Positions 1 through 64,000 of a DNA stretch of 64,000 nucleotides are shown here, one piece after another. Each line of letters opens with the position of its first letter. Positions within the stretch are counted from its first letter, which is position 1. Origin of the DNA: Debaryomyces hansenii CBS767 (Eukaryota; Ascomycota; Pichiomycetes; Serinales; Debaryomycetaceae); NCBI RefSeq assembly GCF_000006445.2, contig NC_006044.2, forward strand, positions 1,280,483-1,344,482, in the 5' to 3' direction. The translations under genes were made by a program, and so were the position numbers. Below the pieces are notes generated by a model. It had not been told where the DNA came from and did no database searches. It saw nothing but the letters and a program-made list of their open reading frames with translations.

Positions 1-125
1 TAAATGTGGATGCATTAACCACTATTCCTAATCAGATTTTAATTACCGAAATCAACTTTAGGGATATATAAACCAGTGGTAATTTACTATATTTGGTAAA
101 TATATGAGACTATTTAATTGATAGA

Positions 126-989
126 ATGAAAATAAATAATATACTTCTTCTTGTTTTTACCACAGGTTGTCTTGCTGCTCCAGCTTCTAGTAGCGAAGAC
201 ATAACAGTTACAAAATATGTCGACAGCAGTTCTACTGCTTATGATTGGTCGGAAGATTGGGTCAAAAATTTCCCAGTCCATAAGTCATGTAATGATAGTC
301 AGTTTAACCAGTTGAGTAATGCTTTGGAAGAAACTCAAATTTTAGCTGCCCACGCTAGAGACCATACGGCAAGATTTGGAAACCTGTCTAGATTTTATCA
401 AAAGTACTTTGGTAATGCTCCATCTGGAGAAGTAGTTGGTTGGTTTGAAAATATTGTTAGCTCCGATAAAAGCAAAACATTATTTCGCTGTGATGACATA
501 GATGATAACTGTAAACTTGATGGTTGGGCGGGTCATTGGAGAGGAGAAAACGCCACAAACGAAAATGTAATTTGTGATTTATCATATACATCTCGGCTTT
601 ACTTAGCTCAAATGTGTAGCCAGGGATACACAGTTTCAAATTCTAAGAATTCAGTATTTTGGGCTGGTGATTTGTTACATAGGATTTGGCACACTGATAG
701 TATAGGACAGGGTGTAGTAGGCCATTATGCTGATACATATGATGAATGTTTGGAATTAGCCAGAAAAAATGCAACTGAAGCTGTAAGAAATTCAGCTACT
801 TTGAGATATTATGCCTTAGATGTTTATGCTTATGACATAGCTGTTCCTGGGAAAGGATGTACAGGTGATAAAAAAAGTAATACAGAAAGTAATAGCTCGT
901 CTACTACCGAGGCAAGTAAATCATCCTCTGAGGCTGAAGGAGGATCCGAATGTCATACTCATTCGAATGGTGAAACTCACTGTGTTTAA
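126..989 (+). CDS. PRA1: Secreted zinc-binding protein (zincophore), Pra1/Zps1 family
   Basis: Predicted 287-residue secreted protein that captures extracellular zinc and hands it to a plasma-membrane zinc importer; the family includes Candida Pra1, yeast Zps1 and Aspergillus Aspf2. Residues 1-18 form a signal peptide ending in CLAAP. The body carries the family segments ARDHTARFG (77-85), RCDDIDDNCK (121-130), DGWAGHWRG (132-140) and the metal site HRIWH (185-189) followed by His200, related to the HEXXH site of M35-type peptidases but with Arg for Glu, so peptidase activity is doubtful. A Ser-rich linker (250-275) leads to a Cys/His tail, CHTHSNGETHC, typical of Pra1. Several N-glycosylation sequons are present. 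In Candida, PRA1 is divergent from the importer ZRT1; only 125 bases lie upstream here, so that neighbour cannot be seen. Identification is firm; zinc regulation is inferred from the family. Confidence 0.93.
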   Translation: MKINNILLLVFTTGCLAAPASSSEDITVTKYVDSSSTAYDWSEDWVKNFPVHKSCNDSQFNQLSNALEETQILAAHARDHTARFGNLSRFYQKYFGNAPSGEVVGWFENIVSSDKSKTLFRCDDIDDNCKLDGWAGHWRGENATNENVICDLSYTSRLYLAQMCSQGYTVSNSKNSVFWAGDLLHRIWHTDSIGQGVVGHYADTYDECLELARKNATEAVRNSATLRYYALDVYAYDIAVPGKGCTGDKKSNTESNSSSTTEASKSSSEAEGGSECHTHSNGETHCV

Positions 990-1296
990 CAATAGTTGAG
1001 TTAATTAGTAGAGTTTTAAATTTTAAAGTAATGCTACAAGGTTAACGTAACTGTTTTTATATTAAATTTGTCAATTAGAATAAAAATATATTCAGTATTT
1101 CTCTCTTAGAACGAGAACTGCTATTAATACCCTAATAGTCGTATCTAATACTTTCTTTACTAAACCATAGAAATGACAAAATCTTTTATGAAATCTTTTT
1201 TACCTAATTTCACCATTATGTATGAAAATTATCATTTTGTTCAACTTAAAATGTTTTCATTAAAATATTCATCGTACGATATACGTAGATAATTTA
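990..1296. other. Convergent 3' spacer
   Basis: AT-rich spacer between the tail-to-tail PRA1 and catalase genes. It presumably holds both 3' ends. I see no gene, RNA or repeat in it. Confidence 0.6.
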
Positions 1297-2970
1297 TTAG
1301 TTAGCAGGAGCTATTCCAAGATCTTCGATATATTCGTCAACAGTAAGATGCTTGTAACTTACTCCTAAACCTTTAGCAACTTCACTTCCTAAATCCCCGT
1401 CTATCAAACCCCATAACTGAGGTACTCTTTCTTTTATTTGAGGAACACTTATTTTCGATGCATGTCCAACAATAGCTTCTATGAAATCCCCTTTATCTTG
1501 CTTACTAATAATATTTTTATAAAGGGCTCTTGGCTGTTCAACATCTAGCTCACTAAATCCAGAAATATAGTCATACGATTTGAGCCAAATTTTTTCTTCA
1601 TGTGCCTTCAAATTACGTTCTTTCTGTAAAATTTCATATTTATCAGTAGATCGTTTCGGAACAACACCTAAATACTTTTTTTCTTCAACAGGTGGTAATC
1701 CATTCTTGTATGACTTTGGATCGTTCGAGACAGAATTAATAGGTAATAACGAACTCAAATAATTAGGTCTAGATCCTTGATTATCAATAGATGCAATCCC
1801 TTCTCTTTGAAAATTACCTGCTAAAAATGGACATCCAGAATTACTATCAAATGTCCTTGGTTTGTTAACCGGTAACTGTTGGTAATTGGCGCCTAATCTA
1901 TGACGATGTGTATCAGAGTAAGAGTATAACCTAGATTGTAAAACAGGATCATTTGAAGGCTCAATTCCGGGAACTAAATGAGCAGGTGAAAAGGCAATTT
2001 GTTCAATTTCATCGTGGTAATTTACCGGATTCTTATCTAAAACCATGCGGCCAAACTTTCTTAATGGGAATTCTTTGTGAGGCCATACTTTTGTTAAATC
2101 ATTGATAGAATAACGAAATTCTTCAGCTTGTTTAGGTGTCATCGTTTGAACATAAAATGAATATGATGGATAATTACCAGCAGCAATTCTTTCATATAAA
2201 TCCTTAGTGTTGTATTCAGGTGATGAACCAGCCAACTCTTTACCTTCTTTGTCACTAAAGCCGTCAAAACCTCCATCAGCAAGACAATGGATCTGAATAT
2301 AAGTAATTTCATCTTTATCGTTAATTAGTTTAAATGTATGACCCGAATATCCGTGCATTTCGGCCCAACTCTTTGGAATACCCCTTTTACCAAACATGTA
2401 AGTTATTTGATGTAAGCATTCAGGATTCTGAATAAAGTAGTCCCAAGTATGGTATGGATCAGTTAATTGATTAAGGTTTGTAGATGGATCTCTCTTTTGG
2501 GTGTGAATAAATTTGGAGAACTTAATCGGGTCTCTAATAAAGAAGATTGGTGTATTGTTAAAAACCCAATCCATATTACCAATGTCAGTTTTCAATTTAA
2601 TTGAGAACCCCCTTGGATCTCTTATTGTGTCCGGTGTACCCCTTTCACCTCCAACTGTAGAGAATCTAACTGATACAGGACATTTATAGCCTGGGGATTG
2701 TAATGGACGGGCATAAGTTAAATCAGACAATGAATCAGTCAATTCGAAATATCCGTGAGCACCACCACCTTTTGCGTGAACAACTCTTTCTGGGATTCTT
2801 TCATGATCGAAGTGAGAAATGTCGTCCATCAAATTAAAATCTTGCAATAATAGTGGCCCGCCAGGGCCTGCCGTTTGGGCACCATATGGATGATTGGCAT
2901 AAGGAACTCCATTGGAGGTTGAGTACACTGCTGGATCTTTCTTCGTATTTTGAATGTATTCAGAAACCAT
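1297..2970 (-). CDS. CTT1: Catalase, cytosolic (CTT1) type
   Basis: 557-residue haem catalase that dismutates hydrogen peroxide. The active-site His is in RVVHAKGGG (His65), the Asn in WVFNNTPIFFIRD (138-139), and the proximal haem Tyr in RLYSYSDTHRHR (Tyr352). The RFSTVGGERG segment (102-111) is also canonical. The length matches yeast cytosolic catalase T (about 560 residues) rather than the shorter peroxisomal catalase A (about 485-515). The C-terminus, GIAPAN, is not an SKL-type peroxisomal signal, which supports a cytosolic enzyme. It reads away from the next gene upstream, with more than 1 kb of promoter region. The symbol is by similarity; a second, peroxisomal catalase is expected elsewhere in the genome. 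Confidence 0.93.
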   Translation of the reverse strand: MVSEYIQNTKKDPAVYSTSNGVPYANHPYGAQTAGPGGPLLLQDFNLMDDISHFDHERIPERVVHAKGGGAHGYFELTDSLSDLTYARPLQSPGYKCPVSVRFSTVGGERGTPDTIRDPRGFSIKLKTDIGNMDWVFNNTPIFFIRDPIKFSKFIHTQKRDPSTNLNQLTDPYHTWDYFIQNPECLHQITYMFGKRGIPKSWAEMHGYSGHTFKLINDKDEITYIQIHCLADGGFDGFSDKEGKELAGSSPEYNTKDLYERIAAGNYPSYSFYVQTMTPKQAEEFRYSINDLTKVWPHKEFPLRKFGRMVLDKNPVNYHDEIEQIAFSPAHLVPGIEPSNDPVLQSRLYSYSDTHRHRLGANYQQLPVNKPRTFDSNSGCPFLAGNFQREGIASIDNQGSRPNYLSSLLPINSVSNDPKSYKNGLPPVEEKKYLGVVPKRSTDKYEILQKERNLKAHEEKIWLKSYDYISGFSELDVEQPRALYKNIISKQDKGDFIEAIVGHASKISVPQIKERVPQLWGLIDGDLGSEVAKGLGVSYKHLTVDEYIEDLGIAPAN

Positions 2971-4051
2971 TTTTACAATAAGCAGTTAGAATTTTGTTTA
3001 GGCTAATTCTAAATGTGTGCTAGGCAGTCGTTTTTATAGCCTTCATTATAGCAACTAACTCAATATAGCAAGCTATGTCTCACTTTCTAGAACATCGCCT
3101 ATATTAGTCAGATATCGCTGATAATTGCTGCATATTACCTAATTTACAGGTTTAGGAAATTTTTCTGAAGTTGAATACATGATATTTGAAATTCGATTGT
3201 TGCTATTGGCTCAATAGATCGACGAATTACTATACTTTGAACTAATACAAACAAAAAGATAAAAAATTGAATTACAGGAAATGAACATATTCAAGAGTGT
3301 TGTGGGTCTTTAAAAACGTGAATTCAACGTCAAGATACCAATTGACCTATCCTTAACTGGAAGCTTTGTTTGCAAGTCTACTAATAGTGGATGTGTAATA
3401 TAAATGACGTAATATCTCTTTTGCTTAACAGCAACTCAAATATTGTATTGCTAATTAATCGCTAAACGATCATTCAATCATACGAAGTTCACAAAGCCGG
3501 AACGAAGTCCGAATCAATTGAAAATGTCCAAACCCTTTTTTAAGCTCACTATATGCATACCAACGATAAATTTACAGCATATACGTTAGTGGAGTGTTGT
3601 GAGATAACCAGAATAATTGCAAACAATTAACCAACACGTACATATCTTCTCTTAAAACAACTGTGGCACCATATATTTACCCAATTATACAACTAAATTA
3701 TGAGATAAGTATTTCCAATAATAACTGGTGTGAACTCGAAATTTAGATTGATTTGGATAAGGATGAAAAATCTTGAGTGCAAATATAGCATATTTTAATG
3801 TATTGGACTCTACTAAGTCAGACAGGAATAATATCCTAGATTAATTGGGCTATATTTACCTACAATTATATCTGAAGTATTTCTGTAAGAAGTATTAGAG
3901 TTTATAAAATTTTTCTAAAGTCTAACTTGTCACCATTTCAAACAGAGATTTTTTTAATAAAATTAAATTATGTGCTTATATTCCAAAATAATGCCTAATA
4001 ATGTCTTGTATTCCAATGAATTTGTGATAAATCACATTTCTTAGTAATTAC
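2971..4051. other. Long intergenic region upstream of catalase
   Basis: About 1.1 kb of AT-rich sequence holding the catalase promoter and the 3' end of the mitochondrial carrier gene. Both strands are broken by frequent stops and I recognise no coding relic or RNA gene. Confidence 0.5.
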
Positions 4052-5041
4052 CTAATGTAAACGTGCCATTGAGAACTCAAATATAGTAAAAAAAATCAGA
4101 TTTACTATAAATGCCCTGAATGCAGTGGCAGTAATACCTTTATATACTGCCCCATGGAATATTTTAATGCTATTTGCCTTACATGGTAGCGGATCTAATC
4201 CATTTTCGATTCTGATGATATCTGAAATCACATTTTTTTGTACAAGAGATTTCGCTGTATCTAGAGGAAATGCGACTAAACCTCCTAGCACCCCTGCAAT
4301 ACCTCCAGCTATAAATATTGATGTTTGTAAGGAAGCTTCTGGAAAAGAACTCAAGAGAAATTTTGTTACCTCATAACTAGAATAATATATGCCACCGGAT
4401 AAAGTGTCTCTTGAAAGATGATACTTAAAACCTGAATAAACGCTTCTCAACCCCTTGTATTTTACAGCCTTTCTTAACGTGTTAATTATAGAGAAGTGCT
4501 CTTTTGAATAGTGGATCTGGGAAGAAGTTGAGTTCTTCAATAAATCTTTTTGTACCAAAATTAAAATTTGGGAATGGATCTTCAATGAGTCAAAGGGACA
4601 AGTAAATATTGAAATAATACCCGCCGAGGTGGCACCTGAAAGGAAGCTTACCTGTGCTTCACGAATCACTGATTTATTCATTTCTAAGCAAGGTACTGTA
4701 TAATAAAATACTGGCTTTAGTTTTATGAATAACAGAATAGTAAGAGATCTCGAAATAGAGTTGGAAATTAGAGGAATCGTAATTCCTCTGTAGAATCCTC
4801 TTACACCCTCAGAGATATAAGTTCTTTTAATACAATCGTGATAACCTTTAAAATCATATCGAGATTGCATTCTGGTTTTAACAGCATCAATTGGAAATCC
4901 AATACTATTACTTATGGACAAAGATGCATATGCTAAAATAGTTGGTCTCCAAGGAAATAAAACATCAGGAAAGAAGATAACTTTTTCGTGACAGATTTGG
5001 GAATCCTTTTTTAAAAAGTTAGCGTTTGTAATGGATGACAT
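4052..5041 (-). CDS. Mitochondrial carrier family (SLC25) protein
   Basis: 329-residue solute carrier of the inner mitochondrial membrane. All three tandem repeats of the family are visible through the PX(D/E)XX(K/R) signatures: P50-I-D-A-V-K55, P149-F-D-S-L-K154 and P259-L-D-T-A-K264. Each is followed by a matrix loop and an aromatic/glycine segment such as EGVRGFYRG (78-86) and KGLRSVYSGF (196-205). Length is normal for the family. The substrate cannot be assigned by eye: the signatures lack the specific features of the ADP/ATP, phosphate or citrate carriers. The N-terminal 30 residues are hydrophilic and poorly conserved. Function as a carrier is firm; the transported compound is unknown. 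Confidence 0.88.
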   Translation of the reverse strand: MSSITNANFLKKDSQICHEKVIFFPDVLFPWRPTILAYASLSISNSIGFPIDAVKTRMQSRYDFKGYHDCIKRTYISEGVRGFYRGITIPLISNSISRSLTILLFIKLKPVFYYTVPCLEMNKSVIREAQVSFLSGATSAGIISIFTCPFDSLKIHSQILILVQKDLLKNSTSSQIHYSKEHFSIINTLRKAVKYKGLRSVYSGFKYHLSRDTLSGGIYYSSYEVTKFLLSSFPEASLQTSIFIAGGIAGVLGGLVAFPLDTAKSLVQKNVISDIIRIENGLDPLPCKANSIKIFHGAVYKGITATAFRAFIVNLIFFTIFEFSMARLH

Positions 5042-5816
5042 ATCTGTTTCTTCTTACCGTAGAGAAGATTTCTTGAGCTTTCTATTGACGTAAATAAATA
5101 TCAGCTGGAATGACAGAACTGGGAATTGTGCAACATTGAAGCGTCTAGTATTGATGATTCATAGTCATCCTCGAAGCCGTATACAGGATTAATTTAATAT
5201 CAATAACATTGTGTTTAAAAACATTTATGCTGATAAACATGAATGTATCGTAATATCTGTTACCTGTTACCCCTAAATATGAGTGTACAATATAATGATC
5301 AGCATCATCTTAAGTAGAAAGATATCACATGACGGTATTAATTTTTGGGGGGGGGGGGGGGGGGGGGGTAGTCGTCTTTCAATAATGTTTTTAAAACAGG
5401 AGACACAAGTGAAGTAAATAAAAGTGTTTCCCAATTCTATCAGTACGTTGTAGTAAGAATATATAATTGATCATGACAATAAAATGGGTGGTAAAATTGC
5501 CCCTCAGTTTGGTTCTTCCATTAGGTTTAGTTTCGGACCGAAAAACCTAAAATGAGAACCTTATATTGAAGACCATATTACATCCGGAAGAACTTATTCC
5601 GGTAGATTAGAATATCAGAAATCCTACGGTAGGAAAATAATTGGCACAAGCAAGTGTATAATAATACGTATTCTTTCTGAAGACCGAGTACATATTTAAA
5701 ATCAAAAAATCAAAAAATATATTCTAAATAATATATATTATAGTAGATTATATCAACTTACGATTAGGAAACTATCTGATGATTTCCGTAACACATTGAA
5801 GTACTCATTACTTTTA
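5042..5816. other. Intergenic region with a long G tract
   Basis: 775 bp holding the promoter of the mitochondrial carrier and the 3' end of the arabinofuranosidase gene. Its only striking content is the G homopolymer listed separately. No gene seen. Confidence 0.5.
5347..5368 (+). repeat. Homopolymer tract of 22 G
   Basis: A run of 22 consecutive G in otherwise AT-rich intergenic DNA, immediately preceded by five T. Such tracts are rare in yeast genomes and are prone to slippage and sequencing error, so the exact length is uncertain. Confidence 0.9.
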
Positions 5817-7433
5817 CTAAAAACCTTCTAATAGCTGAATCTCTATCATGGTCAAAGAATGCCTTTTAAAAGATATTGAAAATGTAGATTCACAATTCAG
5901 GTGAATAAAGTTCAAAGCGATAACATTTTCCTCGACTACAACGTTTTCCGGCTCTTCAAACGTATTAATAGCATTAATATTTTCATGGTAGATAACCCAC
6001 AGATTAGCATTGGGGCTAATGTTCCTTGGTTCACCAGGAAGTGAAACCTTAGTAGTTGCATCTTCCGTTGGCGATCTGTTAACCACCGCCATAATAATTT
6101 TATTATTGTCAATTGCTGCCGAGCAATCAAGAATGGTAATATTTGAGTCAACGTCCTTGAGCCATTCAATGTTCATATTACCTCCACGAGTATCTCCCTT
6201 GTACAAAGGAGTAGCGACATGAATATTCAAGCTCTCTCCTCTCATTTTCTGAGAAAATAAGCGAAATGGATGATATGTTGTCTGAAAGAAGAGCTTGTCT
6301 TGGTTAGTCATAATTGGGGCTATAACATTAACACATTGAGCAATATTTGCCATTCCAACATGACCTGATTGGCGTATAAATACATTTAGCCATGATCCAA
6401 CAGCTAATGCATCACCCAATGTATATTTTTCTTCGCAACCGACCTCCCCACCGGCTCTAATAGGGTCCCAAACATTCCATTCATCAAAGCAAATCTTTAC
6501 CCGGTGTTTCTTAATTTCCAAATCTTCAGTAGCTGCAACACTATTAGATGTTGAAGAACTATAGTTTGTAATTTTTGCTAAATCGAGTAGTTTTGCCGTA
6601 ATTTGAATACCAGTTTCAGCAGCAGCAGGTCCTGTGATATTCTTCATCTGGTCCTTAGCATCACTAGTATATAAGTGTATAGAGTGAAAATCAACAAACT
6701 TGAATAGATTTTGAGTTATTTCGTAGTCCCATTTCGAGAATCCTGTACAACCGCAGCTTATTAATACTACAGAAGGATCAAGAAGTTTGATTGCCTTTGC
6801 CCACTGTAGCGCTTTTTTACAATAATCGTCTTCATTCATTTGTCCAACCTGCCATGGACCCCAAACCTCATTTCCTAAACCCCAGTATTTAACGTTATAT
6901 GGCTCTTCATGTCCATTACTTCTACGTAAATTGGCCCAAAAAGTGTTCAGACTAGAATTACAATATTCTATCCATGCTAATGCTTCATCAAGGGTTCCTG
7001 TGCCCATGTTTAAGCATAAGTATGGCTCTATCTTCATCCATTCGCACCAATGTAAAAATTCATCTGTGCCAAACAAGTTCAGTTCCTCGTTCAACCACGC
7101 CAATTCAGGTCTTCTTGGCCTTGATTCCTTTGGGCCTATACCATCTTGCCAATGATACGAACTAACAAAGTTACCACCCGGCCAACGGATGACTGGCATA
7201 TCAAGATCTTGCAATGCTTTTGCGACATCTTTTCTGTAACCCTCTTTCGTTATCAATGATTTATTAGGATTCTCATAGTCAACAATCCCTCCATAAATGC
7301 ACCTACCTAAGTGTTCAAGAAAGCCACTATATATTTTGCGGTCGATCTCTCCCAAGCGACGGTGGGGATCGATTCGAATTTCTGATTGAGATAAGCTTTT
7401 AATTTCTTCAATTGTTTGAGCTGAATTAGACAT
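5817..7433 (-). CDS. Alpha-L-arabinofuranosidase, glycoside hydrolase family 51
   Basis: 538-residue enzyme that releases terminal arabinofuranose from arabinan or arabinoxylan side chains. GH51 marks are RWPGGNFVSSYHWQDGIGP in the N-terminal third, the acid/base Glu in YWGLGNEVWGPWQVGQ (Glu189 from the ATG start), and the nucleophile Glu in ICFDEWNVW (Glu318). A (beta/alpha)8 barrel is followed by the usual C-terminal beta domain. I place the start at the ATG on 7431-7433; an in-frame GTG nine bases further out is not a plausible yeast start. No signal peptide is visible, so the enzyme looks intracellular, as for many GH51 members acting on imported short oligosaccharides. It is divergent from a sugar transporter 246 bp away, suggesting a two-gene utilisation unit. 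GH51 is uncommon in budding yeasts. Confidence 0.93.
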   Translation of the reverse strand: MSNSAQTIEEIKSLSQSEIRIDPHRRLGEIDRKIYSGFLEHLGRCIYGGIVDYENPNKSLITKEGYRKDVAKALQDLDMPVIRWPGGNFVSSYHWQDGIGPKESRPRRPELAWLNEELNLFGTDEFLHWCEWMKIEPYLCLNMGTGTLDEALAWIEYCNSSLNTFWANLRRSNGHEEPYNVKYWGLGNEVWGPWQVGQMNEDDYCKKALQWAKAIKLLDPSVVLISCGCTGFSKWDYEITQNLFKFVDFHSIHLYTSDAKDQMKNITGPAAAETGIQITAKLLDLAKITNYSSSTSNSVAATEDLEIKKHRVKICFDEWNVWDPIRAGGEVGCEEKYTLGDALAVGSWLNVFIRQSGHVGMANIAQCVNVIAPIMTNQDKLFFQTTYHPFRLFSQKMRGESLNIHVATPLYKGDTRGGNMNIEWLKDVDSNITILDCSAAIDNNKIIMAVVNRSPTEDATTKVSLPGEPRNISPNANLWVIYHENINAINTFEEPENVVVEENVIALNFIHLNCESTFSISFKRHSLTMIEIQLLEGF

Positions 7434-7679
7434 AGTTAACACTCGGTGACTAAAAAATGATGATACTTTCTGACATAGAAATCCAGTACTTATTAACGTA
7501 TCCTTATACCCTAGCGGAGTGAATATCGGTTACTACATACCGAAACCCACCTTTATCATTCCAACAAGGGAAATCCTCCGCTGAGGATTTATCACGGGGA
7601 AGTTTTAGAATTTACGAGATGCGTGAACTATATAATCTTAGGAGTTTTTCATTTAATTGCAAAATCTTAAGTATCTATT
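7434..7679. promoter_or_regulatory. Shared divergent promoter of GH51 enzyme and sugar transporter
   Basis: The 246-bp region between two head-to-head genes. It has CGG triplets at 7515-7517 and 7527-7529 (direct, nine apart) and an inverted CCG at 7540-7542, the kind of spacing bound by Zn2Cys6 regulators. It also has a perfect inverted repeat AAATCCTC-CGCT-GAGGATTT at 7571-7590. Binding by a specific regulator is inference. Confidence 0.5.
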
Positions 7680-9224
7680 ATGACTATCTCACCGGTTTTA
7701 TACCAGTTTTTGGTTTGTTGTTTTGCATCCGTCGGGTCTTTCACCTACGGGTATGATTTGGGAATTATTGCCCAAGTCATAGCTTCAGAGAGTTTCACAG
7801 AATATATGAATTATCCAAATACTACAGTTACCGGTTTAATTGTATCTCTCTTTACTGTTGGGGCTTTTGCTGGAGCTCTTCTTGCTGGGTTTTTAGAAAA
7901 ATTGAGTCGTCGTCAGACTATTTTGCTTGCTACTATTTTTTTCCTTTTTGGTGGTGCGCTTCAATGTGGAGCACAGAATTTTAGGTTCTTGTTTGCCGGG
8001 AGATTTTTTGCTGGAGTTGGTGTTGGGCTATACACTATGATTATTCCCTTGTACCAGGCAGAACTAGTACATCCAAAACATAGAGGGAGAGTCACAAGTC
8101 TCCAACAATTCTTCTTGGGTATCGGCGCTTTATCAGCTGCATGGATAGGATATGGATGCTACATAGGGTTTGAAGATGACAGGCAATGGAGAGTTCCTCT
8201 CGGTCTCCAGATGGTACCAGCATTATTACTAGGAAGTTTAATATTGCTCTTCCCCGAACTGCCTAGATGGTTATTAGAGTACAACAAGGATGAAAAAGCT
8301 TTGAAAGTTTTAGGGAAGCTATATGCACATGGTAATACACAAGATCCGTTTGTAGAAGAAGAGTTTTCGAAAATTAAAGCTGCCATTGAATTTGATAAAA
8401 TACATGGTCAGACTAGTTGGGCCAGCTTGTTTTTGATACCATCGAATTTGAGGAGAATTTTCTTGTGTTGTGCTATTCAAGGTTCAGTTCAAATGACAGG
8501 TGTATCTGCAATACAGTATTATGCGCCGACAATATTTGCCCAGATAGGGTTATCATCTGGCAAAACTCTTTTGTATCAAGCAATCAATTCCATTATTGCT
8601 TTAATAGCGCAGGCTCTATGTATTGTTACTGTCGACTATACTGGGAGGAGATGGACTTTAATCGGAGCAAATATTGGTTGTGGGTGCATGTTTATCGTTT
8701 CTTGCATTCTTTTGGCACTTTTTCCACCTTATAAGGGAGCACAACCCCGTTCCTCACAGATAGGTTTTATTGCCTCTACTTGGATTTGGAATTTTATTTT
8801 CAGCATTTATGTCGGTCCATTGCTGTGGGTTATACCTAGTGAGGTCTTTAATACTGCAACTCGTTCTAAAGGTGTCTCCTTATCAACAATGACATGTTTC
8901 GCAATGAATACAATGATTGGACAAGTTACTCCATTAGCTATGGACACCATTCATTATCGATTTTATATTGTTTTTATTATTTGCAGTTTTACTAATTCAT
9001 TCTTTTTCTGGTGTTTCCTTCCAGAAACAAAGGGCATACCATTGGAATCAATGAATCAATTGTTTGAAAACGCACCATGGTTTGTTCCAGGAATTAATAG
9101 TAAAGACTATTATGGTGATATCAAAGTTAATGATGATTCTAAATTCAAATCAGAGAAGGAAATTGAATACCTTGAAAAGGAAAATGATGTATCAATCAGT
9201 ATTTCTTCTCATGTGGAAGCTTGA
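7680..9224 (+). CDS. MFS sugar transporter
   Basis: 514-residue sugar porter of the major facilitator superfamily with about 12 membrane segments. Family marks are the N-terminal YGYDLGIIAQ segment, EKLSRRQ after TM2, FAGRFFAGVGVG, the central loop entry PELPRWLLEY, and PETKGIP after TM12. The N-terminal extension is very short, as in hexose, xylose or lactose permeases rather than glucose sensors. It is divergent from the GH51 arabinofuranosidase, so arabinose or arabino-oligosaccharides are the obvious candidate substrates, but sequence alone does not fix this. The start is the first ATG of the frame and is followed directly by the first membrane segment. The gene looks intact and the transporter call is firm. 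Confidence 0.9.
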   Translation: MTISPVLYQFLVCCFASVGSFTYGYDLGIIAQVIASESFTEYMNYPNTTVTGLIVSLFTVGAFAGALLAGFLEKLSRRQTILLATIFFLFGGALQCGAQNFRFLFAGRFFAGVGVGLYTMIIPLYQAELVHPKHRGRVTSLQQFFLGIGALSAAWIGYGCYIGFEDDRQWRVPLGLQMVPALLLGSLILLFPELPRWLLEYNKDEKALKVLGKLYAHGNTQDPFVEEEFSKIKAAIEFDKIHGQTSWASLFLIPSNLRRIFLCCAIQGSVQMTGVSAIQYYAPTIFAQIGLSSGKTLLYQAINSIIALIAQALCIVTVDYTGRRWTLIGANIGCGCMFIVSCILLALFPPYKGAQPRSSQIGFIASTWIWNFIFSIYVGPLLWVIPSEVFNTATRSKGVSLSTMTCFAMNTMIGQVTPLAMDTIHYRFYIVFIICSFTNSFFFWCFLPETKGIPLESMNQLFENAPWFVPGINSKDYYGDIKVNDDSKFKSEKEIEYLEKENDVSISISSHVEA

Positions 9225-9639
9225 TACCACATATAATCAGGTTTGATCCATGTTGGACTTCTAAGTATATTATTGTAATTGCAATGAGTTTCTAGGATTT
9301 AGTCTATAAATATTCAAACGTGATCAAATGTAGTTTTTTTTACATTAATAATGATATTGATCTAGTAGCTTGTGAAACATAGTTCGAGTTATTATTCCGT
9401 ATTTCTCGCTAGTTCGTAGTATATTCATCCGAAAAAAACTGCTGCATTTTTTACGATGCTGCGATCCTGTCTGTTCGAACCAGGGAACCTTGCAGTTTTA
9501 TAGTAGTAGCTCAGTTGGAACTTTGTACTTTCTCCATGCCCACTCCGATAAAGTTGTTCCTACCCAATTAGGTACCTAGAAAACATTGATAACAAGAAAC
9601 TTCAATACCACAAGTAATATGTCAGGGCTGGTGGAATAA
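9225..9639. other. Intergenic, no gene seen
   Basis: About 415 bp downstream of the sugar transporter. It includes a T-arm-like GTTCGAACC (near 9474) and an A-box-like TAGCTCAGTTGG (near 9509), but in the wrong order for a tRNA gene, so no RNA gene is called. Confidence 0.4.
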
Positions 9640-10085
9640 ATGCTGCCGACATCTGTAATCCTCATTTCCGTGACGCCGTGAGTTTGAATTTTAAGGACAG
9701 CTAAACTATCATTGAACCATATGTCATATGGGCATTCATTACGTACGAAAATTCTGGTCAGATTATTGCCTCAGTTATTTTGAAGGAGCAATCAACACTT
9801 CCTGATAAGATTCGTTTTGGTCAGACAAGTTCACTCAGGAAGAGCTTTTGAATAGAATGATGGGTAGAGATTTTCCTGGAAAGTATGTTTCTTATGAGAT
9901 TCTCTCAAAGAATGCAAAGAAACAATCGAACGTGCTATATAATAGCAGAAGACTTCTTATTGTATACATAAGCAGTGGGTGCATCTGGTCTTTCAGCCTT
10001 TGATTGGGATTCAGGAGAATTCATCAAGTTAGGCGAAACTTATTCAAATAAATTAACTCTGAATCAACAAATGGTTCAAGACTAA
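9640..10085 (+). pseudogene. Decayed gene, unidentified (coding tail at 9981-10085)
   Basis: Coding-like peptides on the + strand are spread over shifting frames. They include PDKIRFGQTSS near 9811, EELLNRMMGRDFPGKYVSYE near 9840-9900, and a clean 35-codon tail ending at a TAA on 10083-10085 (starts ASGLSAFDWDSGEF, ends NQQMVQD). Composition and order look like the 3' part of one gene with several frameshifts. The style loosely recalls NmrA/isoflavone-reductase-like proteins, but I cannot support a family. Confidence 0.45.
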
Positions 10086-10354
10086 TTAGATTGATAATTA
10101 TTTATTTGCACTACTTTTTTAGTTGCAAAAAAAAATACACTATACCGTGGCATTTGAACTATAAGTCGAGCGTCACAAACTGAGAACTAAATTTCAAGTT
10201 GGATTTCATGTTGAAATTCTCTATGCATCCATTGATTTAGAATACATTGTCTATAATTATAAAAGATATCTGTTCAGATATTTTTCGTTCTGCTGATCTG
10301 TAGCTGCGATGTTAGAAAGCAATTTTTTCATATGTGATTCATCTATTATGTTCC

Positions 10355-10960
10355 CTACGATAATAACGGTATTATCATTTCAATCTTTCTAGTTTCTGCT
10401 GTAATATTTTCTTTGCCTACATGATTATTTGCTAATGGATACTTCTGCTCCAATTTGTGGTTGCTCCAAATATATTGAACATTTATGCATGCTACTACTA
10501 GCAAAGAAAATATGCTGACGACAGATACGGCTAAAAATGCATCATGATACTTCAGAGCATCATTCGTTCTCAATACTTGACCAGCACAAATTCCTGCCAT
10601 GTTTGCAGCCATGACAAGCAATTCCATGGCTATAATACAATGTTTTAGCTTTGATACGTTGTTACTTGTCCAAGAGCAATTCAAAACATGACCAACTTTG
10701 TTATTAAGCATGTTAAAAGTGCAAATTTCACATTGTTTCTATCCGAGTCCGATATAGAAAATAATGCTATAGTAAAAACCATTTGCCAAAGGGTGATAAA
10801 ACCTATTGAAATAGATCTAATATACAATAACTTAATAAAGTCAAAAGTACTAACATTACTGTTGCACACCAACGACCTATTGAACTCATCGCGTTCGCAG
10901 CAACAATTAAAGAACCTGTTGCAGATGCCGATAAATTACCTATGATTCATTTATCAGATC
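10355..10960 (-). pseudogene. Remnant of an MFS permease, Dal5/anion-cation symporter type
   Basis: A broken C-terminal half of a major facilitator permease. The last piece (10355-10711) reads NMAGICAGQVLRTNDALKYH, then a hydrophobic helix and a cytoplasmic tail. This matches the loop before the final membrane segment of allantoate/nicotinate/pantothenate permeases (Dal5 family). An upstream piece in another frame (10681-10872) holds a hydrophobic stretch around GFITLWQMVFTIALF. Still further out (about 10870-10960) a peptide SLIVAANAMSSIGRWCAT is readable. No start and no N-terminal half remain. The family assignment rests on the GQ-(hydrophobic)-R-x-x-DA-x-x-YH pattern and is moderately sure. 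Confidence 0.55.
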
Positions 10961-11052
10961 TCTAATAATTCTTTCAATAATAATTACAGCATAATATAAG
11001 CGTTATAATATCAATTAAAATTTAAGCTCTTTTATATACCTAAAAAATATCT

Positions 11053-11721
11053 CTACTTTTCCTCCCTTTTCTCAGCTAATTCTTGCCATCTTCGTGCCTC
11101 CATCTGCCACCATTTGGTTTCCATTTTGGTAGTAGAAAGTTCATGTTCAAGTTCCTTAACCTTTTTGTCAAGAATTTCAACTTCTTTTTGCCGTCTTTCT
11201 CTGTATCTTCTTGCAGCTATTGTATTCTTTAACCGTTTTGTTTCATGTAGATCTTCCGACAGCAAATTTTTTGGAGAGCTACGTCGTTTGCGTTTCTCGA
11301 GGCGCCTACGCACCCCATCGACATCCTCTAATGTTGAGCTACGTCCATTTGAGCGGTTAACCCGTCCGGAGTAACTTGATAGATCATGCGATTGGTCTAT
11401 CCATATTAGCTTTCTTTGTGATTCGACATCAGTTAATTCCGGCTCACCTTCTGAAAGGGACGATGAAGATGACGATATTTTGTTATCATTTGGAAACAGA
11501 TTAGTCTCGAATTCAGCATGTAGCGACGCTTCTCCAGGTTTTATAGCTGGATAAACAGGTGTTTCACCATCTTTGATCTCTTCAGATAACCAGCTATGGC
11601 TCGATGAGTGCTCGAGCGACAATTCACTAGGTAATTTCGGGATATAAGTTTGATTGTTTATTTCTTCAGTAGAGCCGAGGGCAGATCCAAAGAATGATGA
11701 ACATTCTTGGGACTGAAACAA
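11053..11721 (-). CDS. bZIP transcription factor, Gcn4-like
   Basis: 222-residue predicted nuclear DNA-binding protein. The C-terminal bZIP has the basic motif KNTIAARRYRERR (165-177), which fits the N-x-x-AA-x-x-(S/C/Y)-R rule; Gcn4 has NTEAARRSR. It is followed by a short coiled coil with leucines at about 184 and 191, then a Trp-rich stretch (ETKWWQMEARRWQ). A basic patch RRRLEKRKRRSSP (138-150) could be a nuclear signal. Residues 80-100 are Ser- then acid-rich (SSSSSSLSEGEPELTDVE), a plausible activation or degradation segment, and PSELSLEHSSSHSWL near 31-45 is the sort of hydrophobic-acidic motif used by Gcn4-type activators. It is shorter than typical Gcn4. Target genes are unknown; the nearby nutrition genes are candidates only by position. 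Confidence 0.85.
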   Translation of the reverse strand: MFQSQECSSFFGSALGSTEEINNQTYIPKLPSELSLEHSSSHSWLSEEIKDGETPVYPAIKPGEASLHAEFETNLFPNDNKISSSSSSLSEGEPELTDVESQRKLIWIDQSHDLSSYSGRVNRSNGRSSTLEDVDGVRRRLEKRKRRSSPKNLLSEDLHETKRLKNTIAARRYRERRQKEVEILDKKVKELEHELSTTKMETKWWQMEARRWQELAEKREEK

Positions 11722-13360
11722 ATTCGTAAGCTCCCATGTTAAGTCAGATATAAAGTGGTTTCAGTTGTACGCGCCGAAAATACTACAAGTACCGACGCTT
11801 ATATACTACTCTGAAGAGAAAAAAAAAAAGGTGGTACAACTAGTTCCATTTGCTCCTATAAATATCTCAACCAAAACGAACAAAAGCCATAGCTTGTACG
11901 TTTTGGGAAAAATGAGTCATTATTGCTCACTCGTGTATGATAGTATTTACGCTGTAAAGGAACTTTGGCGTAAATTGGAGGACTCAGAAATATTTTTGGT
12001 TCACACTTAACAATTCGAACGATGTCAGTATCTCTTCCAGTACTCAAGATCATCATAGTCCTCAATGATAGGAATACATCTTAAAATACTGAGAGAGGGT
12101 AGCTTTATTTATATAATATCTGATTGACAATATTGTGTCTTCGCATAGTGATTTCGAATTACTCATTAGAATCATAATAGGATCATTTTTATCATAATGC
12201 GGAATGCATTTTTGCAACTTTTACAAATCGAACTCATATTAGGGTGATATTGGATTGTAATTTCCAATTAATCCCACTCCCACTAACTAGTATAGAGATT
12301 TAAATGCAACTGAATATTTTGAGGGTTCCTATGTTTAAAGAGTCTAAATGCTGTATTTAGAGATAATCATCATGACATGGATTGCGACGGTAGCTGGTCA
12401 ATCTGTTTTAATGGGGTGTTATTTATTTCAATCCGATAATGCTTTGGGTGAGTAAAGGGTACTTAAAATACTTAATAGAACATATAATAAAGCCAAATGA
12501 ATACAAGGTAAATGATGATATTCCTTAATGAATATGGTTGTTTACGAATATTAGCAGTTGAGAACAATGAAGTCTATGTTATTGGCTATTTAAAAGAAAA
12601 TACGGATGCGACTCTTAAGCATCGTCCAGATTATTAAATAGTTTAATAGGAGCAGTTGATTCCTGCAATTTTAAGGTATGATATATCTCAATAATAACCA
12701 GAAATACAGAATTCATAGAATCGCCAAATGTTCAAAGGATAGACGACTTTGAAACATACTTCATTACTAATATGAATAAAAAAGGATATATTGACCAAAA
12801 ACTTAAGGCAAACCACCTGGTATTACAAGAATAACCCCAAATTCTTTGAAATTTTTAATATGGAAATAGGAACCCCTTATTCATAGAGTTTGAAGTGCAT
12901 TTCATGCAGCTATTAATATTAATTTCTATAAAGCCACTAGTCAACTAAATCCTTTGTACGTAACAAGGTAATACGTGATAAAAATTATGAAAATACCTGA
13001 ATTAATGAAGTTAAAACGAAAAAATTCAATTTTAGATAAAAAAATTCTAAATAATTGTATAGGTTGGTTTCTTGCCATTCAAGGCTAAGACTTCAAATGC
13101 TTCAACTTTCAATACTTCTAAATTATTCAAAATGTAGGTTCTTTTTTTTTTGTAACTTCAATTAGAAAAACCTCTAGAGTATCAAAAATTCATATCTTAT
13201 TCCTAGGTACATATACGACAATGGACCTTAAGTATTAGACCACTTCTCAAAGTAAACTCATAGTATTGTTTGATCTAATAATATAACTTGTATATAAAAA
13301 CCAATATGCGTATAATATCAACAGCATCCTCAACTCTCTAGACATATTGACACCTCCTAT
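11722..13360. other. Long intergenic region with one coding relic
   Basis: 1.6 kb between the bZIP promoter and the thiolase 3' end. Most of it is AT-rich with no open frame. The exception is a + strand coding-like tail at 12,738-12,834, described separately. The bZIP gene therefore has a long upstream region in which upstream ORFs or regulatory sites could sit, but I recognise none. Confidence 0.45.
12738..12834 (+). pseudogene. Short coding tail of a lost gene
   Basis: An open tail ending at a TAA on 12832-12834 reads RIDDFETYFITNMNKKGYID and then QKLKANHLVLQE. Its amino-acid use looks like real protein, unlike the flanking DNA. No start and no family can be assigned. Confidence 0.3.
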
Positions 13361-14599
13361 TTATTCTTTAACTACTATACTAGCAGAGCCCATACCTGAA
13401 CCAATACACATTGAGGTTAAACCAATATCACCTGGCTTCAATAATCTTAAGATTGTAGCATATTGTCTAGCCCCAGTTACACCCACTGGATGGCCCAAGG
13501 CAATAGCCCCCCCATTGATGTTCACTTTCTCTTCTGGTATATTGCAGGCTTTAATTGAGTACAAACATTGTGTAGCAAAAGCTTCATTGATTTCAAAGGC
13601 TGCAATATCATCCACTACTAAGTTAGTTTTCTTGAGAATATGAGGAATAGCCATTGCTGGACCAACCCCCATGATTTCTGGAGGAACACCAACAGAAACA
13701 CATCTAACAAACTTACCTTCAATTTTAAATCCATTTTCTTCAGCAAAAGAACGTCTCATAAGTAAAACACCTGCTGCTCCATCACTTACTTGAGAAGAGT
13801 TACCAGCATGGGTCAGGCCATCCTTCTTAAATGATGGGCGTAATTTGCCCAAGGATTCTGCAGTGACTCCCTTACGAACACCTTCGTCTTTATCAACTAT
13901 AATTTTTTTAAAAGAAACATTACCTTGGCCATCCTTTTCTTCAATTAATGATTCAACAGGCAATATTTCATCAGCAAAGACACCTGAAGCCAATGCTTTT
14001 TCAGCCTTCTGGAAAGATTTAGCTGCAAATTCATCCTGTTGTTTGCGTGAGATATTGTACTTGATAGCAATATTCTCGTTGGTGATCCCCATAGGAATCT
14101 TAGATTTTATCATTTCTGGGTGATCCTCGAGAGCTTTTGACACAACTGATTGACCCAATCCAAAGTCTTTAGTCATCGATTCCACACCAACAGCTAGACC
14201 GCAATCAATTTCTCCCGATATTATTTTATTTGCTATATCACCTATAGCTACCAATCCAGACCCACACTGTCTATTTATGGCTATAATGGGGGTGGTGTAT
14301 GGAATACCAGCGCTTATGGCGGCAGCTCTATGTTCACAGATACCGGAACGAACCTTGAGTACATTAGCGCAAGCAATATCCTCAATTAAATTAGGATTAA
14401 CCTGGGTTTTGGCAAGGAATGCTTCTAGAAACTTCAATAAAATATAGTCACTCCCAACATCCTTGAAGCTTCCTTTAAACCCTTTTCCAATTGCTGTACG
14501 ATAAGATGCAACAATCACCACATCATCGGGGTTTTTCGAAGTTATGTGATTAGTTGCAGATGGAGATAAATGCCCTAAAACTTGATTTAATCTATCCAT
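13361..14599 (-). CDS. POT1: Peroxisomal 3-ketoacyl-CoA thiolase
   Basis: 412-residue thiolase that performs the last step of fatty-acid beta-oxidation, splitting 3-ketoacyl-CoA with CoA into acetyl-CoA and a shortened acyl-CoA. An N-terminal peroxisomal targeting signal type 2 is present as RLNQVLGHL (residues 3-11, R-L-x5-H-L), which marks the peroxisomal rather than the acetoacetyl-CoA isozyme. The active-site nucleophile is Cys112 in NRQCGSGL. The other catalytic residues are His370 in GGAIALGHPVG and Cys398 in MCIGSGMG, with the NEAFA loop also present. Length agrees with yeast Pot1/Fox3 (about 417). Fatty-acid induction and glucose repression are usual for the family; I see no clear oleate element upstream. 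Confidence 0.95.
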   Translation of the reverse strand: MDRLNQVLGHLSPSATNHITSKNPDDVVIVASYRTAIGKGFKGSFKDVGSDYILLKFLEAFLAKTQVNPNLIEDIACANVLKVRSGICEHRAAAISAGIPYTTPIIAINRQCGSGLVAIGDIANKIISGEIDCGLAVGVESMTKDFGLGQSVVSKALEDHPEMIKSKIPMGITNENIAIKYNISRKQQDEFAAKSFQKAEKALASGVFADEILPVESLIEEKDGQGNVSFKKIIVDKDEGVRKGVTAESLGKLRPSFKKDGLTHAGNSSQVSDGAAGVLLMRRSFAEENGFKIEGKFVRCVSVGVPPEIMGVGPAMAIPHILKKTNLVVDDIAAFEINEAFATQCLYSIKACNIPEEKVNINGGAIALGHPVGVTGARQYATILRLLKPGDIGLTSMCIGSGMGSASIVVKE

Positions 14600-15202
14600 A
14601 CTGGGTTGTATTTCCTAATTTCTTCCATTTTCTGAGAGGGAAAGATGCTTATTTATAATCGTGGAGGGGTAATTTTTCATGTGTAAATTTTGTTCCCTAC
14701 CTGACAACTTCGAATTTACAGACAGGTTGAATAATGGCTAAAGAAATACTTCAATTCACATTGACTTCTAAACCTAGGAATCAAAAGTTTATAATAGAAA
14801 ACTCTAGAGCGTATAATATTACGGATCGCACCATGACAGATCCTGTAGAATGAAATATTTCGAGTTTGAATATCATTATTTGTATGTAAATATCACCTTA
14901 TTTAATAATTCGATTAAATTTTCAGTAATTCCATCGATAGTAACTACTTTCATCTATGGGTACTCTTCGAGTCTTTATAATAATTTCTTAACGTAAATCT
15001 TATTACAATATTCTGACATAATAAGTTGCAATTATCAATCGTAAAATTTGTATAGAAAAGATAATATTTATTTCTCAATAATCATTAAATTTAGTAAAGT
15101 TATGTCTGGGAATAAAACCTTAACTAATTTGCTGTCACATATAAAAATATAATAATATGCTATCTACTGATATCACGTTCAAAAATTGAATTCAAGATTT
15201 TT
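14600..15202. other. Intergenic, thiolase promoter side
   Basis: About 600 bp of AT-rich DNA holding the thiolase promoter and the 3' end of the secreted repeat-protein gene. No gene or repeat recognised. Confidence 0.45.
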
Positions 15203-15895
15203 TCAGAACCAAGACTCAAGTTCATCTTTAAAAGAGGCAGCCTTCAGTTCAAAAGAACCCTTAGCTGAACCAATCTTGTCATAAAAATTGTTCTCAAGTG
15301 TTGCAACCCGCAGGATAACTGCTTTTTCAGCAGAGATTATATTCAGTTTGCCTGCATCTTCTGCCGATGATACTGTCAGCTGAGCTGTTTGTTTGAGAGA
15401 TAATGCCTTCAGTTCCAAAGACGATTCGATGGAAGCGATTTCCAGAGCAGTCGCTCCTTTAGCCGAAGCGATAGCTTGTTGAACAGCACTTTCGAGCTCT
15501 CCTGCTTTCAGTTGTAAGTCTTCCTGAATACAAGCAATATCATCATCACCTTCCGGCTCTGCATTTGCAATAGCCTGCTGAGCAGCAGCCTTAAGAGAAG
15601 CAGCCTCCAGTTGTGCGGCAGCGACAACAGATGAAAATCTCAGTTGTGCAGCCAGTTCAATTGAACTTGCAGCATTCCCAGCAACGCTTTTAGCAGAATT
15701 CACCCCATTTGAAATAGAATTTTTGGTTGATTGTAAAGCAGCTGTTTTGAGGGATACCACTTTCAGTTCTAGAGCCTTTTCAAAACTGGCGAGATTTCTT
15801 GGTGTAACGACTTCAGACGCTTTGGTGACTTCAATTGGTGCTGCTACTGCAAGAGTAATCAAATACGTGTAACAAATGGTGGTGCTTAGCTTCAT
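15203..15895 (-). CDS. Secreted Ala/Ser/Leu-rich repeat protein
   Basis: Unidentified protein of 230 residues from the ATG at 15893-15895. I choose this start because a signal peptide follows at once (MKLSTTICYTYLITLAVAAP); the frame stays open 49 codons further out, but those residues look non-coding. The mature part is built from degenerate amphipathic repeats of about 20-30 residues with the core (L/I)-E-L-K-(A/V)-x-S-L-K-x-(A/T)-A-Q, for example ALELKVVSLKTAALQS, AQLEAASLKAAAQQAIA and SLELKALSLKQTAQLTVSSA. It should form long helices. It has few aromatic residues and no GPI-type tail. It could be a cell-surface or secreted structural protein. Repeat number may vary between strains. No family is claimed. 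Confidence 0.7.
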   Translation of the reverse strand: MKLSTTICYTYLITLAVAAPIEVTKASEVVTPRNLASFEKALELKVVSLKTAALQSTKNSISNGVNSAKSVAGNAASSIELAAQLRFSSVVAAAQLEAASLKAAAQQAIANAEPEGDDDIACIQEDLQLKAGELESAVQQAIASAKGATALEIASIESSLELKALSLKQTAQLTVSSAEDAGKLNIISAEKAVILRVATLENNFYDKIGSAKGSFELKAASFKDELESWF

Positions 15896-17240
15896 TTTTA
15901 ATATTGTATACCCTGTGCTTAGAATTGAGTAATATATAGATAACTGGTATTTATACAAATTAATCGTTGCAATTTTTGTATAGAGCATGTGAACACAAGT
16001 ATTACTATTATTCATTGAATTTTCGTCATTTACGATCTTCATATTAGAATTTGCTTCTGATTTGACATACTTATTGCAAATATTTTTTTATTTGGCAGGT
16101 CACTTTAGGGAATGATAGTTGTAAATACGACTGAAATTATTTTTATCTATAATTAATTTCCTGATACGGAAATTGGCATCATTTGATATTCTGATTTTAA
16201 TTGTTCGCGGCGTATGAGACGAATAAAGGGATTTTCAGCGACGTATTTTCTATATGAAATAGATTTAAAAAGAGATGTTTATGTATCTCCTTAATTCATT
16301 TGAATTTAATTGCCGTAATTATGACTCCAGACTTAAATTATTTTAAATACGTAAAATCATGTTTAAGATCACTTTTTTCTGTATATTTTTTTAAGTTTAG
16401 TGGAAATATAAGATGAGTCTTGTTAAATAGATTCTTAGCTATCAAAAATATATATGCGTAAGTATTTCTAAAATTGTTTCATTCGCAATTACAATAATCG
16501 TTCATAATTACTGATATGCGGGGCAAATATTTTAAGAGATATTCATGCTAATTTCGTATTTGTTTTCTGTAGTTAAGTGTGAAAAGTGTTAAGACTCTAT
16601 ACCCCTTTTTGATTTCACTAAGGCTGCATATGATTGCATATGATTGTTAGATTGAGCTATGACAATTGAGAATTAAAACCTGAATTTTACACTGTTATAT
16701 TGCAATATTTTAATAAATCTTTTGAGTTTTACCATTCGATGAATGTACGACTCGAATGGTGTCTCCTTCACATATATTTGTAACGCGCATTAAAGAATAA
16801 TGAGATCTTCAAAAATGTGGAGAAATCGAAGATATTCACCAAATGTTTTGCGAAAGCCATGAATACAACACTCTCTATAATTCTATGTAGTACATATATC
16901 CCTGAGAAATATCCCGCTCATATACATGTAATGATGTAAATTCTATTACTATCTAGGCCCCGGGGATTACCTGATTCGGCGACTTGTTCATTAAAATCAT
17001 TTCATTTGTTGAGTCATCTTAAGCATCTCCAAAAAATGTGCAGAATATGACTCTTGCCGCAAGACATTCTCGTTCTGCATTGCGACCTTCAGTAATTTTC
17101 AATATATTGACGACGAATATTGTACAATAATGGGGACCTATAGTCGCGGTACAAGTTTAGATTTCAAACTTCGCTCTTACAAAAGCCGGCGTCCGAAATC
17201 GGACTAATTTAACATATAATCACAATATACTAAACTAAAA
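15896..17240. other. Divergent intergenic region
   Basis: 1.35 kb between two divergently transcribed secreted-protein genes. It is AT-rich with many stops and no recognisable gene. It contains a short duplicated word ATATGATTGC near 16,628. Confidence 0.45.
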
Positions 17241-17948
17241 ATGAAGATATATACATCTACTAGCCTTATCTATATTGCTTATGCAATTAATCAAGTATTT
17301 GGTTTTCCAGTCACAGAAGATTTAATTGCAATTTCGAATGGTCAGATCCCACTCCATACTAATGTGGTACCCAGTATTGAGGACGGAGCTAGAGTGGCTA
17401 GAACATTAGTGTTTAGAGAGTCTTTAGTCAATGTTAATACTTTTAAAACGGTTAAATCAGGAGATGATGAAACTCAATTGCCCGTTTCATCGATGGAGTA
17501 TTATGCTGATTGTGATGGTAACGGAGATCCTTATTGGCTTGTGGTAGATATTGGATCCACTTTCCAAAATATTGAAAAAGGTTCGGATTACAGCTTCACT
17601 ATTCGAGTAGGAGATCATCCTTTTGATGAAGATGTAGATACATCTTACCCTGGTAGTATTAAACATTCGCCTGCTGGTTCGCCTAGAATTAATTTGAGAG
17701 GGAAGTTGGAAGATGTAACTTTTGAAAACTCAATTGAACAACTAAGAGTAGAGACTTGTTTCTTGAAGAGACATCCAGATTCAGAAACCTGGCTTCCACG
17801 AAATAAAATCAGTCCTCATAAGTCACATTGGACTAAGCTTATTGTTGATGAGGTTTATATGGTCGGCGGCTTTGGTAATTTGGCCTACATTGGAACAATT
17901 GAAGACGATATTTACCATAAAGCGGAAATAATCAAGTCAGACATATAA
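17241..17948 (+). CDS. CREG-like secreted protein (FMN-binding split-barrel fold)
   Basis: 235-residue protein with an N-terminal signal peptide (about residues 1-21, ending near FGFPVTED). The body matches the CREG (cellular repressor of E1A genes) beta-barrel family. It starts with ARVARTLVFRESLVNVNTF, then a short-chain segment SSMEYYADCDGNGDPYWLV, the strand INLRGKLEDV, the family hallmark CFLKRHPDSETWLP, and a C-terminal VDEVYMVGGFGNLAYIG. In animals CREG is a secreted or lysosomal glycoprotein with no proven enzyme activity; fungal members are uncharacterised. The flavin-binding residues of true pyridoxamine-phosphate oxidases are not evident. The family call is fairly sure; the function is unknown. 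Confidence 0.8.
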   Translation: MKIYTSTSLIYIAYAINQVFGFPVTEDLIAISNGQIPLHTNVVPSIEDGARVARTLVFRESLVNVNTFKTVKSGDDETQLPVSSMEYYADCDGNGDPYWLVVDIGSTFQNIEKGSDYSFTIRVGDHPFDEDVDTSYPGSIKHSPAGSPRINLRGKLEDVTFENSIEQLRVETCFLKRHPDSETWLPRNKISPHKSHWTKLIVDEVYMVGGFGNLAYIGTIEDDIYHKAEIIKSDI

Positions 17949-18373
17949 ATGTCACTCACCGTAATTTATTCTGGAAGGAGGGGGGAACTCATTTTATTCA
18001 TATATATGGTGCACTAGGTGAGAGGGAATTGTACAATCGAATCTAACAAGATTGGATGCCCGCAAAGTGATACTAATAATTAGCTGAGCTAACTGATATG
18101 GATGAAATTTACAAATGTATGGTATTTACGCAATTGTATATCATTTTTCTTCAAACCAAAAATCCGTCTAAAGAGTATATTGTAATATCATTCAGCGGTA
18201 CAGTATTTTCCAGCAATGAAAAAAATATCCCAGCTGTAAATTGATTGTTGATTATTATAATCTTTTTTGTAATAGTCTAATTTCAATTCACATCATTTTT
18301 TTCTACATGTGTACTTCTTTAATCTATTTTAATTATCAATTAAATTGTTTAGCCTAAAAAAAGTTGTCAATCT
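17949..18373. other. Intergenic, no gene seen
   Basis: About 425 bp downstream of the CREG-like gene, AT-rich, without a recognisable gene. Confidence 0.4.
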
Positions 18374-18600
18374 TCACATTTCTTGAGGGCTTAAACCTCC
18401 GTTACTGACATCCCCATTTGTCTTCATTGCTGAGAATTCGTTATCATCTATCTTACTCGTACTCAAAATGAACACTCTCTTCGTCTTGGGATTGAATATT
18501 TCTGTTACATAGTTGTATAGTATAATTTTTGGAATTGCTCATACAAACACAAGGGCTAGGAACGGAGTTAAAGGTGATATTATTCCCGACTAAAACATAA
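18374..18600 (-). pseudogene. C-terminal relic of a probable membrane protein
   Basis: On the minus strand a hydrophobic stretch (SPLTPFLALVFV, then a stop where a Trp would fit) runs into NYVTEIFNPKTKRVFIL and a hydrophilic tail ending GGLSPQEM at a TGA on 18374-18376. This looks like the last membrane segment and cytoplasmic tail of a lost transporter. There is no start, and the family is not assignable. Confidence 0.35.
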
Positions 18601-18815
18601 TTTGAATAAGGGAAAGGAGGAGACTTTATGTAATGCTTTTATTTATATTATGATATAAGTGATCTCCCAGGATACTAATATTGTCGCATTTATTCTGCTG
18701 AATAGTAGAGGTTTGTTTATCTGGCTAACGGTGAAAAAAATAAGTTAACTTTTATGAAAAAGGTGGCTGCTGCACATGAAACATATATCAAAGATTGTAA
18801 GCTTCAACTGCCAGT

Positions 18816-19847
18816 TCAAAGGGCTCCTATTACTAAAGAAATGAAATCGTCCCCACAAGGTTCAACAACTTCAACTTTCCATCCTGATGCTTCATAAAGT
18901 CTTTTGAATTCCTCTTCTGTTCTTTGACGACCGCAACACATGAGCATCATTTGAATATCCAATACTTTGGAAAGGCCCGGCACATTTGGTTCTGGGATTA
19001 CTGCTTCACAAGCAATGAATTTAGCACCAGGTCTTGCAACCTCCTTAGCCAGTCTTAAAATTTCTATGCACTTGTTATCAGGCCAGTCATGAAGAATATG
19101 TTTTACAAAGTAGACATCTGCAGGCACAGCCTTCTTAAACATGTCAATCTCTGCAAAAGATAGGGACTTCAGTAGTGCAGCATCTTTACCTTTAGATTCG
19201 ACATCTTTAATAACAGTTGCAGTATCGCTTACAATTCCTTTCGCATCGGGTCTGGCCACCGTCTTTAAAACGAGGTCAAGAAAATACCCGCTACTGCCCC
19301 CAATATCACAAACAACATCAGCCTTCTCCAAATATTTTCCTTCTTTCAAAACCTTAACAATACCCTCAATTTCCTTATAAGAAATAGAATCCATCGCATT
19401 TCCAAATAATGTAGCATATTTTGGATTTCCATCCATATAATCAAAAACAGGTTTTCCAAATTCTATCTCAAAGGCAGTCCTTGTGGGTCCTTCCTTAACA
19501 AAGTCTGGTAGGTGCTTCCAGCAAACAAAGTGTTCTGCACTTTCCTCGAATAAAAAAAATCCTCTTAAAGACATTGGGTGATCTTTACGTAAAACTGTCC
19601 CATCTTCATTTAAGAGAAACTTATGGTCGCCATTTTCTTCAACTAGACCTATAAATGATAGTGCTCGAAGGAGTCTATATAGAGTATCAGTATGTACCTT
19701 AATTTCATGAGACACCTGCTCGGCCAGTTGTGGTTCCGTCGTGGATAATTGCTCAAATACTCCTAATAATACACCCGTATATGTTATCCGAGAAAACCAT
19801 TTTCCCATAACTAATTTAAAAACGCCTGGCACACCAAGTCCTGTCAT
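18816..19847 (-). CDS. SAM-dependent O-methyltransferase (COMT/ASMT-like)
   Basis: 343-residue small-molecule O-methyltransferase of the family that includes plant caffeate and animal acetylserotonin enzymes. The N-terminal third is a helical dimerisation domain (VHTDTLYRLLRALSFIGLVEE, 51-71). It is followed by the SAM-binding motif DVVCDIGGSSGYFLDLV (178-193) and the catalytic region YFVKHILHDWPDNKCIEIL, in which His253 of HDW is the general base that deprotonates the substrate hydroxyl. The C-terminus EEFKRLYEASGWKVEVVEP is also typical. Such enzymes are usual in filamentous fungi and bacteria and sparse in budding yeasts, so acquisition by transfer is possible but not shown. There is no biosynthetic cluster around it. 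The acceptor is unknown. Confidence 0.88.
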   Translation of the reverse strand: MTGLGVPGVFKLVMGKWFSRITYTGVLLGVFEQLSTTEPQLAEQVSHEIKVHTDTLYRLLRALSFIGLVEENGDHKFLLNEDGTVLRKDHPMSLRGFFLFEESAEHFVCWKHLPDFVKEGPTRTAFEIEFGKPVFDYMDGNPKYATLFGNAMDSISYKEIEGIVKVLKEGKYLEKADVVCDIGGSSGYFLDLVLKTVARPDAKGIVSDTATVIKDVESKGKDAALLKSLSFAEIDMFKKAVPADVYFVKHILHDWPDNKCIEILRLAKEVARPGAKFIACEAVIPEPNVPGLSKVLDIQMMLMCCGRQRTEEEFKRLYEASGWKVEVVEPCGDDFISLVIGAL

Positions 19848-20686
19848 TCTTCTTATTTGATTGATTTAAACATTGAATCAAAACGAATGGCAATTATCTC
19901 CTATTTATATTTTAAACTCCTTCAGTTTCGCACGATTTAGGTGAATAGGTAAATGGAGCATGTTCTGAAATTGACGTGCATTATAACAGGGATCGTGATG
20001 TAAGACCTCGAATTATTAAGATTACGATATTCCGGACAACATTTGAATTTTCATGGGGGTTGTTGAATTTTATTCAAATCTACCAAGTTTAAAAGAATGC
20101 ATCAATAGAGTCAAGAAATTTCTCTCGATTGATGAATAATGACACAACATTTTATATGTCGTAAGATCTTTCGATCCCTGTCCAATTGTTCTCGTTCTCA
20201 ATTCATACTAGAGCGAAATCGGTGGAGAAATGATATTGGAGGTTGACATCTCGTGTTGGTTGACATAAATAATTCACACCTATAACTTGGCACCTCGTTG
20301 ATTTTTACAAATAGTTTTTCTTTTATTTTTGGATGATGCTGTTGTACTATTTCGCAGCAAATATCCCCGTATATATGATTATACCAACAGACTTTCGTAT
20401 AAATGCCCGAGGAGCTATATTCAGTCTTTCAAATTAATTTATTGGATATTTCAAACCCACTAATCTCGAGCAAAGCAATGGAAACCTAGTTATTGGACTG
20501 TTAAGGTCAATAATTATTAACCATATGCCAGATTTTTAAGAAAAAAACTATATAGGTAGGTATTTCACAAGAATAATGTAATGTAATAGAATTCAACGAC
20601 TTGAATATGACTATAAAGCCCAAAAAAAAAAACATTTCAAAATCTAAATTATAAAAAACGCCAAGGACTGAGAAATCATTATTATA
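19848..20686. other. Intergenic, no gene seen
   Basis: 840 bp between the O-methyltransferase promoter and the oligopeptide transporter 3' end. No gene, RNA or repeat recognised. Confidence 0.45.
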
Positions 20687-23239
20687 TTAGAATTCTTCAG
20701 ACCTCAAACCAAAGTATCCATCTGGGGCTGTGGTTGGGTCCAATAAACTAACTTGTCCCATACCACCATCAGTACCTGCGTAAGAAACTGAATTTCCCCA
20801 CCAATTTATATCTTTTTCATGGTATTGAACAGCGAAGAAGATAATGATTCCACCGAATGCAACACCAGCATCAAGAGAAGATGACAAAATATAATTATAT
20901 TTTTCCCACCATGCACCAAATCTTTTCTTAATATAGTGGTTGAAAGCGAAACACATGTAGAGACCAGGAAGGAAATAACTTAAATTATAAGGTGCGTAAT
21001 TGAAGAGCCCACCAATGATAACTGCTGGTTGAAACCAACGAGTTTGTTTGTAAAAGTAATGTCTGACAGCAAGACATACAAGAGCAAGTAAAAAACCAAT
21101 AAGGAAACAATAAGGTAATACAGGATACAATTTATTGAAGACTCTTTTTGGTCCAATAACACCCCAAAATACTGAAGAAGAATAGTAAGAAACTTCACTA
21201 GGACAAGTGAAATTGTTTGACTGTTCATCAGTACATATTCCATCAATATTCGAGATTTCCCAATTTATAACAAGCAATGACACAATTATTTGGAAAATAG
21301 TTCCCAACAATTGACCACGGAAAACTGCTCGTGGAGGAACTTTTGCATAATGTGCCATTTTCTGATCATATACATACTGCTGAGCCTGGCCGGTAATATT
21401 GAATCCCAAAGCCTTCAAAAACATTAAAGCGTCACCATTTCCTGGTAATGCATACCCAATAATCAATTCCACTAAAACCTCGAGAGTGAAATAGTACCCG
21501 GTAACAGCGTAAATGATGCATAATGGGATCACAAACACAGCATTGATACCAAGGACTAAGAAGATCCCCCAAACAGGGGTGTTAGCAGGATAAACTTTTA
21601 CACAGACAATTGCGAAGACAAGCGCAATCAACATGATCACTAAAAAGCACCAGTCTGGAACTTCTTTATAATTAGACATCATTCGAGAATGTGGGTCTTT
21701 GAAACGTGAATAATTTGACGATCTGAAATCGGTAATCAGTTCTTTCAATGATTTGATTGAGTTCCAAATACCTTTACGTTCAGTAAAGAAGACGTATGGA
21801 ACCATGAACGTATAAAGGGCACAATTAGCACCGTAAACTACCAAGTTAGCAGCCGATAAATATGGTGGGCCGTATTTTTTATATTTATCCTCATCAAGTC
21901 TCCCGTTGGTAAGCACACTTTGGACCTCATATATTGTACCGGTATTTGTATAGATGTTGTTATCATTGATTGGAAGATAAGCGGTCCATTTGTAGTTGCT
22001 ATAATAAAGACCAATAATAACGAAAAACCCAATGAACATTCCAATCATCATATTCAAATATGTATAAAATGGGAATGCCAATGGAAGCCAATAACCAATA
22101 ATGTTCCAATCAAAACTCGAAATTGGATTTAAACCAAGGCCTTGAATAGATCCGGTAACAGTTGCCAAATTAAAGTTGTCAGGCTTGATCCAAGTCATCC
22201 AATTAAAATATGACAATGCTTGAAATAAATAATCAGGAACCCACATGTATAAAAATGAACAAGTAAACACAATAAAGAAAAATTTATAACGAGTGATTGT
22301 CCAGCCATGAATACTTTCTTTTTTTTCTTTCTTCAATAAAGCTCGATTAAGAGCGAGTGTAGGTAGAATAGTTGGCCAAACAGCACGAACTGGGTAGATA
22401 ACTATCTTTCTGAGAATACCTGCAAAACCAAAACCAAATAATTGAGTGCAAAGAGAAAGTAGAATTTGATAACCTGCAGTAATCCAAGTATTACCATAAA
22501 AGATATTTAGTTTTTCGACATAAAAGTTGTAACCAACATACATACCACCAATCGCGATATCAAACATAACAGTAGCAAACATCTGTTCTTTATAAGTCCA
22601 AGGACCCGGGTTTAGGGAATGCCTAGTTCCAAACAACGTAAATCCCCAATCTGGCAAAACATATTCAAGAGCAAGACCAGATGGATACATTAGCATCTGA
22701 CAAACTGAGGCAGATAAATAAATGGAAGGTTGTCTACGAGAGAAGAGTTCATTGACTCCAGTACCAACAACACACCAAAAGAACCCTAATATATAAGCAC
22801 GTATAGTTTCACAAGGGATATTTGGATCATCTAAGGGTGAAGAAATTGCACGAACTTCTGGATATGGAGAGTGGTATTCATTCAAAGCTGCATACATCTT
22901 GACGTTAAAAACCCAGTCATCATAACTCATTCTCAAATCATTATTATAACCGTTCACAATTTTTTGAATAAATTCAAAATCATCATATGGAAAATTTGGA
23001 TCATCATCATGATCTTGAAGACATTGTTTCAAAATATCAAGAGCCTTTGGTAATGGTAACTCGTCGGTTTTTTGAAAAAGATACTCTATTTCAGGAATGC
23101 TGGTATCATCAGTTAGAACATCACTGTGACCCAACTTTTCATAAAGTTTATGTTTATAGTCCTCATGAAGGGCAGTTGACTCATCTTTCAAATCCACTCG
23201 TATAAAATCGCTTTTGTCCTCAAGTTTCGTTTCAGACAT
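20687..23239 (-). CDS. Oligopeptide transporter, OPT family
   Basis: 850-residue plasma-membrane proton-coupled transporter of tetra- and pentapeptides or glutathione (OPT family: yeast Opt1/Opt2, Candida Opt1-8). It has a long hydrophilic N-terminus (about 1-145), including the family region FPYDDFEFIQKIVNGYNND, then about 12-14 hydrophobic segments. The family motif KIPPR is present as KVPPR (about 633-637). Other marks are SRRQPSIYLSASVCQML (after TM1) and TELITDF-like loops. The tail SEEF lies at the C-terminus after the last helix. The length is normal and the frame intact. Candida has several paralogues, so the exact orthologue and the peptide length preferred cannot be told by eye. Nitrogen regulation is likely from the family; no site is claimed. 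Confidence 0.93.
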   Translation of the reverse strand: MSETKLEDKSDFIRVDLKDESTALHEDYKHKLYEKLGHSDVLTDDTSIPEIEYLFQKTDELPLPKALDILKQCLQDHDDDPNFPYDDFEFIQKIVNGYNNDLRMSYDDWVFNVKMYAALNEYHSPYPEVRAISSPLDDPNIPCETIRAYILGFFWCVVGTGVNELFSRRQPSIYLSASVCQMLMYPSGLALEYVLPDWGFTLFGTRHSLNPGPWTYKEQMFATVMFDIAIGGMYVGYNFYVEKLNIFYGNTWITAGYQILLSLCTQLFGFGFAGILRKIVIYPVRAVWPTILPTLALNRALLKKEKKESIHGWTITRYKFFFIVFTCSFLYMWVPDYLFQALSYFNWMTWIKPDNFNLATVTGSIQGLGLNPISSFDWNIIGYWLPLAFPFYTYLNMMIGMFIGFFVIIGLYYSNYKWTAYLPINDNNIYTNTGTIYEVQSVLTNGRLDEDKYKKYGPPYLSAANLVVYGANCALYTFMVPYVFFTERKGIWNSIKSLKELITDFRSSNYSRFKDPHSRMMSNYKEVPDWCFLVIMLIALVFAIVCVKVYPANTPVWGIFLVLGINAVFVIPLCIIYAVTGYYFTLEVLVELIIGYALPGNGDALMFLKALGFNITGQAQQYVYDQKMAHYAKVPPRAVFRGQLLGTIFQIIVSLLVINWEISNIDGICTDEQSNNFTCPSEVSYYSSSVFWGVIGPKRVFNKLYPVLPYCFLIGFLLALVCLAVRHYFYKQTRWFQPAVIIGGLFNYAPYNLSYFLPGLYMCFAFNHYIKKRFGAWWEKYNYILSSSLDAGVAFGGIIIFFAVQYHEKDINWWGNSVSYAGTDGGMGQVSLLDPTTAPDGYFGLRSEEF

Positions 23240-25327
23240 TTTGCGTGGTGAAAAAAAGAGATTTTAAAAAATAACGATTCAGCCATATTTAAATCAAAAG
23301 GTTATGCATTTATATATATCATTTTTATGTTCAAATCAACTACGAGTCAGTAAAGTAAACCGATCGCGATATCTGGAAATCAATTAGTAGCCACTAATAG
23401 TGTCACAGCGATTATTTTTTTCCTTCAGTACACTCTACATATATGCACCGATCCGTATGAACGATCCGACGCACTTTCCTGTAAAGTTTGCGTTGGTTAC
23501 ATAGAATTTTATAGTTGACAGTAATATTTTGGGAGTAGTTTTGAGAGAACTATATAACTGAAAAAGATTGATGAAATGATTTAATTTAACTTTATTACGG
23601 TTTAATATTGAGTCATATAGCAATACTAAAGCGGGAAATGCTGTATAATTCCATTACCTTGTTTGAATGATATTAGCCCTAAATAATTAGTTATTTAAAA
23701 GGTAATATGAAGTGCAATTACAAGTCAAAAAGTTTTCTTGGCAAACCGCTGACAGAAACCGTTACGAACAAAACTGAATAATAAACCTTCTCATGTAGTG
23801 TGATTTCTGAGACACTATCGAGGATCAATAAAGATGAAATGAATATTTTCTGTGGACAGGTTATAACAACACAGACTGTATTTTTCCTTTTAGTTTAAAA
23901 GCTAATAGATTTATTCGTAAAGTTGATCATCTGAGTTCTATCTTTTTTTGGAATAAGTACAAGCAGTTCTGTTATAACACTCAACTCCGATATGTTTCAT
24001 GTTAGACTCAAACTTAATACTCACATTATTTGGGTATTAGGTTTAGTTTCCCTGTCAATAACGGAATATTCTTTATCCATGGTTTTCTAGAATACAATAT
24101 ACTACTCTTCATGCTTGTGTCGTTACTAGTGGCATTGTGGTTTTTCGTAGTTTGAAGTTCTAGATGCAATACAATTAGGTCCGAACAAGGCCTTTCTATG
24201 TAATATAAGGCGCATTAAATGGTGCACCTTATCACGTAATGTTGGCTCTCATGTTAAAGGATAACTAGAAAAAGTTTTTTGTCAAGCAGGCAATTATTAT
24301 CATCCGGTGTTCGTTCCTACTGTAACATCATAGAATTGAATTAATTTGTATATAATAAATTCAATTATATGAATAGATATGTAGGATTAATCGAATCAAT
24401 AAATCCAATAATTCTTCAGCTTCAATTAAAGTATGCGCTGAAAAATAACTTCAAAGTATTTTTTGAAAGGCGGGTCAAATATGCATTATCTGATTAGTGT
24501 TTACCGAAGCTCATAACCTTATACATTTACGAGATTTATCTGATTAAGTTACTTCTCATTGAATTCATACATGAGAGAACAATTCTTTCATTTTTTATTT
24601 CTTATTCGATAATAAAGACATCAATCGTATATGTTTTTTGGATTATTAATGTTTACACTACCTCTATAAGAATAAAGTATGCTTAATGAATTTACGAAAA
24701 GTGATACATTTTCAATTTTACTATTATGTTTCTATTCTTCAAATTTTACAATCATTCACGTTCGTGTCATATATCTCCCCGCTATATTTTAAAGGAATCC
24801 ATCAATGCAAACTTTTTTCAACGTCTTGTTAGTGACATCTTGAGATTCGTAGATTTTATATCTGCATTAACAGAAAAAAAAAAGAGAAATATTTCAGCTG
24901 TATCCATCCATGCCAAGACTTGAATTCAAATTAGATGTATAAACATTTAATGCGACTGTGAAGGTCATTTTTTAGCTTCTCTTCCTAAGTTAGGAAAAAT
25001 ATAATAAATTTGTAACAATTTCCAGGTATGACAGCTAATTTACAAAACTTTATATTGAATCTGCATGTACCATGTGTAATTAAATTATCCTACTGTTCTG
25101 GGTTTTGCCAAGAAAAACTGAGTGCGAAGATTTTCGGTTTAGATTAGTTACGAGGTATATCAGATTAATCTTGACTTATTAATGGCGGCCTTGCATGCAA
25201 TTCATAGATAGTCATCATCGTCAGTGAAAACAACTCAAGGCCAATGTAATATAAATAAGACACAATCTATTTTTTTTTTGATTTTCGAAGAAAATTAAAC
25301 AATTTTTTGTTGTTAAGTCTTATAGAA
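23240..25327. other. Long divergent intergenic region, OPT / siderophore transporter
   Basis: 2.1 kb between two divergent transporter genes. No coding relic is recognised. It contains iron-type GATA elements (listed separately at 24,486 and 24,536) and a T tract just before the siderophore transporter. Its unusual length could reflect loss of a gene or a long regulatory region. Confidence 0.5.
24486..24544 (-). promoter_or_regulatory. Two iron-responsive GATA-type sites (ATCAGATAA)
   Basis: The word TTATCTGAT occurs at 24,486-24,494 and again at 24,536-24,544. On the minus strand it reads ATCAGATAA, which fits ATC(A/T)GATAA, the extended site of fungal iron-repressor GATA factors (Fep1, SreA, Sre1, Sfu1). 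The pair lies about 0.8 kb before the siderophore transporter start. Binding is inference. Confidence 0.45.
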
Positions 25328-27193
25328 ATGGTTCAAGATCATGATTGCAAGGAGATACCTCCCATAGGTAGAGATGAAGAAAACACAACGAAGTGTACTA
25401 TGGATAATGAATTTAAAGAGGTCGACGAATATGAACAATCTTCAAGTACCAAAACTCATGAACCACATGTCCCCCTTATGAGAGGTGTTCAGCTCATAGA
25501 AAATGTTAAGACAGCCATGGATGATTCAAAGAGAGGCAATATTGTAAAAGCTGTTTATGGTACTTCTATCCTTGTTTGTGCTTGGGCAGCCTCATTAGAC
25601 GCATCTACTACTAACAGTTTACAGCCTTTAGCAACATCTTCTTTTGGGGCTCATTCAAGTTTGGCGACTATAAATATTGCAAATGGTATCATTGGTGCAG
25701 TAAGTAATCCTATATTAGCGAAGTTTGCTGATTTGATTTCAAGAACTTTTATTTACATCATTTCTGTGTTTTTTTATACAGTTGGTTATATTATTGCAGC
25801 TTCAAGTCAAACTGCTACCGCATTTATTGTTGGGCTAGGGATAGCTACTGTAGGTAAAACTGGCGTGGATTTCGTGAACACTCTTATTGTGATTGATTTC
25901 ACACCTTTAAAATGGAGAGGATTTGTCACGTCAATTTTAGCAACACCTTTTATCATAAATTGTTGGTTTGCAGGTCTAATTGTTGGCGATTTACGGGTAG
26001 CTAATTGGAAATGGGGTTACGGCATGTTTGCTATAATAATTCCAGTTGTATTGCTACCTGCAATAGCCCTAATGACTTATTTTGACAAGACAGTTACACT
26101 CGCTGATAGTTTTTCAGCTGGTAAATCTAAGACAAAGAAAGAAGAGCTCTATAATATCGTATCTATAATCAAGCAAGGATTGATAGAAGTGGATGCATTT
26201 GGTTTATTGTTACTAGGATTTGGATTCGCATTATTATTATTACCATTCTCTCTAGCTGGCTCAGCTGACAACGGTTGGAGAAACCCAAGTTTAATTGCCA
26301 TGATTATTGTTGGTGGATTGTTGGTGATAGCGTTTTTTGTTTACGAAATATACTATGCACCATTTCCGGCAATGCCAAAAAGAATATTGAATGTGACATT
26401 GGTAATGTCAATTATCATAGACTTTTTCTATTACTTTGCTGGGTATATAGGGTTGCTTTATTTTTCATCCTACGTTTTTGTTGTCAAAGATTGGAATTAT
26501 ACAAACTGGACCTACTTTAATAATACTCTTACTCTAGCGTTATGTATATTCGGCGTTATTGCGGGTATTTTATTCAGAGTCACCCGTAGATATAAAATTT
26601 GGCAATTGCTAGGTCTCGCAATGAGGATTATCTCTTATGGGATTTTGATACTGGGTAAAGGTTCTACTATAGTCACTGGCGCATTGATTGCTCATCCGAT
26701 ATTGGCAGGTGGGGGTGGTGGTCTTTCTGTTGTTGCCTCCGGTGTTGCACTCCAAGCATCTGTGGAGCATTCTCAAGTTGCTTTGGCAATTGCCATGCTA
26801 AGCCTTTGGACTCGCATTGGTGGTTCAATAGGAGAAGCCATTACTAGTGCTATATGGAACGCTAAAATGCCTGCTAGTTTAAGAAAACATTTATCTTCAT
26901 CTGTTTCCGACGCACAGGTTGCTGAATTTTTTGGAGATATTACATTACTCCATGAATACCCAATTAAAAGTGAAATTAGACAAGGGGCTATTGCAGCCTA
27001 CCAAGAAGTAAATTACTATTTCTTTTGTATTGCTCTAGGATTGTCTTTCATCCCATTTATCTGTGCGTTTTTTCAGACTAATTACTTCCTCAATGACAAG
27101 CAAAATGCAGTAGATCAAGATGTACATGATGAAAAAGACATAACAAAAGGTGCTCCGAAAAATTGGAAAGATAAGTTTGCAAGATGCTTCTGA
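25328..27193 (+). CDS. Siderophore-iron transporter, ARN/SIT family (MFS)
   Basis: 621-residue MFS transporter importing ferric siderophore chelates. The start is the ATG at 25,328 (MVQDHD); seven upstream sense codons begin with a TTG and are not used. A hydrophilic N-terminus of about 75 residues precedes about 14 membrane segments, the count typical of the SIT subfamily. Characteristic stretches are WAASLDASTTNSLQPLATSS in TM1 and its loop, GKTGVDFVNTLIVIDFTPLKWRG around TM4-5, and the late LWTRIGGSIGEAITSAIW. The C-terminal tail is short and charged. Two ATCAGATAA sites upstream suggest repression by an iron-sensing GATA factor. The substrate (ferrichrome, coprogen, enterobactin or other) cannot be told. 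Subtelomeric or accessory siting of such transporters is common in yeasts. Confidence 0.93.
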   Translation: MVQDHDCKEIPPIGRDEENTTKCTMDNEFKEVDEYEQSSSTKTHEPHVPLMRGVQLIENVKTAMDDSKRGNIVKAVYGTSILVCAWAASLDASTTNSLQPLATSSFGAHSSLATINIANGIIGAVSNPILAKFADLISRTFIYIISVFFYTVGYIIAASSQTATAFIVGLGIATVGKTGVDFVNTLIVIDFTPLKWRGFVTSILATPFIINCWFAGLIVGDLRVANWKWGYGMFAIIIPVVLLPAIALMTYFDKTVTLADSFSAGKSKTKKEELYNIVSIIKQGLIEVDAFGLLLLGFGFALLLLPFSLAGSADNGWRNPSLIAMIIVGGLLVIAFFVYEIYYAPFPAMPKRILNVTLVMSIIIDFFYYFAGYIGLLYFSSYVFVVKDWNYTNWTYFNNTLTLALCIFGVIAGILFRVTRRYKIWQLLGLAMRIISYGILILGKGSTIVTGALIAHPILAGGGGGLSVVASGVALQASVEHSQVALAIAMLSLWTRIGGSIGEAITSAIWNAKMPASLRKHLSSSVSDAQVAEFFGDITLLHEYPIKSEIRQGAIAAYQEVNYYFFCIALGLSFIPFICAFFQTNYFLNDKQNAVDQDVHDEKDITKGAPKNWKDKFARCF

Positions 27194-28161
27194 GAAATTT
27201 GTCGTTAGATATTTCTAAAAGTATCTAGCGTTTTTCTATTCGATAACCATGATCTTATAAAAGCAATCTTAAATTTCGGATTTACATATATATACTCCTT
27301 GAACTAAATACAAATAATTAAAATATGTCGAAGAATAGGTCTGGACAAAAATGGATTACAGATGAGCGACGATTAAAAGCTCCCAGTTTAAACAGATTTC
27401 TTATGACGAGGGGTTGGTAAATTCAATATCGGTATTACTCATCAGGACCTATTGTTGGTAAGATAGTGTACATCATGATTAGAACAACTTTATTTCACAA
27501 GCACTAATTCGGTTATCTGTAAAAGTATTATTCTTTTATAACCATTTTACATGTGTATAGTTAATATACGTTCAGGAGATTAGCCTAGAAATAAGAAAAC
27601 GATTTCCAGAATAATCAGTAATATATGATCATGTTTTTTAATGTGTGTCTTCAGAAGATAACAGTGCTTTGGGGTAACGTTCTACTGGTTATGATTTAGT
27701 AATACAACAACGTTCTAGGAGATGAATTCTTTTAATACAGTTGAAGCTAAAAAAATTTGCACATGATAATTCTTTCAGAATCCAGTAGATGAATTGAAAC
27801 AAAAAGCATATATTAGAGTTCTACATTAGTTCTATCAATTCTACCCGTTGACGCCGGATTAATTTTATAATCGTACGCCATATGACCTAATATCTCCAGG
27901 GCAGTTCAACCAATCGGCTTCCGCTCTCGGGAATTATTACTCAGCATAAAGAAATAGAAACGTTTTATATAGAGGAATAGCAAGTAACAGGAACAACTTT
28001 GCATATTTATTCAAAATTCTCCGAATTTCCAGAGAACAAAAATTTTTCCGACTATTAACCTTCTTCAGGGTTCAAATCACGAGATGGCTAACAAGTATAA
28101 ATAAAGTGACCTTTACGCAAAATGTATAACTCCGTCGGTGTTAATAGATAGATGAAGAATC
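27194..28161. other. Intergenic region before the hexose transporter
   Basis: About 970 bp between two tandem + strand transporters. A short reading beginning MSKNRSGQKWITDERR near 27,325 stops after about 30 codons and is not called a gene. The last 150 bp hold candidate Rgt1-type sites, listed separately. Confidence 0.4.
28017..28050 (-). promoter_or_regulatory. Two candidate Rgt1-type sites (CGGANNA)
   Basis: TTCTCCG (28,017-28,023) and TTTTCCG (28,044-28,050) read CGGAGAA and CGGAAAA on the minus strand, fitting the CGGANNA site of the glucose-responsive repressor Rgt1. They lie 112-145 bp before the hexose transporter start. The motif is short, so chance occurrence is possible. Confidence 0.35.
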
Positions 28162-29892
28162 ATGACCAATACAGAACCAAATACGGAGAGCCTGACAGTA
28201 GAAGCAGGTGTAAATGATAATGTGAGCACATCTAATAGTACTACTAATTATGGAACTGAACCTCAAGGAACACATGAGAAGTTAGAAAATTATGGTGATA
28301 TTGAAAAGCATGAAATACCAGATAATGAAGGGCAAATTCCAACCGCAGATGAGATTTTAAATAAGTTACCGGTCATGCCAGAAAGGTCAACTAAGGATCA
28401 ACTTTCATCTATAGTTCTTTGTTTTTTCATTGCTTTTGGTGGATTTATTTTTGGGTTCGATACAGGTACCATTTCTGGATTCACCAACATGCCTGACTAT
28501 ATAGATAGGTTTGGTTTACAAGATGCTAATGGTGATTCTAAGACTTATAAGATTGGTTTGATCGTTGCCATTTTTAATGTTGGTTGTGCATTTGGGTGTA
28601 TTTTCTTATCTAAGATTGCAGATGTTTATGGACGTCGAATTGGATTGATGTTTGCAATGATTGTATATATCGTGGGCATCATTATTCAGATTTCAGCACA
28701 GTCTTCTTGGATTCAGATTGTTTTTGGTCGTTTGATTGCAGGATTTGCTGTGGGTACCGTTTCTGTGTTGTCGCCGTTGTTTATTAGTGAGACTTCACCA
28801 AAAGCATATAGAGGTACGTTAGTTTGTTGTTTCCAACTTTGCGTCACTTTTGGTATTTTTATTGGGTACTGTATTAATTATGGTACATATCATAACTTTA
28901 ATGACTCTCGCCAGTGGAGAATTTCTCTAGGTTTGTCTTTTGCGTGGGCTATATTTTTATTCATCGGTATGGTCTTCCTGCCTGAATCGCCACGTTACTT
29001 GATTGAAAAAGGTAAGATTGAAGAAGCAAAGAAATCTATCTCTTTCTCGAATGGTGTTTCACCAGAAGAGCCAGGCGTGTATACTGAAATCCAATTAATT
29101 CAAAGTGGTATTGACAGAGAAAAACTTGCGGGGAATGCATCATGGGGTCAGTTGGTTGTTGGTAAGCCAAGGATACTTATGCGTGTTATAACTGGTGTTA
29201 TGTTGCAATCATTGCAACAGTTAACTGGGAATAACTATTTTTTCTACTATGGTACATACATTTTTGATGCTGTGGGATTGAGTGATTCATTCCAGACATC
29301 TATTGTGTTGGGTGTTGTGAACTTTGCATCTACTTTTGTTGGTATCTATGCAATTGAGAAACTAGGAAGAAGATTATGTTTATTAAGCGGAGGTGTTGCG
29401 ATGGCTATTTGTTTTTTGATCTACTCAGTCTTGGGCACTGTAGGTGATGTGCATATAAAGCCCCAAGGTAATGCTCAAATTTTTATTACAACTCTTTTCA
29501 TTTTCTTCTTCGCCTCAACTTGGGCGGGCGGTGTCTATTCAATTGTTTCCGAAATATATCCTTTGAGAATTAGGTCTAAAGCCATGGCCGTTGCAACAGC
29601 CGGTAACTGGACTTGGGGATTCTTGATTTCCTTCTTTACCACTGCAATTACAAATGAGATCCAATTTGCATATGGTTTTGTTTTCTTCGGTTGTATTTGC
29701 TTCGGTACTGTGTTCACATATTTCTTTGTTTATGAAACTAAAGGATTGTCATTGGAAGAAGTTGATCAATTATATGCATCGGGGATACCCGCATGGAAAT
29801 CAAGTTCATGGAAGGTTCCTTCACAAGAAGACATGGCTTTCTCTGCGGGATACGCTGCAAAAGATAAGCCTGAAGATAAAAGACAGGAGTAA
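28162..29892 (+). CDS. Hexose transporter (HGT/HXT-like, MFS sugar porter)
   Basis: 576-residue plasma-membrane hexose transporter. A hydrophilic N-terminus of about 75 residues precedes 12 membrane segments. Sugar-porter marks are GGFIFGFDTGTISGF in TM1, ADVYGRRIGL after TM2, FGRLIAGFAVGTVSVLSP in TM4, PESPRYLIEKG at the start of the central loop, LQSLQQLTGNNYFFYYGTYI in TM7, and YETKGLSLEEVDQLY after TM12. These features group it with the yeast HXT and Candida HGT branch of facilitators rather than with the proton symporter HGT1 type. It lacks the very long C-terminal tail of the glucose sensors Snf3 and Rgt2. Candidate Rgt1 sites lie close upstream. In a CTG-clade host the Leu of the FLPESPR segment would be Ser, since its codon is CTG. 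Confidence 0.93.
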   Translation: MTNTEPNTESLTVEAGVNDNVSTSNSTTNYGTEPQGTHEKLENYGDIEKHEIPDNEGQIPTADEILNKLPVMPERSTKDQLSSIVLCFFIAFGGFIFGFDTGTISGFTNMPDYIDRFGLQDANGDSKTYKIGLIVAIFNVGCAFGCIFLSKIADVYGRRIGLMFAMIVYIVGIIIQISAQSSWIQIVFGRLIAGFAVGTVSVLSPLFISETSPKAYRGTLVCCFQLCVTFGIFIGYCINYGTYHNFNDSRQWRISLGLSFAWAIFLFIGMVFLPESPRYLIEKGKIEEAKKSISFSNGVSPEEPGVYTEIQLIQSGIDREKLAGNASWGQLVVGKPRILMRVITGVMLQSLQQLTGNNYFFYYGTYIFDAVGLSDSFQTSIVLGVVNFASTFVGIYAIEKLGRRLCLLSGGVAMAICFLIYSVLGTVGDVHIKPQGNAQIFITTLFIFFFASTWAGGVYSIVSEIYPLRIRSKAMAVATAGNWTWGFLISFFTTAITNEIQFAYGFVFFGCICFGTVFTYFFVYETKGLSLEEVDQLYASGIPAWKSSSWKVPSQEDMAFSAGYAAKDKPEDKRQE

Positions 29893-31663
29893 CGAGTTTC
29901 TATATTGTTCATTAAAATATAACACTCTATATACACATATACTTTTAATTTTAGTCTTAGAAACAATATTTTAACTATTTCAATATGAAACATTCGATTA
30001 CCTAGTTTAGTATTACCATATACCATTAAGCAATAGCTAGGAGTACATTATTAAACTTCGTCTTATGAAAGTTTGAATCTTGGAACCCGTCGAACGGTTT
30101 TGTTTATACGTCCCGTTCAGAATCAGAAGTATTATAGAATATAATGATATATGGCTATAATTATGTGAATTCATAAGCAAATAATTTAAGGAGTTTTTAT
30201 GTACTAATATGATTAAGATAGCAATACCAAAAATCTTTATTGTAAGCAAACAGACACAAAACTTTATAGACTGAACTTTTTAGTATGAAATCTATTGGTT
30301 CTACCCAATGTTATATATTAGGCGACATTGTCGCAAACTGCCTTATAAGGGAGTTCTTCGAATTTAATTTTGCGCGGCTTTTTGACAAAGGATGCCGAAG
30401 AAGAAGTAACTATCAATCGCAATTTGGCAATCCGTCAAATATAAACCCCTTTAGACCGGCAACTAATAACCTTGGTTCTAATAAGAAATCATGCATGCAT
30501 TGGGTGCAAACATAACCAGATACTATTTTTGTAGAGCATAAACTGAGTGTTAGTACTATAGCAATTTTCAATCCAACATTCGCAGCATGTACTTTTGCAA
30601 AGGTATAGATGGAATAGATTCTTGAATTTGGATCATGTTTAGTATCTATTCACTTTGAGGTTTTAAGGGGCCCTCATATCAACGGAGATTTGAATTCAGA
30701 TATAAATGATTCCGATAGGTAGGAAGGAGTAAAGGGAATAGCTTATACTCTCAGAATACATATTAATTTTTCATTAAGCTCTAAATAATTTTTACTTTTT
30801 AATCCCGAAGCATACTATTCTCTGGAATAATATGACAGAAAACCAGCTCCTTAATTTTAATGTTTCGAATAAACGTCTATGGAGAGTTCTGGAAGATTAG
30901 AATAAGATTAAATATGAAGGGAAAATTGAAAGAACGATATATGCTTAAAATATTTAAGAATGCTTACTTTGAAAGATAATATTTGTTAGTTTCTATACTG
31001 GAGAAAAAAACTTCAACTTTTATTTATAGGTGTTGAGATTGACTTTGATTGGGTTAACAAAGTGAATACTACCAGTGAATATTCCCATTCTAAGACAAAT
31101 GGGATGACCATGAGCTGATAAAATAATTAATTAAACTATTTATTACTGGTTTAAGTAATACCAATTACCGTTTATGGCAAAGAGTTCAAATGTGTAATCC
31201 CAACAATCTACTATATAAGGAGGTCAATTTAAAAGGTATTCAGATTGTATCTTAGATAGTAAGTTATACTTGAAATTATTGATTATATTATACTGTTATA
31301 TTGTGTAAAACCTGAAAAAGATAAAAAGAATACTGAAATGAGTTCCCCTTTAGAGAAATCACTTCAAGAGGTTATATATTATAATGGGAGACTATATGCA
31401 TATATTATATTTTTGGGTATTATTTGATACATGATATCAGAAAATTTTCAGAGCTTAGTGTTTTTCAAGTATAGGAATAATAATTAATTTTATTATCTAT
31501 ATTGAACAGTATCAAGTGTTAATTCCCTGCTGCAAATAAATGAAATCAAGGGAGGAACATAGCTGAAGCGTGTCAATACCGAGTTCCATATCTTCTGTCT
31601 GCCCAATAAAGAATTTTCAAATTAAAGATCTATAATCTATTGATATTTGTTTTACCTTATTTT
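29893..31663. other. Long gene-poor region
   Basis: 1.8 kb of AT-rich DNA downstream of the hexose transporter. The longest + strand frame with an ATG (30,285-30,515, 76 codons) has no recognisable domain and no support from context, so I do not call it. No repeat or RNA gene seen. Confidence 0.4.
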
Positions 31664-32117
31664 ATGAAGTTTTCAACACTAGGGTATATAATAATTGCAA
31701 GCTCAAAGATAGCTTATGGCTCATCATCGTTACCGATGGACATTGATGCCAACCCTAGTAATATTGACTGTGAGTGGATGAGCAACTGTACCCAGCTAGC
31801 AGAAATGCAAAAAAAAGACATGTGGAGCATACTACGATAATCCTCAAGGCCCAAAATTAATGGCCTGCATTTGTACTCTTCCCGACGATTATTGGAATAA
31901 TATGTACCAATGTATTAAGTGCTCTCCTCAAATCGATGCAATGGACATCTCGGCAAATGAGTTGAGTGACACATTTAAAGGTGAGTATTGTACTTCTCAG
32001 TCAAGCTCAACTGAATTAGCTAGTTCATCTAGTCTTTCAGCAGCACTAAATATTGCAAACCTCCCGAATTTGAAATTATGGTACCTATCTATTTCACTTT
32101 TATCTTTCATTATTTAG
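31664..32117 (+). pseudogene. GPI-type cysteine-rich wall protein with a single frameshift
   Basis: An ATG at 31,664 starts a signal peptide (MKFSTLGYIIIASSKIAYGS) and a Cys-containing segment that stops at 31,838. A second frame carries on the same design (CGAYYDNPQGPKLMACICT, then more cysteines), a Ser-rich stretch (SSSTELASSSSLSAAL) and a hydrophobic C-terminus ending LSISLLSFII, as in GPI-anchored proteins. The two frames meet at a run of eight A (31,809-31,816). A one-base change there would join them into one small cell-wall protein of roughly 150 residues. This may be a recent pseudogene or a sequence error. The cysteine pattern is not one I can name; CFEM-like is possible. Confidence 0.6.
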
Positions 32118-32372
32118 TTAAGGTATATTACATTATCGAATTAATATACCAAAATTGTAACTTTGATAAAGTGCATAAATACTTCCTAGCTCGTATCTCA
32201 AATAAAATATGGCTCCAAAGCCTCTATCTAAAATTTTAATAAAGGCCTTACCATTTTATCGCATTGCGACAGGCAACGAAATTTTAAAATTTATTTTTCT
32301 CAGGAGGTTTAGCCCAAATTTTTTTTTGCTGAAGTTAGGCATAATCCGTTCGTGTTATTTTTGTAGAATATT

Positions 32373-32640
32373 GATTATGTCAACCCAGAAAAACAATAAG
32401 TAGAATACATGTGTTTCTTGGATACCCATATTCGAAAAATCTGGAGAAGCACCAACCTGGAGCGATTAAAAAGAGCGCGTTTCAGTTTTGATTGAATAAT
32501 ATATCTTATCAATTCTTTTCTAATGCGACAGTTGAATTTAGAGATATGACTAATGATGAATTCAAGGAAGAAATCATACACCCGGAGACGCTACGAATAA
32601 GGAGCATGATATCCATCAAATTTCAACGAAGACATAACTA
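32373..32640 (+). pseudogene. Family A nuclease-kinase relic, N-terminal part
   Basis: Fragments on the + strand match the N-terminus of family A (see 43,440). CFLDTHIRKI near 32,410 corresponds to VFLDTHLLKI in the intact gene, and ATVEFRDMTNDEFKEEIIHP near 32,521 corresponds to ITAEFREMSSDDFKDRYLAP, with stops and frameshifts between. No nuclease motif or kinase domain can be read further on. The neighbouring relic lies in the opposite orientation. Confidence 0.55.
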
Positions 32641-32861
32641 GGCTAATCAGAAGAATTTACGCCTTTTCAAGAGAGATTAGAAACTGGTCAAAGAATACTA
32701 ACTGATAGCAGTCTAGTATCCACAGAGTCAGTAGATTTTAATTCACCTATTTTGTTTGACGTTTTCATAGTCGATATAACCACGATCAATGAATATTCAG
32801 ACCTAGCATTAACTATATATTAAGCGCTTAATGATTGGATCTTTAACATTTTTTGTAAAGG

Positions 32862-34055
32862 TTAGACAATATTTATATTAGATCCACTAGAATCAAGTAT
32901 GTCCAGTATGCGGTCAAGAAATTCAAAGTCATTCTTTTTACGTTCTTCATTATTTGTGCAATCAGATATTCCAAAGTCTATCAAGGAAAGTTTTACTGAC
33001 ACGGAAGCATGGATGTTGGCCAGCCTAACATCACTATACGAAATTCGTAACAGGTGGAGCTCTTGAAGTCTCACTCTGATAACTTGATATATGTTATCCA
33101 TATCCCATTCTTCCATTGGTATTTTTTCCCTAGACATTCAAACATATACATCCGAAAGAAGACCATTCCAATAGTCAGAAACAAGGAGCTTTGGAAAATT
33201 GATAGCAAATTGTGATTTCTAAATTTTTTCATTAATTACAAGTTCATTAAAGCACATTTCAAGATAACACTTTTCTTCGGAAATAAAAACACATCAACTC
33301 ATTCTCTTCCTATGATCGGCTAGAGTAATGGTATAGTTTGATAAACACTATAAATAGGATTTTGATTTCTACATCAGCATAACGGTTAAGGCATCATAAA
33401 TTATTCGACAAATTGTATTAGCTTTGAATACCTACCTGCTTACCCTCATCCTTCGCCTATATATATAATGCCTGAGTATGGCTACTTGTAGGCTCCTCTA
33501 AATATCCATAAGAGTCCCTGGGAGACACATTAGCAAATGGATCTTGACCTTCGGACGGATCTTATAGTAATTCCATGTGCAACAGTTTCTGGATCATTAA
33601 TGACGTAGTATAGTCATTTGGTTCCCACCTACAATTTCATATTTGAAGAACACGAAGAATGTTTGGTGATCTGAGATAAAAACCATATAGGTACCACAGA
33701 GGAAAGCATCATAAAGACATCTCCTTAGAACCAAAGCTATCAAGTGGAGCAAGGTAGCTCTCTATCAATTTATCGCTAGTTATCTCCCTGAATTGAGCTG
33801 TCATTAATAAACTGGTGATGTAAGCCAGAGCAGACATAAAAGACGTAGTTCCTAGTGAAACGGATGCTTCATTCTTGGACGCTAATCTGAAACATTATTT
33901 TCCTGACCTCCATAATTTCGAATTCTTAATAGGTGAGTATCCAAAAAGACTCTTATGTTTTTTTTCATTGAAATTCTGAACCCTACAGTATACTGTTACA
34001 TTTGGATCATCAATGCTGATAGCATTACTCTCTTTACCAGAGAAGTACATGGCAT
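32862..34055 (-). pseudogene. Family A nuclease-kinase pseudogene
   Basis: A decayed minus-strand copy of the family A gene. The N-terminus is readable near 34,055-33,920 (begins MPC; later FLDTHLLRIRN). The middle aligns with the intact genes around 33,650-33,720 (the region encoding the KYIYQAFLCGTD segment). The last 91 codons (32,862-33,137) are open and hold the kinase-like catalytic region with SYSDVRLANIH and LSLIDFGISDCTNNEE. It is 1.2 kb against 1.93 kb for intact copies, so about a third is deleted, besides several frameshifts. The HND of intact copies has become YSD. It lies about 9 kb inward of the main A/B cluster, showing that the family once spread further into the arm. Confidence 0.75.
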
Positions 34056-34541
34056 ATATGATAGACATCCCTTAATCATTCGCTTGGAGTTACCCTGCAT
34101 TTACTGTTTTGCACGTAATATAAAATGCTCGGCAAGTTATCGTGGCTATTATGAGATTATCAATTCATTCCATTCATCATTAGTGTTCAAGTCGTCTCAC
34201 AAATAAAAATATGACTTAACCATTTTATTTAACTACGTGGTCTATAGACTTAGGAGTTTAGTTGATGCTGCGGTAGCTGGTACAATTTTGAATCAAAAAT
34301 TATACGGATATTTGAAATTGAATTTGGTGATGGATATGACGCTTTCTATGTATTCAGCGCCATCTATTTTTGCAGGAACGTGCGACTGGGAAACGAAAGA
34401 ATTATTAGAGCGAATTATTAAAACGGCAAGCTTTATTGAATCAGAACGCAACCATTTTTATTGCAAAATAATATTGAAAGAGAAAGTCAGTCAAATTTAT
34501 AAAACTTCCTTTGTTTGTTCTATAAATTATTTCAACTTGAC
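34056..34541. other. Intergenic, one unassigned open stretch
   Basis: Between the family A relic and the ABC transporter. A + strand frame without an ATG start (34,237-34,545) reads protein-like pieces such as NLVMDMTLSMYSAP and CDWETKELLERIIKTA, possibly a relic. It overlaps the ABC transporter stop by a few bases, and no family can be named. Confidence 0.3.
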
Positions 34542-37500
34542 TTAATCTTTCCTCCTTTTCTCTCTATTACCCTTTGGAACTCTAGCAAGCCAATAGAAAA
34601 AAATAGTTCCTATTATGTTGATAGCAATAAATGCAATGAAAATACCCAAATCTCTCCATCGTTCATCAAAATAAACATTGATGGACCTCAAAAAATCATT
34701 AGTAGATGCCATTTGACAATATTCACATATGTTCGTAGAAGATTGATCCGTCAAGTAGCCACCAAAATGATTCATAAAATTTTTCGTATACTCTCCACAT
34801 GTTTGTCCTTCTGGCGTATTAAAAGTCAATAGTTCGCTCTGCGAACAAGTTACTTTATTGTTAGCCAAACCTGTACCTAGAGTGCCTTGAACTAAATATG
34901 TAAACGGGGAAATTCGATACATAAAAATCCAAAAACCAGGCATAGCATCAGAGGTAGCAAGAACGCCACAGAAAAGCAAGCACAATGTAAAAAGCATAGT
35001 AGCCAAATTAGCTGCATTGTCAGCTAATTCAGAAAACGAAACACATAATTGACCCATAGTAGAGGTGTAAACGAAGAAACTTGTAAGAAGCATCCACATT
35101 AAAACACCGCGAGAGTCCACAGAATCTGTAGATACTGCATTCTCATACAACCCTACTGGATAATACCAACTGAAGAATGCTAAAGTACCAACAACTATTT
35201 GAATAGGAATTTCAGATGTGATTTGGGCGGCAATGAATGCGAACCAGGAATATGTTTTAGATGGTGCTTCTCGCACCTCATATAAATCTCTTTGTCGAAT
35301 AAAATACGGTAACATTTGCTGAACCAAGGTATTGAATGGAATCATGAACATAAAAATAGAAAACATTTGATTTTGTAATCCTTGCATTGATTGATCAGCT
35401 TTGAAGAAGGAAAATCCATTGAATAAAGAAGAAGAAACAACCAAGAAAAGTTTAGAGTAAATATAAGTAGGTGATCTCCAGTTTTGCTGGAAAACCCTAC
35501 GAGTTACAATTAGATACTGCTTCCAAATTGGAGCAGCATATTTTTTATGAGCCTCCAGCGACTCGTCTCTTGGTTTGATAGTTAATTCCCTTGCCATGAA
35601 CTCTATTTCATTTCTAACAGTTTCATACTCGTGTGAATTTTTCCAAACATCGTAGTAGTTTTGATTAGCATGAGAACCAGGAGCAGCACCGACAACTTCT
35701 AACATCCATTCAGCCGGGTTAGCCTCTTTGGGACATGTATGAGAGCCGTGGTTTTCGAAATAACTAATTAAAGTAGAACACTCTTCACCTAGATCCCCGA
35801 AGTAGACTGTTTGACCACCTTTCTGCAAAAACAACAAACGGTCAAACTCTTTCAATAAAATAGCAGAAGGTTGATGAATAGTGCATAAAATGGCTTGCCC
35901 ATTATCAGCCAATTTCCTCATAAGCCTACAAACAGACCATGCAGTTTGAGAGTCTAAACCTGAAGTAGGTTCATCCAAGAATAATAACAATTTAGGTTTG
36001 GCTACCAACTCAACACCTATAGTCAACCTTTTCCTTTGCTCAACGTTTAGACCTTCGCCTGCAACACCGACCAAAGCATCTGCATAATTATTCATTTCTA
36101 ATAGATCAATTATATATTCAACATATCGATCCTTCTCTTTCTTTGAAATAGAGTTGGGTTGCCTCAAGTAAGCTGAAAATTTAAAGGCTTCACGAACAGT
36201 AGAAGTCGATAAGTGTAAATCCTGTTGTTGAGCATAACCAATAGATCTCTGGAAAGAGCCATCTAAGGAATGTCCATTTACCATTCTGACACCATCAGAT
36301 ATAATACCAGTGGTAACACGTTCAGACAAGCAATTCAACAATGTAGTTTTTCCAGCTCCAGACGATCCCATCAAAGCAGTCAATTGACCGGGTTTAACCC
36401 AACCGTCTACATGGTCTAAAATGGTCCGATCCTCTGACTTAATCTTGACTTGATAAGTTAAATCTTTCCAAAGAAAAACATCCTCAGAAGAAGGTACTTT
36501 ATCTGTTTCCAAAGCCTTTTTGGGCTTATCCGCATAAAGAGCATCAATTTCATCCATACGACTAACCTTTTCATTCAAAGTTTTACTTTCAACATCGTTA
36601 ATTGTTCTGAGATTTCCGGATTCCTTTCTGTGTTTCTTTAAAGCAGATCTTAAAAACAAGACAATTTCGCCTTTTTGCATAGCACCCTTGTTAAATTCCG
36701 TTAACGAAATATAGACCACCAAAAAGAAAATAACAAATGCAACTGCGATTCCAAAATTTCTCCATTTATGGGAGTTATAGTAAGAATACGAGATTGCAAT
36801 ATAGTCGGAACCATTTACAAATGTAGAGCCAGCTTTAGCACCGACAGTTAAGCAAATGTGTTGACTAGATTCAACTGATTGATATCCCAGGCCTCGGGGA
36901 ACAAACTCAGCACAGGGGAACTGTCTTCCTGAAAATTCGTTAGCCATTAAAGATTCAAAAACATAACCAACAGGGTTGATGTAGTTAATCCAACGTGACC
37001 AACCAAGCATTTTTGGAGTTGGAATGACAAACCCGGTGAAAATAACCATAGCCAATAATAATACTGTTGCTGGAGTCATTGCACCTGCTAATGATGTAGA
37101 CACAGCACCCAAACTTCTGAATAAGTGTGACATTACTAGGGTACAAAGAAAACACATTAGCCAATAAAAAAAGAACCGGCCGGGATTACGTCTTAAGTTC
37201 ACCATAAAATATATAGAGAAATTAAACACCATTGACATCAATAACTTCACAGGCAACTCAGTAATAATACTAGCCAATGCATCAGCAGATGGCCGATACA
37301 AAGCGTATTTCTTGTGCTTTTCAACAATTGGTCTGGCCTCAAACAAAGCCATAATTTCCAATAAAGAAGCAAAAGCATTGAACAAGACTGAAAAGAAAAT
37401 AGCAGCGCCTCTGTAATAGAATGAGCTAGTTGTTTGATTTAAATTAAAAAAGACAGAAGACAAAATCAACCCCATAACTAATTGACCGAAGACGCTAAAG

Positions 37501-39068
37501 ATGGAAATCGAAGGGTCACCTTTGGTTCTAAGGATATTGCGTCCAATGATGTATTTTGTTTGCATCCAGAAAGAAACGGTATAGGGTGATCTAGCAGAGA
37601 GATGTTTAGATTGTCTCGCAACATGGGATTCGTGATAAGATTCTTTTTGATTCTTGGAATCGGTAACATTCATGTATTTATTAATATCATCAACCAAAGA
37701 TAGATAATCTGATGAATTTCTCCAATAGATCTCAAATTCTTTTGCATTTTTTGGAACTCTATTCTCATGACCAGGCCTGACAACACGTTCGGCCGGGTTA
37801 GTTAAAGAGGTTAAGAAATCCGCAGTTGTTTGTCTTTGAGGACATTCATAGCCCATATCTATAAAAAAATCTTTGGCTCTCTTAGCATTACCAAAGAAAA
37901 TTTGATAGCCCTCATATAAAACAATCACATTATCAAAGAGATCGTAAGCGTCTTGCGAACATTGATAAATGGCAATCAAAGGTGTGGCCTCTAAAATAGA
38001 AGCAGATGTTTTCAAGGCTCTAATGAATTCTAAAGCAGTAGCTGCATCTAAGCCTCTAGTTGCATTATCCCAACATTGAATGTTAGCACCAGATAAGGAA
38101 ACTTCAGCAATCGAAACTCTCTTCCTTTCTCCTCCAGAAACACCCCTGACAAAATCGTTACCTACCTTCGTATTTCTAGTATGAGATAAGCCATAAGTGG
38201 CCATGTAAACAGATGCCATATGCTTAGCGTAAGTTTCCCGATCAACATTACCTCTATTTTGAGGTGTTCTCAATCTTGCAGCAAATTCTAAAGTATCACC
38301 AACGGACAATTGAGGAAAGTGGACATCAGTTTCCGCTGAATAGACGACATCACCTCTGTGAAGTCTTTCAATATCTTTCGGCGTCATACCATCGTAAGAA
38401 ATTTTAGACTCCTCGCCTACTTGGAAGCCATAGGTATGGGATGATATTGTCTTCAACAAAGTAGAGCATCCAGAGCCAGGCCTTCCCAAAACTACTGTTA
38501 CTTCGCCGGGTCTCATAATTGCATCCATGGATTTCAAAATGTCAAAATAACGACTTGGATCCTTCTTTCTAAAATGATGATATGTTTCCATCACAAGCTT
38601 TAGTATTGCATTTGAAACTGTAGGCTGATAATCGGAATCAGCAGCGACACCGTAAGCTCTTAAATCCTTATATGCTATACCAAGTGAGGAGGGTTTATAA
38701 TAATTGGGATCAGAATCGTGTAATTTTCTCAAGTTCTTGACCCAATACTTAGCATTGAACTCATCACTTTCTGGATCTAACGAAGGATCAATATTACCTT
38801 CATATGGGGAAATACCTGGCACCTGAGACATATGTGACAAATACCGAATTAAATCTTCCGAATCGCTTGCATTGGCAATTCCTATCTGGTTAGTGCGAGA
38901 AACAGTTCTTGCTAATTCTTTAATACCATCTTTAGAATCTTCGAATCCTTGGTACCGATCATTACTCTCATCGACTGGATTGAATTCATGAATACTATAA
39001 GAGTCCGATAAAACATGACCATCGAGTCGGTAATCCTTAACATGAGAATTATCGCCCCCAGCAGACAT
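34542..39068 (-). CDS. PDR-type (ABCG) full-size ABC multidrug transporter
   Basis: 1508-residue plasma-membrane drug or lipid exporter with the (NBD-TMD)2 layout of Cdr1/Pdr5. NBD1 has a Walker A with the fungal-typical Cys in place of Lys (GRPGSGCST, 195-203), the signature VSGGERKR and a degenerate Walker B ending in CWDNATRGLD. NBD2 has the canonical Walker A GSSGAGKTT (about 901), the degenerate signature LNVEQRKR and LLLFLDEPTSGLDS. This asymmetry, one catalytic and one degenerate site, is the hallmark of the PDR subfamily. Each TMD has about six helices and a large extracellular loop with cysteines. The C-terminus is basic (KGNREKRRKD). It is probably involved in azole or other xenobiotic efflux. 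The exact orthologue among Cdr1/Cdr2/Snq2-like pumps is uncertain, with Cdr-type more likely. Confidence 0.95.
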   Translation of the reverse strand: MSAGGDNSHVKDYRLDGHVLSDSYSIHEFNPVDESNDRYQGFEDSKDGIKELARTVSRTNQIGIANASDSEDLIRYLSHMSQVPGISPYEGNIDPSLDPESDEFNAKYWVKNLRKLHDSDPNYYKPSSLGIAYKDLRAYGVAADSDYQPTVSNAILKLVMETYHHFRKKDPSRYFDILKSMDAIMRPGEVTVVLGRPGSGCSTLLKTISSHTYGFQVGEESKISYDGMTPKDIERLHRGDVVYSAETDVHFPQLSVGDTLEFAARLRTPQNRGNVDRETYAKHMASVYMATYGLSHTRNTKVGNDFVRGVSGGERKRVSIAEVSLSGANIQCWDNATRGLDAATALEFIRALKTSASILEATPLIAIYQCSQDAYDLFDNVIVLYEGYQIFFGNAKRAKDFFIDMGYECPQRQTTADFLTSLTNPAERVVRPGHENRVPKNAKEFEIYWRNSSDYLSLVDDINKYMNVTDSKNQKESYHESHVARQSKHLSARSPYTVSFWMQTKYIIGRNILRTKGDPSISIFSVFGQLVMGLILSSVFFNLNQTTSSFYYRGAAIFFSVLFNAFASLLEIMALFEARPIVEKHKKYALYRPSADALASIITELPVKLLMSMVFNFSIYFMVNLRRNPGRFFFYWLMCFLCTLVMSHLFRSLGAVSTSLAGAMTPATVLLLAMVIFTGFVIPTPKMLGWSRWINYINPVGYVFESLMANEFSGRQFPCAEFVPRGLGYQSVESSQHICLTVGAKAGSTFVNGSDYIAISYSYYNSHKWRNFGIAVAFVIFFLVVYISLTEFNKGAMQKGEIVLFLRSALKKHRKESGNLRTINDVESKTLNEKVSRMDEIDALYADKPKKALETDKVPSSEDVFLWKDLTYQVKIKSEDRTILDHVDGWVKPGQLTALMGSSGAGKTTLLNCLSERVTTGIISDGVRMVNGHSLDGSFQRSIGYAQQQDLHLSTSTVREAFKFSAYLRQPNSISKKEKDRYVEYIIDLLEMNNYADALVGVAGEGLNVEQRKRLTIGVELVAKPKLLLFLDEPTSGLDSQTAWSVCRLMRKLADNGQAILCTIHQPSAILLKEFDRLLFLQKGGQTVYFGDLGEECSTLISYFENHGSHTCPKEANPAEWMLEVVGAAPGSHANQNYYDVWKNSHEYETVRNEIEFMARELTIKPRDESLEAHKKYAAPIWKQYLIVTRRVFQQNWRSPTYIYSKLFLVVSSSLFNGFSFFKADQSMQGLQNQMFSIFMFMIPFNTLVQQMLPYFIRQRDLYEVREAPSKTYSWFAFIAAQITSEIPIQIVVGTLAFFSWYYPVGLYENAVSTDSVDSRGVLMWMLLTSFFVYTSTMGQLCVSFSELADNAANLATMLFTLCLLFCGVLATSDAMPGFWIFMYRISPFTYLVQGTLGTGLANNKVTCSQSELLTFNTPEGQTCGEYTKNFMNHFGGYLTDQSSTNICEYCQMASTNDFLRSINVYFDERWRDLGIFIAFIAINIIGTIFFYWLARVPKGNREKRRKD

Positions 39069-39952
39069 GATATATTGTTGTTGATAATAAATTCAAGCTT
39101 TGCAATAGGTAGAAAAATCACAAATAAAAGTAAATGAAGAACTGAACTTTTCTAACCTGATTAATAATTATTAAATATGAATTCTTTGTAGGGCAATAAA
39201 TATAAAAATTGTAGAAAAGTTTCGATGACGATAAAGGTACACCGAAATTCAACCTTATCGTATTTGCATTGCATATGTCAAAAAACGGTAATAAGCTTTG
39301 TGAGCTGAAAACCCCTACGCAGCAACCCCGGAAAAAACTATATACTAATTAACGCCGGATTTGTCAGCGAGTCCGTATATGCATTGCCTAATTTGGAAGA
39401 TCCCTTATCCCAGGAATTGTATTTTTAGAACCAACGAAGACGGATATAATCCTTTCCAGACAGCAGATCCGTGAATCCGTATATCTAATCAACAAATCTT
39501 TTTGATGCTGCAGTACATTGTATAAGATAGAATAAACTTGTTTTTATTGAAAAAAATAAAAGCATGAAGGTGATTAAAAATAAATTTTAGGTTAGACTCT
39601 CTTCGAAACAACCAACAATCATTGAGAACATAAACATACATATGTAATATTCATGTAAAAAACGTTGAAAATTGGAGTATAAATATTTTATACCATAGTT
39701 TTGAGAAAGATAGAAAATAAATTAGGAAATACTAATAGATAAATTAGTTGGCTAGTTACCTAAGGTTATAAAATAATTAAGTGAAGTACTATATGTTAAA
39801 TACATATAAATTAGAAATTTTGCCTCGAGTTGGAAATCGTTAGTGCTTGCCTGTTTCCTGCAGAAAGGCCTTTAGAAACATGATTAGCATTTTTTCCTTT
39901 ATAATTAGCTGGAATTTGAATAAAGGCGTTTATATACCACCTAAAAGACACT
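39069..39952. other. Promoter region of the ABC transporter
   Basis: About 880 bp upstream of the ABC pump and before a secreted-protein pseudogene. It contains repeated TCCGTATAT words, listed separately. No gene seen. Confidence 0.45.
39371..39484 (-). promoter_or_regulatory. Repeated CGG-containing words upstream of the ABC pump
   Basis: GTCCGTATAT (39,371-39,380) and ATCCGTATAT within 39,467-39,484 read ATATACGGA(C/T) toward the gene. The second has a further CGG five bases on (ATATACGGATTCACGGAT). CGGATATAATCC lies at 39,441-39,452. CGG repeats are what Zn2Cys6 regulators of PDR pumps (Tac1, Pdr1 types) bind, though the spacing is not the known Tac1 site. Confidence 0.35.
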
Positions 39953-40609
39953 ATGATTTTGTCTTTCTTCTATATTCTCATGTTAATATCTTTATCCACT
40001 GGATTATCTATAGAATTTGCTAATCACGAGACCAATGGGACTACTATTTCTATCCGTAGTACATATTATCAGGATGACTGTATTTCTAATGTCATGACAG
40101 TGGACATAGAGATGGATTTGATGTGAAGGTATAGTGGATTTAATAAACTTGAATGTTTCTAGTTTGATAGATGCAGAGGAACGAGATGACCAACAAAGTT
40201 ATCAAGACGCACATAATCAGCTAATATTAAACTTCATACCTTCAAATGATACTAGTCTGGGATTAGTGAAGGACTTTGCTACTCAGTCTCTTAACGCGGG
40301 CACCATAAATCAAACGTGTTATGATCATGTACTTGGGACACTCAAAAATCCTGGGAAAATTGTCGTGAATAGGAGAAAAGAATTAGATCTGTCTGCTGTG
40401 ATCAAACGAATGACATGGGAAGAATACAGTTGCTATGAGGATGGTGAGATTAACGACATTGATTCAAAAGGGCAAAATGGAACATTAAATATAATTCATC
40501 TGGGGGCGCGCGCGGCTATCGAGATCGTCACCTACTATATAAAGCCGCCCCACTTGCGCCCCTCAAAAATAACTATTGCCGGAGATCTATCATCGACAAT
40601 AACATAATC
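39953..40609 (+). pseudogene. Broken gene for a putative secreted protein
   Basis: An ATG at 39,953 opens a signal-peptide-like sequence (MILSFFYILMLISLSTGLS) and a short mature part that stops at 40,126. A second frame, one base offset, stays open to 40,607 for 157 codons. It has protein-like composition: RDDQQSYQDAHNQLILNF, a Cys in NQTCYDHVLG, and MTWEEYSCYEDGEINDI. It has no start codon of its own. Together they look like one secreted or surface protein disrupted by a frameshift near 40,127. I do not recognise the family. The 3' part includes a GC-rich patch (40,502-40,563) unlike the rest of the gene. Confidence 0.45.
40502..40563. other. GC-rich island with inverted repeats
   Basis: A 62-bp GC-rich patch in a very AT-rich subtelomere. 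The ends are inverted (GGGGCGC... and ...GCGCCCC), with an inner pair GCGGC/GCCGC and a TATATAAAG inside. The stem could fold into a hairpin of about 55 nt. Confidence 0.45.
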
Positions 40610-41131
40610 AACAACAAGATAAATTTGAAAAGGTCCACTATAATTTAGCCGTCCGGACTTATACGATCCACTCAAATTCCCAACAAAAGTTAATTAGTAC
40701 CAACGTTCCACCAATGGGATGCACGTATTCGAAACATAACAAGCTGCCCATATCTCCCAAGATTGTTTTTACTTTTTAAACTTTTTTGGTATTGGGAAAT
40801 TTGTATAATAGACTCCTTGACTGAAAGAGTTTTTTAAGTTTTTTAGTTAGAAGGTTCATGGACGTAGACCTCAATTAAGTAGACGATCAGTAGATGGAAC
40901 TCATACCATCGGTTTTCGAAGCGTTTTAGTCGAAGCTACCTAAGTATTGAACCGATCTACAAATAACTGACGATTCTATACCGCTAATATATATTGCAAC
41001 CCAGTATCACTACTCATATGGTACAAATAGTTGATAGAGGTTTTTGTAGTCATTTCAAAGCAATTTTTGCAGCTATCTTTGTTAAGTTCATCACCAGAGT
41101 CGCTACTTTACAAGTTTATAGGTTATGAAAC

Positions 41132-41212
41132 TATACCCTGCAATTGGGTGGAAGCGCGACAAGCCCATACAATAACTGGAAGAGTGGTTATGTCATGGCT
41201 CAAAAGTAACAC
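41132..41212 (+). repeat. Dispersed element, copy 1
   Basis: Begins TATACCCTGCAATTGGGTGG and continues GCGACAAGCCCATAC to a region ending in CTCAAAAGTAAC. It is related to copies near 42,265, 50,940, 53,569 and 63,283. The element has no ORF and always lies in noncoding subtelomeric DNA. Confidence 0.6.
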
Positions 41213-42264
41213 TGAATACTTTCGGAAGAACTACGATCTCACTCAATTCTAACGGCTGTGTATGATTATTTCCCACTATAGATCTTTATAAATGCTTTTA
41301 CTGTGACTCTTTTATAAAATAAGATGATAGTAGGAGTCAGAGAAGGCTTAAAAGCAAAAATTGCAAAAAACGTGAGAATGAGGGTTTTTGAATTGCTTAG
41401 CAAAATTCCGATAATAACTATCGCTTTCGATTGTCAACCACTCACTGTCTATTTGGTGATGTGTTCTTGTCTTGAACATTTTAAAAATGGGTACTTAAAT
41501 TATGGAAAGTGGCCCGAGCTGCTGGACGAGTTAAAGTACGATGTACCTGTGAAGATAAGAAGAGGAAGAGGAAGAGGTTTCTGTTGGATCGCCACTTAGA
41601 AACCGATTTTCCAAAATATCATTTTAAAAGACTGGCTGCAGACGTTGGTACTGGAAATTGTGTTGTAAGTGAAACCACCGATTGGTGTGTCAAGGAGTTT
41701 GTTGATTGCATTGAAACATGAGTTCTGTGTCATCCTGATATGATGCTCTCCAGTTACCCAAAATACATACATAAGAACTTAGAGACACTATGGCCTTGCC
41801 CAATATCTATATTACTTACATTTGAATTTCATAAAAATTCACTAAAATTGTGAATACTACCTTCAAATGCTGGGTTCATTGTAGTAGATTAGAAGTACGA
41901 TTTTGCGTAGCGTTTCTCAAAAGATGATCGTCACTCACAGTGAGATCGAACATGAGGAATCCATAATTATTTAGAATAATGTTTAGTGATTCACTGATCC
42001 TGTGATGTTATGTCAATTTTATTACTGCCTTTTCTGGACTAGAAAGACTGGGAATACAAGCCAAAGGATTGCTCCAGATCTTTGAACCAAGAGCTTATCG
42101 TGAGTCGCATTCCCGTCTACAGGAATCTCGGTGATTAGTCGCCGACCTCATAACCAGTACATGTTTTACAGCATAGATAACTGACTGATTCATGTTTTTC
42201 ATATATTTAAGAATGGCCGTGTATCTTTTTTTGACACTGTAGAACTTATATAAAGAGAATATAC

Positions 42265-42441
42265 TATACCCTGCAATTGGGTGGAACCGCGACAAGCCCA
42301 TACAAAACCTGGAAGCGTGGTTTTGTTTACTTTTGAGGGAGCCATAATATGGCTCTTTCTGAATCAAAACAAAAAAACATAACCTAGATATCATAGACTG
42401 CGCAAATTTTAAAAATATGAAAGTTTTATTTTTCTTCTGAG
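42265..42441 (+). repeat. Dispersed element, copy 2 with downstream AT box
   Basis: Same element (TATACCCTGCAATTGGGTGG, GCGACAAGCCCATAC, GTTTACTTTTGAG). Here it is followed at 42,402-42,441 by GCAAATTTTAAAAATATGAA and AGTTTTATTTTTCTTCTGAG. The same AT box precedes the element in the copy at 53,569, so the order of the two blocks is permuted. Confidence 0.6.
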
Positions 42442-42833
42442 ATTTGGACATGTTATTATAGACATCTATTGGATGTTTAATTTGGAATAGTGAAATTATA
42501 TGAGTTGTTTACGTTTTATAATGATAACTGTAGAACGGTGGTTGCCAACCATTGGAACGGTATCATATCACTTTTTGTGTTCCTTTTTCGCGCTGTGCTG
42601 CAGATCATTCCAATCAGGTTTATTTTCACATGCACTTTAAGATTTTATCCTCATGTATGGTCTTTGAGAAGCAAAGGAAATATTCATCTGAATTATTCGA
42701 TATTTAACGAAAACTATCACATAATACCAACTATCTATATGATATCTATGGATATTGCTTTCGAAGACATTAAACAAAGCTAATAAAATGGTGGCTTCAA
42801 TATCCCTATCTTTTAAAATTAAATAAATTCTTT

Positions 42834-42938
42834 GGGTGGATACTTCAACCAGTCAGTCAAGGGTATGATGGAGGCATAATGGAAGATTTAAAAAAAGCCA
42901 AATTGGACAAGCTATTCCAACAATCCTCATGGGAGTAA
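42834..42938 (+). pseudogene. Short coding tail of a lost gene (in the duplicated block)
   Basis: Open tail of 34 codons ending at a TAA on 42,936-42,938: GWILQPVSQGYDGGIMEDLK then KAKLDKLFQQSSWE. The same sequence recurs in the outer copy at about 57,719-57,823. It looks like the 3' end of another subtelomeric gene whose body is missing. Confidence 0.35.
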
Positions 42939-43313
42939 ATAAAGTACGATGACAAACAGCCGCAAAATTGTTTCATTATGTGTTGTTCCCGGTATTGTAT
43001 TAATTGATGTTATATTTTCAAGTCTTGTTTGAGGGGGTGGGGTTATTCTAGCAATTATTGGGGGCTGGTAGTGCCGCAAATTTTGAAAATTTCTAGGGTC
43101 AAGAATGTAATTGGGGTGGTGATATCGCTCTAGCATTTCCATTGCTGATAAAAGTATCCTACTCAACTCATAGACCAGCAATTACGAGTTTGATGCAAGC
43201 AAGTTATGTATTAAGTCATTTCTAGCTAATAAATAGTTAACAGAGAAAGTGTGGAAGTGCTAGGGAGTTGAAAGATGAGAGTGAGAGTTGTAAGGCATTA
43301 GACAAGTTCCAGG

Positions 43314-43412
43314 CGGGTAAATGCGTATACTGAGAAGGAAAAACAAGCACAACAACTTTGTCGAATCTTTGGTCAAATAATACCTGGCAAATATCAAGAT
43401 TCAAATGAATAA
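43314..43412 (+). pseudogene. Family B C-terminal relic, tail-to-tail with family A
   Basis: The + strand reads RVNAYTEKEKQAQQLCRIFG then QIIPGKYQDSNE and a TAA at 43,410-43,412. This aligns with the end of intact family B proteins (VSANPERIKSEHEQLCGIFG). Its stop lies 27 bp from the family A stop on the other strand. The rest of that B gene is absent. Confidence 0.65.
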
Positions 43413-43439
43413 GATAAAAAAATAGCTTGTGAGTATGCA

Positions 43440-45371
43440 TTATCTTCGTGATGGTTTTGAAGCAATATCTTCTATCGTTATTTGGGTACTAAAAGTTCCT
43501 GAACTCCCTTCATCAAATACTTCTTCACTAGAAGAATTACTATCATTTCCATATTTGTCATTTTTGTCTGCTCTATCAGCAGGTATAGCTTCGCTTTTAA
43601 CATTAACTTGATTGGCATGCTTAAAACTTTCATTAGAACCATTTGATCTCAATATGTGTTCAAGAGTCTCAAAATCATTCTTCTTGTGTTCTTCATTATT
43701 TGTGTAGTCCGATAATCCAAAATCTATCAAAGATATCTTACCAGAAACAGACACATGAATGTTGGCTAGCCTAATATCATTATGCGAAATTCCTATCAGA
43801 TGAAGCTCTTCGAGTCTTGATTTGATAACTTTGTACACTTCTTTGTTATTCCACTTTTCTTCTGGGACCTCCTTCCCAAGGTATTCAAATATATGCATCG
43901 GATGATCAGAAAGCCCGTTCCAATAACCAGAAACAAGGAGCTTTGGGAAATTAGAAGCGAATTCTGACTTAGCAATTCTTTCATTAATTAAAAGCTCGTT
44001 GAAAAACATGCCATAATACCCCTCTTTTTCCGGTATCTCCAAACACATCAAACTATTCTCTTCCCACAATCGACTAGAGTAGTAGTATAGTTTGACAAAA
44101 ACTGGCGATGGAAGTTTCAAATCAGGATAAAATTCTGCGGAATCGTATATAACTCGACAATATGTGTTACCATCAATAGCATCAAAGTTATCACTGGCGT
44201 CGTTTTCTTTTACCGAATCTAAGTTGCCTGAAAACCCAGGTCTATCCAATTTTCCCGAAGATCCAGATGGGTCTCTAGGTCGAACGTTGAAAAATGGATC
44301 CAGTTCTTTAATACTTTTTACGTCGGTGCTGCTGGCAACACTAAAAATTTCCATCAACCTGGCCTTTGTATCAGCTGCATCACCAACACTTTTATAAAAA
44401 AATCCCGCTATAGCCGACCTTAAAGTGATGCCATTCTCCACAGTTTCTGGATTATTAATGACATAGTAGTCTATAATCATTTCGCCATCCACTATTTCAT
44501 ACCTAAAGAATCCTGAGAATGTTTGGTGGTCTGAAATAAGAATCCTATCCGTTCCGCAGAGGAAAGCTTGGTAGATATATTTGCTTAGAACCAACGCAAA
44601 TAATACTCTAGGCGACCACTCCCTATCTGGGAAGAAGTTCCCAATGGAATGCAGCCTCAATCTTCTTCGGTTCAGAATAGCTGTCTTGAATTCTTCGAAG
44701 CCTTGCATCATTTTATAGACTCCTGTTTTGTAATCACCTATCCCGAAAACAATCTCGGGATATTGCGTATTTAAATCCGACTTAGTTAACATGTGAATGA
44801 TATCAGGTTGTACCGCTCTTTTTCCATCTAATGGTGATTTTACAAACGATGGACTGCAAAAATGATTGGTTATATCACCAATATCACGATAAAGATGATC
44901 GATTGTTCGTGCTATTTCTCGATCAAAGTATTCTTGGATAGCTTGCTCCACATGCATTGCATCTCCCCGTGGGTAAGCATATTCTTGTGCTAAAGGTCGA
45001 CGGCAAATATTCGATTCTTTAAGAGCAATATCAAGCGGAGCAAGATACCTATCCTTGAAATCATCACTACTCATCTCCCTAAATTCAGCAGTAATCAATG
45101 CACGACTACTATACACAACAATAGGTATAGAAGGCATATTCCCTAGACTCACTGATGCATTACCCTTGGACACTAGTTTCTCACGACGGTCTTGCCCATC
45201 TTCATTACCCAGAATCTTAAGCAAGTGAGTGTCCAAAAAGACTCTCGTGTTTTGTTCATTGTTATTGAGAACCCTAATAAATAGATCAAGATTCACCCTA
45301 ATGCATCGATTCTCAGGGTCATCGTATGTGATAATATCACTATCTACCCCTGAAAAATACATACACGGCAT
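43440..45371 (-). CDS. Family A nuclease-kinase fusion protein, copy A1
   Basis: 643-residue subtelomeric protein with two domains. Residues about 130-235 fit a PD-(D/E)XK nuclease core: helix Glu in VEQAIQEYF, then QPDIIHM (Asp190) and VFGIGDYKTG (Asp213-x-Lys215), followed by a helix with a conserved Gly-Phe-Glu-Glu. Residues about 405-560 fit a small kinase-like fold: Lys427 in PVFVKLYYY, a Glu at 459 or 464, the hinge-like MHIFEYLGKE, HNDIRLANIH (530-539) as catalytic loop and LIDFGLSDY as DFG. Key residues of both domains are kept, so the protein may be active. A Ser/Asp-rich tail follows. The layout recalls Crinkler-type nuclease-kinase effectors of oomycetes and fungi; the true function is unknown. 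It is divergent from B1, shares the stop region with a B relic, and is nearly identical to A3. Confidence 0.85.
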   Translation of the reverse strand: MPCMYFSGVDSDIITYDDPENRCIRVNLDLFIRVLNNNEQNTRVFLDTHLLKILGNEDGQDRREKLVSKGNASVSLGNMPSIPIVVYSSRALITAEFREMSSDDFKDRYLAPLDIALKESNICRRPLAQEYAYPRGDAMHVEQAIQEYFDREIARTIDHLYRDIGDITNHFCSPSFVKSPLDGKRAVQPDIIHMLTKSDLNTQYPEIVFGIGDYKTGVYKMMQGFEEFKTAILNRRRLRLHSIGNFFPDREWSPRVLFALVLSKYIYQAFLCGTDRILISDHQTFSGFFRYEIVDGEMIIDYYVINNPETVENGITLRSAIAGFFYKSVGDAADTKARLMEIFSVASSTDVKSIKELDPFFNVRPRDPSGSSGKLDRPGFSGNLDSVKENDASDNFDAIDGNTYCRVIYDSAEFYPDLKLPSPVFVKLYYYSSRLWEENSLMCLEIPEKEGYYGMFFNELLINERIAKSEFASNFPKLLVSGYWNGLSDHPMHIFEYLGKEVPEEKWNNKEVYKVIKSRLEELHLIGISHNDIRLANIHVSVSGKISLIDFGLSDYTNNEEHKKNDFETLEHILRSNGSNESFKHANQVNVKSEAIPADRADKNDKYGNDSNSSSEEVFDEGSSGTFSTQITIEDIASKPSRR

Positions 45372-46092
45372 TATGTGATAAGAATATGGTGTTTATTGTT
45401 ATCCCTATAATCTTTGATTGGGTTACCCTTCCTTGAAATTGATTATGTAATTTTATAAACCATTACATAATTAAATGTCTTAACTAGTTGCGTAACAAAG
45501 CTTCGTTTTGTGATACCGTACTGCAAAATCTATGCAAGTTTGTAAAATACGACGTAAAAAGCATTTTGTCACTTGGCACTACATCCCCTGCATTTGGAGA
45601 TTGCGCGTTTTTCCCATAGTTAAGATGCACACCCGTTTGGGGTAAGTAGTCAACGTCGTAAAATGCGAATGTAAAATCAGCACTTTTAATTTTTTGTCAT
45701 TTGACGCAACCATAACTTGCAATTTGTTGTTTTTGAAGTGTCGCACGCTATGTTTTGCAGGTTACCCTGTGTGGTATCGTCATACAATTTAATCAATTAA
45801 ATATGTAAAGTACATCATATCAAAATTGTTCATAAAATTTCCGTCTTTTTCCATAGTCTACATCAGCATTTTCCTGGTTATCAACTACGATCTTACTAAA
45901 CTCGTCAATCTTGGTAATACCAAACCTTTTTTCGTGATGTTCGCATATCAGAACCCCACAAATGCAATTATTTCCTAGATGAAACTTGAAACAAGTATTT
46001 CTTTTATGCTTACTTTAATTAATCTCCTATAAATTGAGGAGGTCCCACATGAAAGAATAATGAAAGTTTTTGTTCACATTAACTTAATTACA
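45372..46092. promoter_or_regulatory. Shared divergent promoter A1/B1
   Basis: 720 bp between the head-to-head A1 and B1 genes. Blocks shared with the A3/B3 promoter include AACTTGCAAT followed by TTTTTGAAGTGTCGCACGC, CCATAGTTAAG, and TAAATTGAGGAGGTCCCACA just before B1. Conservation of these blocks despite drift between them suggests function. Confidence 0.5.
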
Positions 46093-48015
46093 ATGAACAA
46101 AGATTCTTTTTTTATTAATACTAAGAGATATATTTTGGAAGGCGGTGAGGATATTGATTCATTTGAGATTACCAAATTCGACTACAGAAAAATATTCAAT
46201 AACTATGTAGATCAGAATGTGAACTATAGAGAAATTTTGCACAAAATATTTGAAATTGAGAACGAATTAGACTTAGATATGGATCATGTGAGGTCACACT
46301 ATAAAGATCATCCAGATAAGTGGAAGGAATTATTTATTTTCTTTTGCGTTATGCCATTCACGGAGTACGAATTCCATGGCAAAGATGGAAAATTGTTGAA
46401 TCCTACTACTCTTCATGCTATTGGTTCCAGTCATGGTACAGACAATGTCCTTATTGAAACTTTTTCTGAACTTGAATTTGAATCATTCAACAAAATAATT
46501 CCGGAAGGTAGAGTGGCATTTAAGTTGGAGAATATCTTGAAAACTGACATATTCTCAAGTAATTTTAATCAAGATGAAACTAAAAGAATACTTACAAAAT
46601 TACTTGGAATTTGCTTTAAAGAAGATTATATGCTTGTAACAGATATTTCATCCACTGATGAGGATACCTACAGATTAAATTTTATGAATTATTTATTCAA
46701 CCCTATATGTGAATACGTAGCAGCATTATTAAAGTTTGAGATTAATGTCCGTACAAAAAATACTGCGGGTCGAACAGGAGTCAACACCAAAGTACCACAT
46801 CAATCTAATGATATGTTCCATTCGCACCCAGATGTCGTGGCGTATGATAAATGGAAACATCGAAGATCTCTTGCTATCGTGGAGGTAAAAAAGTTACCAA
46901 TCTTGAAAGGCGAGAAGGTAGTAAATTTTACGGAACCAAGAATGGTAAGTTTTATTATTCAAGTTGTTGCGGAAATGTTTTCTGACCACACAAACAAAGG
47001 CATGTTGACCGACTCATATACAACTATCTTGATCGAAATAGATATAGAACGAAGCATGGAAATAGTCAATCAAAAACTTACAGGCCCTGAAAACTGCAAA
47101 TTCATAGCCTTGAATTATAGAATTCTAGATTGTCAATCATCTGGCCTTACGTTGAGAGGAGGGCTAATTTCATTCATCTATGAGGCATTTAGTGCTAACG
47201 AATACCAATTAAATGACGTTAAAAGAGGACTAGATGCAATTTATGACTATGTTCGTAAGTCAGACGAGGAGTACTTGACATATTTAGACGGTCTAGGTGA
47301 GAAAGCTGATCAAATTTTCAAAAATAATTACAGCGCTTTTATGAGAAAATTATATGTCATTGAGCCAAAGATTGCACTTGGGGAGTTCAAACGTATTGAT
47401 GTACAAAGCGGGGTTACGTTTAATTCTCAACTTTTCAAAGTCAACTCTAAAGACGTAAAAATGTATCTCAAAGAAGACATCGATGAAACTGTAGAATTGA
47501 TTGTTAAAGTATTTGACCCTGCCAATGCAAAGAGAAATCATAATAAATACGTAATAAAAAAGCACGACATGTTTGATAATTGTCGAAGAGCATATTTATG
47601 TGAGAAGCGAGCATATGAACGGCTTTTACCTAATTTTAAGTTTAACAGCGTTTATATTGCTCAAGAACCTGTATACGGGAGATTCTTTATAGGAAATCAT
47701 TATCACGCATTGGGGCCATTTATCGTCTTGAAGTATTTGGCTAAAGAGACTCTACCACGCGATGAAGAAACCTATGAAAAAGCTAAAGAACAATTGAATA
47801 TAATCCACCTTTATAACATAATACATGGAGATATAAGCCCAAGGAATATTTTATATTCTCAAGGGAAGGTATATTTTATTGATTTTGGATACTCAGAATA
47901 CACAGAAGATAAATTAGGTTCCAATCCAGTGAGTGCTAACCCTGAGAGGATCAAGAGTGAACACGAACAGTTGTGTGGTATATTTGGTCAGCCTAATCCA
48001 AAGGAATATGAATAG
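46093..48015 (+). CDS. Family B nuclease-kinase fusion protein, copy B1
   Basis: 640-residue protein, distantly similar in layout to family A. I place the start at the ATG on 46,093 because it aligns with the only possible start of B3; an in-frame ATG 33 bases earlier exists here, but the matching frame in B3 is closed. The N-terminus has a conserved FIFFCVMPFTEYEF. The nuclease-like core has SHPDVVAY (Asp247) and LAIVEVKK (Glu264-x-Lys266). The C-terminal kinase-like part has IVKVFDP (Lys472), a Glu in LCEKRAYERL, the hinge GPFIVLKYL, IIHGDISPRNIL (HGD at 578-580, Asn585) and FIDFGYSEY (DFG at 597-599). All key residues look intact. Membership in the PD-(D/E)XK and kinase-like folds is by motif only. 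It is divergent from A1 and may work with it. Confidence 0.85.
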   Translation: MNKDSFFINTKRYILEGGEDIDSFEITKFDYRKIFNNYVDQNVNYREILHKIFEIENELDLDMDHVRSHYKDHPDKWKELFIFFCVMPFTEYEFHGKDGKLLNPTTLHAIGSSHGTDNVLIETFSELEFESFNKIIPEGRVAFKLENILKTDIFSSNFNQDETKRILTKLLGICFKEDYMLVTDISSTDEDTYRLNFMNYLFNPICEYVAALLKFEINVRTKNTAGRTGVNTKVPHQSNDMFHSHPDVVAYDKWKHRRSLAIVEVKKLPILKGEKVVNFTEPRMVSFIIQVVAEMFSDHTNKGMLTDSYTTILIEIDIERSMEIVNQKLTGPENCKFIALNYRILDCQSSGLTLRGGLISFIYEAFSANEYQLNDVKRGLDAIYDYVRKSDEEYLTYLDGLGEKADQIFKNNYSAFMRKLYVIEPKIALGEFKRIDVQSGVTFNSQLFKVNSKDVKMYLKEDIDETVELIVKVFDPANAKRNHNKYVIKKHDMFDNCRRAYLCEKRAYERLLPNFKFNSVYIAQEPVYGRFFIGNHYHALGPFIVLKYLAKETLPRDEETYEKAKEQLNIIHLYNIIHGDISPRNILYSQGKVYFIDFGYSEYTEDKLGSNPVSANPERIKSEHEQLCGIFGQPNPKEYE

Positions 48016-48699
48016 TTAAATGAAGAATGTATGGATTAATAACTATATACACGTATGTATTGAGTAGATGGGAAGCTGCGAGATAAGTGTCGCATGGCAT
48101 ACTATTTGCGGCAAACTGCGAATGCGAACATTTTATATAATCATCTGCGATTGCTGTCTGATTAGCGTCATCGTTGGGAATAAATACTAAAGCACCGATC
48201 TTTTAATGCCTAAGCTATACCCCTGACCAGTATCACCTAGACATTTAGTTAAGGCAGTATACGCATTTATTTGTCTATATCGCCAGCACAGACACTTATC
48301 ATCAACACATTAAAAATAAATTATAAATTACTAAACAACATAATTGATATAGTGATTTTAAAATATACTAAAATACTTAGAACTAACACACTTATATAGT
48401 AACAAAATTAGGATTACATAGAATATACCAATAGAATTCTCCACCTTTACTCCACCTTTACTCCACCGTTATAGGTCTTCTCTCAATCCTACTAATGCAC
48501 TAACTTCGTAATGGTTTCTCGTTTAAGGAGTTTGATGCAACGTCGCACTTGCCAGATTAAATTTTGCATGAGGAGGATGAGCGTGTATATCATTTTATTA
48601 TGTTATCAACTGAATGACTTTTCGTTATCTAATCATTTTTGTGATTACGTAGTTGCTTCAGCAAATTAACGATTACGTGCCGCTGATAAATTTATCAGC
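48016..48699. other. Subtelomeric spacer with a short tandem repeat
   Basis: About 680 bp between B1 and a mitochondrial insertion. It contains a small tandem repeat of CTCCACCTTTA (about 48,439-48,468). No gene seen. Confidence 0.45.
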
Positions 48700-49260
48700 A
48701 TGAGTAGGTAAAATTATTTCTTTTAATAATAATTTAGCAGCATCAGCTATAGCCATTAAAACTCCATATTATTACTTTAAGACAAACTGATTTAAAAGTT
48801 ATTATTGCTTATAGTTCTATCTCACATATGGCTGTATGTATATTAGGTATATTGTCTAATACAACAACTGGTATTACAGGAAGTTTAAGCTTTAGTTCCA
48901 GTTTTAGTTTTAATTGAAACTTTATCTTATAGTTCTAGAGCTATTTCATTAGGTTATTTATATTATCATTATTAAAAATAGAATATACACCTCAAGGAAC
49001 TATTACACCTTTAATAGTTACTTTATTAGCAATTCCTCTAATAAGATTCATTTTTATTTTTAATTTTTTTTTATTATTCTCAACTGAGAAATATAACATA
49101 GTTTATTCATACGACGTTTAAGTCTGGAGGTCTTTTATTAGATTCATTATCTATGGTTGTTATTGTTCCTGTTGGTATTGTTACTTTATCTGTATTAATT
49201 TATGCTATTGCCAAATATAGGTTTTTTACTATATGTTGAAACTATATGTGGTATTACTCC
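48700..49260 (+). pseudogene. Nuclear mitochondrial insertion (NUMT), mosaic of ND4, ATP6 and ND5 pieces
   Basis: A very AT-rich block whose reading frames are mitochondrial. 48,774-48,887 reads LRQTDLKVIIAYSSISHMAV and on through SNTTTGITGSL, a diagnostic ND4 segment. 48,889-48,953 reads LVPVLVLIETLSYSSRAISL, diagnostic of ATP6. 49,123-49,209 reads LLLDSLSMVVIVPVGIVTLS, diagnostic of ND5. The pieces sit in one direction but are not whole genes, and they are joined within a few bases of each other, so this is a mosaic of rearranged mtDNA. The block is non-functional in the nucleus. It shows the species has mitochondrial complex I genes. It lies between B1 and a broken B copy. Confidence 0.85.
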
Positions 49261-49315
49261 AAAACCAGAAATCATAAATAAAGTCATATCTATACTTTTT
49301 CGGACACCATGAAAA

Positions 49316-49360
49316 AAGTGCAACTGTTCTTTATTACTTTTGAACATACTGAATCAAAAC
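49316..49360 (+). repeat. Dispersed element, partial copy
   Basis: Contains TTACTTTTGAACATACTGAA then TCAAAACAAGCAAACAA, matching the right-hand part of the dispersed element (GTTTACTTTTGAG and ATCAAAACAAATAAACA in other copies). It lies between the mitochondrial insertion and the broken B copy. Confidence 0.4.
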
Positions 49361-49539
49361 AAGCAAACAATAGACTATCGCAAACATTGATTTTTAGATA
49401 AGATAGAATAATTAGAAAGTAATTAGCGATAGCAAAGTGATTAGGAGATGCAAAATAGTCGCACTTATTCGCAGGCCTTGACTAAATCTCTTGTTAGCAT
49501 ATATATAAAAGGTAACCATACACTTACTGGGACAGAAAA

Positions 49540-50931
49540 TTGCCGAGCATTACTTATCGTACTAAGTACTCAAATTTTCTCTATGTTGGTTTTCGGTTTA
49601 CATTTGAAGTATGCCCTTGTTAAAAGGCTGAAGCCACTTACAAGGATAACTTTCTGAGATATTTGTTTACACCCATAAGTGAATATGTTGCAGCTTTATT
49701 GAAGTTGAAGAGAAAAATACAGACGGCCAAACAGGAGTGCAAACTAAAGTTCCTCACACTACAAATGATTTATTTTATTCTCACCCGGATATTGCAGTAG
49801 CTTATACGGAGAAAATACACCACAGGTCATTACCTATTGTTAAGGTCAAAAAATTACCACTATTGAAGGGTGAAAAAGTGATAGACTTTAAAGATTCAAA
49901 AATGGTTAGATTCTTCATTCAAGTTGTAGCCAAATTGTTTTCTAACCACACTAACAAAGGTATGTTAACGGACTCTTATACAAGAATATTAGTTGAAATA
50001 GTCATTGAGAGGAACTTGGAAACAATCGAGCAAACAGAACTTTTGAATACAACAAGCCCATAGCTCTCCAATATAAAATATTGGATTGTCACTTTTCTGG
50101 ACTTACCTTGAGGGGTGGACTTATTTCGTTTATCTATGAGGCATTCAACGTCGACAGTACTCGATTAAATGAGATTAAGAGAGGGTTAGATAAGATCTAC
50201 AGGTATATTCGTAAGACGAACGAAGAATACTTAACGTATTTGGACGAATTAGCTGAGAAAGATGAAGAAGCCTATAAATCATTCTGTAAGGATGTTTATA
50301 AAGCTAAGGGGAAATACCTTTATGACACTGTAATTGGGCTTGGAGACTTTGCAGATATTGACGTTCAAAGTGGATTTACATTTAATTCACAGCTATTCAA
50401 AGTGAATAGTAATATCTAAATGAATATGTCGATGTAGCAGACCAATTGATTGTTAAGGTCTTTGACCCGGTCAAAGCGAAGAGAGATCATGATAGTTACA
50501 CAGTCGGCAAACTGAAAGTTTTAACAAATCCAGGAGAGGATATCTGTGCGAGAAGACAGCCTATGAAAGGCTAATATCTATGTTTTTGGCAAATCCAATA
50601 TCGGCGAGCACGACCACGCTTTGGGTCCATTTCTCATATTAAAGTATTTGGACAAAACCACAGGTCCATTAGACGAAGAAACTTACAAAAAACTGAAGAA
50701 CAATTAGAAATAATACACTGTAATCAGATAATACATGGAGACATTAATTTGAGAAATATTCTCTATTGCGGAGAGAAAGTCTATTTTATCGAGTTTGGGT
50801 ATTCTAATTATGATGATAACAAAGAAAAGCGCTCTAGGCCTGTAAGTGCTAACGAAGAAACTAAGAAAAGTGAACACAGAGAATTGTGTGAAGTATTTCG
50901 ACAGCCTATTCCAGAAAAATATAGATATTAG
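49540..50931 (+). pseudogene. Family B nuclease-kinase pseudogene, copy B2
   Basis: A 5'-truncated and frameshifted family B gene, closest to B3. Readable parts are ALVKRLKPL near 49,610, the nuclease-like core at 49,737-50,063 (SHPDIAVAY with one extra Ala, and LPIVKVKKLP), the middle at 50,081-50,419, and the kinase-like end at 50,749-50,931. In the core the catalytic Glu of EVKK has become Lys (VKVKK). In the last part DFG has become EFG (FIEFGYSNY). Thus both domains have lost key residues in addition to the frameshifts, as expected for a dead copy. The N-terminal quarter is missing. The copy is convergent with intact A2, the ancestral tail-to-tail order. Confidence 0.85.
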
Positions 50932-50939
50932 AAGAATGA

Positions 50940-51090
50940 TATACCCTACAATTGGGCGCGATCTATATTCGCATTTCTTTGGAATGGAATAGAATATTAG
51001 GTTTAGGCGAGAGGGATGCAAGACCGCTTCAACTCAACTATAACCTGTAAGCCCATGATCAAACTGGTTTTTATGTACTTTTGAGAGTAA
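50940..51090 (+). repeat. Dispersed element, copy 3
   Basis: Begins TATACCCTACAATTGGGCGC just after the B2 stop, with a degenerate right part (AAGCCCATGATCAAACTGG, TACTTTTGAGAGTAACATGA). It is nearly identical to the copy after B3 at 63,283. Confidence 0.6.
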
Positions 51091-51102
51091 CATGACGTCT
51101 AA

Positions 51103-51186
51103 ACTGAGAAGGAAAAACAAACACAACAGATTTGTCGAATCTTTGGTCAAATAATACCTGGCAAATATCAAGATTCAAACGAATAA
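51103..51186 (+). pseudogene. Family B C-terminal relic next to A2
   Basis: Reads TEKEKQTQQICRIFGQIIPG then KYQDSNE and a TAA at 51,184-51,186, 27 bp from the A2 stop. Its presence in addition to the complete C-terminus of B2 (ending 50,931) shows it is a second, older B remnant. Confidence 0.65.
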
Positions 51187-51213
51187 GATAAAAAAATAGC
51201 TTGTGAGTATGCA

Positions 51214-53157
51214 TTATCTTCGTGATGGTTTTGAAGCAATATCTTCTATCGTTATTTGGGTACCAAAAGTTCCAGAACTCCCTTCATCAAATACTTCTTC
51301 ACTAGAAGAATTACTATCATTTCCATATTTGTCATTTTTGTCTGCTCTATCAGCAGGTATAGCTTCGCTTTTAGCATTAACTCGATTGGCATGCTTATAA
51401 CTTTCATTAGAACCATGTACTCCCAATATGTAGTCAAGATTTTCAAAATCATTCTTTTTACGTTTCTCATTATTTGAGCAGTCCGATAATCCAAAATCAA
51501 TCAAAGAAATTTTGCCTGAAACAGAAACATGAATGTTGGCCGGCCTAACATCATTGTGTGAAATTCCTAACAGGTGAAGCTCTTTGAGTCTGGATTTGAT
51601 AACTCTATGCACTTTTTTCTTATCCCAATTATCCTCCTGCATTTCTTTCCCTAAATATTCAAATATATGCATCGGGTGATCGGGAAGCCCGTTCCAGTAA
51701 CCTGAAACAAGGAGCTTTGGGAAATTAGAAGCAAATTGAGAACTAGCAATTTTTTCATTAATTGCAAGTTCATTGAAGAACATGCCATAATACCCCTCTT
51801 TTTCCGGTAACTCCAAACACATCAAACTATTCCCTTTCCACAATCGACTAGAGTAGTAGTATAGTTTGACAAAAACTGGCGATGGAAGTTTCAAATCAGG
51901 ATAAAATTCTGCGGAATCGTATATAACTCGACAATATGTGTTACCATCAATGGCATCAAAGTTATCACTATCGTCATTTTCTTTTACTGGGTCTAACTTG
52001 CTTGCTAACTTACTTGAAACCCCGCTATCCGACAATTTTCCCGAAGATCCATAAGAAAGTTTAGGCAAAACGTTGAGAAATGGATCCTGTTCTTCAGTTT
52101 TTCTTGCCACCTCGAAAGTTTTCATCAACCTGCCCTTTGTATCAATCGCATCAGCCTCATTCTTATAGAAAAATCCGGCTATCGCCGACCTCAAAGTAAT
52201 GCCATGCTCCACAGTTTCTGGATCATTAATGATATAGTAGTCTATAGACATCTTGTCATTCATAATTTCATACTTAAAGAACCCTGAGAATGTTTGGTGA
52301 TCTGAAATAAAAAACCTGTCTGTTCCACAAAGGAAAGCTTGGTATATATATTTCCTTAAAACCAAAGCAAATAATACCCTAGGTGACCACTCCCTATTCG
52401 GAAAAAAGCTTCCACTGGATTGCAGCCTCAATCTTCTTCGATTCAGCAAATTCTCGATTTGACTCTCTATAGCTGCCTTCAATTCTTCAAATCCTTCCGT
52501 CATCTTATAGACTCCAGTTTTGTAATCACCTATCCCAAAAATAATTTCGGGATATTGTATATCCGACTTATATATCATGTGAATGATATCAGGTTGTACT
52601 ATTCTTCGTTGATCCAATGTGGGTCTTATAATTGATGGACTGCCAAAGTAGTTGTTCGTATCACCTACATCACGATAAAGTCCCTTGATTGGGATTGCTA
52701 TTTCATTAAAGTATTCTTGGATAGCATGTTCCACATGCATTGCATCCCCCGATGGATAACGATAGTCTTCTGCTAAAAGTCGGCTCCTGATACTCGACAC
52801 TCTAAGAGCATTATCAAGCGGCGCAAGGTACATATCCTTGAATTCATTACTACTCATCTCCCTGAATTCAGCAGTAATCAATGCTCGGCTGGTATACACA
52901 AGAACCCGCATAAAAGGCGTATTCCCTATGTCTACGGATGCCTTACTCCTGGGCACTAGTCTTCCTGGGGAGGTATTTTGGTCGCTTCTTCCACTTCGAA
53001 TCCTTAATAAGTGTGTATCCAAAAAAGCTCTTGCATTTTGTTCCTTGTTGTTGTGGACACCGTCGTATACCTCTGGGTTTACTACAATGCACTCGTTGCT
53101 AGGATCATCGATGGTGATAGCATTGCTATCTACCCCTGAAAAATACATACATGGCAT
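51214..53157 (-). CDS. Family A nuclease-kinase fusion protein, copy A2
   Basis: 647-residue intact family A member, clearly diverged from A1 and A3 in the N-terminal two thirds but nearly identical at the C-terminus. Nuclease-like motifs are kept (helix HVEHAIQEYF, VQPDIIHM, FGIGDYKTG). Kinase-like motifs are kept (PVFVKLYYY, HIFEYLGKE, SHNDVRPANIH, LIDFGLSDC). Differences include a short insertion ESQIEN after the nuclease core and a Ser-rich linker (SSGKLSDSGVSSKLASKL). The start MPCMYFSGVD is shared with A1. It is convergent with pseudogene B2 and has its own B relic at the 3' end. No intact B partner lies beside it, unlike A1 and A3. Intactness of the frame in spite of strong divergence argues for selection on the protein. 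Confidence 0.85.
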   Translation of the reverse strand: MPCMYFSGVDSNAITIDDPSNECIVVNPEVYDGVHNNKEQNARAFLDTHLLRIRSGRSDQNTSPGRLVPRSKASVDIGNTPFMRVLVYTSRALITAEFREMSSNEFKDMYLAPLDNALRVSSIRSRLLAEDYRYPSGDAMHVEHAIQEYFNEIAIPIKGLYRDVGDTNNYFGSPSIIRPTLDQRRIVQPDIIHMIYKSDIQYPEIIFGIGDYKTGVYKMTEGFEELKAAIESQIENLLNRRRLRLQSSGSFFPNREWSPRVLFALVLRKYIYQAFLCGTDRFFISDHQTFSGFFKYEIMNDKMSIDYYIINDPETVEHGITLRSAIAGFFYKNEADAIDTKGRLMKTFEVARKTEEQDPFLNVLPKLSYGSSGKLSDSGVSSKLASKLDPVKENDDSDNFDAIDGNTYCRVIYDSAEFYPDLKLPSPVFVKLYYYSSRLWKGNSLMCLELPEKEGYYGMFFNELAINEKIASSQFASNFPKLLVSGYWNGLPDHPMHIFEYLGKEMQEDNWDKKKVHRVIKSRLKELHLLGISHNDVRPANIHVSVSGKISLIDFGLSDCSNNEKRKKNDFENLDYILGVHGSNESYKHANRVNAKSEAIPADRADKNDKYGNDSNSSSEEVFDEGSSGTFGTQITIEDIASKPSRR

Positions 53158-53528
53158 TATCTCATATTAAACACTGGTGCTTATTGTTCATCCCTAGATC
53201 ATTAATTTTTACATTTGTTTGTTGCTTACGTACGCAAGCCAGTGATTATATAATGAAATGAAAATTGTCATCTGATCTCCCATAACGAGTTGCCCATCCA
53301 AAATCAATATTATCATGGACACGATCTCGCACTTTAACCAGGGTTTTGGTTCTTTCAGTTTTTGTCGAATAACTTTATAATGCCGTTTGGATGCTAACTG
53401 ATAATAGAATCATTATAAGATATTAATGAAAGCTACAACTTCTATAGGAAAGGTATTAGAGCCCTGACAGATCTTTTTGGAACAGAACCGTGACAGTGCG
53501 AAATATTTCTCCCGGTTTATAATATCTC

Positions 53529-53680
53529 GCAATTTTTAAAAATATGAAAGTCTTATTCTTCTTCTGAGTATACCCTGCAACTGCGTGCAAACCGTTCAAC
53601 CCCATACTAATAGTGCAAAATATTTTTTGTTTACATTTCATAGTACCATGACGTCATGGTACTTTTAAATCAAAACAAAT
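53529..53680 (+). repeat. Dispersed element, copy 4, with upstream AT box
   Basis: GCAATTTTTAAAAATATGAA and AGTCTTATTCTTCTTCTGAG (53,529-53,568) directly precede TATACCCTGCAACTGCGTGC. Further on are AACCCCATACTAATAG, TTTGTTTACATTTCATAG, a 12-bp palindrome (TACCATGACGTCATGGTA around 53,643) and ATCAAAACAAATAAACA. Confidence 0.6.
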
Positions 53681-53744
53681 AAACAAAGCCAAATAATGTA
53701 ATACCTATAATTTATATGTTCATCACATGCTTAACATAAAACAT

Positions 53745-53951
53745 ATGTCAAAGGTATTAGTGAAAGCTATTTCAAACTTGTCTCGCACTAAAACACAACT
53801 CAAAAATTTAGACTGTCGTTTTTCCCATGTAAAGCCTCTGGATATATCAATCCCCAATAATTTCCAGTGATGTAAAAAACATTTACGGTATATTCTCCAC
53901 AGGATTAGAAGCTGCAAAGAAAGTTGAACTAATTACCAAGTTATATGTGTG
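53745..53951 (+). pseudogene. Small coding relic, unidentified
   Basis: An ATG at 53,745 opens MSKVLVKAISNLSRTKTQLK and on to SIPNNFQ, then a stop. A frame one base away continues NIYGIFSTGLEAAKKVELIT then KLYV and a stop at about 53,951. The two pieces look like parts of one protein of about 65-70 residues or the ends of a larger one. No family is recognised. Confidence 0.35.
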
Positions 53952-54118
53952 AAGAAGGTTTGTGTTTTTCAGTTAGTAACGCTTTATAAAAGTAATAATT
54001 GGATTATGTACCACTTCGAACCCAAGCATCTGGAAGTCTACAATTAGTAAACTAACCATATTAGTTCCCCCAAAACTCACAATATAAAAAACAGAAATTG
54101 ATAGTATAAAACTATAGG

Positions 54119-55640
54119 GAGCCTAGTAGAACAATAATTCATTTGCGTATAGCCTTTTTTGCTCCTGTAGAAAATTCGACTTTTTCACCAAACTTTTCTA
54201 AAGTGAACTCTTGTAAAGCATTTTTACCACCGTATTCTTCAACATCTAATGATGTACCTCTATCCTTGTGTTTGGGTTCTGATGTCCCATATGGAAAGCC
54301 TAGAAAGTCTGGACCGGTTAAACCTTTTAAAAATGCCTCTCTTCGACAGAACGCATATTTAACATTGCGATCACACAATGGAGAAGAAGGTATATAAAAT
54401 ACTGATGTATCACTCTGGCCAGTGTAAACCGGATCTACCAAATGTATTAAATCATAATGCCAGAAAAGCATGTCACCTGGCTCAATTTAGGTGGAGGAAC
54501 CATAATAGATTTAAGGTTTAATTCAGGATGAGTTTCATCGCTCAATTCCAACCCTTTACCTGGGAAGCCACCATTAATATTTGAGTTGAACCTAAGTTGA
54601 TCAAAATGATCAACTTAGGTTCAACATGTAATACGCAGTGACAAGTTTGACAGATGGAGCGAATTTCATTCCTCCTTTATTTGGTTCAGTTTCAGAGAGA
54701 CTCAAGAATGCCTGAAATGTTCTGAATATACTGCAGTTCCCAATAGATTCATGTAAATTCATATCTGCACCAATTCTATGAGTAGCATCATAAGGTTCGT
54801 AATCTTCCCAACGACCTTCAAAAATAGGTTCATAACATTTACTGTATTCTGGATCTTCCCATCTTTCCAAGGATCCATCGTCTGCATGAGGTCCGAGTGA
54901 GAACAAAGTATCACCTGGTAGACAACCTGTCAGCATACGAAATATTTTGATCGAGACAGACTTTAGAGTCTGATGATGCATGCCATAATTTATTTGCAAA
55001 GTTGGTGGCTCTCCTCAAGCTTGGATGTGAGCGGGCATTTAATTGCGCCTTTACAACTCAAATACAACAGGATCCTCCGTGGGAAAGCCAGTTGTACTAG
55101 GATCTTTTTTACATAGTCCAACACTCTTAGCCTCTATTTTGGAATCACATTCTTGATTAAGAATGCACCCCTTTTTAAAATTTTGTATCTATCGTTCTCA
55201 CTTAGGTTTTGAAGGTCAGAAATCTCAACCGATGGAATCGCATTGTGTCCAAGTTCTTTGATCTCTTTGATTTCTTCTCGTAAAGTGCTTTTCAATCTCA
55301 ACCAACTAGCTGTAAACTCTTCTGGGTTGCACATTAAATCTTTCTTAATTTGGGCATATACTTCTGGAAGACCCTTGATAACAGAGTTTCCAAATGTTGC
55401 AAATGCTGATGATATGTCACCAGCTCCCTTTACCTTTGATTTATTAATATCATGGACACGAAAGCTAGGGTTAGATTGAGAATTTTCAACTGAGTGATTT
55501 TGCAGCATAGTAATGTTTTTTATCAAATGGTATATTTTGATAACGAGTATACCTAAAACATTAATAAAAGGAACTACGGTATCTCCCACATACGTTGGAA
55601 ACAAAATAGAACAAGCTTCTCTCAGTAACACATTTTGCAT
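54119..55640 (-). pseudogene. DUF1479 (YbiU-like) oxygenase-like pseudogene
   Basis: A decayed gene of the DUF1479 family, proteins of about 400-480 residues with a double-stranded beta-helix fold like Fe(II)/2-oxoglutarate dioxygenases and no settled function. The N-terminal piece (55,134-55,640) has AIPSVEISDLQNLSENDRYK followed by GAFLIKNVIPK, the usual opening. A middle piece (54,610-54,999) has GPHADDGSLERWEDPEYSK, with the His-x-Asp metal pair, and a DATHRIGADMN stretch. The last piece (54,139-54,471) has MLFWHYDLIHLVDP with the distal His, and LTGPDFLGFP. Frameshifts separate the pieces, part of the 5' half (55,000-55,133) is scrambled, and an inverted duplication breaks the frame at 54,585-54,625. 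It cannot make the full protein. Confidence 0.75.
54585..54625. repeat. Perfect 19-bp inverted repeat with 3-nt loop
   Basis: GTTGAACCTAAGTTGATCA (54,585-54,603), AAA, then its exact reverse complement (54,607-54,625). It lies inside the DUF1479 pseudogene and puts a stop into its frame, consistent with a snap-back copying error. Confidence 0.85.
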
Positions 55641-57116
55641 TATATCTACCGGCCTACCTAATTAAGTATCGCTCCCTCAATATTGAGGATTTTGAGTAGA
55701 ATCACAATGAAAATTAATTTCTGTTTTAAAGCAGCTGAAATCGGCTGCCCTTCCTTGGTCTTATTATTTAATTACCAAAGTTGATATATTTATTTATTAC
55801 TTTTTTTTAAAGCCTGTACTGTTGTTTCAATTTAATATATGGGAATAGTAAAGCCTCCATTTTTTGAACCTTGGGTATCAAGTATTGAATATTCATAAGG
55901 GTCTACTTCATATTAGAAATTTAAAGAAGTAAATAAAATAACTAAAGGTTAATAACTTTTTCCATTGAAAGGTACTCAGAATTATTATTATTACTAGTAA
56001 TGAAAGTACCAGTTAATGGCAGCTTCTACGTTAATATTATTGGCTAGCAAATTCAGAAACACCAGAAATGGGAAACGTAATCGTCCGTTTTTTATCTTCC
56101 AACATGTCAGCTATACTTACAACTGCATTTAATAAGAGATATTTGCCAAAAACACTTGAATAGAAACTAATGATAGCAAAAGCTTTGAAATTTCTTCTAG
56201 CTGCCACTACTAACTAGAAAAATGAAACAATTAGCAGGCTTATTATATATATACCATTAGTCTGTCTTCATCTTCACTCAATGGTGCCAAGCTAAGTGCC
56301 CACTGCAAACCCAATCAAAAAAAGGGAGCGGTTAATTCACTTAGCGTTTTGTGACCTATAACTCAGAAATAATTCTTTCGTAAGCACCAGACCCAACTGA
56401 GGGGTTATTATCACAGGAAAGCAAATGCAACCAGTAATAGAGAGCAGGAAAATTGCTTAAATTCCAATACGATCTTCAATATAATAGTTAAGTTCCCAAT
56501 TTACAATAAACGTGTGATTGCCTCAATGCTTTATTCCACAACTTAATCAGATCCATAATTATACTCTATGTTGCTTATCCAAGAAAAAGTTCCGCTTTCA
56601 TATTGGTTACTGAATCTCTTAAATAGAACAAGAACCTTTGGCGCGCGCTTTTAGTCAGTGCGATCTACCGGTGGCATCTAAATTATTCCGAATTTAGGAA
56701 TTTTCCCGTAGATGATTATGTAGTAGCTATCGATCTTGGAGTTCAGGATAAGGGATAACTCTATTTAATTGAATATGTTTTTAATGAGATCCAAATGAAG
56801 GAATTTTTAAAAACGAAAATAGGCCTGATCTCTTCTATTTAAATGTTGCGAGTTTTACTGGAAGCGTAACTGGTATTGCTGATATATTATTCTTTCCATT
56901 TCAAATTTAATTGACGTATTTATATAACTATATTTATATCAAAATTTATAAACTTATAACACTTTTATTGTGATTAAGGATAATAAGTTTGAATAGTTGA
57001 ATTTTTAAGCCATTAAAATATTGATTTTATTTGATAAAAATGTGCTATATAACCTCTTCCATAGAAAACTGATTTAACCCAGACAAAAATATTTGCAGTT
57101 TACTTATGAATAGTTA
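55641..57116. other. Gene-poor subtelomeric DNA
   Basis: 1.5 kb of AT-rich DNA between two DUF1479 remnants. No open frame of note, no RNA gene and no family A or B relic recognised. Confidence 0.4.
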
Positions 57117-57359
57117 TTTTGATAATTTGATTAATAAAATAACAAATCGTTAGCCTTTTTAATGGCTATCTTAGCTCCCCTTGTGTGCCCTGATTCCTCA
57201 TCAAATTTTTCCAACCCAAATTCCTGCAATGCAGATCTTCCTCCACTTTGTTCCACAACTTCCAATTTTGCCCTACCAATATTTTCTTTTTCTGCTAGGC
57301 CATTAGGAAAACTTGGGAAATCTGGACCGGCCAATCCTCTTAAAAATGCTTCCCTCTGA
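57117..57359 (-). pseudogene. Second DUF1479 relic, C-terminal end
   Basis: An open 67-codon tail (57,131-57,334) reads AGPDFPSFPNGLAEKENIGR, then SALQEFGLEKFDEE, and ends GAKIAIKKANDLLFY. It parallels the end of the gene at 54,119 (GPDFLGFPYG, ALQEFTLEKFGE) but is clearly diverged, so it comes from a different family member. Only the C-terminus is left. Confidence 0.7.
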
Positions 57360-58182
57360 AGAAAAGAACAGGCATAGAAGAGGCGTAATGCCTAACAACA
57401 AATGCTTAATGCCCATAATTGTCTTCTAGCGATTGGTATGTATATTCTCCTCATACAATTTCTAAAGTATTAACAAATAGAGTGTATTCTAATCTCATGC
57501 TCAACAAATTCTCTGGTTATTGAAAATGAATTTGGAAAACCAACATAGCTAGCTTTCTATGGCAACAAACTTGCCAATAACATTGAAATTTCTACTTTTC
57601 TACTTCAAATACACGTTCATTGAAGATGGGAATATGGATATTGCTTTCGAAGACATTAAACAAAGCTAATAAAATGGTGGCTTCAATATCCCTATCTTTT
57701 AAAATTAAATAAATTCTTTGGGTGGATACTTCAACCAGTCAGTCAAGGGTATGATGGAGGCATAATGGAAGATTTAAAAAAAGCCAAATTGGACAAGCTA
57801 TTCCAACAATCCTCATGGGAGTAAATAAAGTACGATGACAAACAGCCGCAAAATTGGTTCATTATGTGTTGTTCCCGGTATTGTATTAATTGATATTATA
57901 TTTTCAAGTCTTGTTTGAGGGGGTGGGGTTATTCTAGCAATTATTAGGGGCTGGTAGTGCCGCAAATTTTGAAAATTTTCTAGGGTCAAGAATGTAATTG
58001 GGGTGGTGATATCGCTCTAGCATTTCCATTGCTTATAAAAGTATCCTACTCAACTCATAGACCACAAGCAAGTTATGTATTAAGTCATTTCTAGCTAATA
58101 AATAGTTAACAGAGAAAGTGTGGAAGTGCTAGGGAGTTGAAAGATGAGAGTGAGAGTTGTAAGGCATTAGACAAGTTCCAGG

Positions 58183-58281
58183 CGGGTAAATGCGTATACT
58201 GAGAAGGAAAAACAAGCACAACAACTTTGTCGAATCTTTGGTCAAATAATACCTGGCAAATATCAAGATTCAAATGAATAA
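58183..58281 (+). pseudogene. Family B C-terminal relic next to A3
   Basis: Same reading as the relic at 43,314 (RVNAYTEKEKQAQQLCRIFG then QIIPGKYQDSNE), ending 27 bp from the A3 stop. It was copied as part of the large duplication. Confidence 0.65.
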
Positions 58282-58308
58282 GATAAAAAAATAGCTTGTG
58301 AGTATGCA

Positions 58309-60234
58309 TTATCTTCGTGATGGTTTTGAAGCAATATCTTCTATCGTTATTTGGGTACTAAAAGTTCCTGAACTCCCTTCATCAAATACTTCTTCACTAG
58401 AAGAATTACTATCATTTCCATATTTGTCATTTTTGTCTGCTCTATCAGCAGGTATAGCTTCGCTTTTAACATTAACTTGATTGGCATGCTTAAAACTTTC
58501 ATTAGAACCATTTAATCTCAATATGTATTCAAGAGTCTCAAAATCATTCTTCTTGTGTTCTTCATTATTTGTGTAGTCCGATAATCCAAAATCTATCAAA
58601 GATATCTTACCAGAAACAGACACATGAATGTTGGCTAGCCTAATATCATTATGCGAAATTCCTATCAGATGAAGCTCTTCGAGTCTTGATTTGATAACTT
58701 TGTACACTTCTTTGTTATTCCACTTTTCTTCTGGGACCTCCTTCCCAAGGTATTCAAATATATGCATCGGATGATCAGAAAGCCCGTTCCAATAACCAGA
58801 AACAAGGAGCTTTGGGAAATTAGAAGCGAATTCTGACTTAGCAATTCTTTCATTAATTAAAAGCTCGTTGAAAAACATGCCATAATACCCCTCTTTTTCC
58901 GGTATCTCCAAACACATCAAACTATTCTCTTCCCACAATCGACTAGAGTAGTAGTATAGTTTGACAAAAACTGGCGATGGAAGTTTCAAATCAGGATAAA
59001 ATTCTGCGGAATCGTATATAACTCGACAATATGTGTTACCATCAATAGCATCAAAGTTATCACTGGCGTCGTTTTCTTTTACCGAATCTAAGTTGCCTGA
59101 AAACCCAGGTCTATCCAATTTTCCCGAAGATCCAGATGGGTCTCTAGGTCGAACGTTGAAAAATGGATCCAGTTCTTTAATACTTTTTACGTCGGTGCTG
59201 CTGGCAACACTAAAAATTTCCATCAACCTGGCCTTTGTATCAGCTGCATCACCAACACTTTTATAAAAAAATCCCGCTATAGCCGACCTTAAAGTGATGC
59301 CATTCTCCACAGTTTCTGGATTATTAATGACATAGTATTCTATAATCATTTCGCCATCCACTATTTCATACCTAAAGAATCCTGAGAATGTTTGGTGGTC
59401 TGAAATAAGAATCCTATCCGTTCCGCAGAGGAAAGCTTGGTAGATATATTTGCTTAGAACCAACGCAAATAATACTCTAGGCGACCACTCCCTATCTGGG
59501 AAGAAGTTCCCAATGGAATGCAGCCTCAATCTTCTTCGGTTCAGAATAGCTGTCTTGAATTCTTCGAAGCCTTGCATCATTTTATAGACTCCTGTTTTGT
59601 AATCACCTATCCCGAAAACAATCTCGGGATATTGCGTATTTAAATCCGACTTAGTTAACATGTGAATGATATCAGGTTGTACCGCTCTTTTTCCATCTAA
59701 TGGTGATTTTACAAACGATGGACTGCAAAAATGATTGGTTATATCACCAATATCACGATAAAGATGATCGATTGTTCGTGCTATTTCTCGATCAAAGTAT
59801 TCTTGGATAGCTTGCTCCACATGCATTGCATCTCCCAGTGGGTAAGGATAAGCCGGTGCCAAAAGCGGAATTGAAATATTTGACTCTTCAAGAGCCTTAT
59901 CAAGTGGAGCAAGATAGGTTTCCTTGAAATCATCACTACTCATCTCCCTAAATTCAGCAGTAATCAATGCACGACTAGTATACACAACAATAGGTATAGA
60001 AGGCATATTCCCTAGACCCACTGATGCATTACCCTTAGACACTAGTTTCTCTGCACGACGTTCTTGCCCATCTTCATTACCCCGAATCTTAAGCAAGTGA
60101 GTGTCCAAACAGACTCTCGTATTTTGTTCATTGTTATTGAGAACCCTAATAAATAGATCAAGATTCACCCTAATGCATCGATTCTCAGGGTCATCGTATG
60201 TGATAATATCACTATCTACCCCTGAAAAATACAT
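58309..60234 (-). CDS. Family A nuclease-kinase fusion protein, copy A3
   Basis: 641-residue protein nearly identical to A1 over most of its length, including all nuclease-like (QPDIIHM, GIGDYKTG) and kinase-like (HNDIRLANIH, LIDFGLSDY) motifs. Its start is MYFSGVD, three codons inside the A1 start, because the bases before it differ. Differences from A1 concentrate in a short stretch near residues 105-135 (59,820-59,935): SIPLLAPAYPYPLGDAMH against CRRPLAQEYAYPRGDAMH in A1. The rest shows only scattered changes. It is divergent from B3, the same arrangement as A1/B1. Such high identity between copies 15 kb apart indicates recent duplication or gene conversion. Confidence 0.85.
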   Translation of the reverse strand: MYFSGVDSDIITYDDPENRCIRVNLDLFIRVLNNNEQNTRVCLDTHLLKIRGNEDGQERRAEKLVSKGNASVGLGNMPSIPIVVYTSRALITAEFREMSSDDFKETYLAPLDKALEESNISIPLLAPAYPYPLGDAMHVEQAIQEYFDREIARTIDHLYRDIGDITNHFCSPSFVKSPLDGKRAVQPDIIHMLTKSDLNTQYPEIVFGIGDYKTGVYKMMQGFEEFKTAILNRRRLRLHSIGNFFPDREWSPRVLFALVLSKYIYQAFLCGTDRILISDHQTFSGFFRYEIVDGEMIIEYYVINNPETVENGITLRSAIAGFFYKSVGDAADTKARLMEIFSVASSTDVKSIKELDPFFNVRPRDPSGSSGKLDRPGFSGNLDSVKENDASDNFDAIDGNTYCRVIYDSAEFYPDLKLPSPVFVKLYYYSSRLWEENSLMCLEIPEKEGYYGMFFNELLINERIAKSEFASNFPKLLVSGYWNGLSDHPMHIFEYLGKEVPEEKWNNKEVYKVIKSRLEELHLIGISHNDIRLANIHVSVSGKISLIDFGLSDYTNNEEHKKNDFETLEYILRLNGSNESFKHANQVNVKSEAIPADRADKNDKYGNDSNSSSEEVFDEGSSGTFSTQITIEDIASKPSRR

Positions 60235-61285
60235 ATGTTATAGATATTCAATAAGGTGTTTATTGTTATCCCTATAATCTTTGATTGGGTTACCCTTCCT
60301 TGAAATTGATTATGTAATTTTATAAACCATTACATAATTAAATGTCTTAACTAGTTGCGTCTTAACAAAGCTTCGTTTTGTGATACCGCACTGCAAAATC
60401 TTTGTAAAATACGACGTATAAAAGATTGTGTCACTTGGCACTGCTATAACGCAGCTTGTGTGGTATCGTCTTTTGGACTATCCCCTGCACTTGGAGATTG
60501 CGCGTGTTTTCCATAGTTAAGGGGCACACCCGTTTGGGTGCAATGTCGCGGTGCAATATCGTGGGTGCAATGTCGTAAATGTTTGTAAACTGGAAAAAAA
60601 AAGAGAAGGTAAGATTGTATTACGTTATCGAAGAATTTTAGTAAAGCACATAATTGCAGTCGTTTATGGTTATTCGCTCTGTTGAAAGATTTTATTATTT
60701 GCGAGCTTCCACTAAAAAAATGCACTTGAGCTTTTCATATTGTAACCATTCGACGCCACAACACATCAACTTGAGACTCGACAGCCCGAATCAAGAATTA
60801 ACGTGTGCAAACTTATATGATAGATAAGTAGTCAACGTCAATGCGAATGTAAATCAGCACTTTTAATTTATTGTCATTTGACACAAACCATAACTTGCAA
60901 TCTGTTGTTTTTGATGTGTCGCACGCAACATTTTACAGGTTGCGCTATGTGGGATCGTCATGCTATCAATTAACCATGTAAAGTACAGTAGTCCCCTTAG
61001 AATTCATCATATCAAAATTGTTCATAAAATTTCTGTCTTTTTCCATAGTCCACATCAGCATTTTCCTGGTTATCAACTACGATCTTACTAAACTCGCGAA
61101 TCTTGGTAATAAAAAAACTTCATCGTAGATGTTCGCATTTCAATAACCCCACAAAATGCAATTATTTCCTAGATGAAACTTGAAACAAGTATTTCTTTTA
61201 TGCTAACTTTAATTAATTTGCCATAAATTGAGGAGGTGCCACAAGAAAGAATAATGATGTTTTTGCTCGCATCAATATAATCACG
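60235..61285. promoter_or_regulatory. Shared divergent promoter A3/B3
   Basis: 1.05 kb between head-to-head A3 and B3. It is homologous to the A1/B1 region but longer by an extra block of about 290 bp (60,539-60,828) that contains three GTGCAATGTCG-like words. Conserved blocks include GTGTCGCACGC and TAAATTGAGGAGGTGCCACA before B3. Confidence 0.5.
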
Positions 61286-63274
61286 ATGAATAATAGCACT
61301 TTTTCTAATAGTATTAGGAGATATATTTTGGAAGGAGGCGGTGAAGACAAGGACATGGATATTGATGTTGATGCTGATATTGATCTATTTGAGATTACCA
61401 AATTCAACTATAGAACATTATTCGATAAAAGTGCGAATCAAAATATCACCCATACCGAAATGGTGTATAAAGTTTTTGGAATTGAAAATATAAGAAGTTT
61501 ATCTGATGTGGATACAGTTCCTCAAAAGCACAAGTGGTATTTTGACGATCATCCGGATGAATGGAAAAAATTATTCATCTTCTTTTGCGTTATGCCGTTT
61601 ACTGAATATGAATTTCAAGGATCTGATGGTAAACTACTAAATCCTGATTCTCTTCATATTGCTTGTCCGAGTGAAGCTACTGACAACCTTCTAATTGGAA
61701 CTTTTTCAGATATAGAATTTGAATCACTGAACCAAGAAATATTGGAAGATAGACTTGCTGCTAATTTGCAGTGTATTTTGAAAACTGACCTATTCTCTAA
61801 TACTTTCAGCCAAGATCAAAGAAAAAAAGTTATTACGAAGTTGCTTGGAGTTTGCTTTAAACAGGACTATAAGCTTGTTAAGCATATTGGGTTAAAGACA
61901 GAAGCAACTTACAGAGATAATTTTCTGATCTATTTGTATAAACCCATAAGTGACTATGTTTCAGCTTTATTAGGCTTTGAAATAGAAGTTGAAGAGAGAA
62001 ATACAGTTGGTCAGACAGGAGTGCAAACTAGAGTACCTCACACAACAAATGATTTATTTTATTCTCATCCGGATATTGTAGCTTATACGGAGAAAATACA
62101 TTACCGATCATTAGCTATTGTAGAGGTCAAAAAATTACCACTTTTGAAGGGAAACAAAGTGATAAACTTTAATGATTCAAAAATAGTTAGATTCTTCGTT
62201 CAAGTTGTCGCGGAAATGTTTTCTAACCACACTAACAAAGGCATGCTAACAGACTCTTATACAACGATATTGGTTGAAATAGATATCGAGAGGAGTTTGG
62301 AGGCAATCAAGCATAGTACAGAGCTTTTGGATTCCAGCAAGCATATAGCTCTCAATTATAAGATCTTGGATTGTCACTCGTCGGGACTTACTTTGAGAGG
62401 TGGACTCATTTCATTTATCTATGAGGCATTCAACGTCGATGCGATTCTATTAAATGAGATTAAGAGAGGACTAGAAAAGATCTATAAGTATATTCGTAAG
62501 ACAGACGAAGAATACTTGACTTATATTGATGGACTAGCCGAGAAATATGAAGCAGCTTATAGAAATTTCTGTATCGATGCTTATAGGACTAAAGAGCAAC
62601 GCCTTTGCCTTTATGATACAAGTATAAGTCTTGGAAAGTTTGACAAAATTGATGTGCAAAGTGGGTTTAGTTTCAATTCTCAACTTTTCAAAGTAGATAT
62701 TAAAGAGGTAAAAGATTATTTAAGAGAAAATATTGGGATAGGCGACAAATTGATTGTTAAGGTCTTTGATCCAATCAAGGCCAAGAGAAAACATGATAGT
62801 TATACGGTCGACAAAACTGATATTTTCGGCAAATGCCGAAGAGCATATCTGTGTGAGAAGACAGCCTATGAAAAGCTAATAACTAATCTAAAATTTAACA
62901 GCATTTACATTGATCAGCAATGTGTTTTTGGTAAGTTCAATATCGGCGAACACTACCACGCTTTGGGACCATTTCTCATATTAAAGTATTTGGGTCAAAC
63001 GAAATGTCCATTGGACGAGGAAACTTATAAAAAGGCTGAAGAACAATTAGAAATAATCCACTTAAATGGGATAATACACGGGGACATTAATTTGAGAAAT
63101 ATTCTCTATTACAAAGGGAAAGTCTATTTTATCGATTTTGGGTATTCTAATTATGATGATAACGACGAAAAGCGTTCTAGGCCAGTAACTGCTAATGAAG
63201 AGACTAAGAAGAGTGAACACAGAGAATTGTGCGAAGTATTTCGACAGCCTATTCCAGAAAAATATAGATATTAG
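61286..63274 (+). CDS. Family B nuclease-kinase fusion protein, copy B3
   Basis: 662-residue intact family B member, much more diverged from B1 than A3 is from A1. Only the ATG at 61,286 can start the frame, as an upstream ATG is closed by a stop. Near the N-terminus it has an Asp-rich insertion (KDMDIDVDADIDL, 22-34) absent from B1. Nuclease-like motifs are SHPDIVAY (Asp263) and LAIVEVKK (Glu280-x-Lys282). Kinase-like motifs are LIVKVFDP, LCEKTAYEKL, GPFLILKYL, IIHGDINLRNIL (HGD from residue 598) and FIDFGYSNY (DFG from 617). It is divergent from A3 and convergent with the truncated A4 at the telomere. The 3' flank is almost the same as that of pseudogene B2, so B2/A2 and B3/A4 descend from one tail-to-tail block. 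Confidence 0.85.
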   Translation: MNNSTFSNSIRRYILEGGGEDKDMDIDVDADIDLFEITKFNYRTLFDKSANQNITHTEMVYKVFGIENIRSLSDVDTVPQKHKWYFDDHPDEWKKLFIFFCVMPFTEYEFQGSDGKLLNPDSLHIACPSEATDNLLIGTFSDIEFESLNQEILEDRLAANLQCILKTDLFSNTFSQDQRKKVITKLLGVCFKQDYKLVKHIGLKTEATYRDNFLIYLYKPISDYVSALLGFEIEVEERNTVGQTGVQTRVPHTTNDLFYSHPDIVAYTEKIHYRSLAIVEVKKLPLLKGNKVINFNDSKIVRFFVQVVAEMFSNHTNKGMLTDSYTTILVEIDIERSLEAIKHSTELLDSSKHIALNYKILDCHSSGLTLRGGLISFIYEAFNVDAILLNEIKRGLEKIYKYIRKTDEEYLTYIDGLAEKYEAAYRNFCIDAYRTKEQRLCLYDTSISLGKFDKIDVQSGFSFNSQLFKVDIKEVKDYLRENIGIGDKLIVKVFDPIKAKRKHDSYTVDKTDIFGKCRRAYLCEKTAYEKLITNLKFNSIYIDQQCVFGKFNIGEHYHALGPFLILKYLGQTKCPLDEETYKKAEEQLEIIHLNGIIHGDINLRNILYYKGKVYFIDFGYSNYDDNDEKRSRPVTANEETKKSEHRELCEVFRQPIPEKYRY

Positions 63275-63282
63275 AAGAATGA

Positions 63283-63425
63283 TATACCCTACAATTGGGC
63301 GCCATCTATATTCGTATTTCTTTGGAATGGAATAGAATATTAGGTTTAGGCGAGAGGGATGCAAGACCGCTTCTACTCAACTATAACCTGTAAGCCCATG
63401 ATCAAACTGGTTTTTATTTACTTTT
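63283..63425 (+). repeat. Dispersed element, copy 5
   Basis: Begins TATACCCTACAATTGGGCGC right after the B3 stop. It is nearly identical to the copy at 50,940 after B2. Confidence 0.6.
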
Positions 63426-63445
63426 GAGAGTAACATGATGTCTAA

Positions 63446-63529
63446 ACTGAGAAGGAAAAACAAACACAACAGACTTGTCGAATCTTTGGTCAAATAATAC
63501 CTGGCAAATATCAAGATTCAAATGAATAA
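63446..63529 (+). pseudogene. Family B C-terminal relic next to A4
   Basis: Reads TEKEKQTQQTCRIFGQIIPG then KYQDSNE and a stop at 63,527-63,529 (one residue differs from the A2 copy), 27 bp from the A4 stop. This is the fourth occurrence of this arrangement in the window. Confidence 0.6.
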
Positions 63530-63556
63530 GATAAAAAAATAGCTTGTGAGTATGCA

Positions 63557-63702
63557 TTATCTTCGGGATGGTTTTGAAGCAATATCTTCTATCGTTATTT
63601 GGGTACCAAAAGTTCCTGAACTCCCTTCATCAAATACTTCTTCACTAGAAGAATTACTATCATTTCCATATTTGTCATATTTGTCTCTATCAGCAGGTAT
63701 AG
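63557..63702 (-). pseudogene. Family A truncated by the telomere repeat, copy A4
   Basis: Only the last 48 or so codons of a family A gene remain (NSSSEEVFDEGSS, then the end SRR and a stop). At about 63,702 the reading is cut by the terminal repeat array, with TATAG shared at the joint. A 3-base deletion (in TTTGTCTCTATCAGC) also distinguishes it from the other copies. Confidence 0.8.
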
Positions 63703-63987
63703 GGATGTTGGGGTGTAGGGATGTTGAGGTGTAGGGATGTTGAGGTGTAGGGGTGTAGGGATGTTGAGGTGTAGGGATGTTGAGGTGTAGGGATGTTGAG
63801 GTGTAGGGATGTTGAGGTGTAGGGATGTTGAGGTGTAGGGATGTTGAGGTGTAGGGATGTTGAGGTGTAGGGATGTTGAGGTGTAGGGATGTTGAGGTGT
63901 AGGGATGTTGAGGTGTAGGGATGTTGAGGTGTAGCGATGTTGAGGTGTAGCGATGTTGAGGTGTAGGGATGTTGAGGTGTAGGGATG
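63703..63987 (+). repeat. Telomeric repeat array, 16-bp unit
   Basis: About 17 copies of ATGTTGAGGTGTAGGG on the + strand, G-rich strand pointing right as expected for a right chromosome end. Variants are GTTGGGGTG in the first copy, one 8-base short unit near 63,743, and GTAGCG for GTAGGG in two copies (about 63,933 and 63,949). Open frames through this array are artefacts of the repeat. Confidence 0.9.
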
Positions 63988-64000
63988 TCTTTCCAGCATA
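63988..64000. other. Non-telomeric bases at the window end
   Basis: After the last GGATGT the sequence reads CTTTCCAGCATA, which does not fit the repeat. Either the array is interstitial or this is an assembly or read-end artefact. Confidence 0.5.

Follow-up and report, generated by a model that had tools for sequence, protein, structure and literature searches.

The A and B gene families of Debaryomyces hansenii each encode one protein in which an N-terminal domain, a nuclease motif, a linker and a kinase follow in this order. By analogy with the SPOK proteins of Podospora, there is roughly an even chance that they are single-protein toxin-antidotes. The central PD-(D/E)XK nuclease would be the poison, damaging DNA, and the C-terminal kinase of the same protein the antidote, phosphorylating itself or a target, while the variable N-terminal domain would decide mutual recognition among variants. 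Subtelomeric duplication and conversion would spread the genes, in many cases with a head-to-head A-B pair moving as one unit. Catalytic activity, toxicity, antidote action, and drive or addiction are what we infer from these proteins. If this is true, nuclease-kinase poison-antidotes in one protein reach Debaryomyces, beyond filamentous fungi. Each genome would then carry many diverse members in two paired branches, and exchange of specificity at the telomeres would have left a visible trace. The sequence-only reading had proposed a two-component conflict system; we keep genetic conflict as the likeliest explanation but not an obligate A/B partnership, as A is found without B and B-prime without A.

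The window analyzed is a 64,000-nt stretch of strain CBS767 (GCF_000006445.2, NC_006044.2 1,280,483-1,344,482, forward strand). Open reading frames translated with code 12 (CTG=Ser) confirmed the three intact A genes, two intact B genes and several relics claimed before (Table 1). Segments 42747-45641 and 57633-60538 are 95.6% identical, which points to a recent duplication or conversion. With its many copies and relics, the family shows birth and death.

Table 1. Features of families A and B in window coordinates.
Feature	Position	Strand	Size	Remarks
Decayed A relic	~32877-34050	-		centromere-proximal; outside 43440-63274
Intact A gene	43440-45371	-	643 aa	N-terminal domain; PD-(D/E)XK-like part with DUF3698 match 181-280; kinase ~396-575; low-confidence tail 577-643
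Divergent A-B intergenic region	45372-46059		688 bp	conserved in other pairs
Intact B gene	46060-48015	+	651 aa	N-terminal domain, PD-(D/E)XK-like domain (HPDVV, EVKK), kinase
B relic, several frames	~49565-50928	+		convergent with A at 51214-53157
Intact A gene	51214-53157	-	647 aa	73% identity to A at 43440
Intact A gene	58309-60234	-	641 aa	
Divergent A-B intergenic region	60235-61285		1051 bp	conserved
Intact B gene	61286-63274	+	662 aa	mosaic
A-gene 3' end	63560-63703	-	49 codons	runs into telomere-type array
16-nt telomere-type repeat array, unit AGGTGTAGGGATGTTG	63695-63988	+		contig end

The motif positions named earlier were recovered in both families. The nuclease motif of A consists of P189-D190 followed by D213-Y214-K215, and its kinase residues are K427, E459, H530-x-D532, N537, and D550. 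In the B copy at 61286, the nuclease motif comprises P262-D263, E280-x-K282, and Q306, with kinase residues K492, E524, H598-x-D600, N605, and D617. Among 61 aligned A proteins, gaps counting as misses, D190 is kept in 50, D213 in 52, and K215 in 55. B and B-prime share 26-28% identity between groups, and in their 29 aligned proteins D263, E280, K282, and Q306 are each conserved in 28 and the proline in 18. Kept across the divergent B and B-prime groups and across the aligned A proteins, the motifs are not due to chance. The predicted order of this part in both families, helix-strand-strand-strand-helix-strand, together with the motif, is compatible with PD-(D/E)XK.

The claimed fusion is supported in both families, for the kinase by profile and structure and for the nuclease-like part by motif, conservation, and predicted strand and helix order. 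A C-terminal kinase with a catalytic Asp is present in A and B, and kinase matches fill the five fold-search lists of the models, none of which covers the nuclease part. Nuclease profiles run against solved structures gave chance-level matches only (kinase or nitrogenase fragments), and a Pfam scan of seven nuclease pieces gave DUF3698 for A and otherwise chance matches or nothing. An HSDR_N_2 search of the D. hansenii genome had no match, the same search being positive in 4 of 14 control genomes. All low-E-value Pfam matches of A and B are to kinase families and DUF3698. By its profile match (E 6.6e-44; 149 and 146 bits against a cut-off of 25 in the two A proteins scanned), A is a member of PF12479 (DUF3698), an uncharacterized Pfam family whose match spans the nuclease motifs; the SPOK-like reading would offer this family a testable function. 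B has no match to PF12479, and its kinase matches RIO1 weakly (E 7e-6). At the N-terminus, the secondary structure of the models begins with short strands in A and with a low-confidence helix in B.

The two families had been described as not alignable by eye outside the motifs. This holds for the nuclease core and the N-domain, where hhalign found no similarity apart from one helix, but not for the kinase domains, which share sequence (hhalign E 1.5e-16). Nor does it hold for that 'TLR' helix, which follows the nuclease part (E 2e-4; reached by 0 of 100 column shuffles, in a comparison window picked only once the motif had been noticed). A and B may represent two anciently diverged branches of one family expanded in Debaryomyces.

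The dN/dS ratio across copies is lowest in the nuclease and kinase regions, indicating purifying selection. Using the same gene pairs for every region, with dS below 2 and not near zero, we obtained values of 0.25 for the nuclease, 0.22 for the kinase, 0.44 for the N-domain, and 0.45 for the linker of A (36 of 91 pairs), and of 0.16, 0.21, 0.31, and 0.57, respectively, for B (22 of 36 pairs). Pair sets chosen per region (dS 0.02-1.5) give similar ratios. N-termini are mosaics: the first 60 residues of the B protein at 61286 match a B copy of another subgroup. Compared with the C3-left B gene, its dS is 1.08 in the N-domain and 0.016 in the kinase, and compared with the C1-left B gene, 0.41 and 1.48.

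Both catalytic sets are present in 73 of 96 distinct A proteins. Of these, 59 have both intact, 11 have a broken nuclease and an intact kinase, one shows the reverse, and two have both broken (11 versus 1, exact p 0.006, relatedness ignored). On a tree of 79 rows, from which 23 proteins without part of a catalytic set were excluded, 10 changes of nuclease state compare with two of kinase state. When truncations are counted, six A proteins keep the nuclease but miss part of the kinase set, and 12 show the reverse. Loss of the nuclease first is what a toxin-antidote would be expected to show, because losing the antidote before the poison would be harmful. The asymmetry is absent from the 44 B and B-prime proteins with both sets, where one has a broken nuclease and a kept kinase and two a broken kinase and a kept nuclease. 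The open B-prime gene L025 (592 aa) has N at the catalytic Asp and an intact nuclease motif, which is unexpected under a strict poison-antidote model unless other copies protect. Several nuclease-broken A rows have long branches in the tree, and these could be pseudogenes. Generally stronger constraint on kinases would yield an identical asymmetry in A.

The proposed subtelomeric setting was borne out: of the 20 open A copies 15, and of the nine intact B copies eight, are located within 70 kb of a contig end. This list was picked by hand; it includes one A truncated at a contig end and one of 593 aa, and four of its internal A were classed from the open-frame listing. That A and B always adjoin is true of B only. 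Each of the nine intact B has an A no more than 3 kb away, an open A in seven cases and only an A relic in two (one relic being a weak match). Among the 20 open A, 11 have a B or a relic of one at this distance, eight of them an open B, and nine have neither; at internal loci, open A stands alone in all five cases. None of the 10 B-prime genes has an A in the surrounding 29 kb. Nine of 11 long subtelomeric B loci (merged length >1700, three relics included) lie within 3 kb of an A, against 2.1 expected under random placement, and 0 of 10000 draws reached nine. This test left out 10 of 73 A rows as kinase hits from across the families. Of the 75 B rows, 26 were dropped: 12 were B-prime, another 12 were cross-family hits, and two overlapped other rows. 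All 15 open subtelomeric A point to the centromere and all eight intact subtelomeric B to the telomere; relics are looser, with the same sense in 9 of 13 A and 12 of 13 B. The intergenic region 45372-46059 shares pieces of 80-96% identity with 60235-61285, C1 left, and C6 left, and its main piece is ~70% identical to the A2-B region of C3 left. The divergent region is thus kept even where the A genes share just ~50% identity, as in the comparison of A1-B pairs with a single A2-B pair.

Protein searches found A relatives in Priceomyces and Scheffersomyces, genera from which the B search returned nothing. Together with the lone A copies and B-prime without A, this runs counter to families that occur only together; neither obviously needs the other, because each protein has both catalytic sets. 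The B-prime profile search gave 13 proteins, and all organism-named ones are from Debaryomyces. Named homologues from the protein searches are yeasts only, plus bacterial MAG labels; contamination is assumed for the two A relatives that carry the label Staphylococcus equorum MAG (P0024, P0061). No A relative was confirmed in GTDB genomes (59 pattern matches), and in IMG/VR 29 pattern matches for B and 133 for A likewise yielded no confirmed relative.

SPOK, unnamed in the sequence-only reading, appears to be a closer functional analogue than Crinkler. According to PMC6660238, the SPOK nuclease domain is required for killing and the kinase domain for resistance; SPOK3 comprises an N-domain, PD-(D/E)XK, and kinase, with K240 required for killing and D667 for resistance. 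SPOK1 is reported to act by damaging DNA in both E. coli and S. cerevisiae, and SPOK homologues are known in Fusarium and others. Like A and B, SPOK combines in a single protein an N-terminal domain, a PD-(D/E)XK nuclease (by motif in A/B), and, at the C-terminus, a kinase bearing a catalytic Asp, and forms multicopy, patchy families in dynamic chromosome regions (PMC6660238 and PMC12693581). Killing is known for SPOK and predicted for A and B. Judged by secondary structure, the A/B models show no evident counterpart of the coiled coil at the SPOK N-terminus, and the SPOK cluster C-x3-C-x13-C-x5-H-x7-H is absent, by strict and loose pattern, from 33 of 33 copies (14 A, nine B, and 10 B-prime). 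Three protein searches with A, B, and B-prime returned no entry named SPOK, the likeness being one of described architecture.

The Crinkler comparison stands for the REase+kinase architecture (nuclease by motif and topology), a REase-superfamily domain joined to a kinase (PMC5289972), but neither motif nor Pfam revealed a CR header: LxLFLAK is absent from the first 100 residues of the 33 genomic copies, and Pfam gave no other N-terminal family, CR header included, in four A/B proteins scanned. The tdk genes, a single-gene killer meiotic driver family with many copies and pseudogenes, have nine D. hansenii relatives proposed as possible drivers, according to a preprint (PMC12930445); they resemble A and B in being multicopy with pseudogenes, but are defined by IPR013902. 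Unlike the RIO and Bud32-PRPK atypical kinases, B is fused to a nuclease-like domain. FunK1 (PF17667) has no A/B match, its 20 listed genome matches all lying at other loci. A literature search under DUF3698 found nothing, and no description of A or B appears in the portions covered of PMC12930445 and PMC10427833. PMC4055711 and PMC2876123 show that D. hansenii has expanded gene families and pseudogenes in its subtelomeres; the portions covered do not name A or B.

We consider a true two-component module unlikely, in which A and B would be two nuclease-kinases that share a divergent promoter and form a hetero-complex or inhibit each other. The pairing of intact B with A, its excess over random placement, the intergenic region conserved even between A1-B and A2-B, and the uniform polarity argue for such a module, but pairing and polarity would persist through subtelomeric exchange alone, relic polarity is looser, and open A without nearby B, B-prime without A, and Priceomyces and Scheffersomyces A without detectable B speak against it. 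Similarly unlikely is intracellular defence, in which the proteins would attack incoming DNA such as cytoplasmic linear plasmids or transposons, the N-domain serving for recognition and the kinase as a switch. A fast-changing mosaic N-terminal domain atop a conserved catalytic body would suit this role, and D. hansenii nuclei have reportedly captured a linear plasmid repeatedly, going by the title of one study; repeated loss of the A nuclease motif with the kinase retained does not fit.

Slightly less likely still is that the genes are subtelomeric passengers, which exchange between chromosome ends has made multicopy and whose kinase serves cell physiology rather than conflict. The duplication within the window, the many relics, and the better conservation of the kinase than the nuclease in A agree with this, but the nuclease also appears to be under selection, because dN/dS is 0.16-0.25 in both catalytic domains and the nuclease residues are conserved. 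Least probable are Crinkler/CR-type effectors released against other organisms: REase+kinase makes up about one sixth of CR C-termini, per a review of Zhang et al. 2016 (PMC5289972), but the lack of LxLFLAK or a further N-terminal family, and of a named oomycete or filamentous-fungus relative at the sensitivity used, argues against them.

Within the SPOK-like reading, a tentative and rather unlikely extension is that the A-B pair is a linked double driver, two self-sufficient, distantly related nuclease-kinase poison-antidotes under one promoter, paired because together they protect and kill a wider range of genotypes, whose N-cassettes are swapped between subtelomeres by conversion to yield new killing specificities. 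If true, budding yeasts would have a toxin-antidote class of the SPOK kind, with chromosome ends as its diversification ground. The natural N-terminal chimeras would provide yeast test material for selective killing and resistance by SPOK-type proteins. Recurrent telomere truncation was considered and rejected: C2 left, C4 right, and C5 right are cut inside or near A or B, carry no telomere repeats, and look like assembly ends.

The window covers the final 64 kb of a 1,344,482-bp contig, in an assembly of 12.18 Mb and 8 contigs. The three A and two B genes picked out in the sequence-only reading are intact under code 12 at the positions it assigned to them, and further A/B remains are found in the window: a B relic, another A relic, and the end of an A gene truncated at the telomere. 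At 63695-63988, a 16-nt telomere-type repeat begins within A-gene coding sequence, so that the chromosome end is capped within an A copy. The database entries DEHA2A00242p, DEHA2C00110p and DEHA2D19404p of D. hansenii CBS767 are identical to three A proteins of the genome.

Coordinates of the A and B genes of the window, a neighboring gene and an internal B-prime cluster
Feature	Location	Strand	Setting
A gene	window 43440-45371	-	
B gene	window 46060-48015	+	
A gene	window 51214-53157	-	
Gig2-like (PF07350) gene, two pieces in separate ORFs	window 54610-55640	-	between A/B units
A gene	window 58309-60234	-	
B gene	window 61286-63274	+	
Three B-prime genes	L026:1142-7849 (genome stretch)		internal cluster

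The kinases of A and B are homologous (hhalign E 1.5e-16), and the TLR helix following the nuclease is common to both families (E 2e-4; 0 of 100 shuffles); N-domains and nuclease cores gave no A-B alignment by profile (hhalign). A and B appear to be distant paralogues with a collinear layout. There is also a third group, B-prime, whose 10 open genes (592-662 aa) sit at internal loci and are 26-28% identical to B. The B-prime gene at L026:1142-3007 has an intact kinase set and a broken nuclease motif, and a single B-prime gene on another stretch (L025:805-2583) carries N at the kinase catalytic position.

After merging, the genome holds 39 A and 27 B loci. Open, near full-length frames, chosen by hand, number about 20 in A and 9 in B. 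Each of the 9 intact B genes has an A at a distance of at most 3 kb: an open A in 7 cases, only an A relic in 2. Conversely, 11 of the 20 open A genes have a B or B relic no more than 3 kb away, and for 8 of them an open B is that close. The five open A genes more than 70 kb from a contig end all stand without a B nearby, and A is absent within 29 kb of all 10 B-prime genes. Long B loci in the subtelomeres number 11, relics accounting for 3, and nine of the 11 are within 3 kb of A, a number reached in none of 10,000 draws when these loci were placed at random (mean 2.1). Open subtelomeric A genes all read toward the centromere (15/15) and intact subtelomeric B genes toward the telomere (8/8), with looser polarity in relics (same sense in 9/13 A and 12/13 B). 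The gene system is real, striking and was correctly seen, but the two-component A+B system proposed for it gives way to two often-paired families of putative nuclease-kinase conflict genes, each probably self-contained.

Using the same pairs for all regions, dN/dS for nuclease, kinase, N-domain and linker is 0.25, 0.22, 0.44 and 0.45 in A (36 of 91 pairs) and 0.16, 0.21, 0.31 and 0.57 in B (22 of 36). With per-region pair sets, the corresponding values are 0.25, 0.21, 0.35 and 0.44 in A (tail, 0.75), 0.23, 0.21, 0.28 and 0.54 in B, and 0.28, 0.30, 0.38 and 0.42 in B-prime. Among 96 distinct A proteins, both catalytic sets are intact in 59 and mutated in 2, only the nuclease is mutated in 11 and only the kinase in 1; part of a set is missing in the other 23 (nuclease absent with kinase intact, 12; nuclease intact with kinase absent, 6; others, 5). 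All 13 nuclease-mutated rows, inspected at the motif stretches, are genuine departures rather than misalignments, and a tree of 79 A rows, several of its branches long, has 10 nuclease-state changes versus 2 kinase-state changes. In the 47 distinct B/B-prime proteins, 41 have both sets intact and 3 lack the kinase; the nuclease alone is mutated in 1 and the kinase alone in 2, and the asymmetric loss seen in A is therefore not present.

The B gene at 61286 is a mosaic. Its residues 1-60 are nearest to the copy at the left end of C1 (97%), residues 61-130 are equally near to C1-left and C4-right (72%), and from about residue 121 onward the nearest copies are C4-right and C3-left (nuclease 94%, kinase 95-98% identical). 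From residue 211 onward, C1-left is only 43-83% identical per 30-residue window, apart from one linker window at 23%, and synonymous distances reverse likewise along the gene. Such a reversal in the order of nearest copies cannot arise from rate variation but can from exchange. Comparable patchiness is seen at residues ~121-180 in A.

The best-fitting mechanism would be a poison and its antidote within one protein, as in the Podospora spore-killer proteins (SPOK). Killing by SPOK3 is reported to require the nuclease lysine and resistance the kinase Asp (PMC6660238), and kinase-mutated SPOK1 reportedly causes DNA damage in E. coli and yeast (PMC9972908). Some Fusarium homologues are described as toxin plus antidote in yeast, and accessory chromosomes as rich in homologues (PMC12693581). 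Asymmetric loss in A, the mosaic N-domain, copy-number turnover and location at chromosome ends are consistent with SPOK-like action, whereas the B/B-prime exceptions and the missing SPOK cysteine cluster are at odds with it. SPOK-like working of A and B is plausible, with about even chances; their identification as actual SPOK is not supported. Another driver family, tdk, is proposed for D. hansenii in a preprint (PMC12930445).

Relatives were sought by searches that depend on 5-residue words in common, each scoring some 7600-8000 candidates. For A they yielded 88 proteins: those carrying an organism name belong to Debaryomyces, Priceomyces carsonii and Scheffersomyces xylosifermentans, and two bear the label Staphylococcus equorum MAG. 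For B and B-prime they yielded 17 and 13 proteins, with organism names from Debaryomyces only. In all six A proteins of S. xylosifermentans, the nuclease set is incomplete or mutated. By a rough proxy for co-location (longest contigs of equal size, B clusters with a longest contig of at least 5 kb), 6 of 11 B clusters match an A cluster, one of the six being the present assembly.

Four A-B pairs from three chromosome ends, including the two in the window, share pieces of more than 250 bp at 80-92% identity in their divergent intergenic regions. The main pieces in the one A2-B pair compared are ~70-74% identical to the other divergent regions, so the head-to-head unit is either old relative to the divergence of the A subgroups A1 and A2 or maintained by conversion. 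At the left end of C6, ~1.4 kb of extra sequence lies between B and A (L034/L035 junction) inside an otherwise conserved intergenic region. A ~220-bp piece of the divergent region recurs in two convergent A-B intergenic regions (L029:3598-4559, L032:4576-5536) and may thus be a short element repeated at both kinds of junction. The left end of C2 is probably an assembly end rather than a telomere: the contig opens (L039:1-35) with an apparent cloning-vector polylinker, which looks from its sequence to be of vector origin, joined to an A gene.
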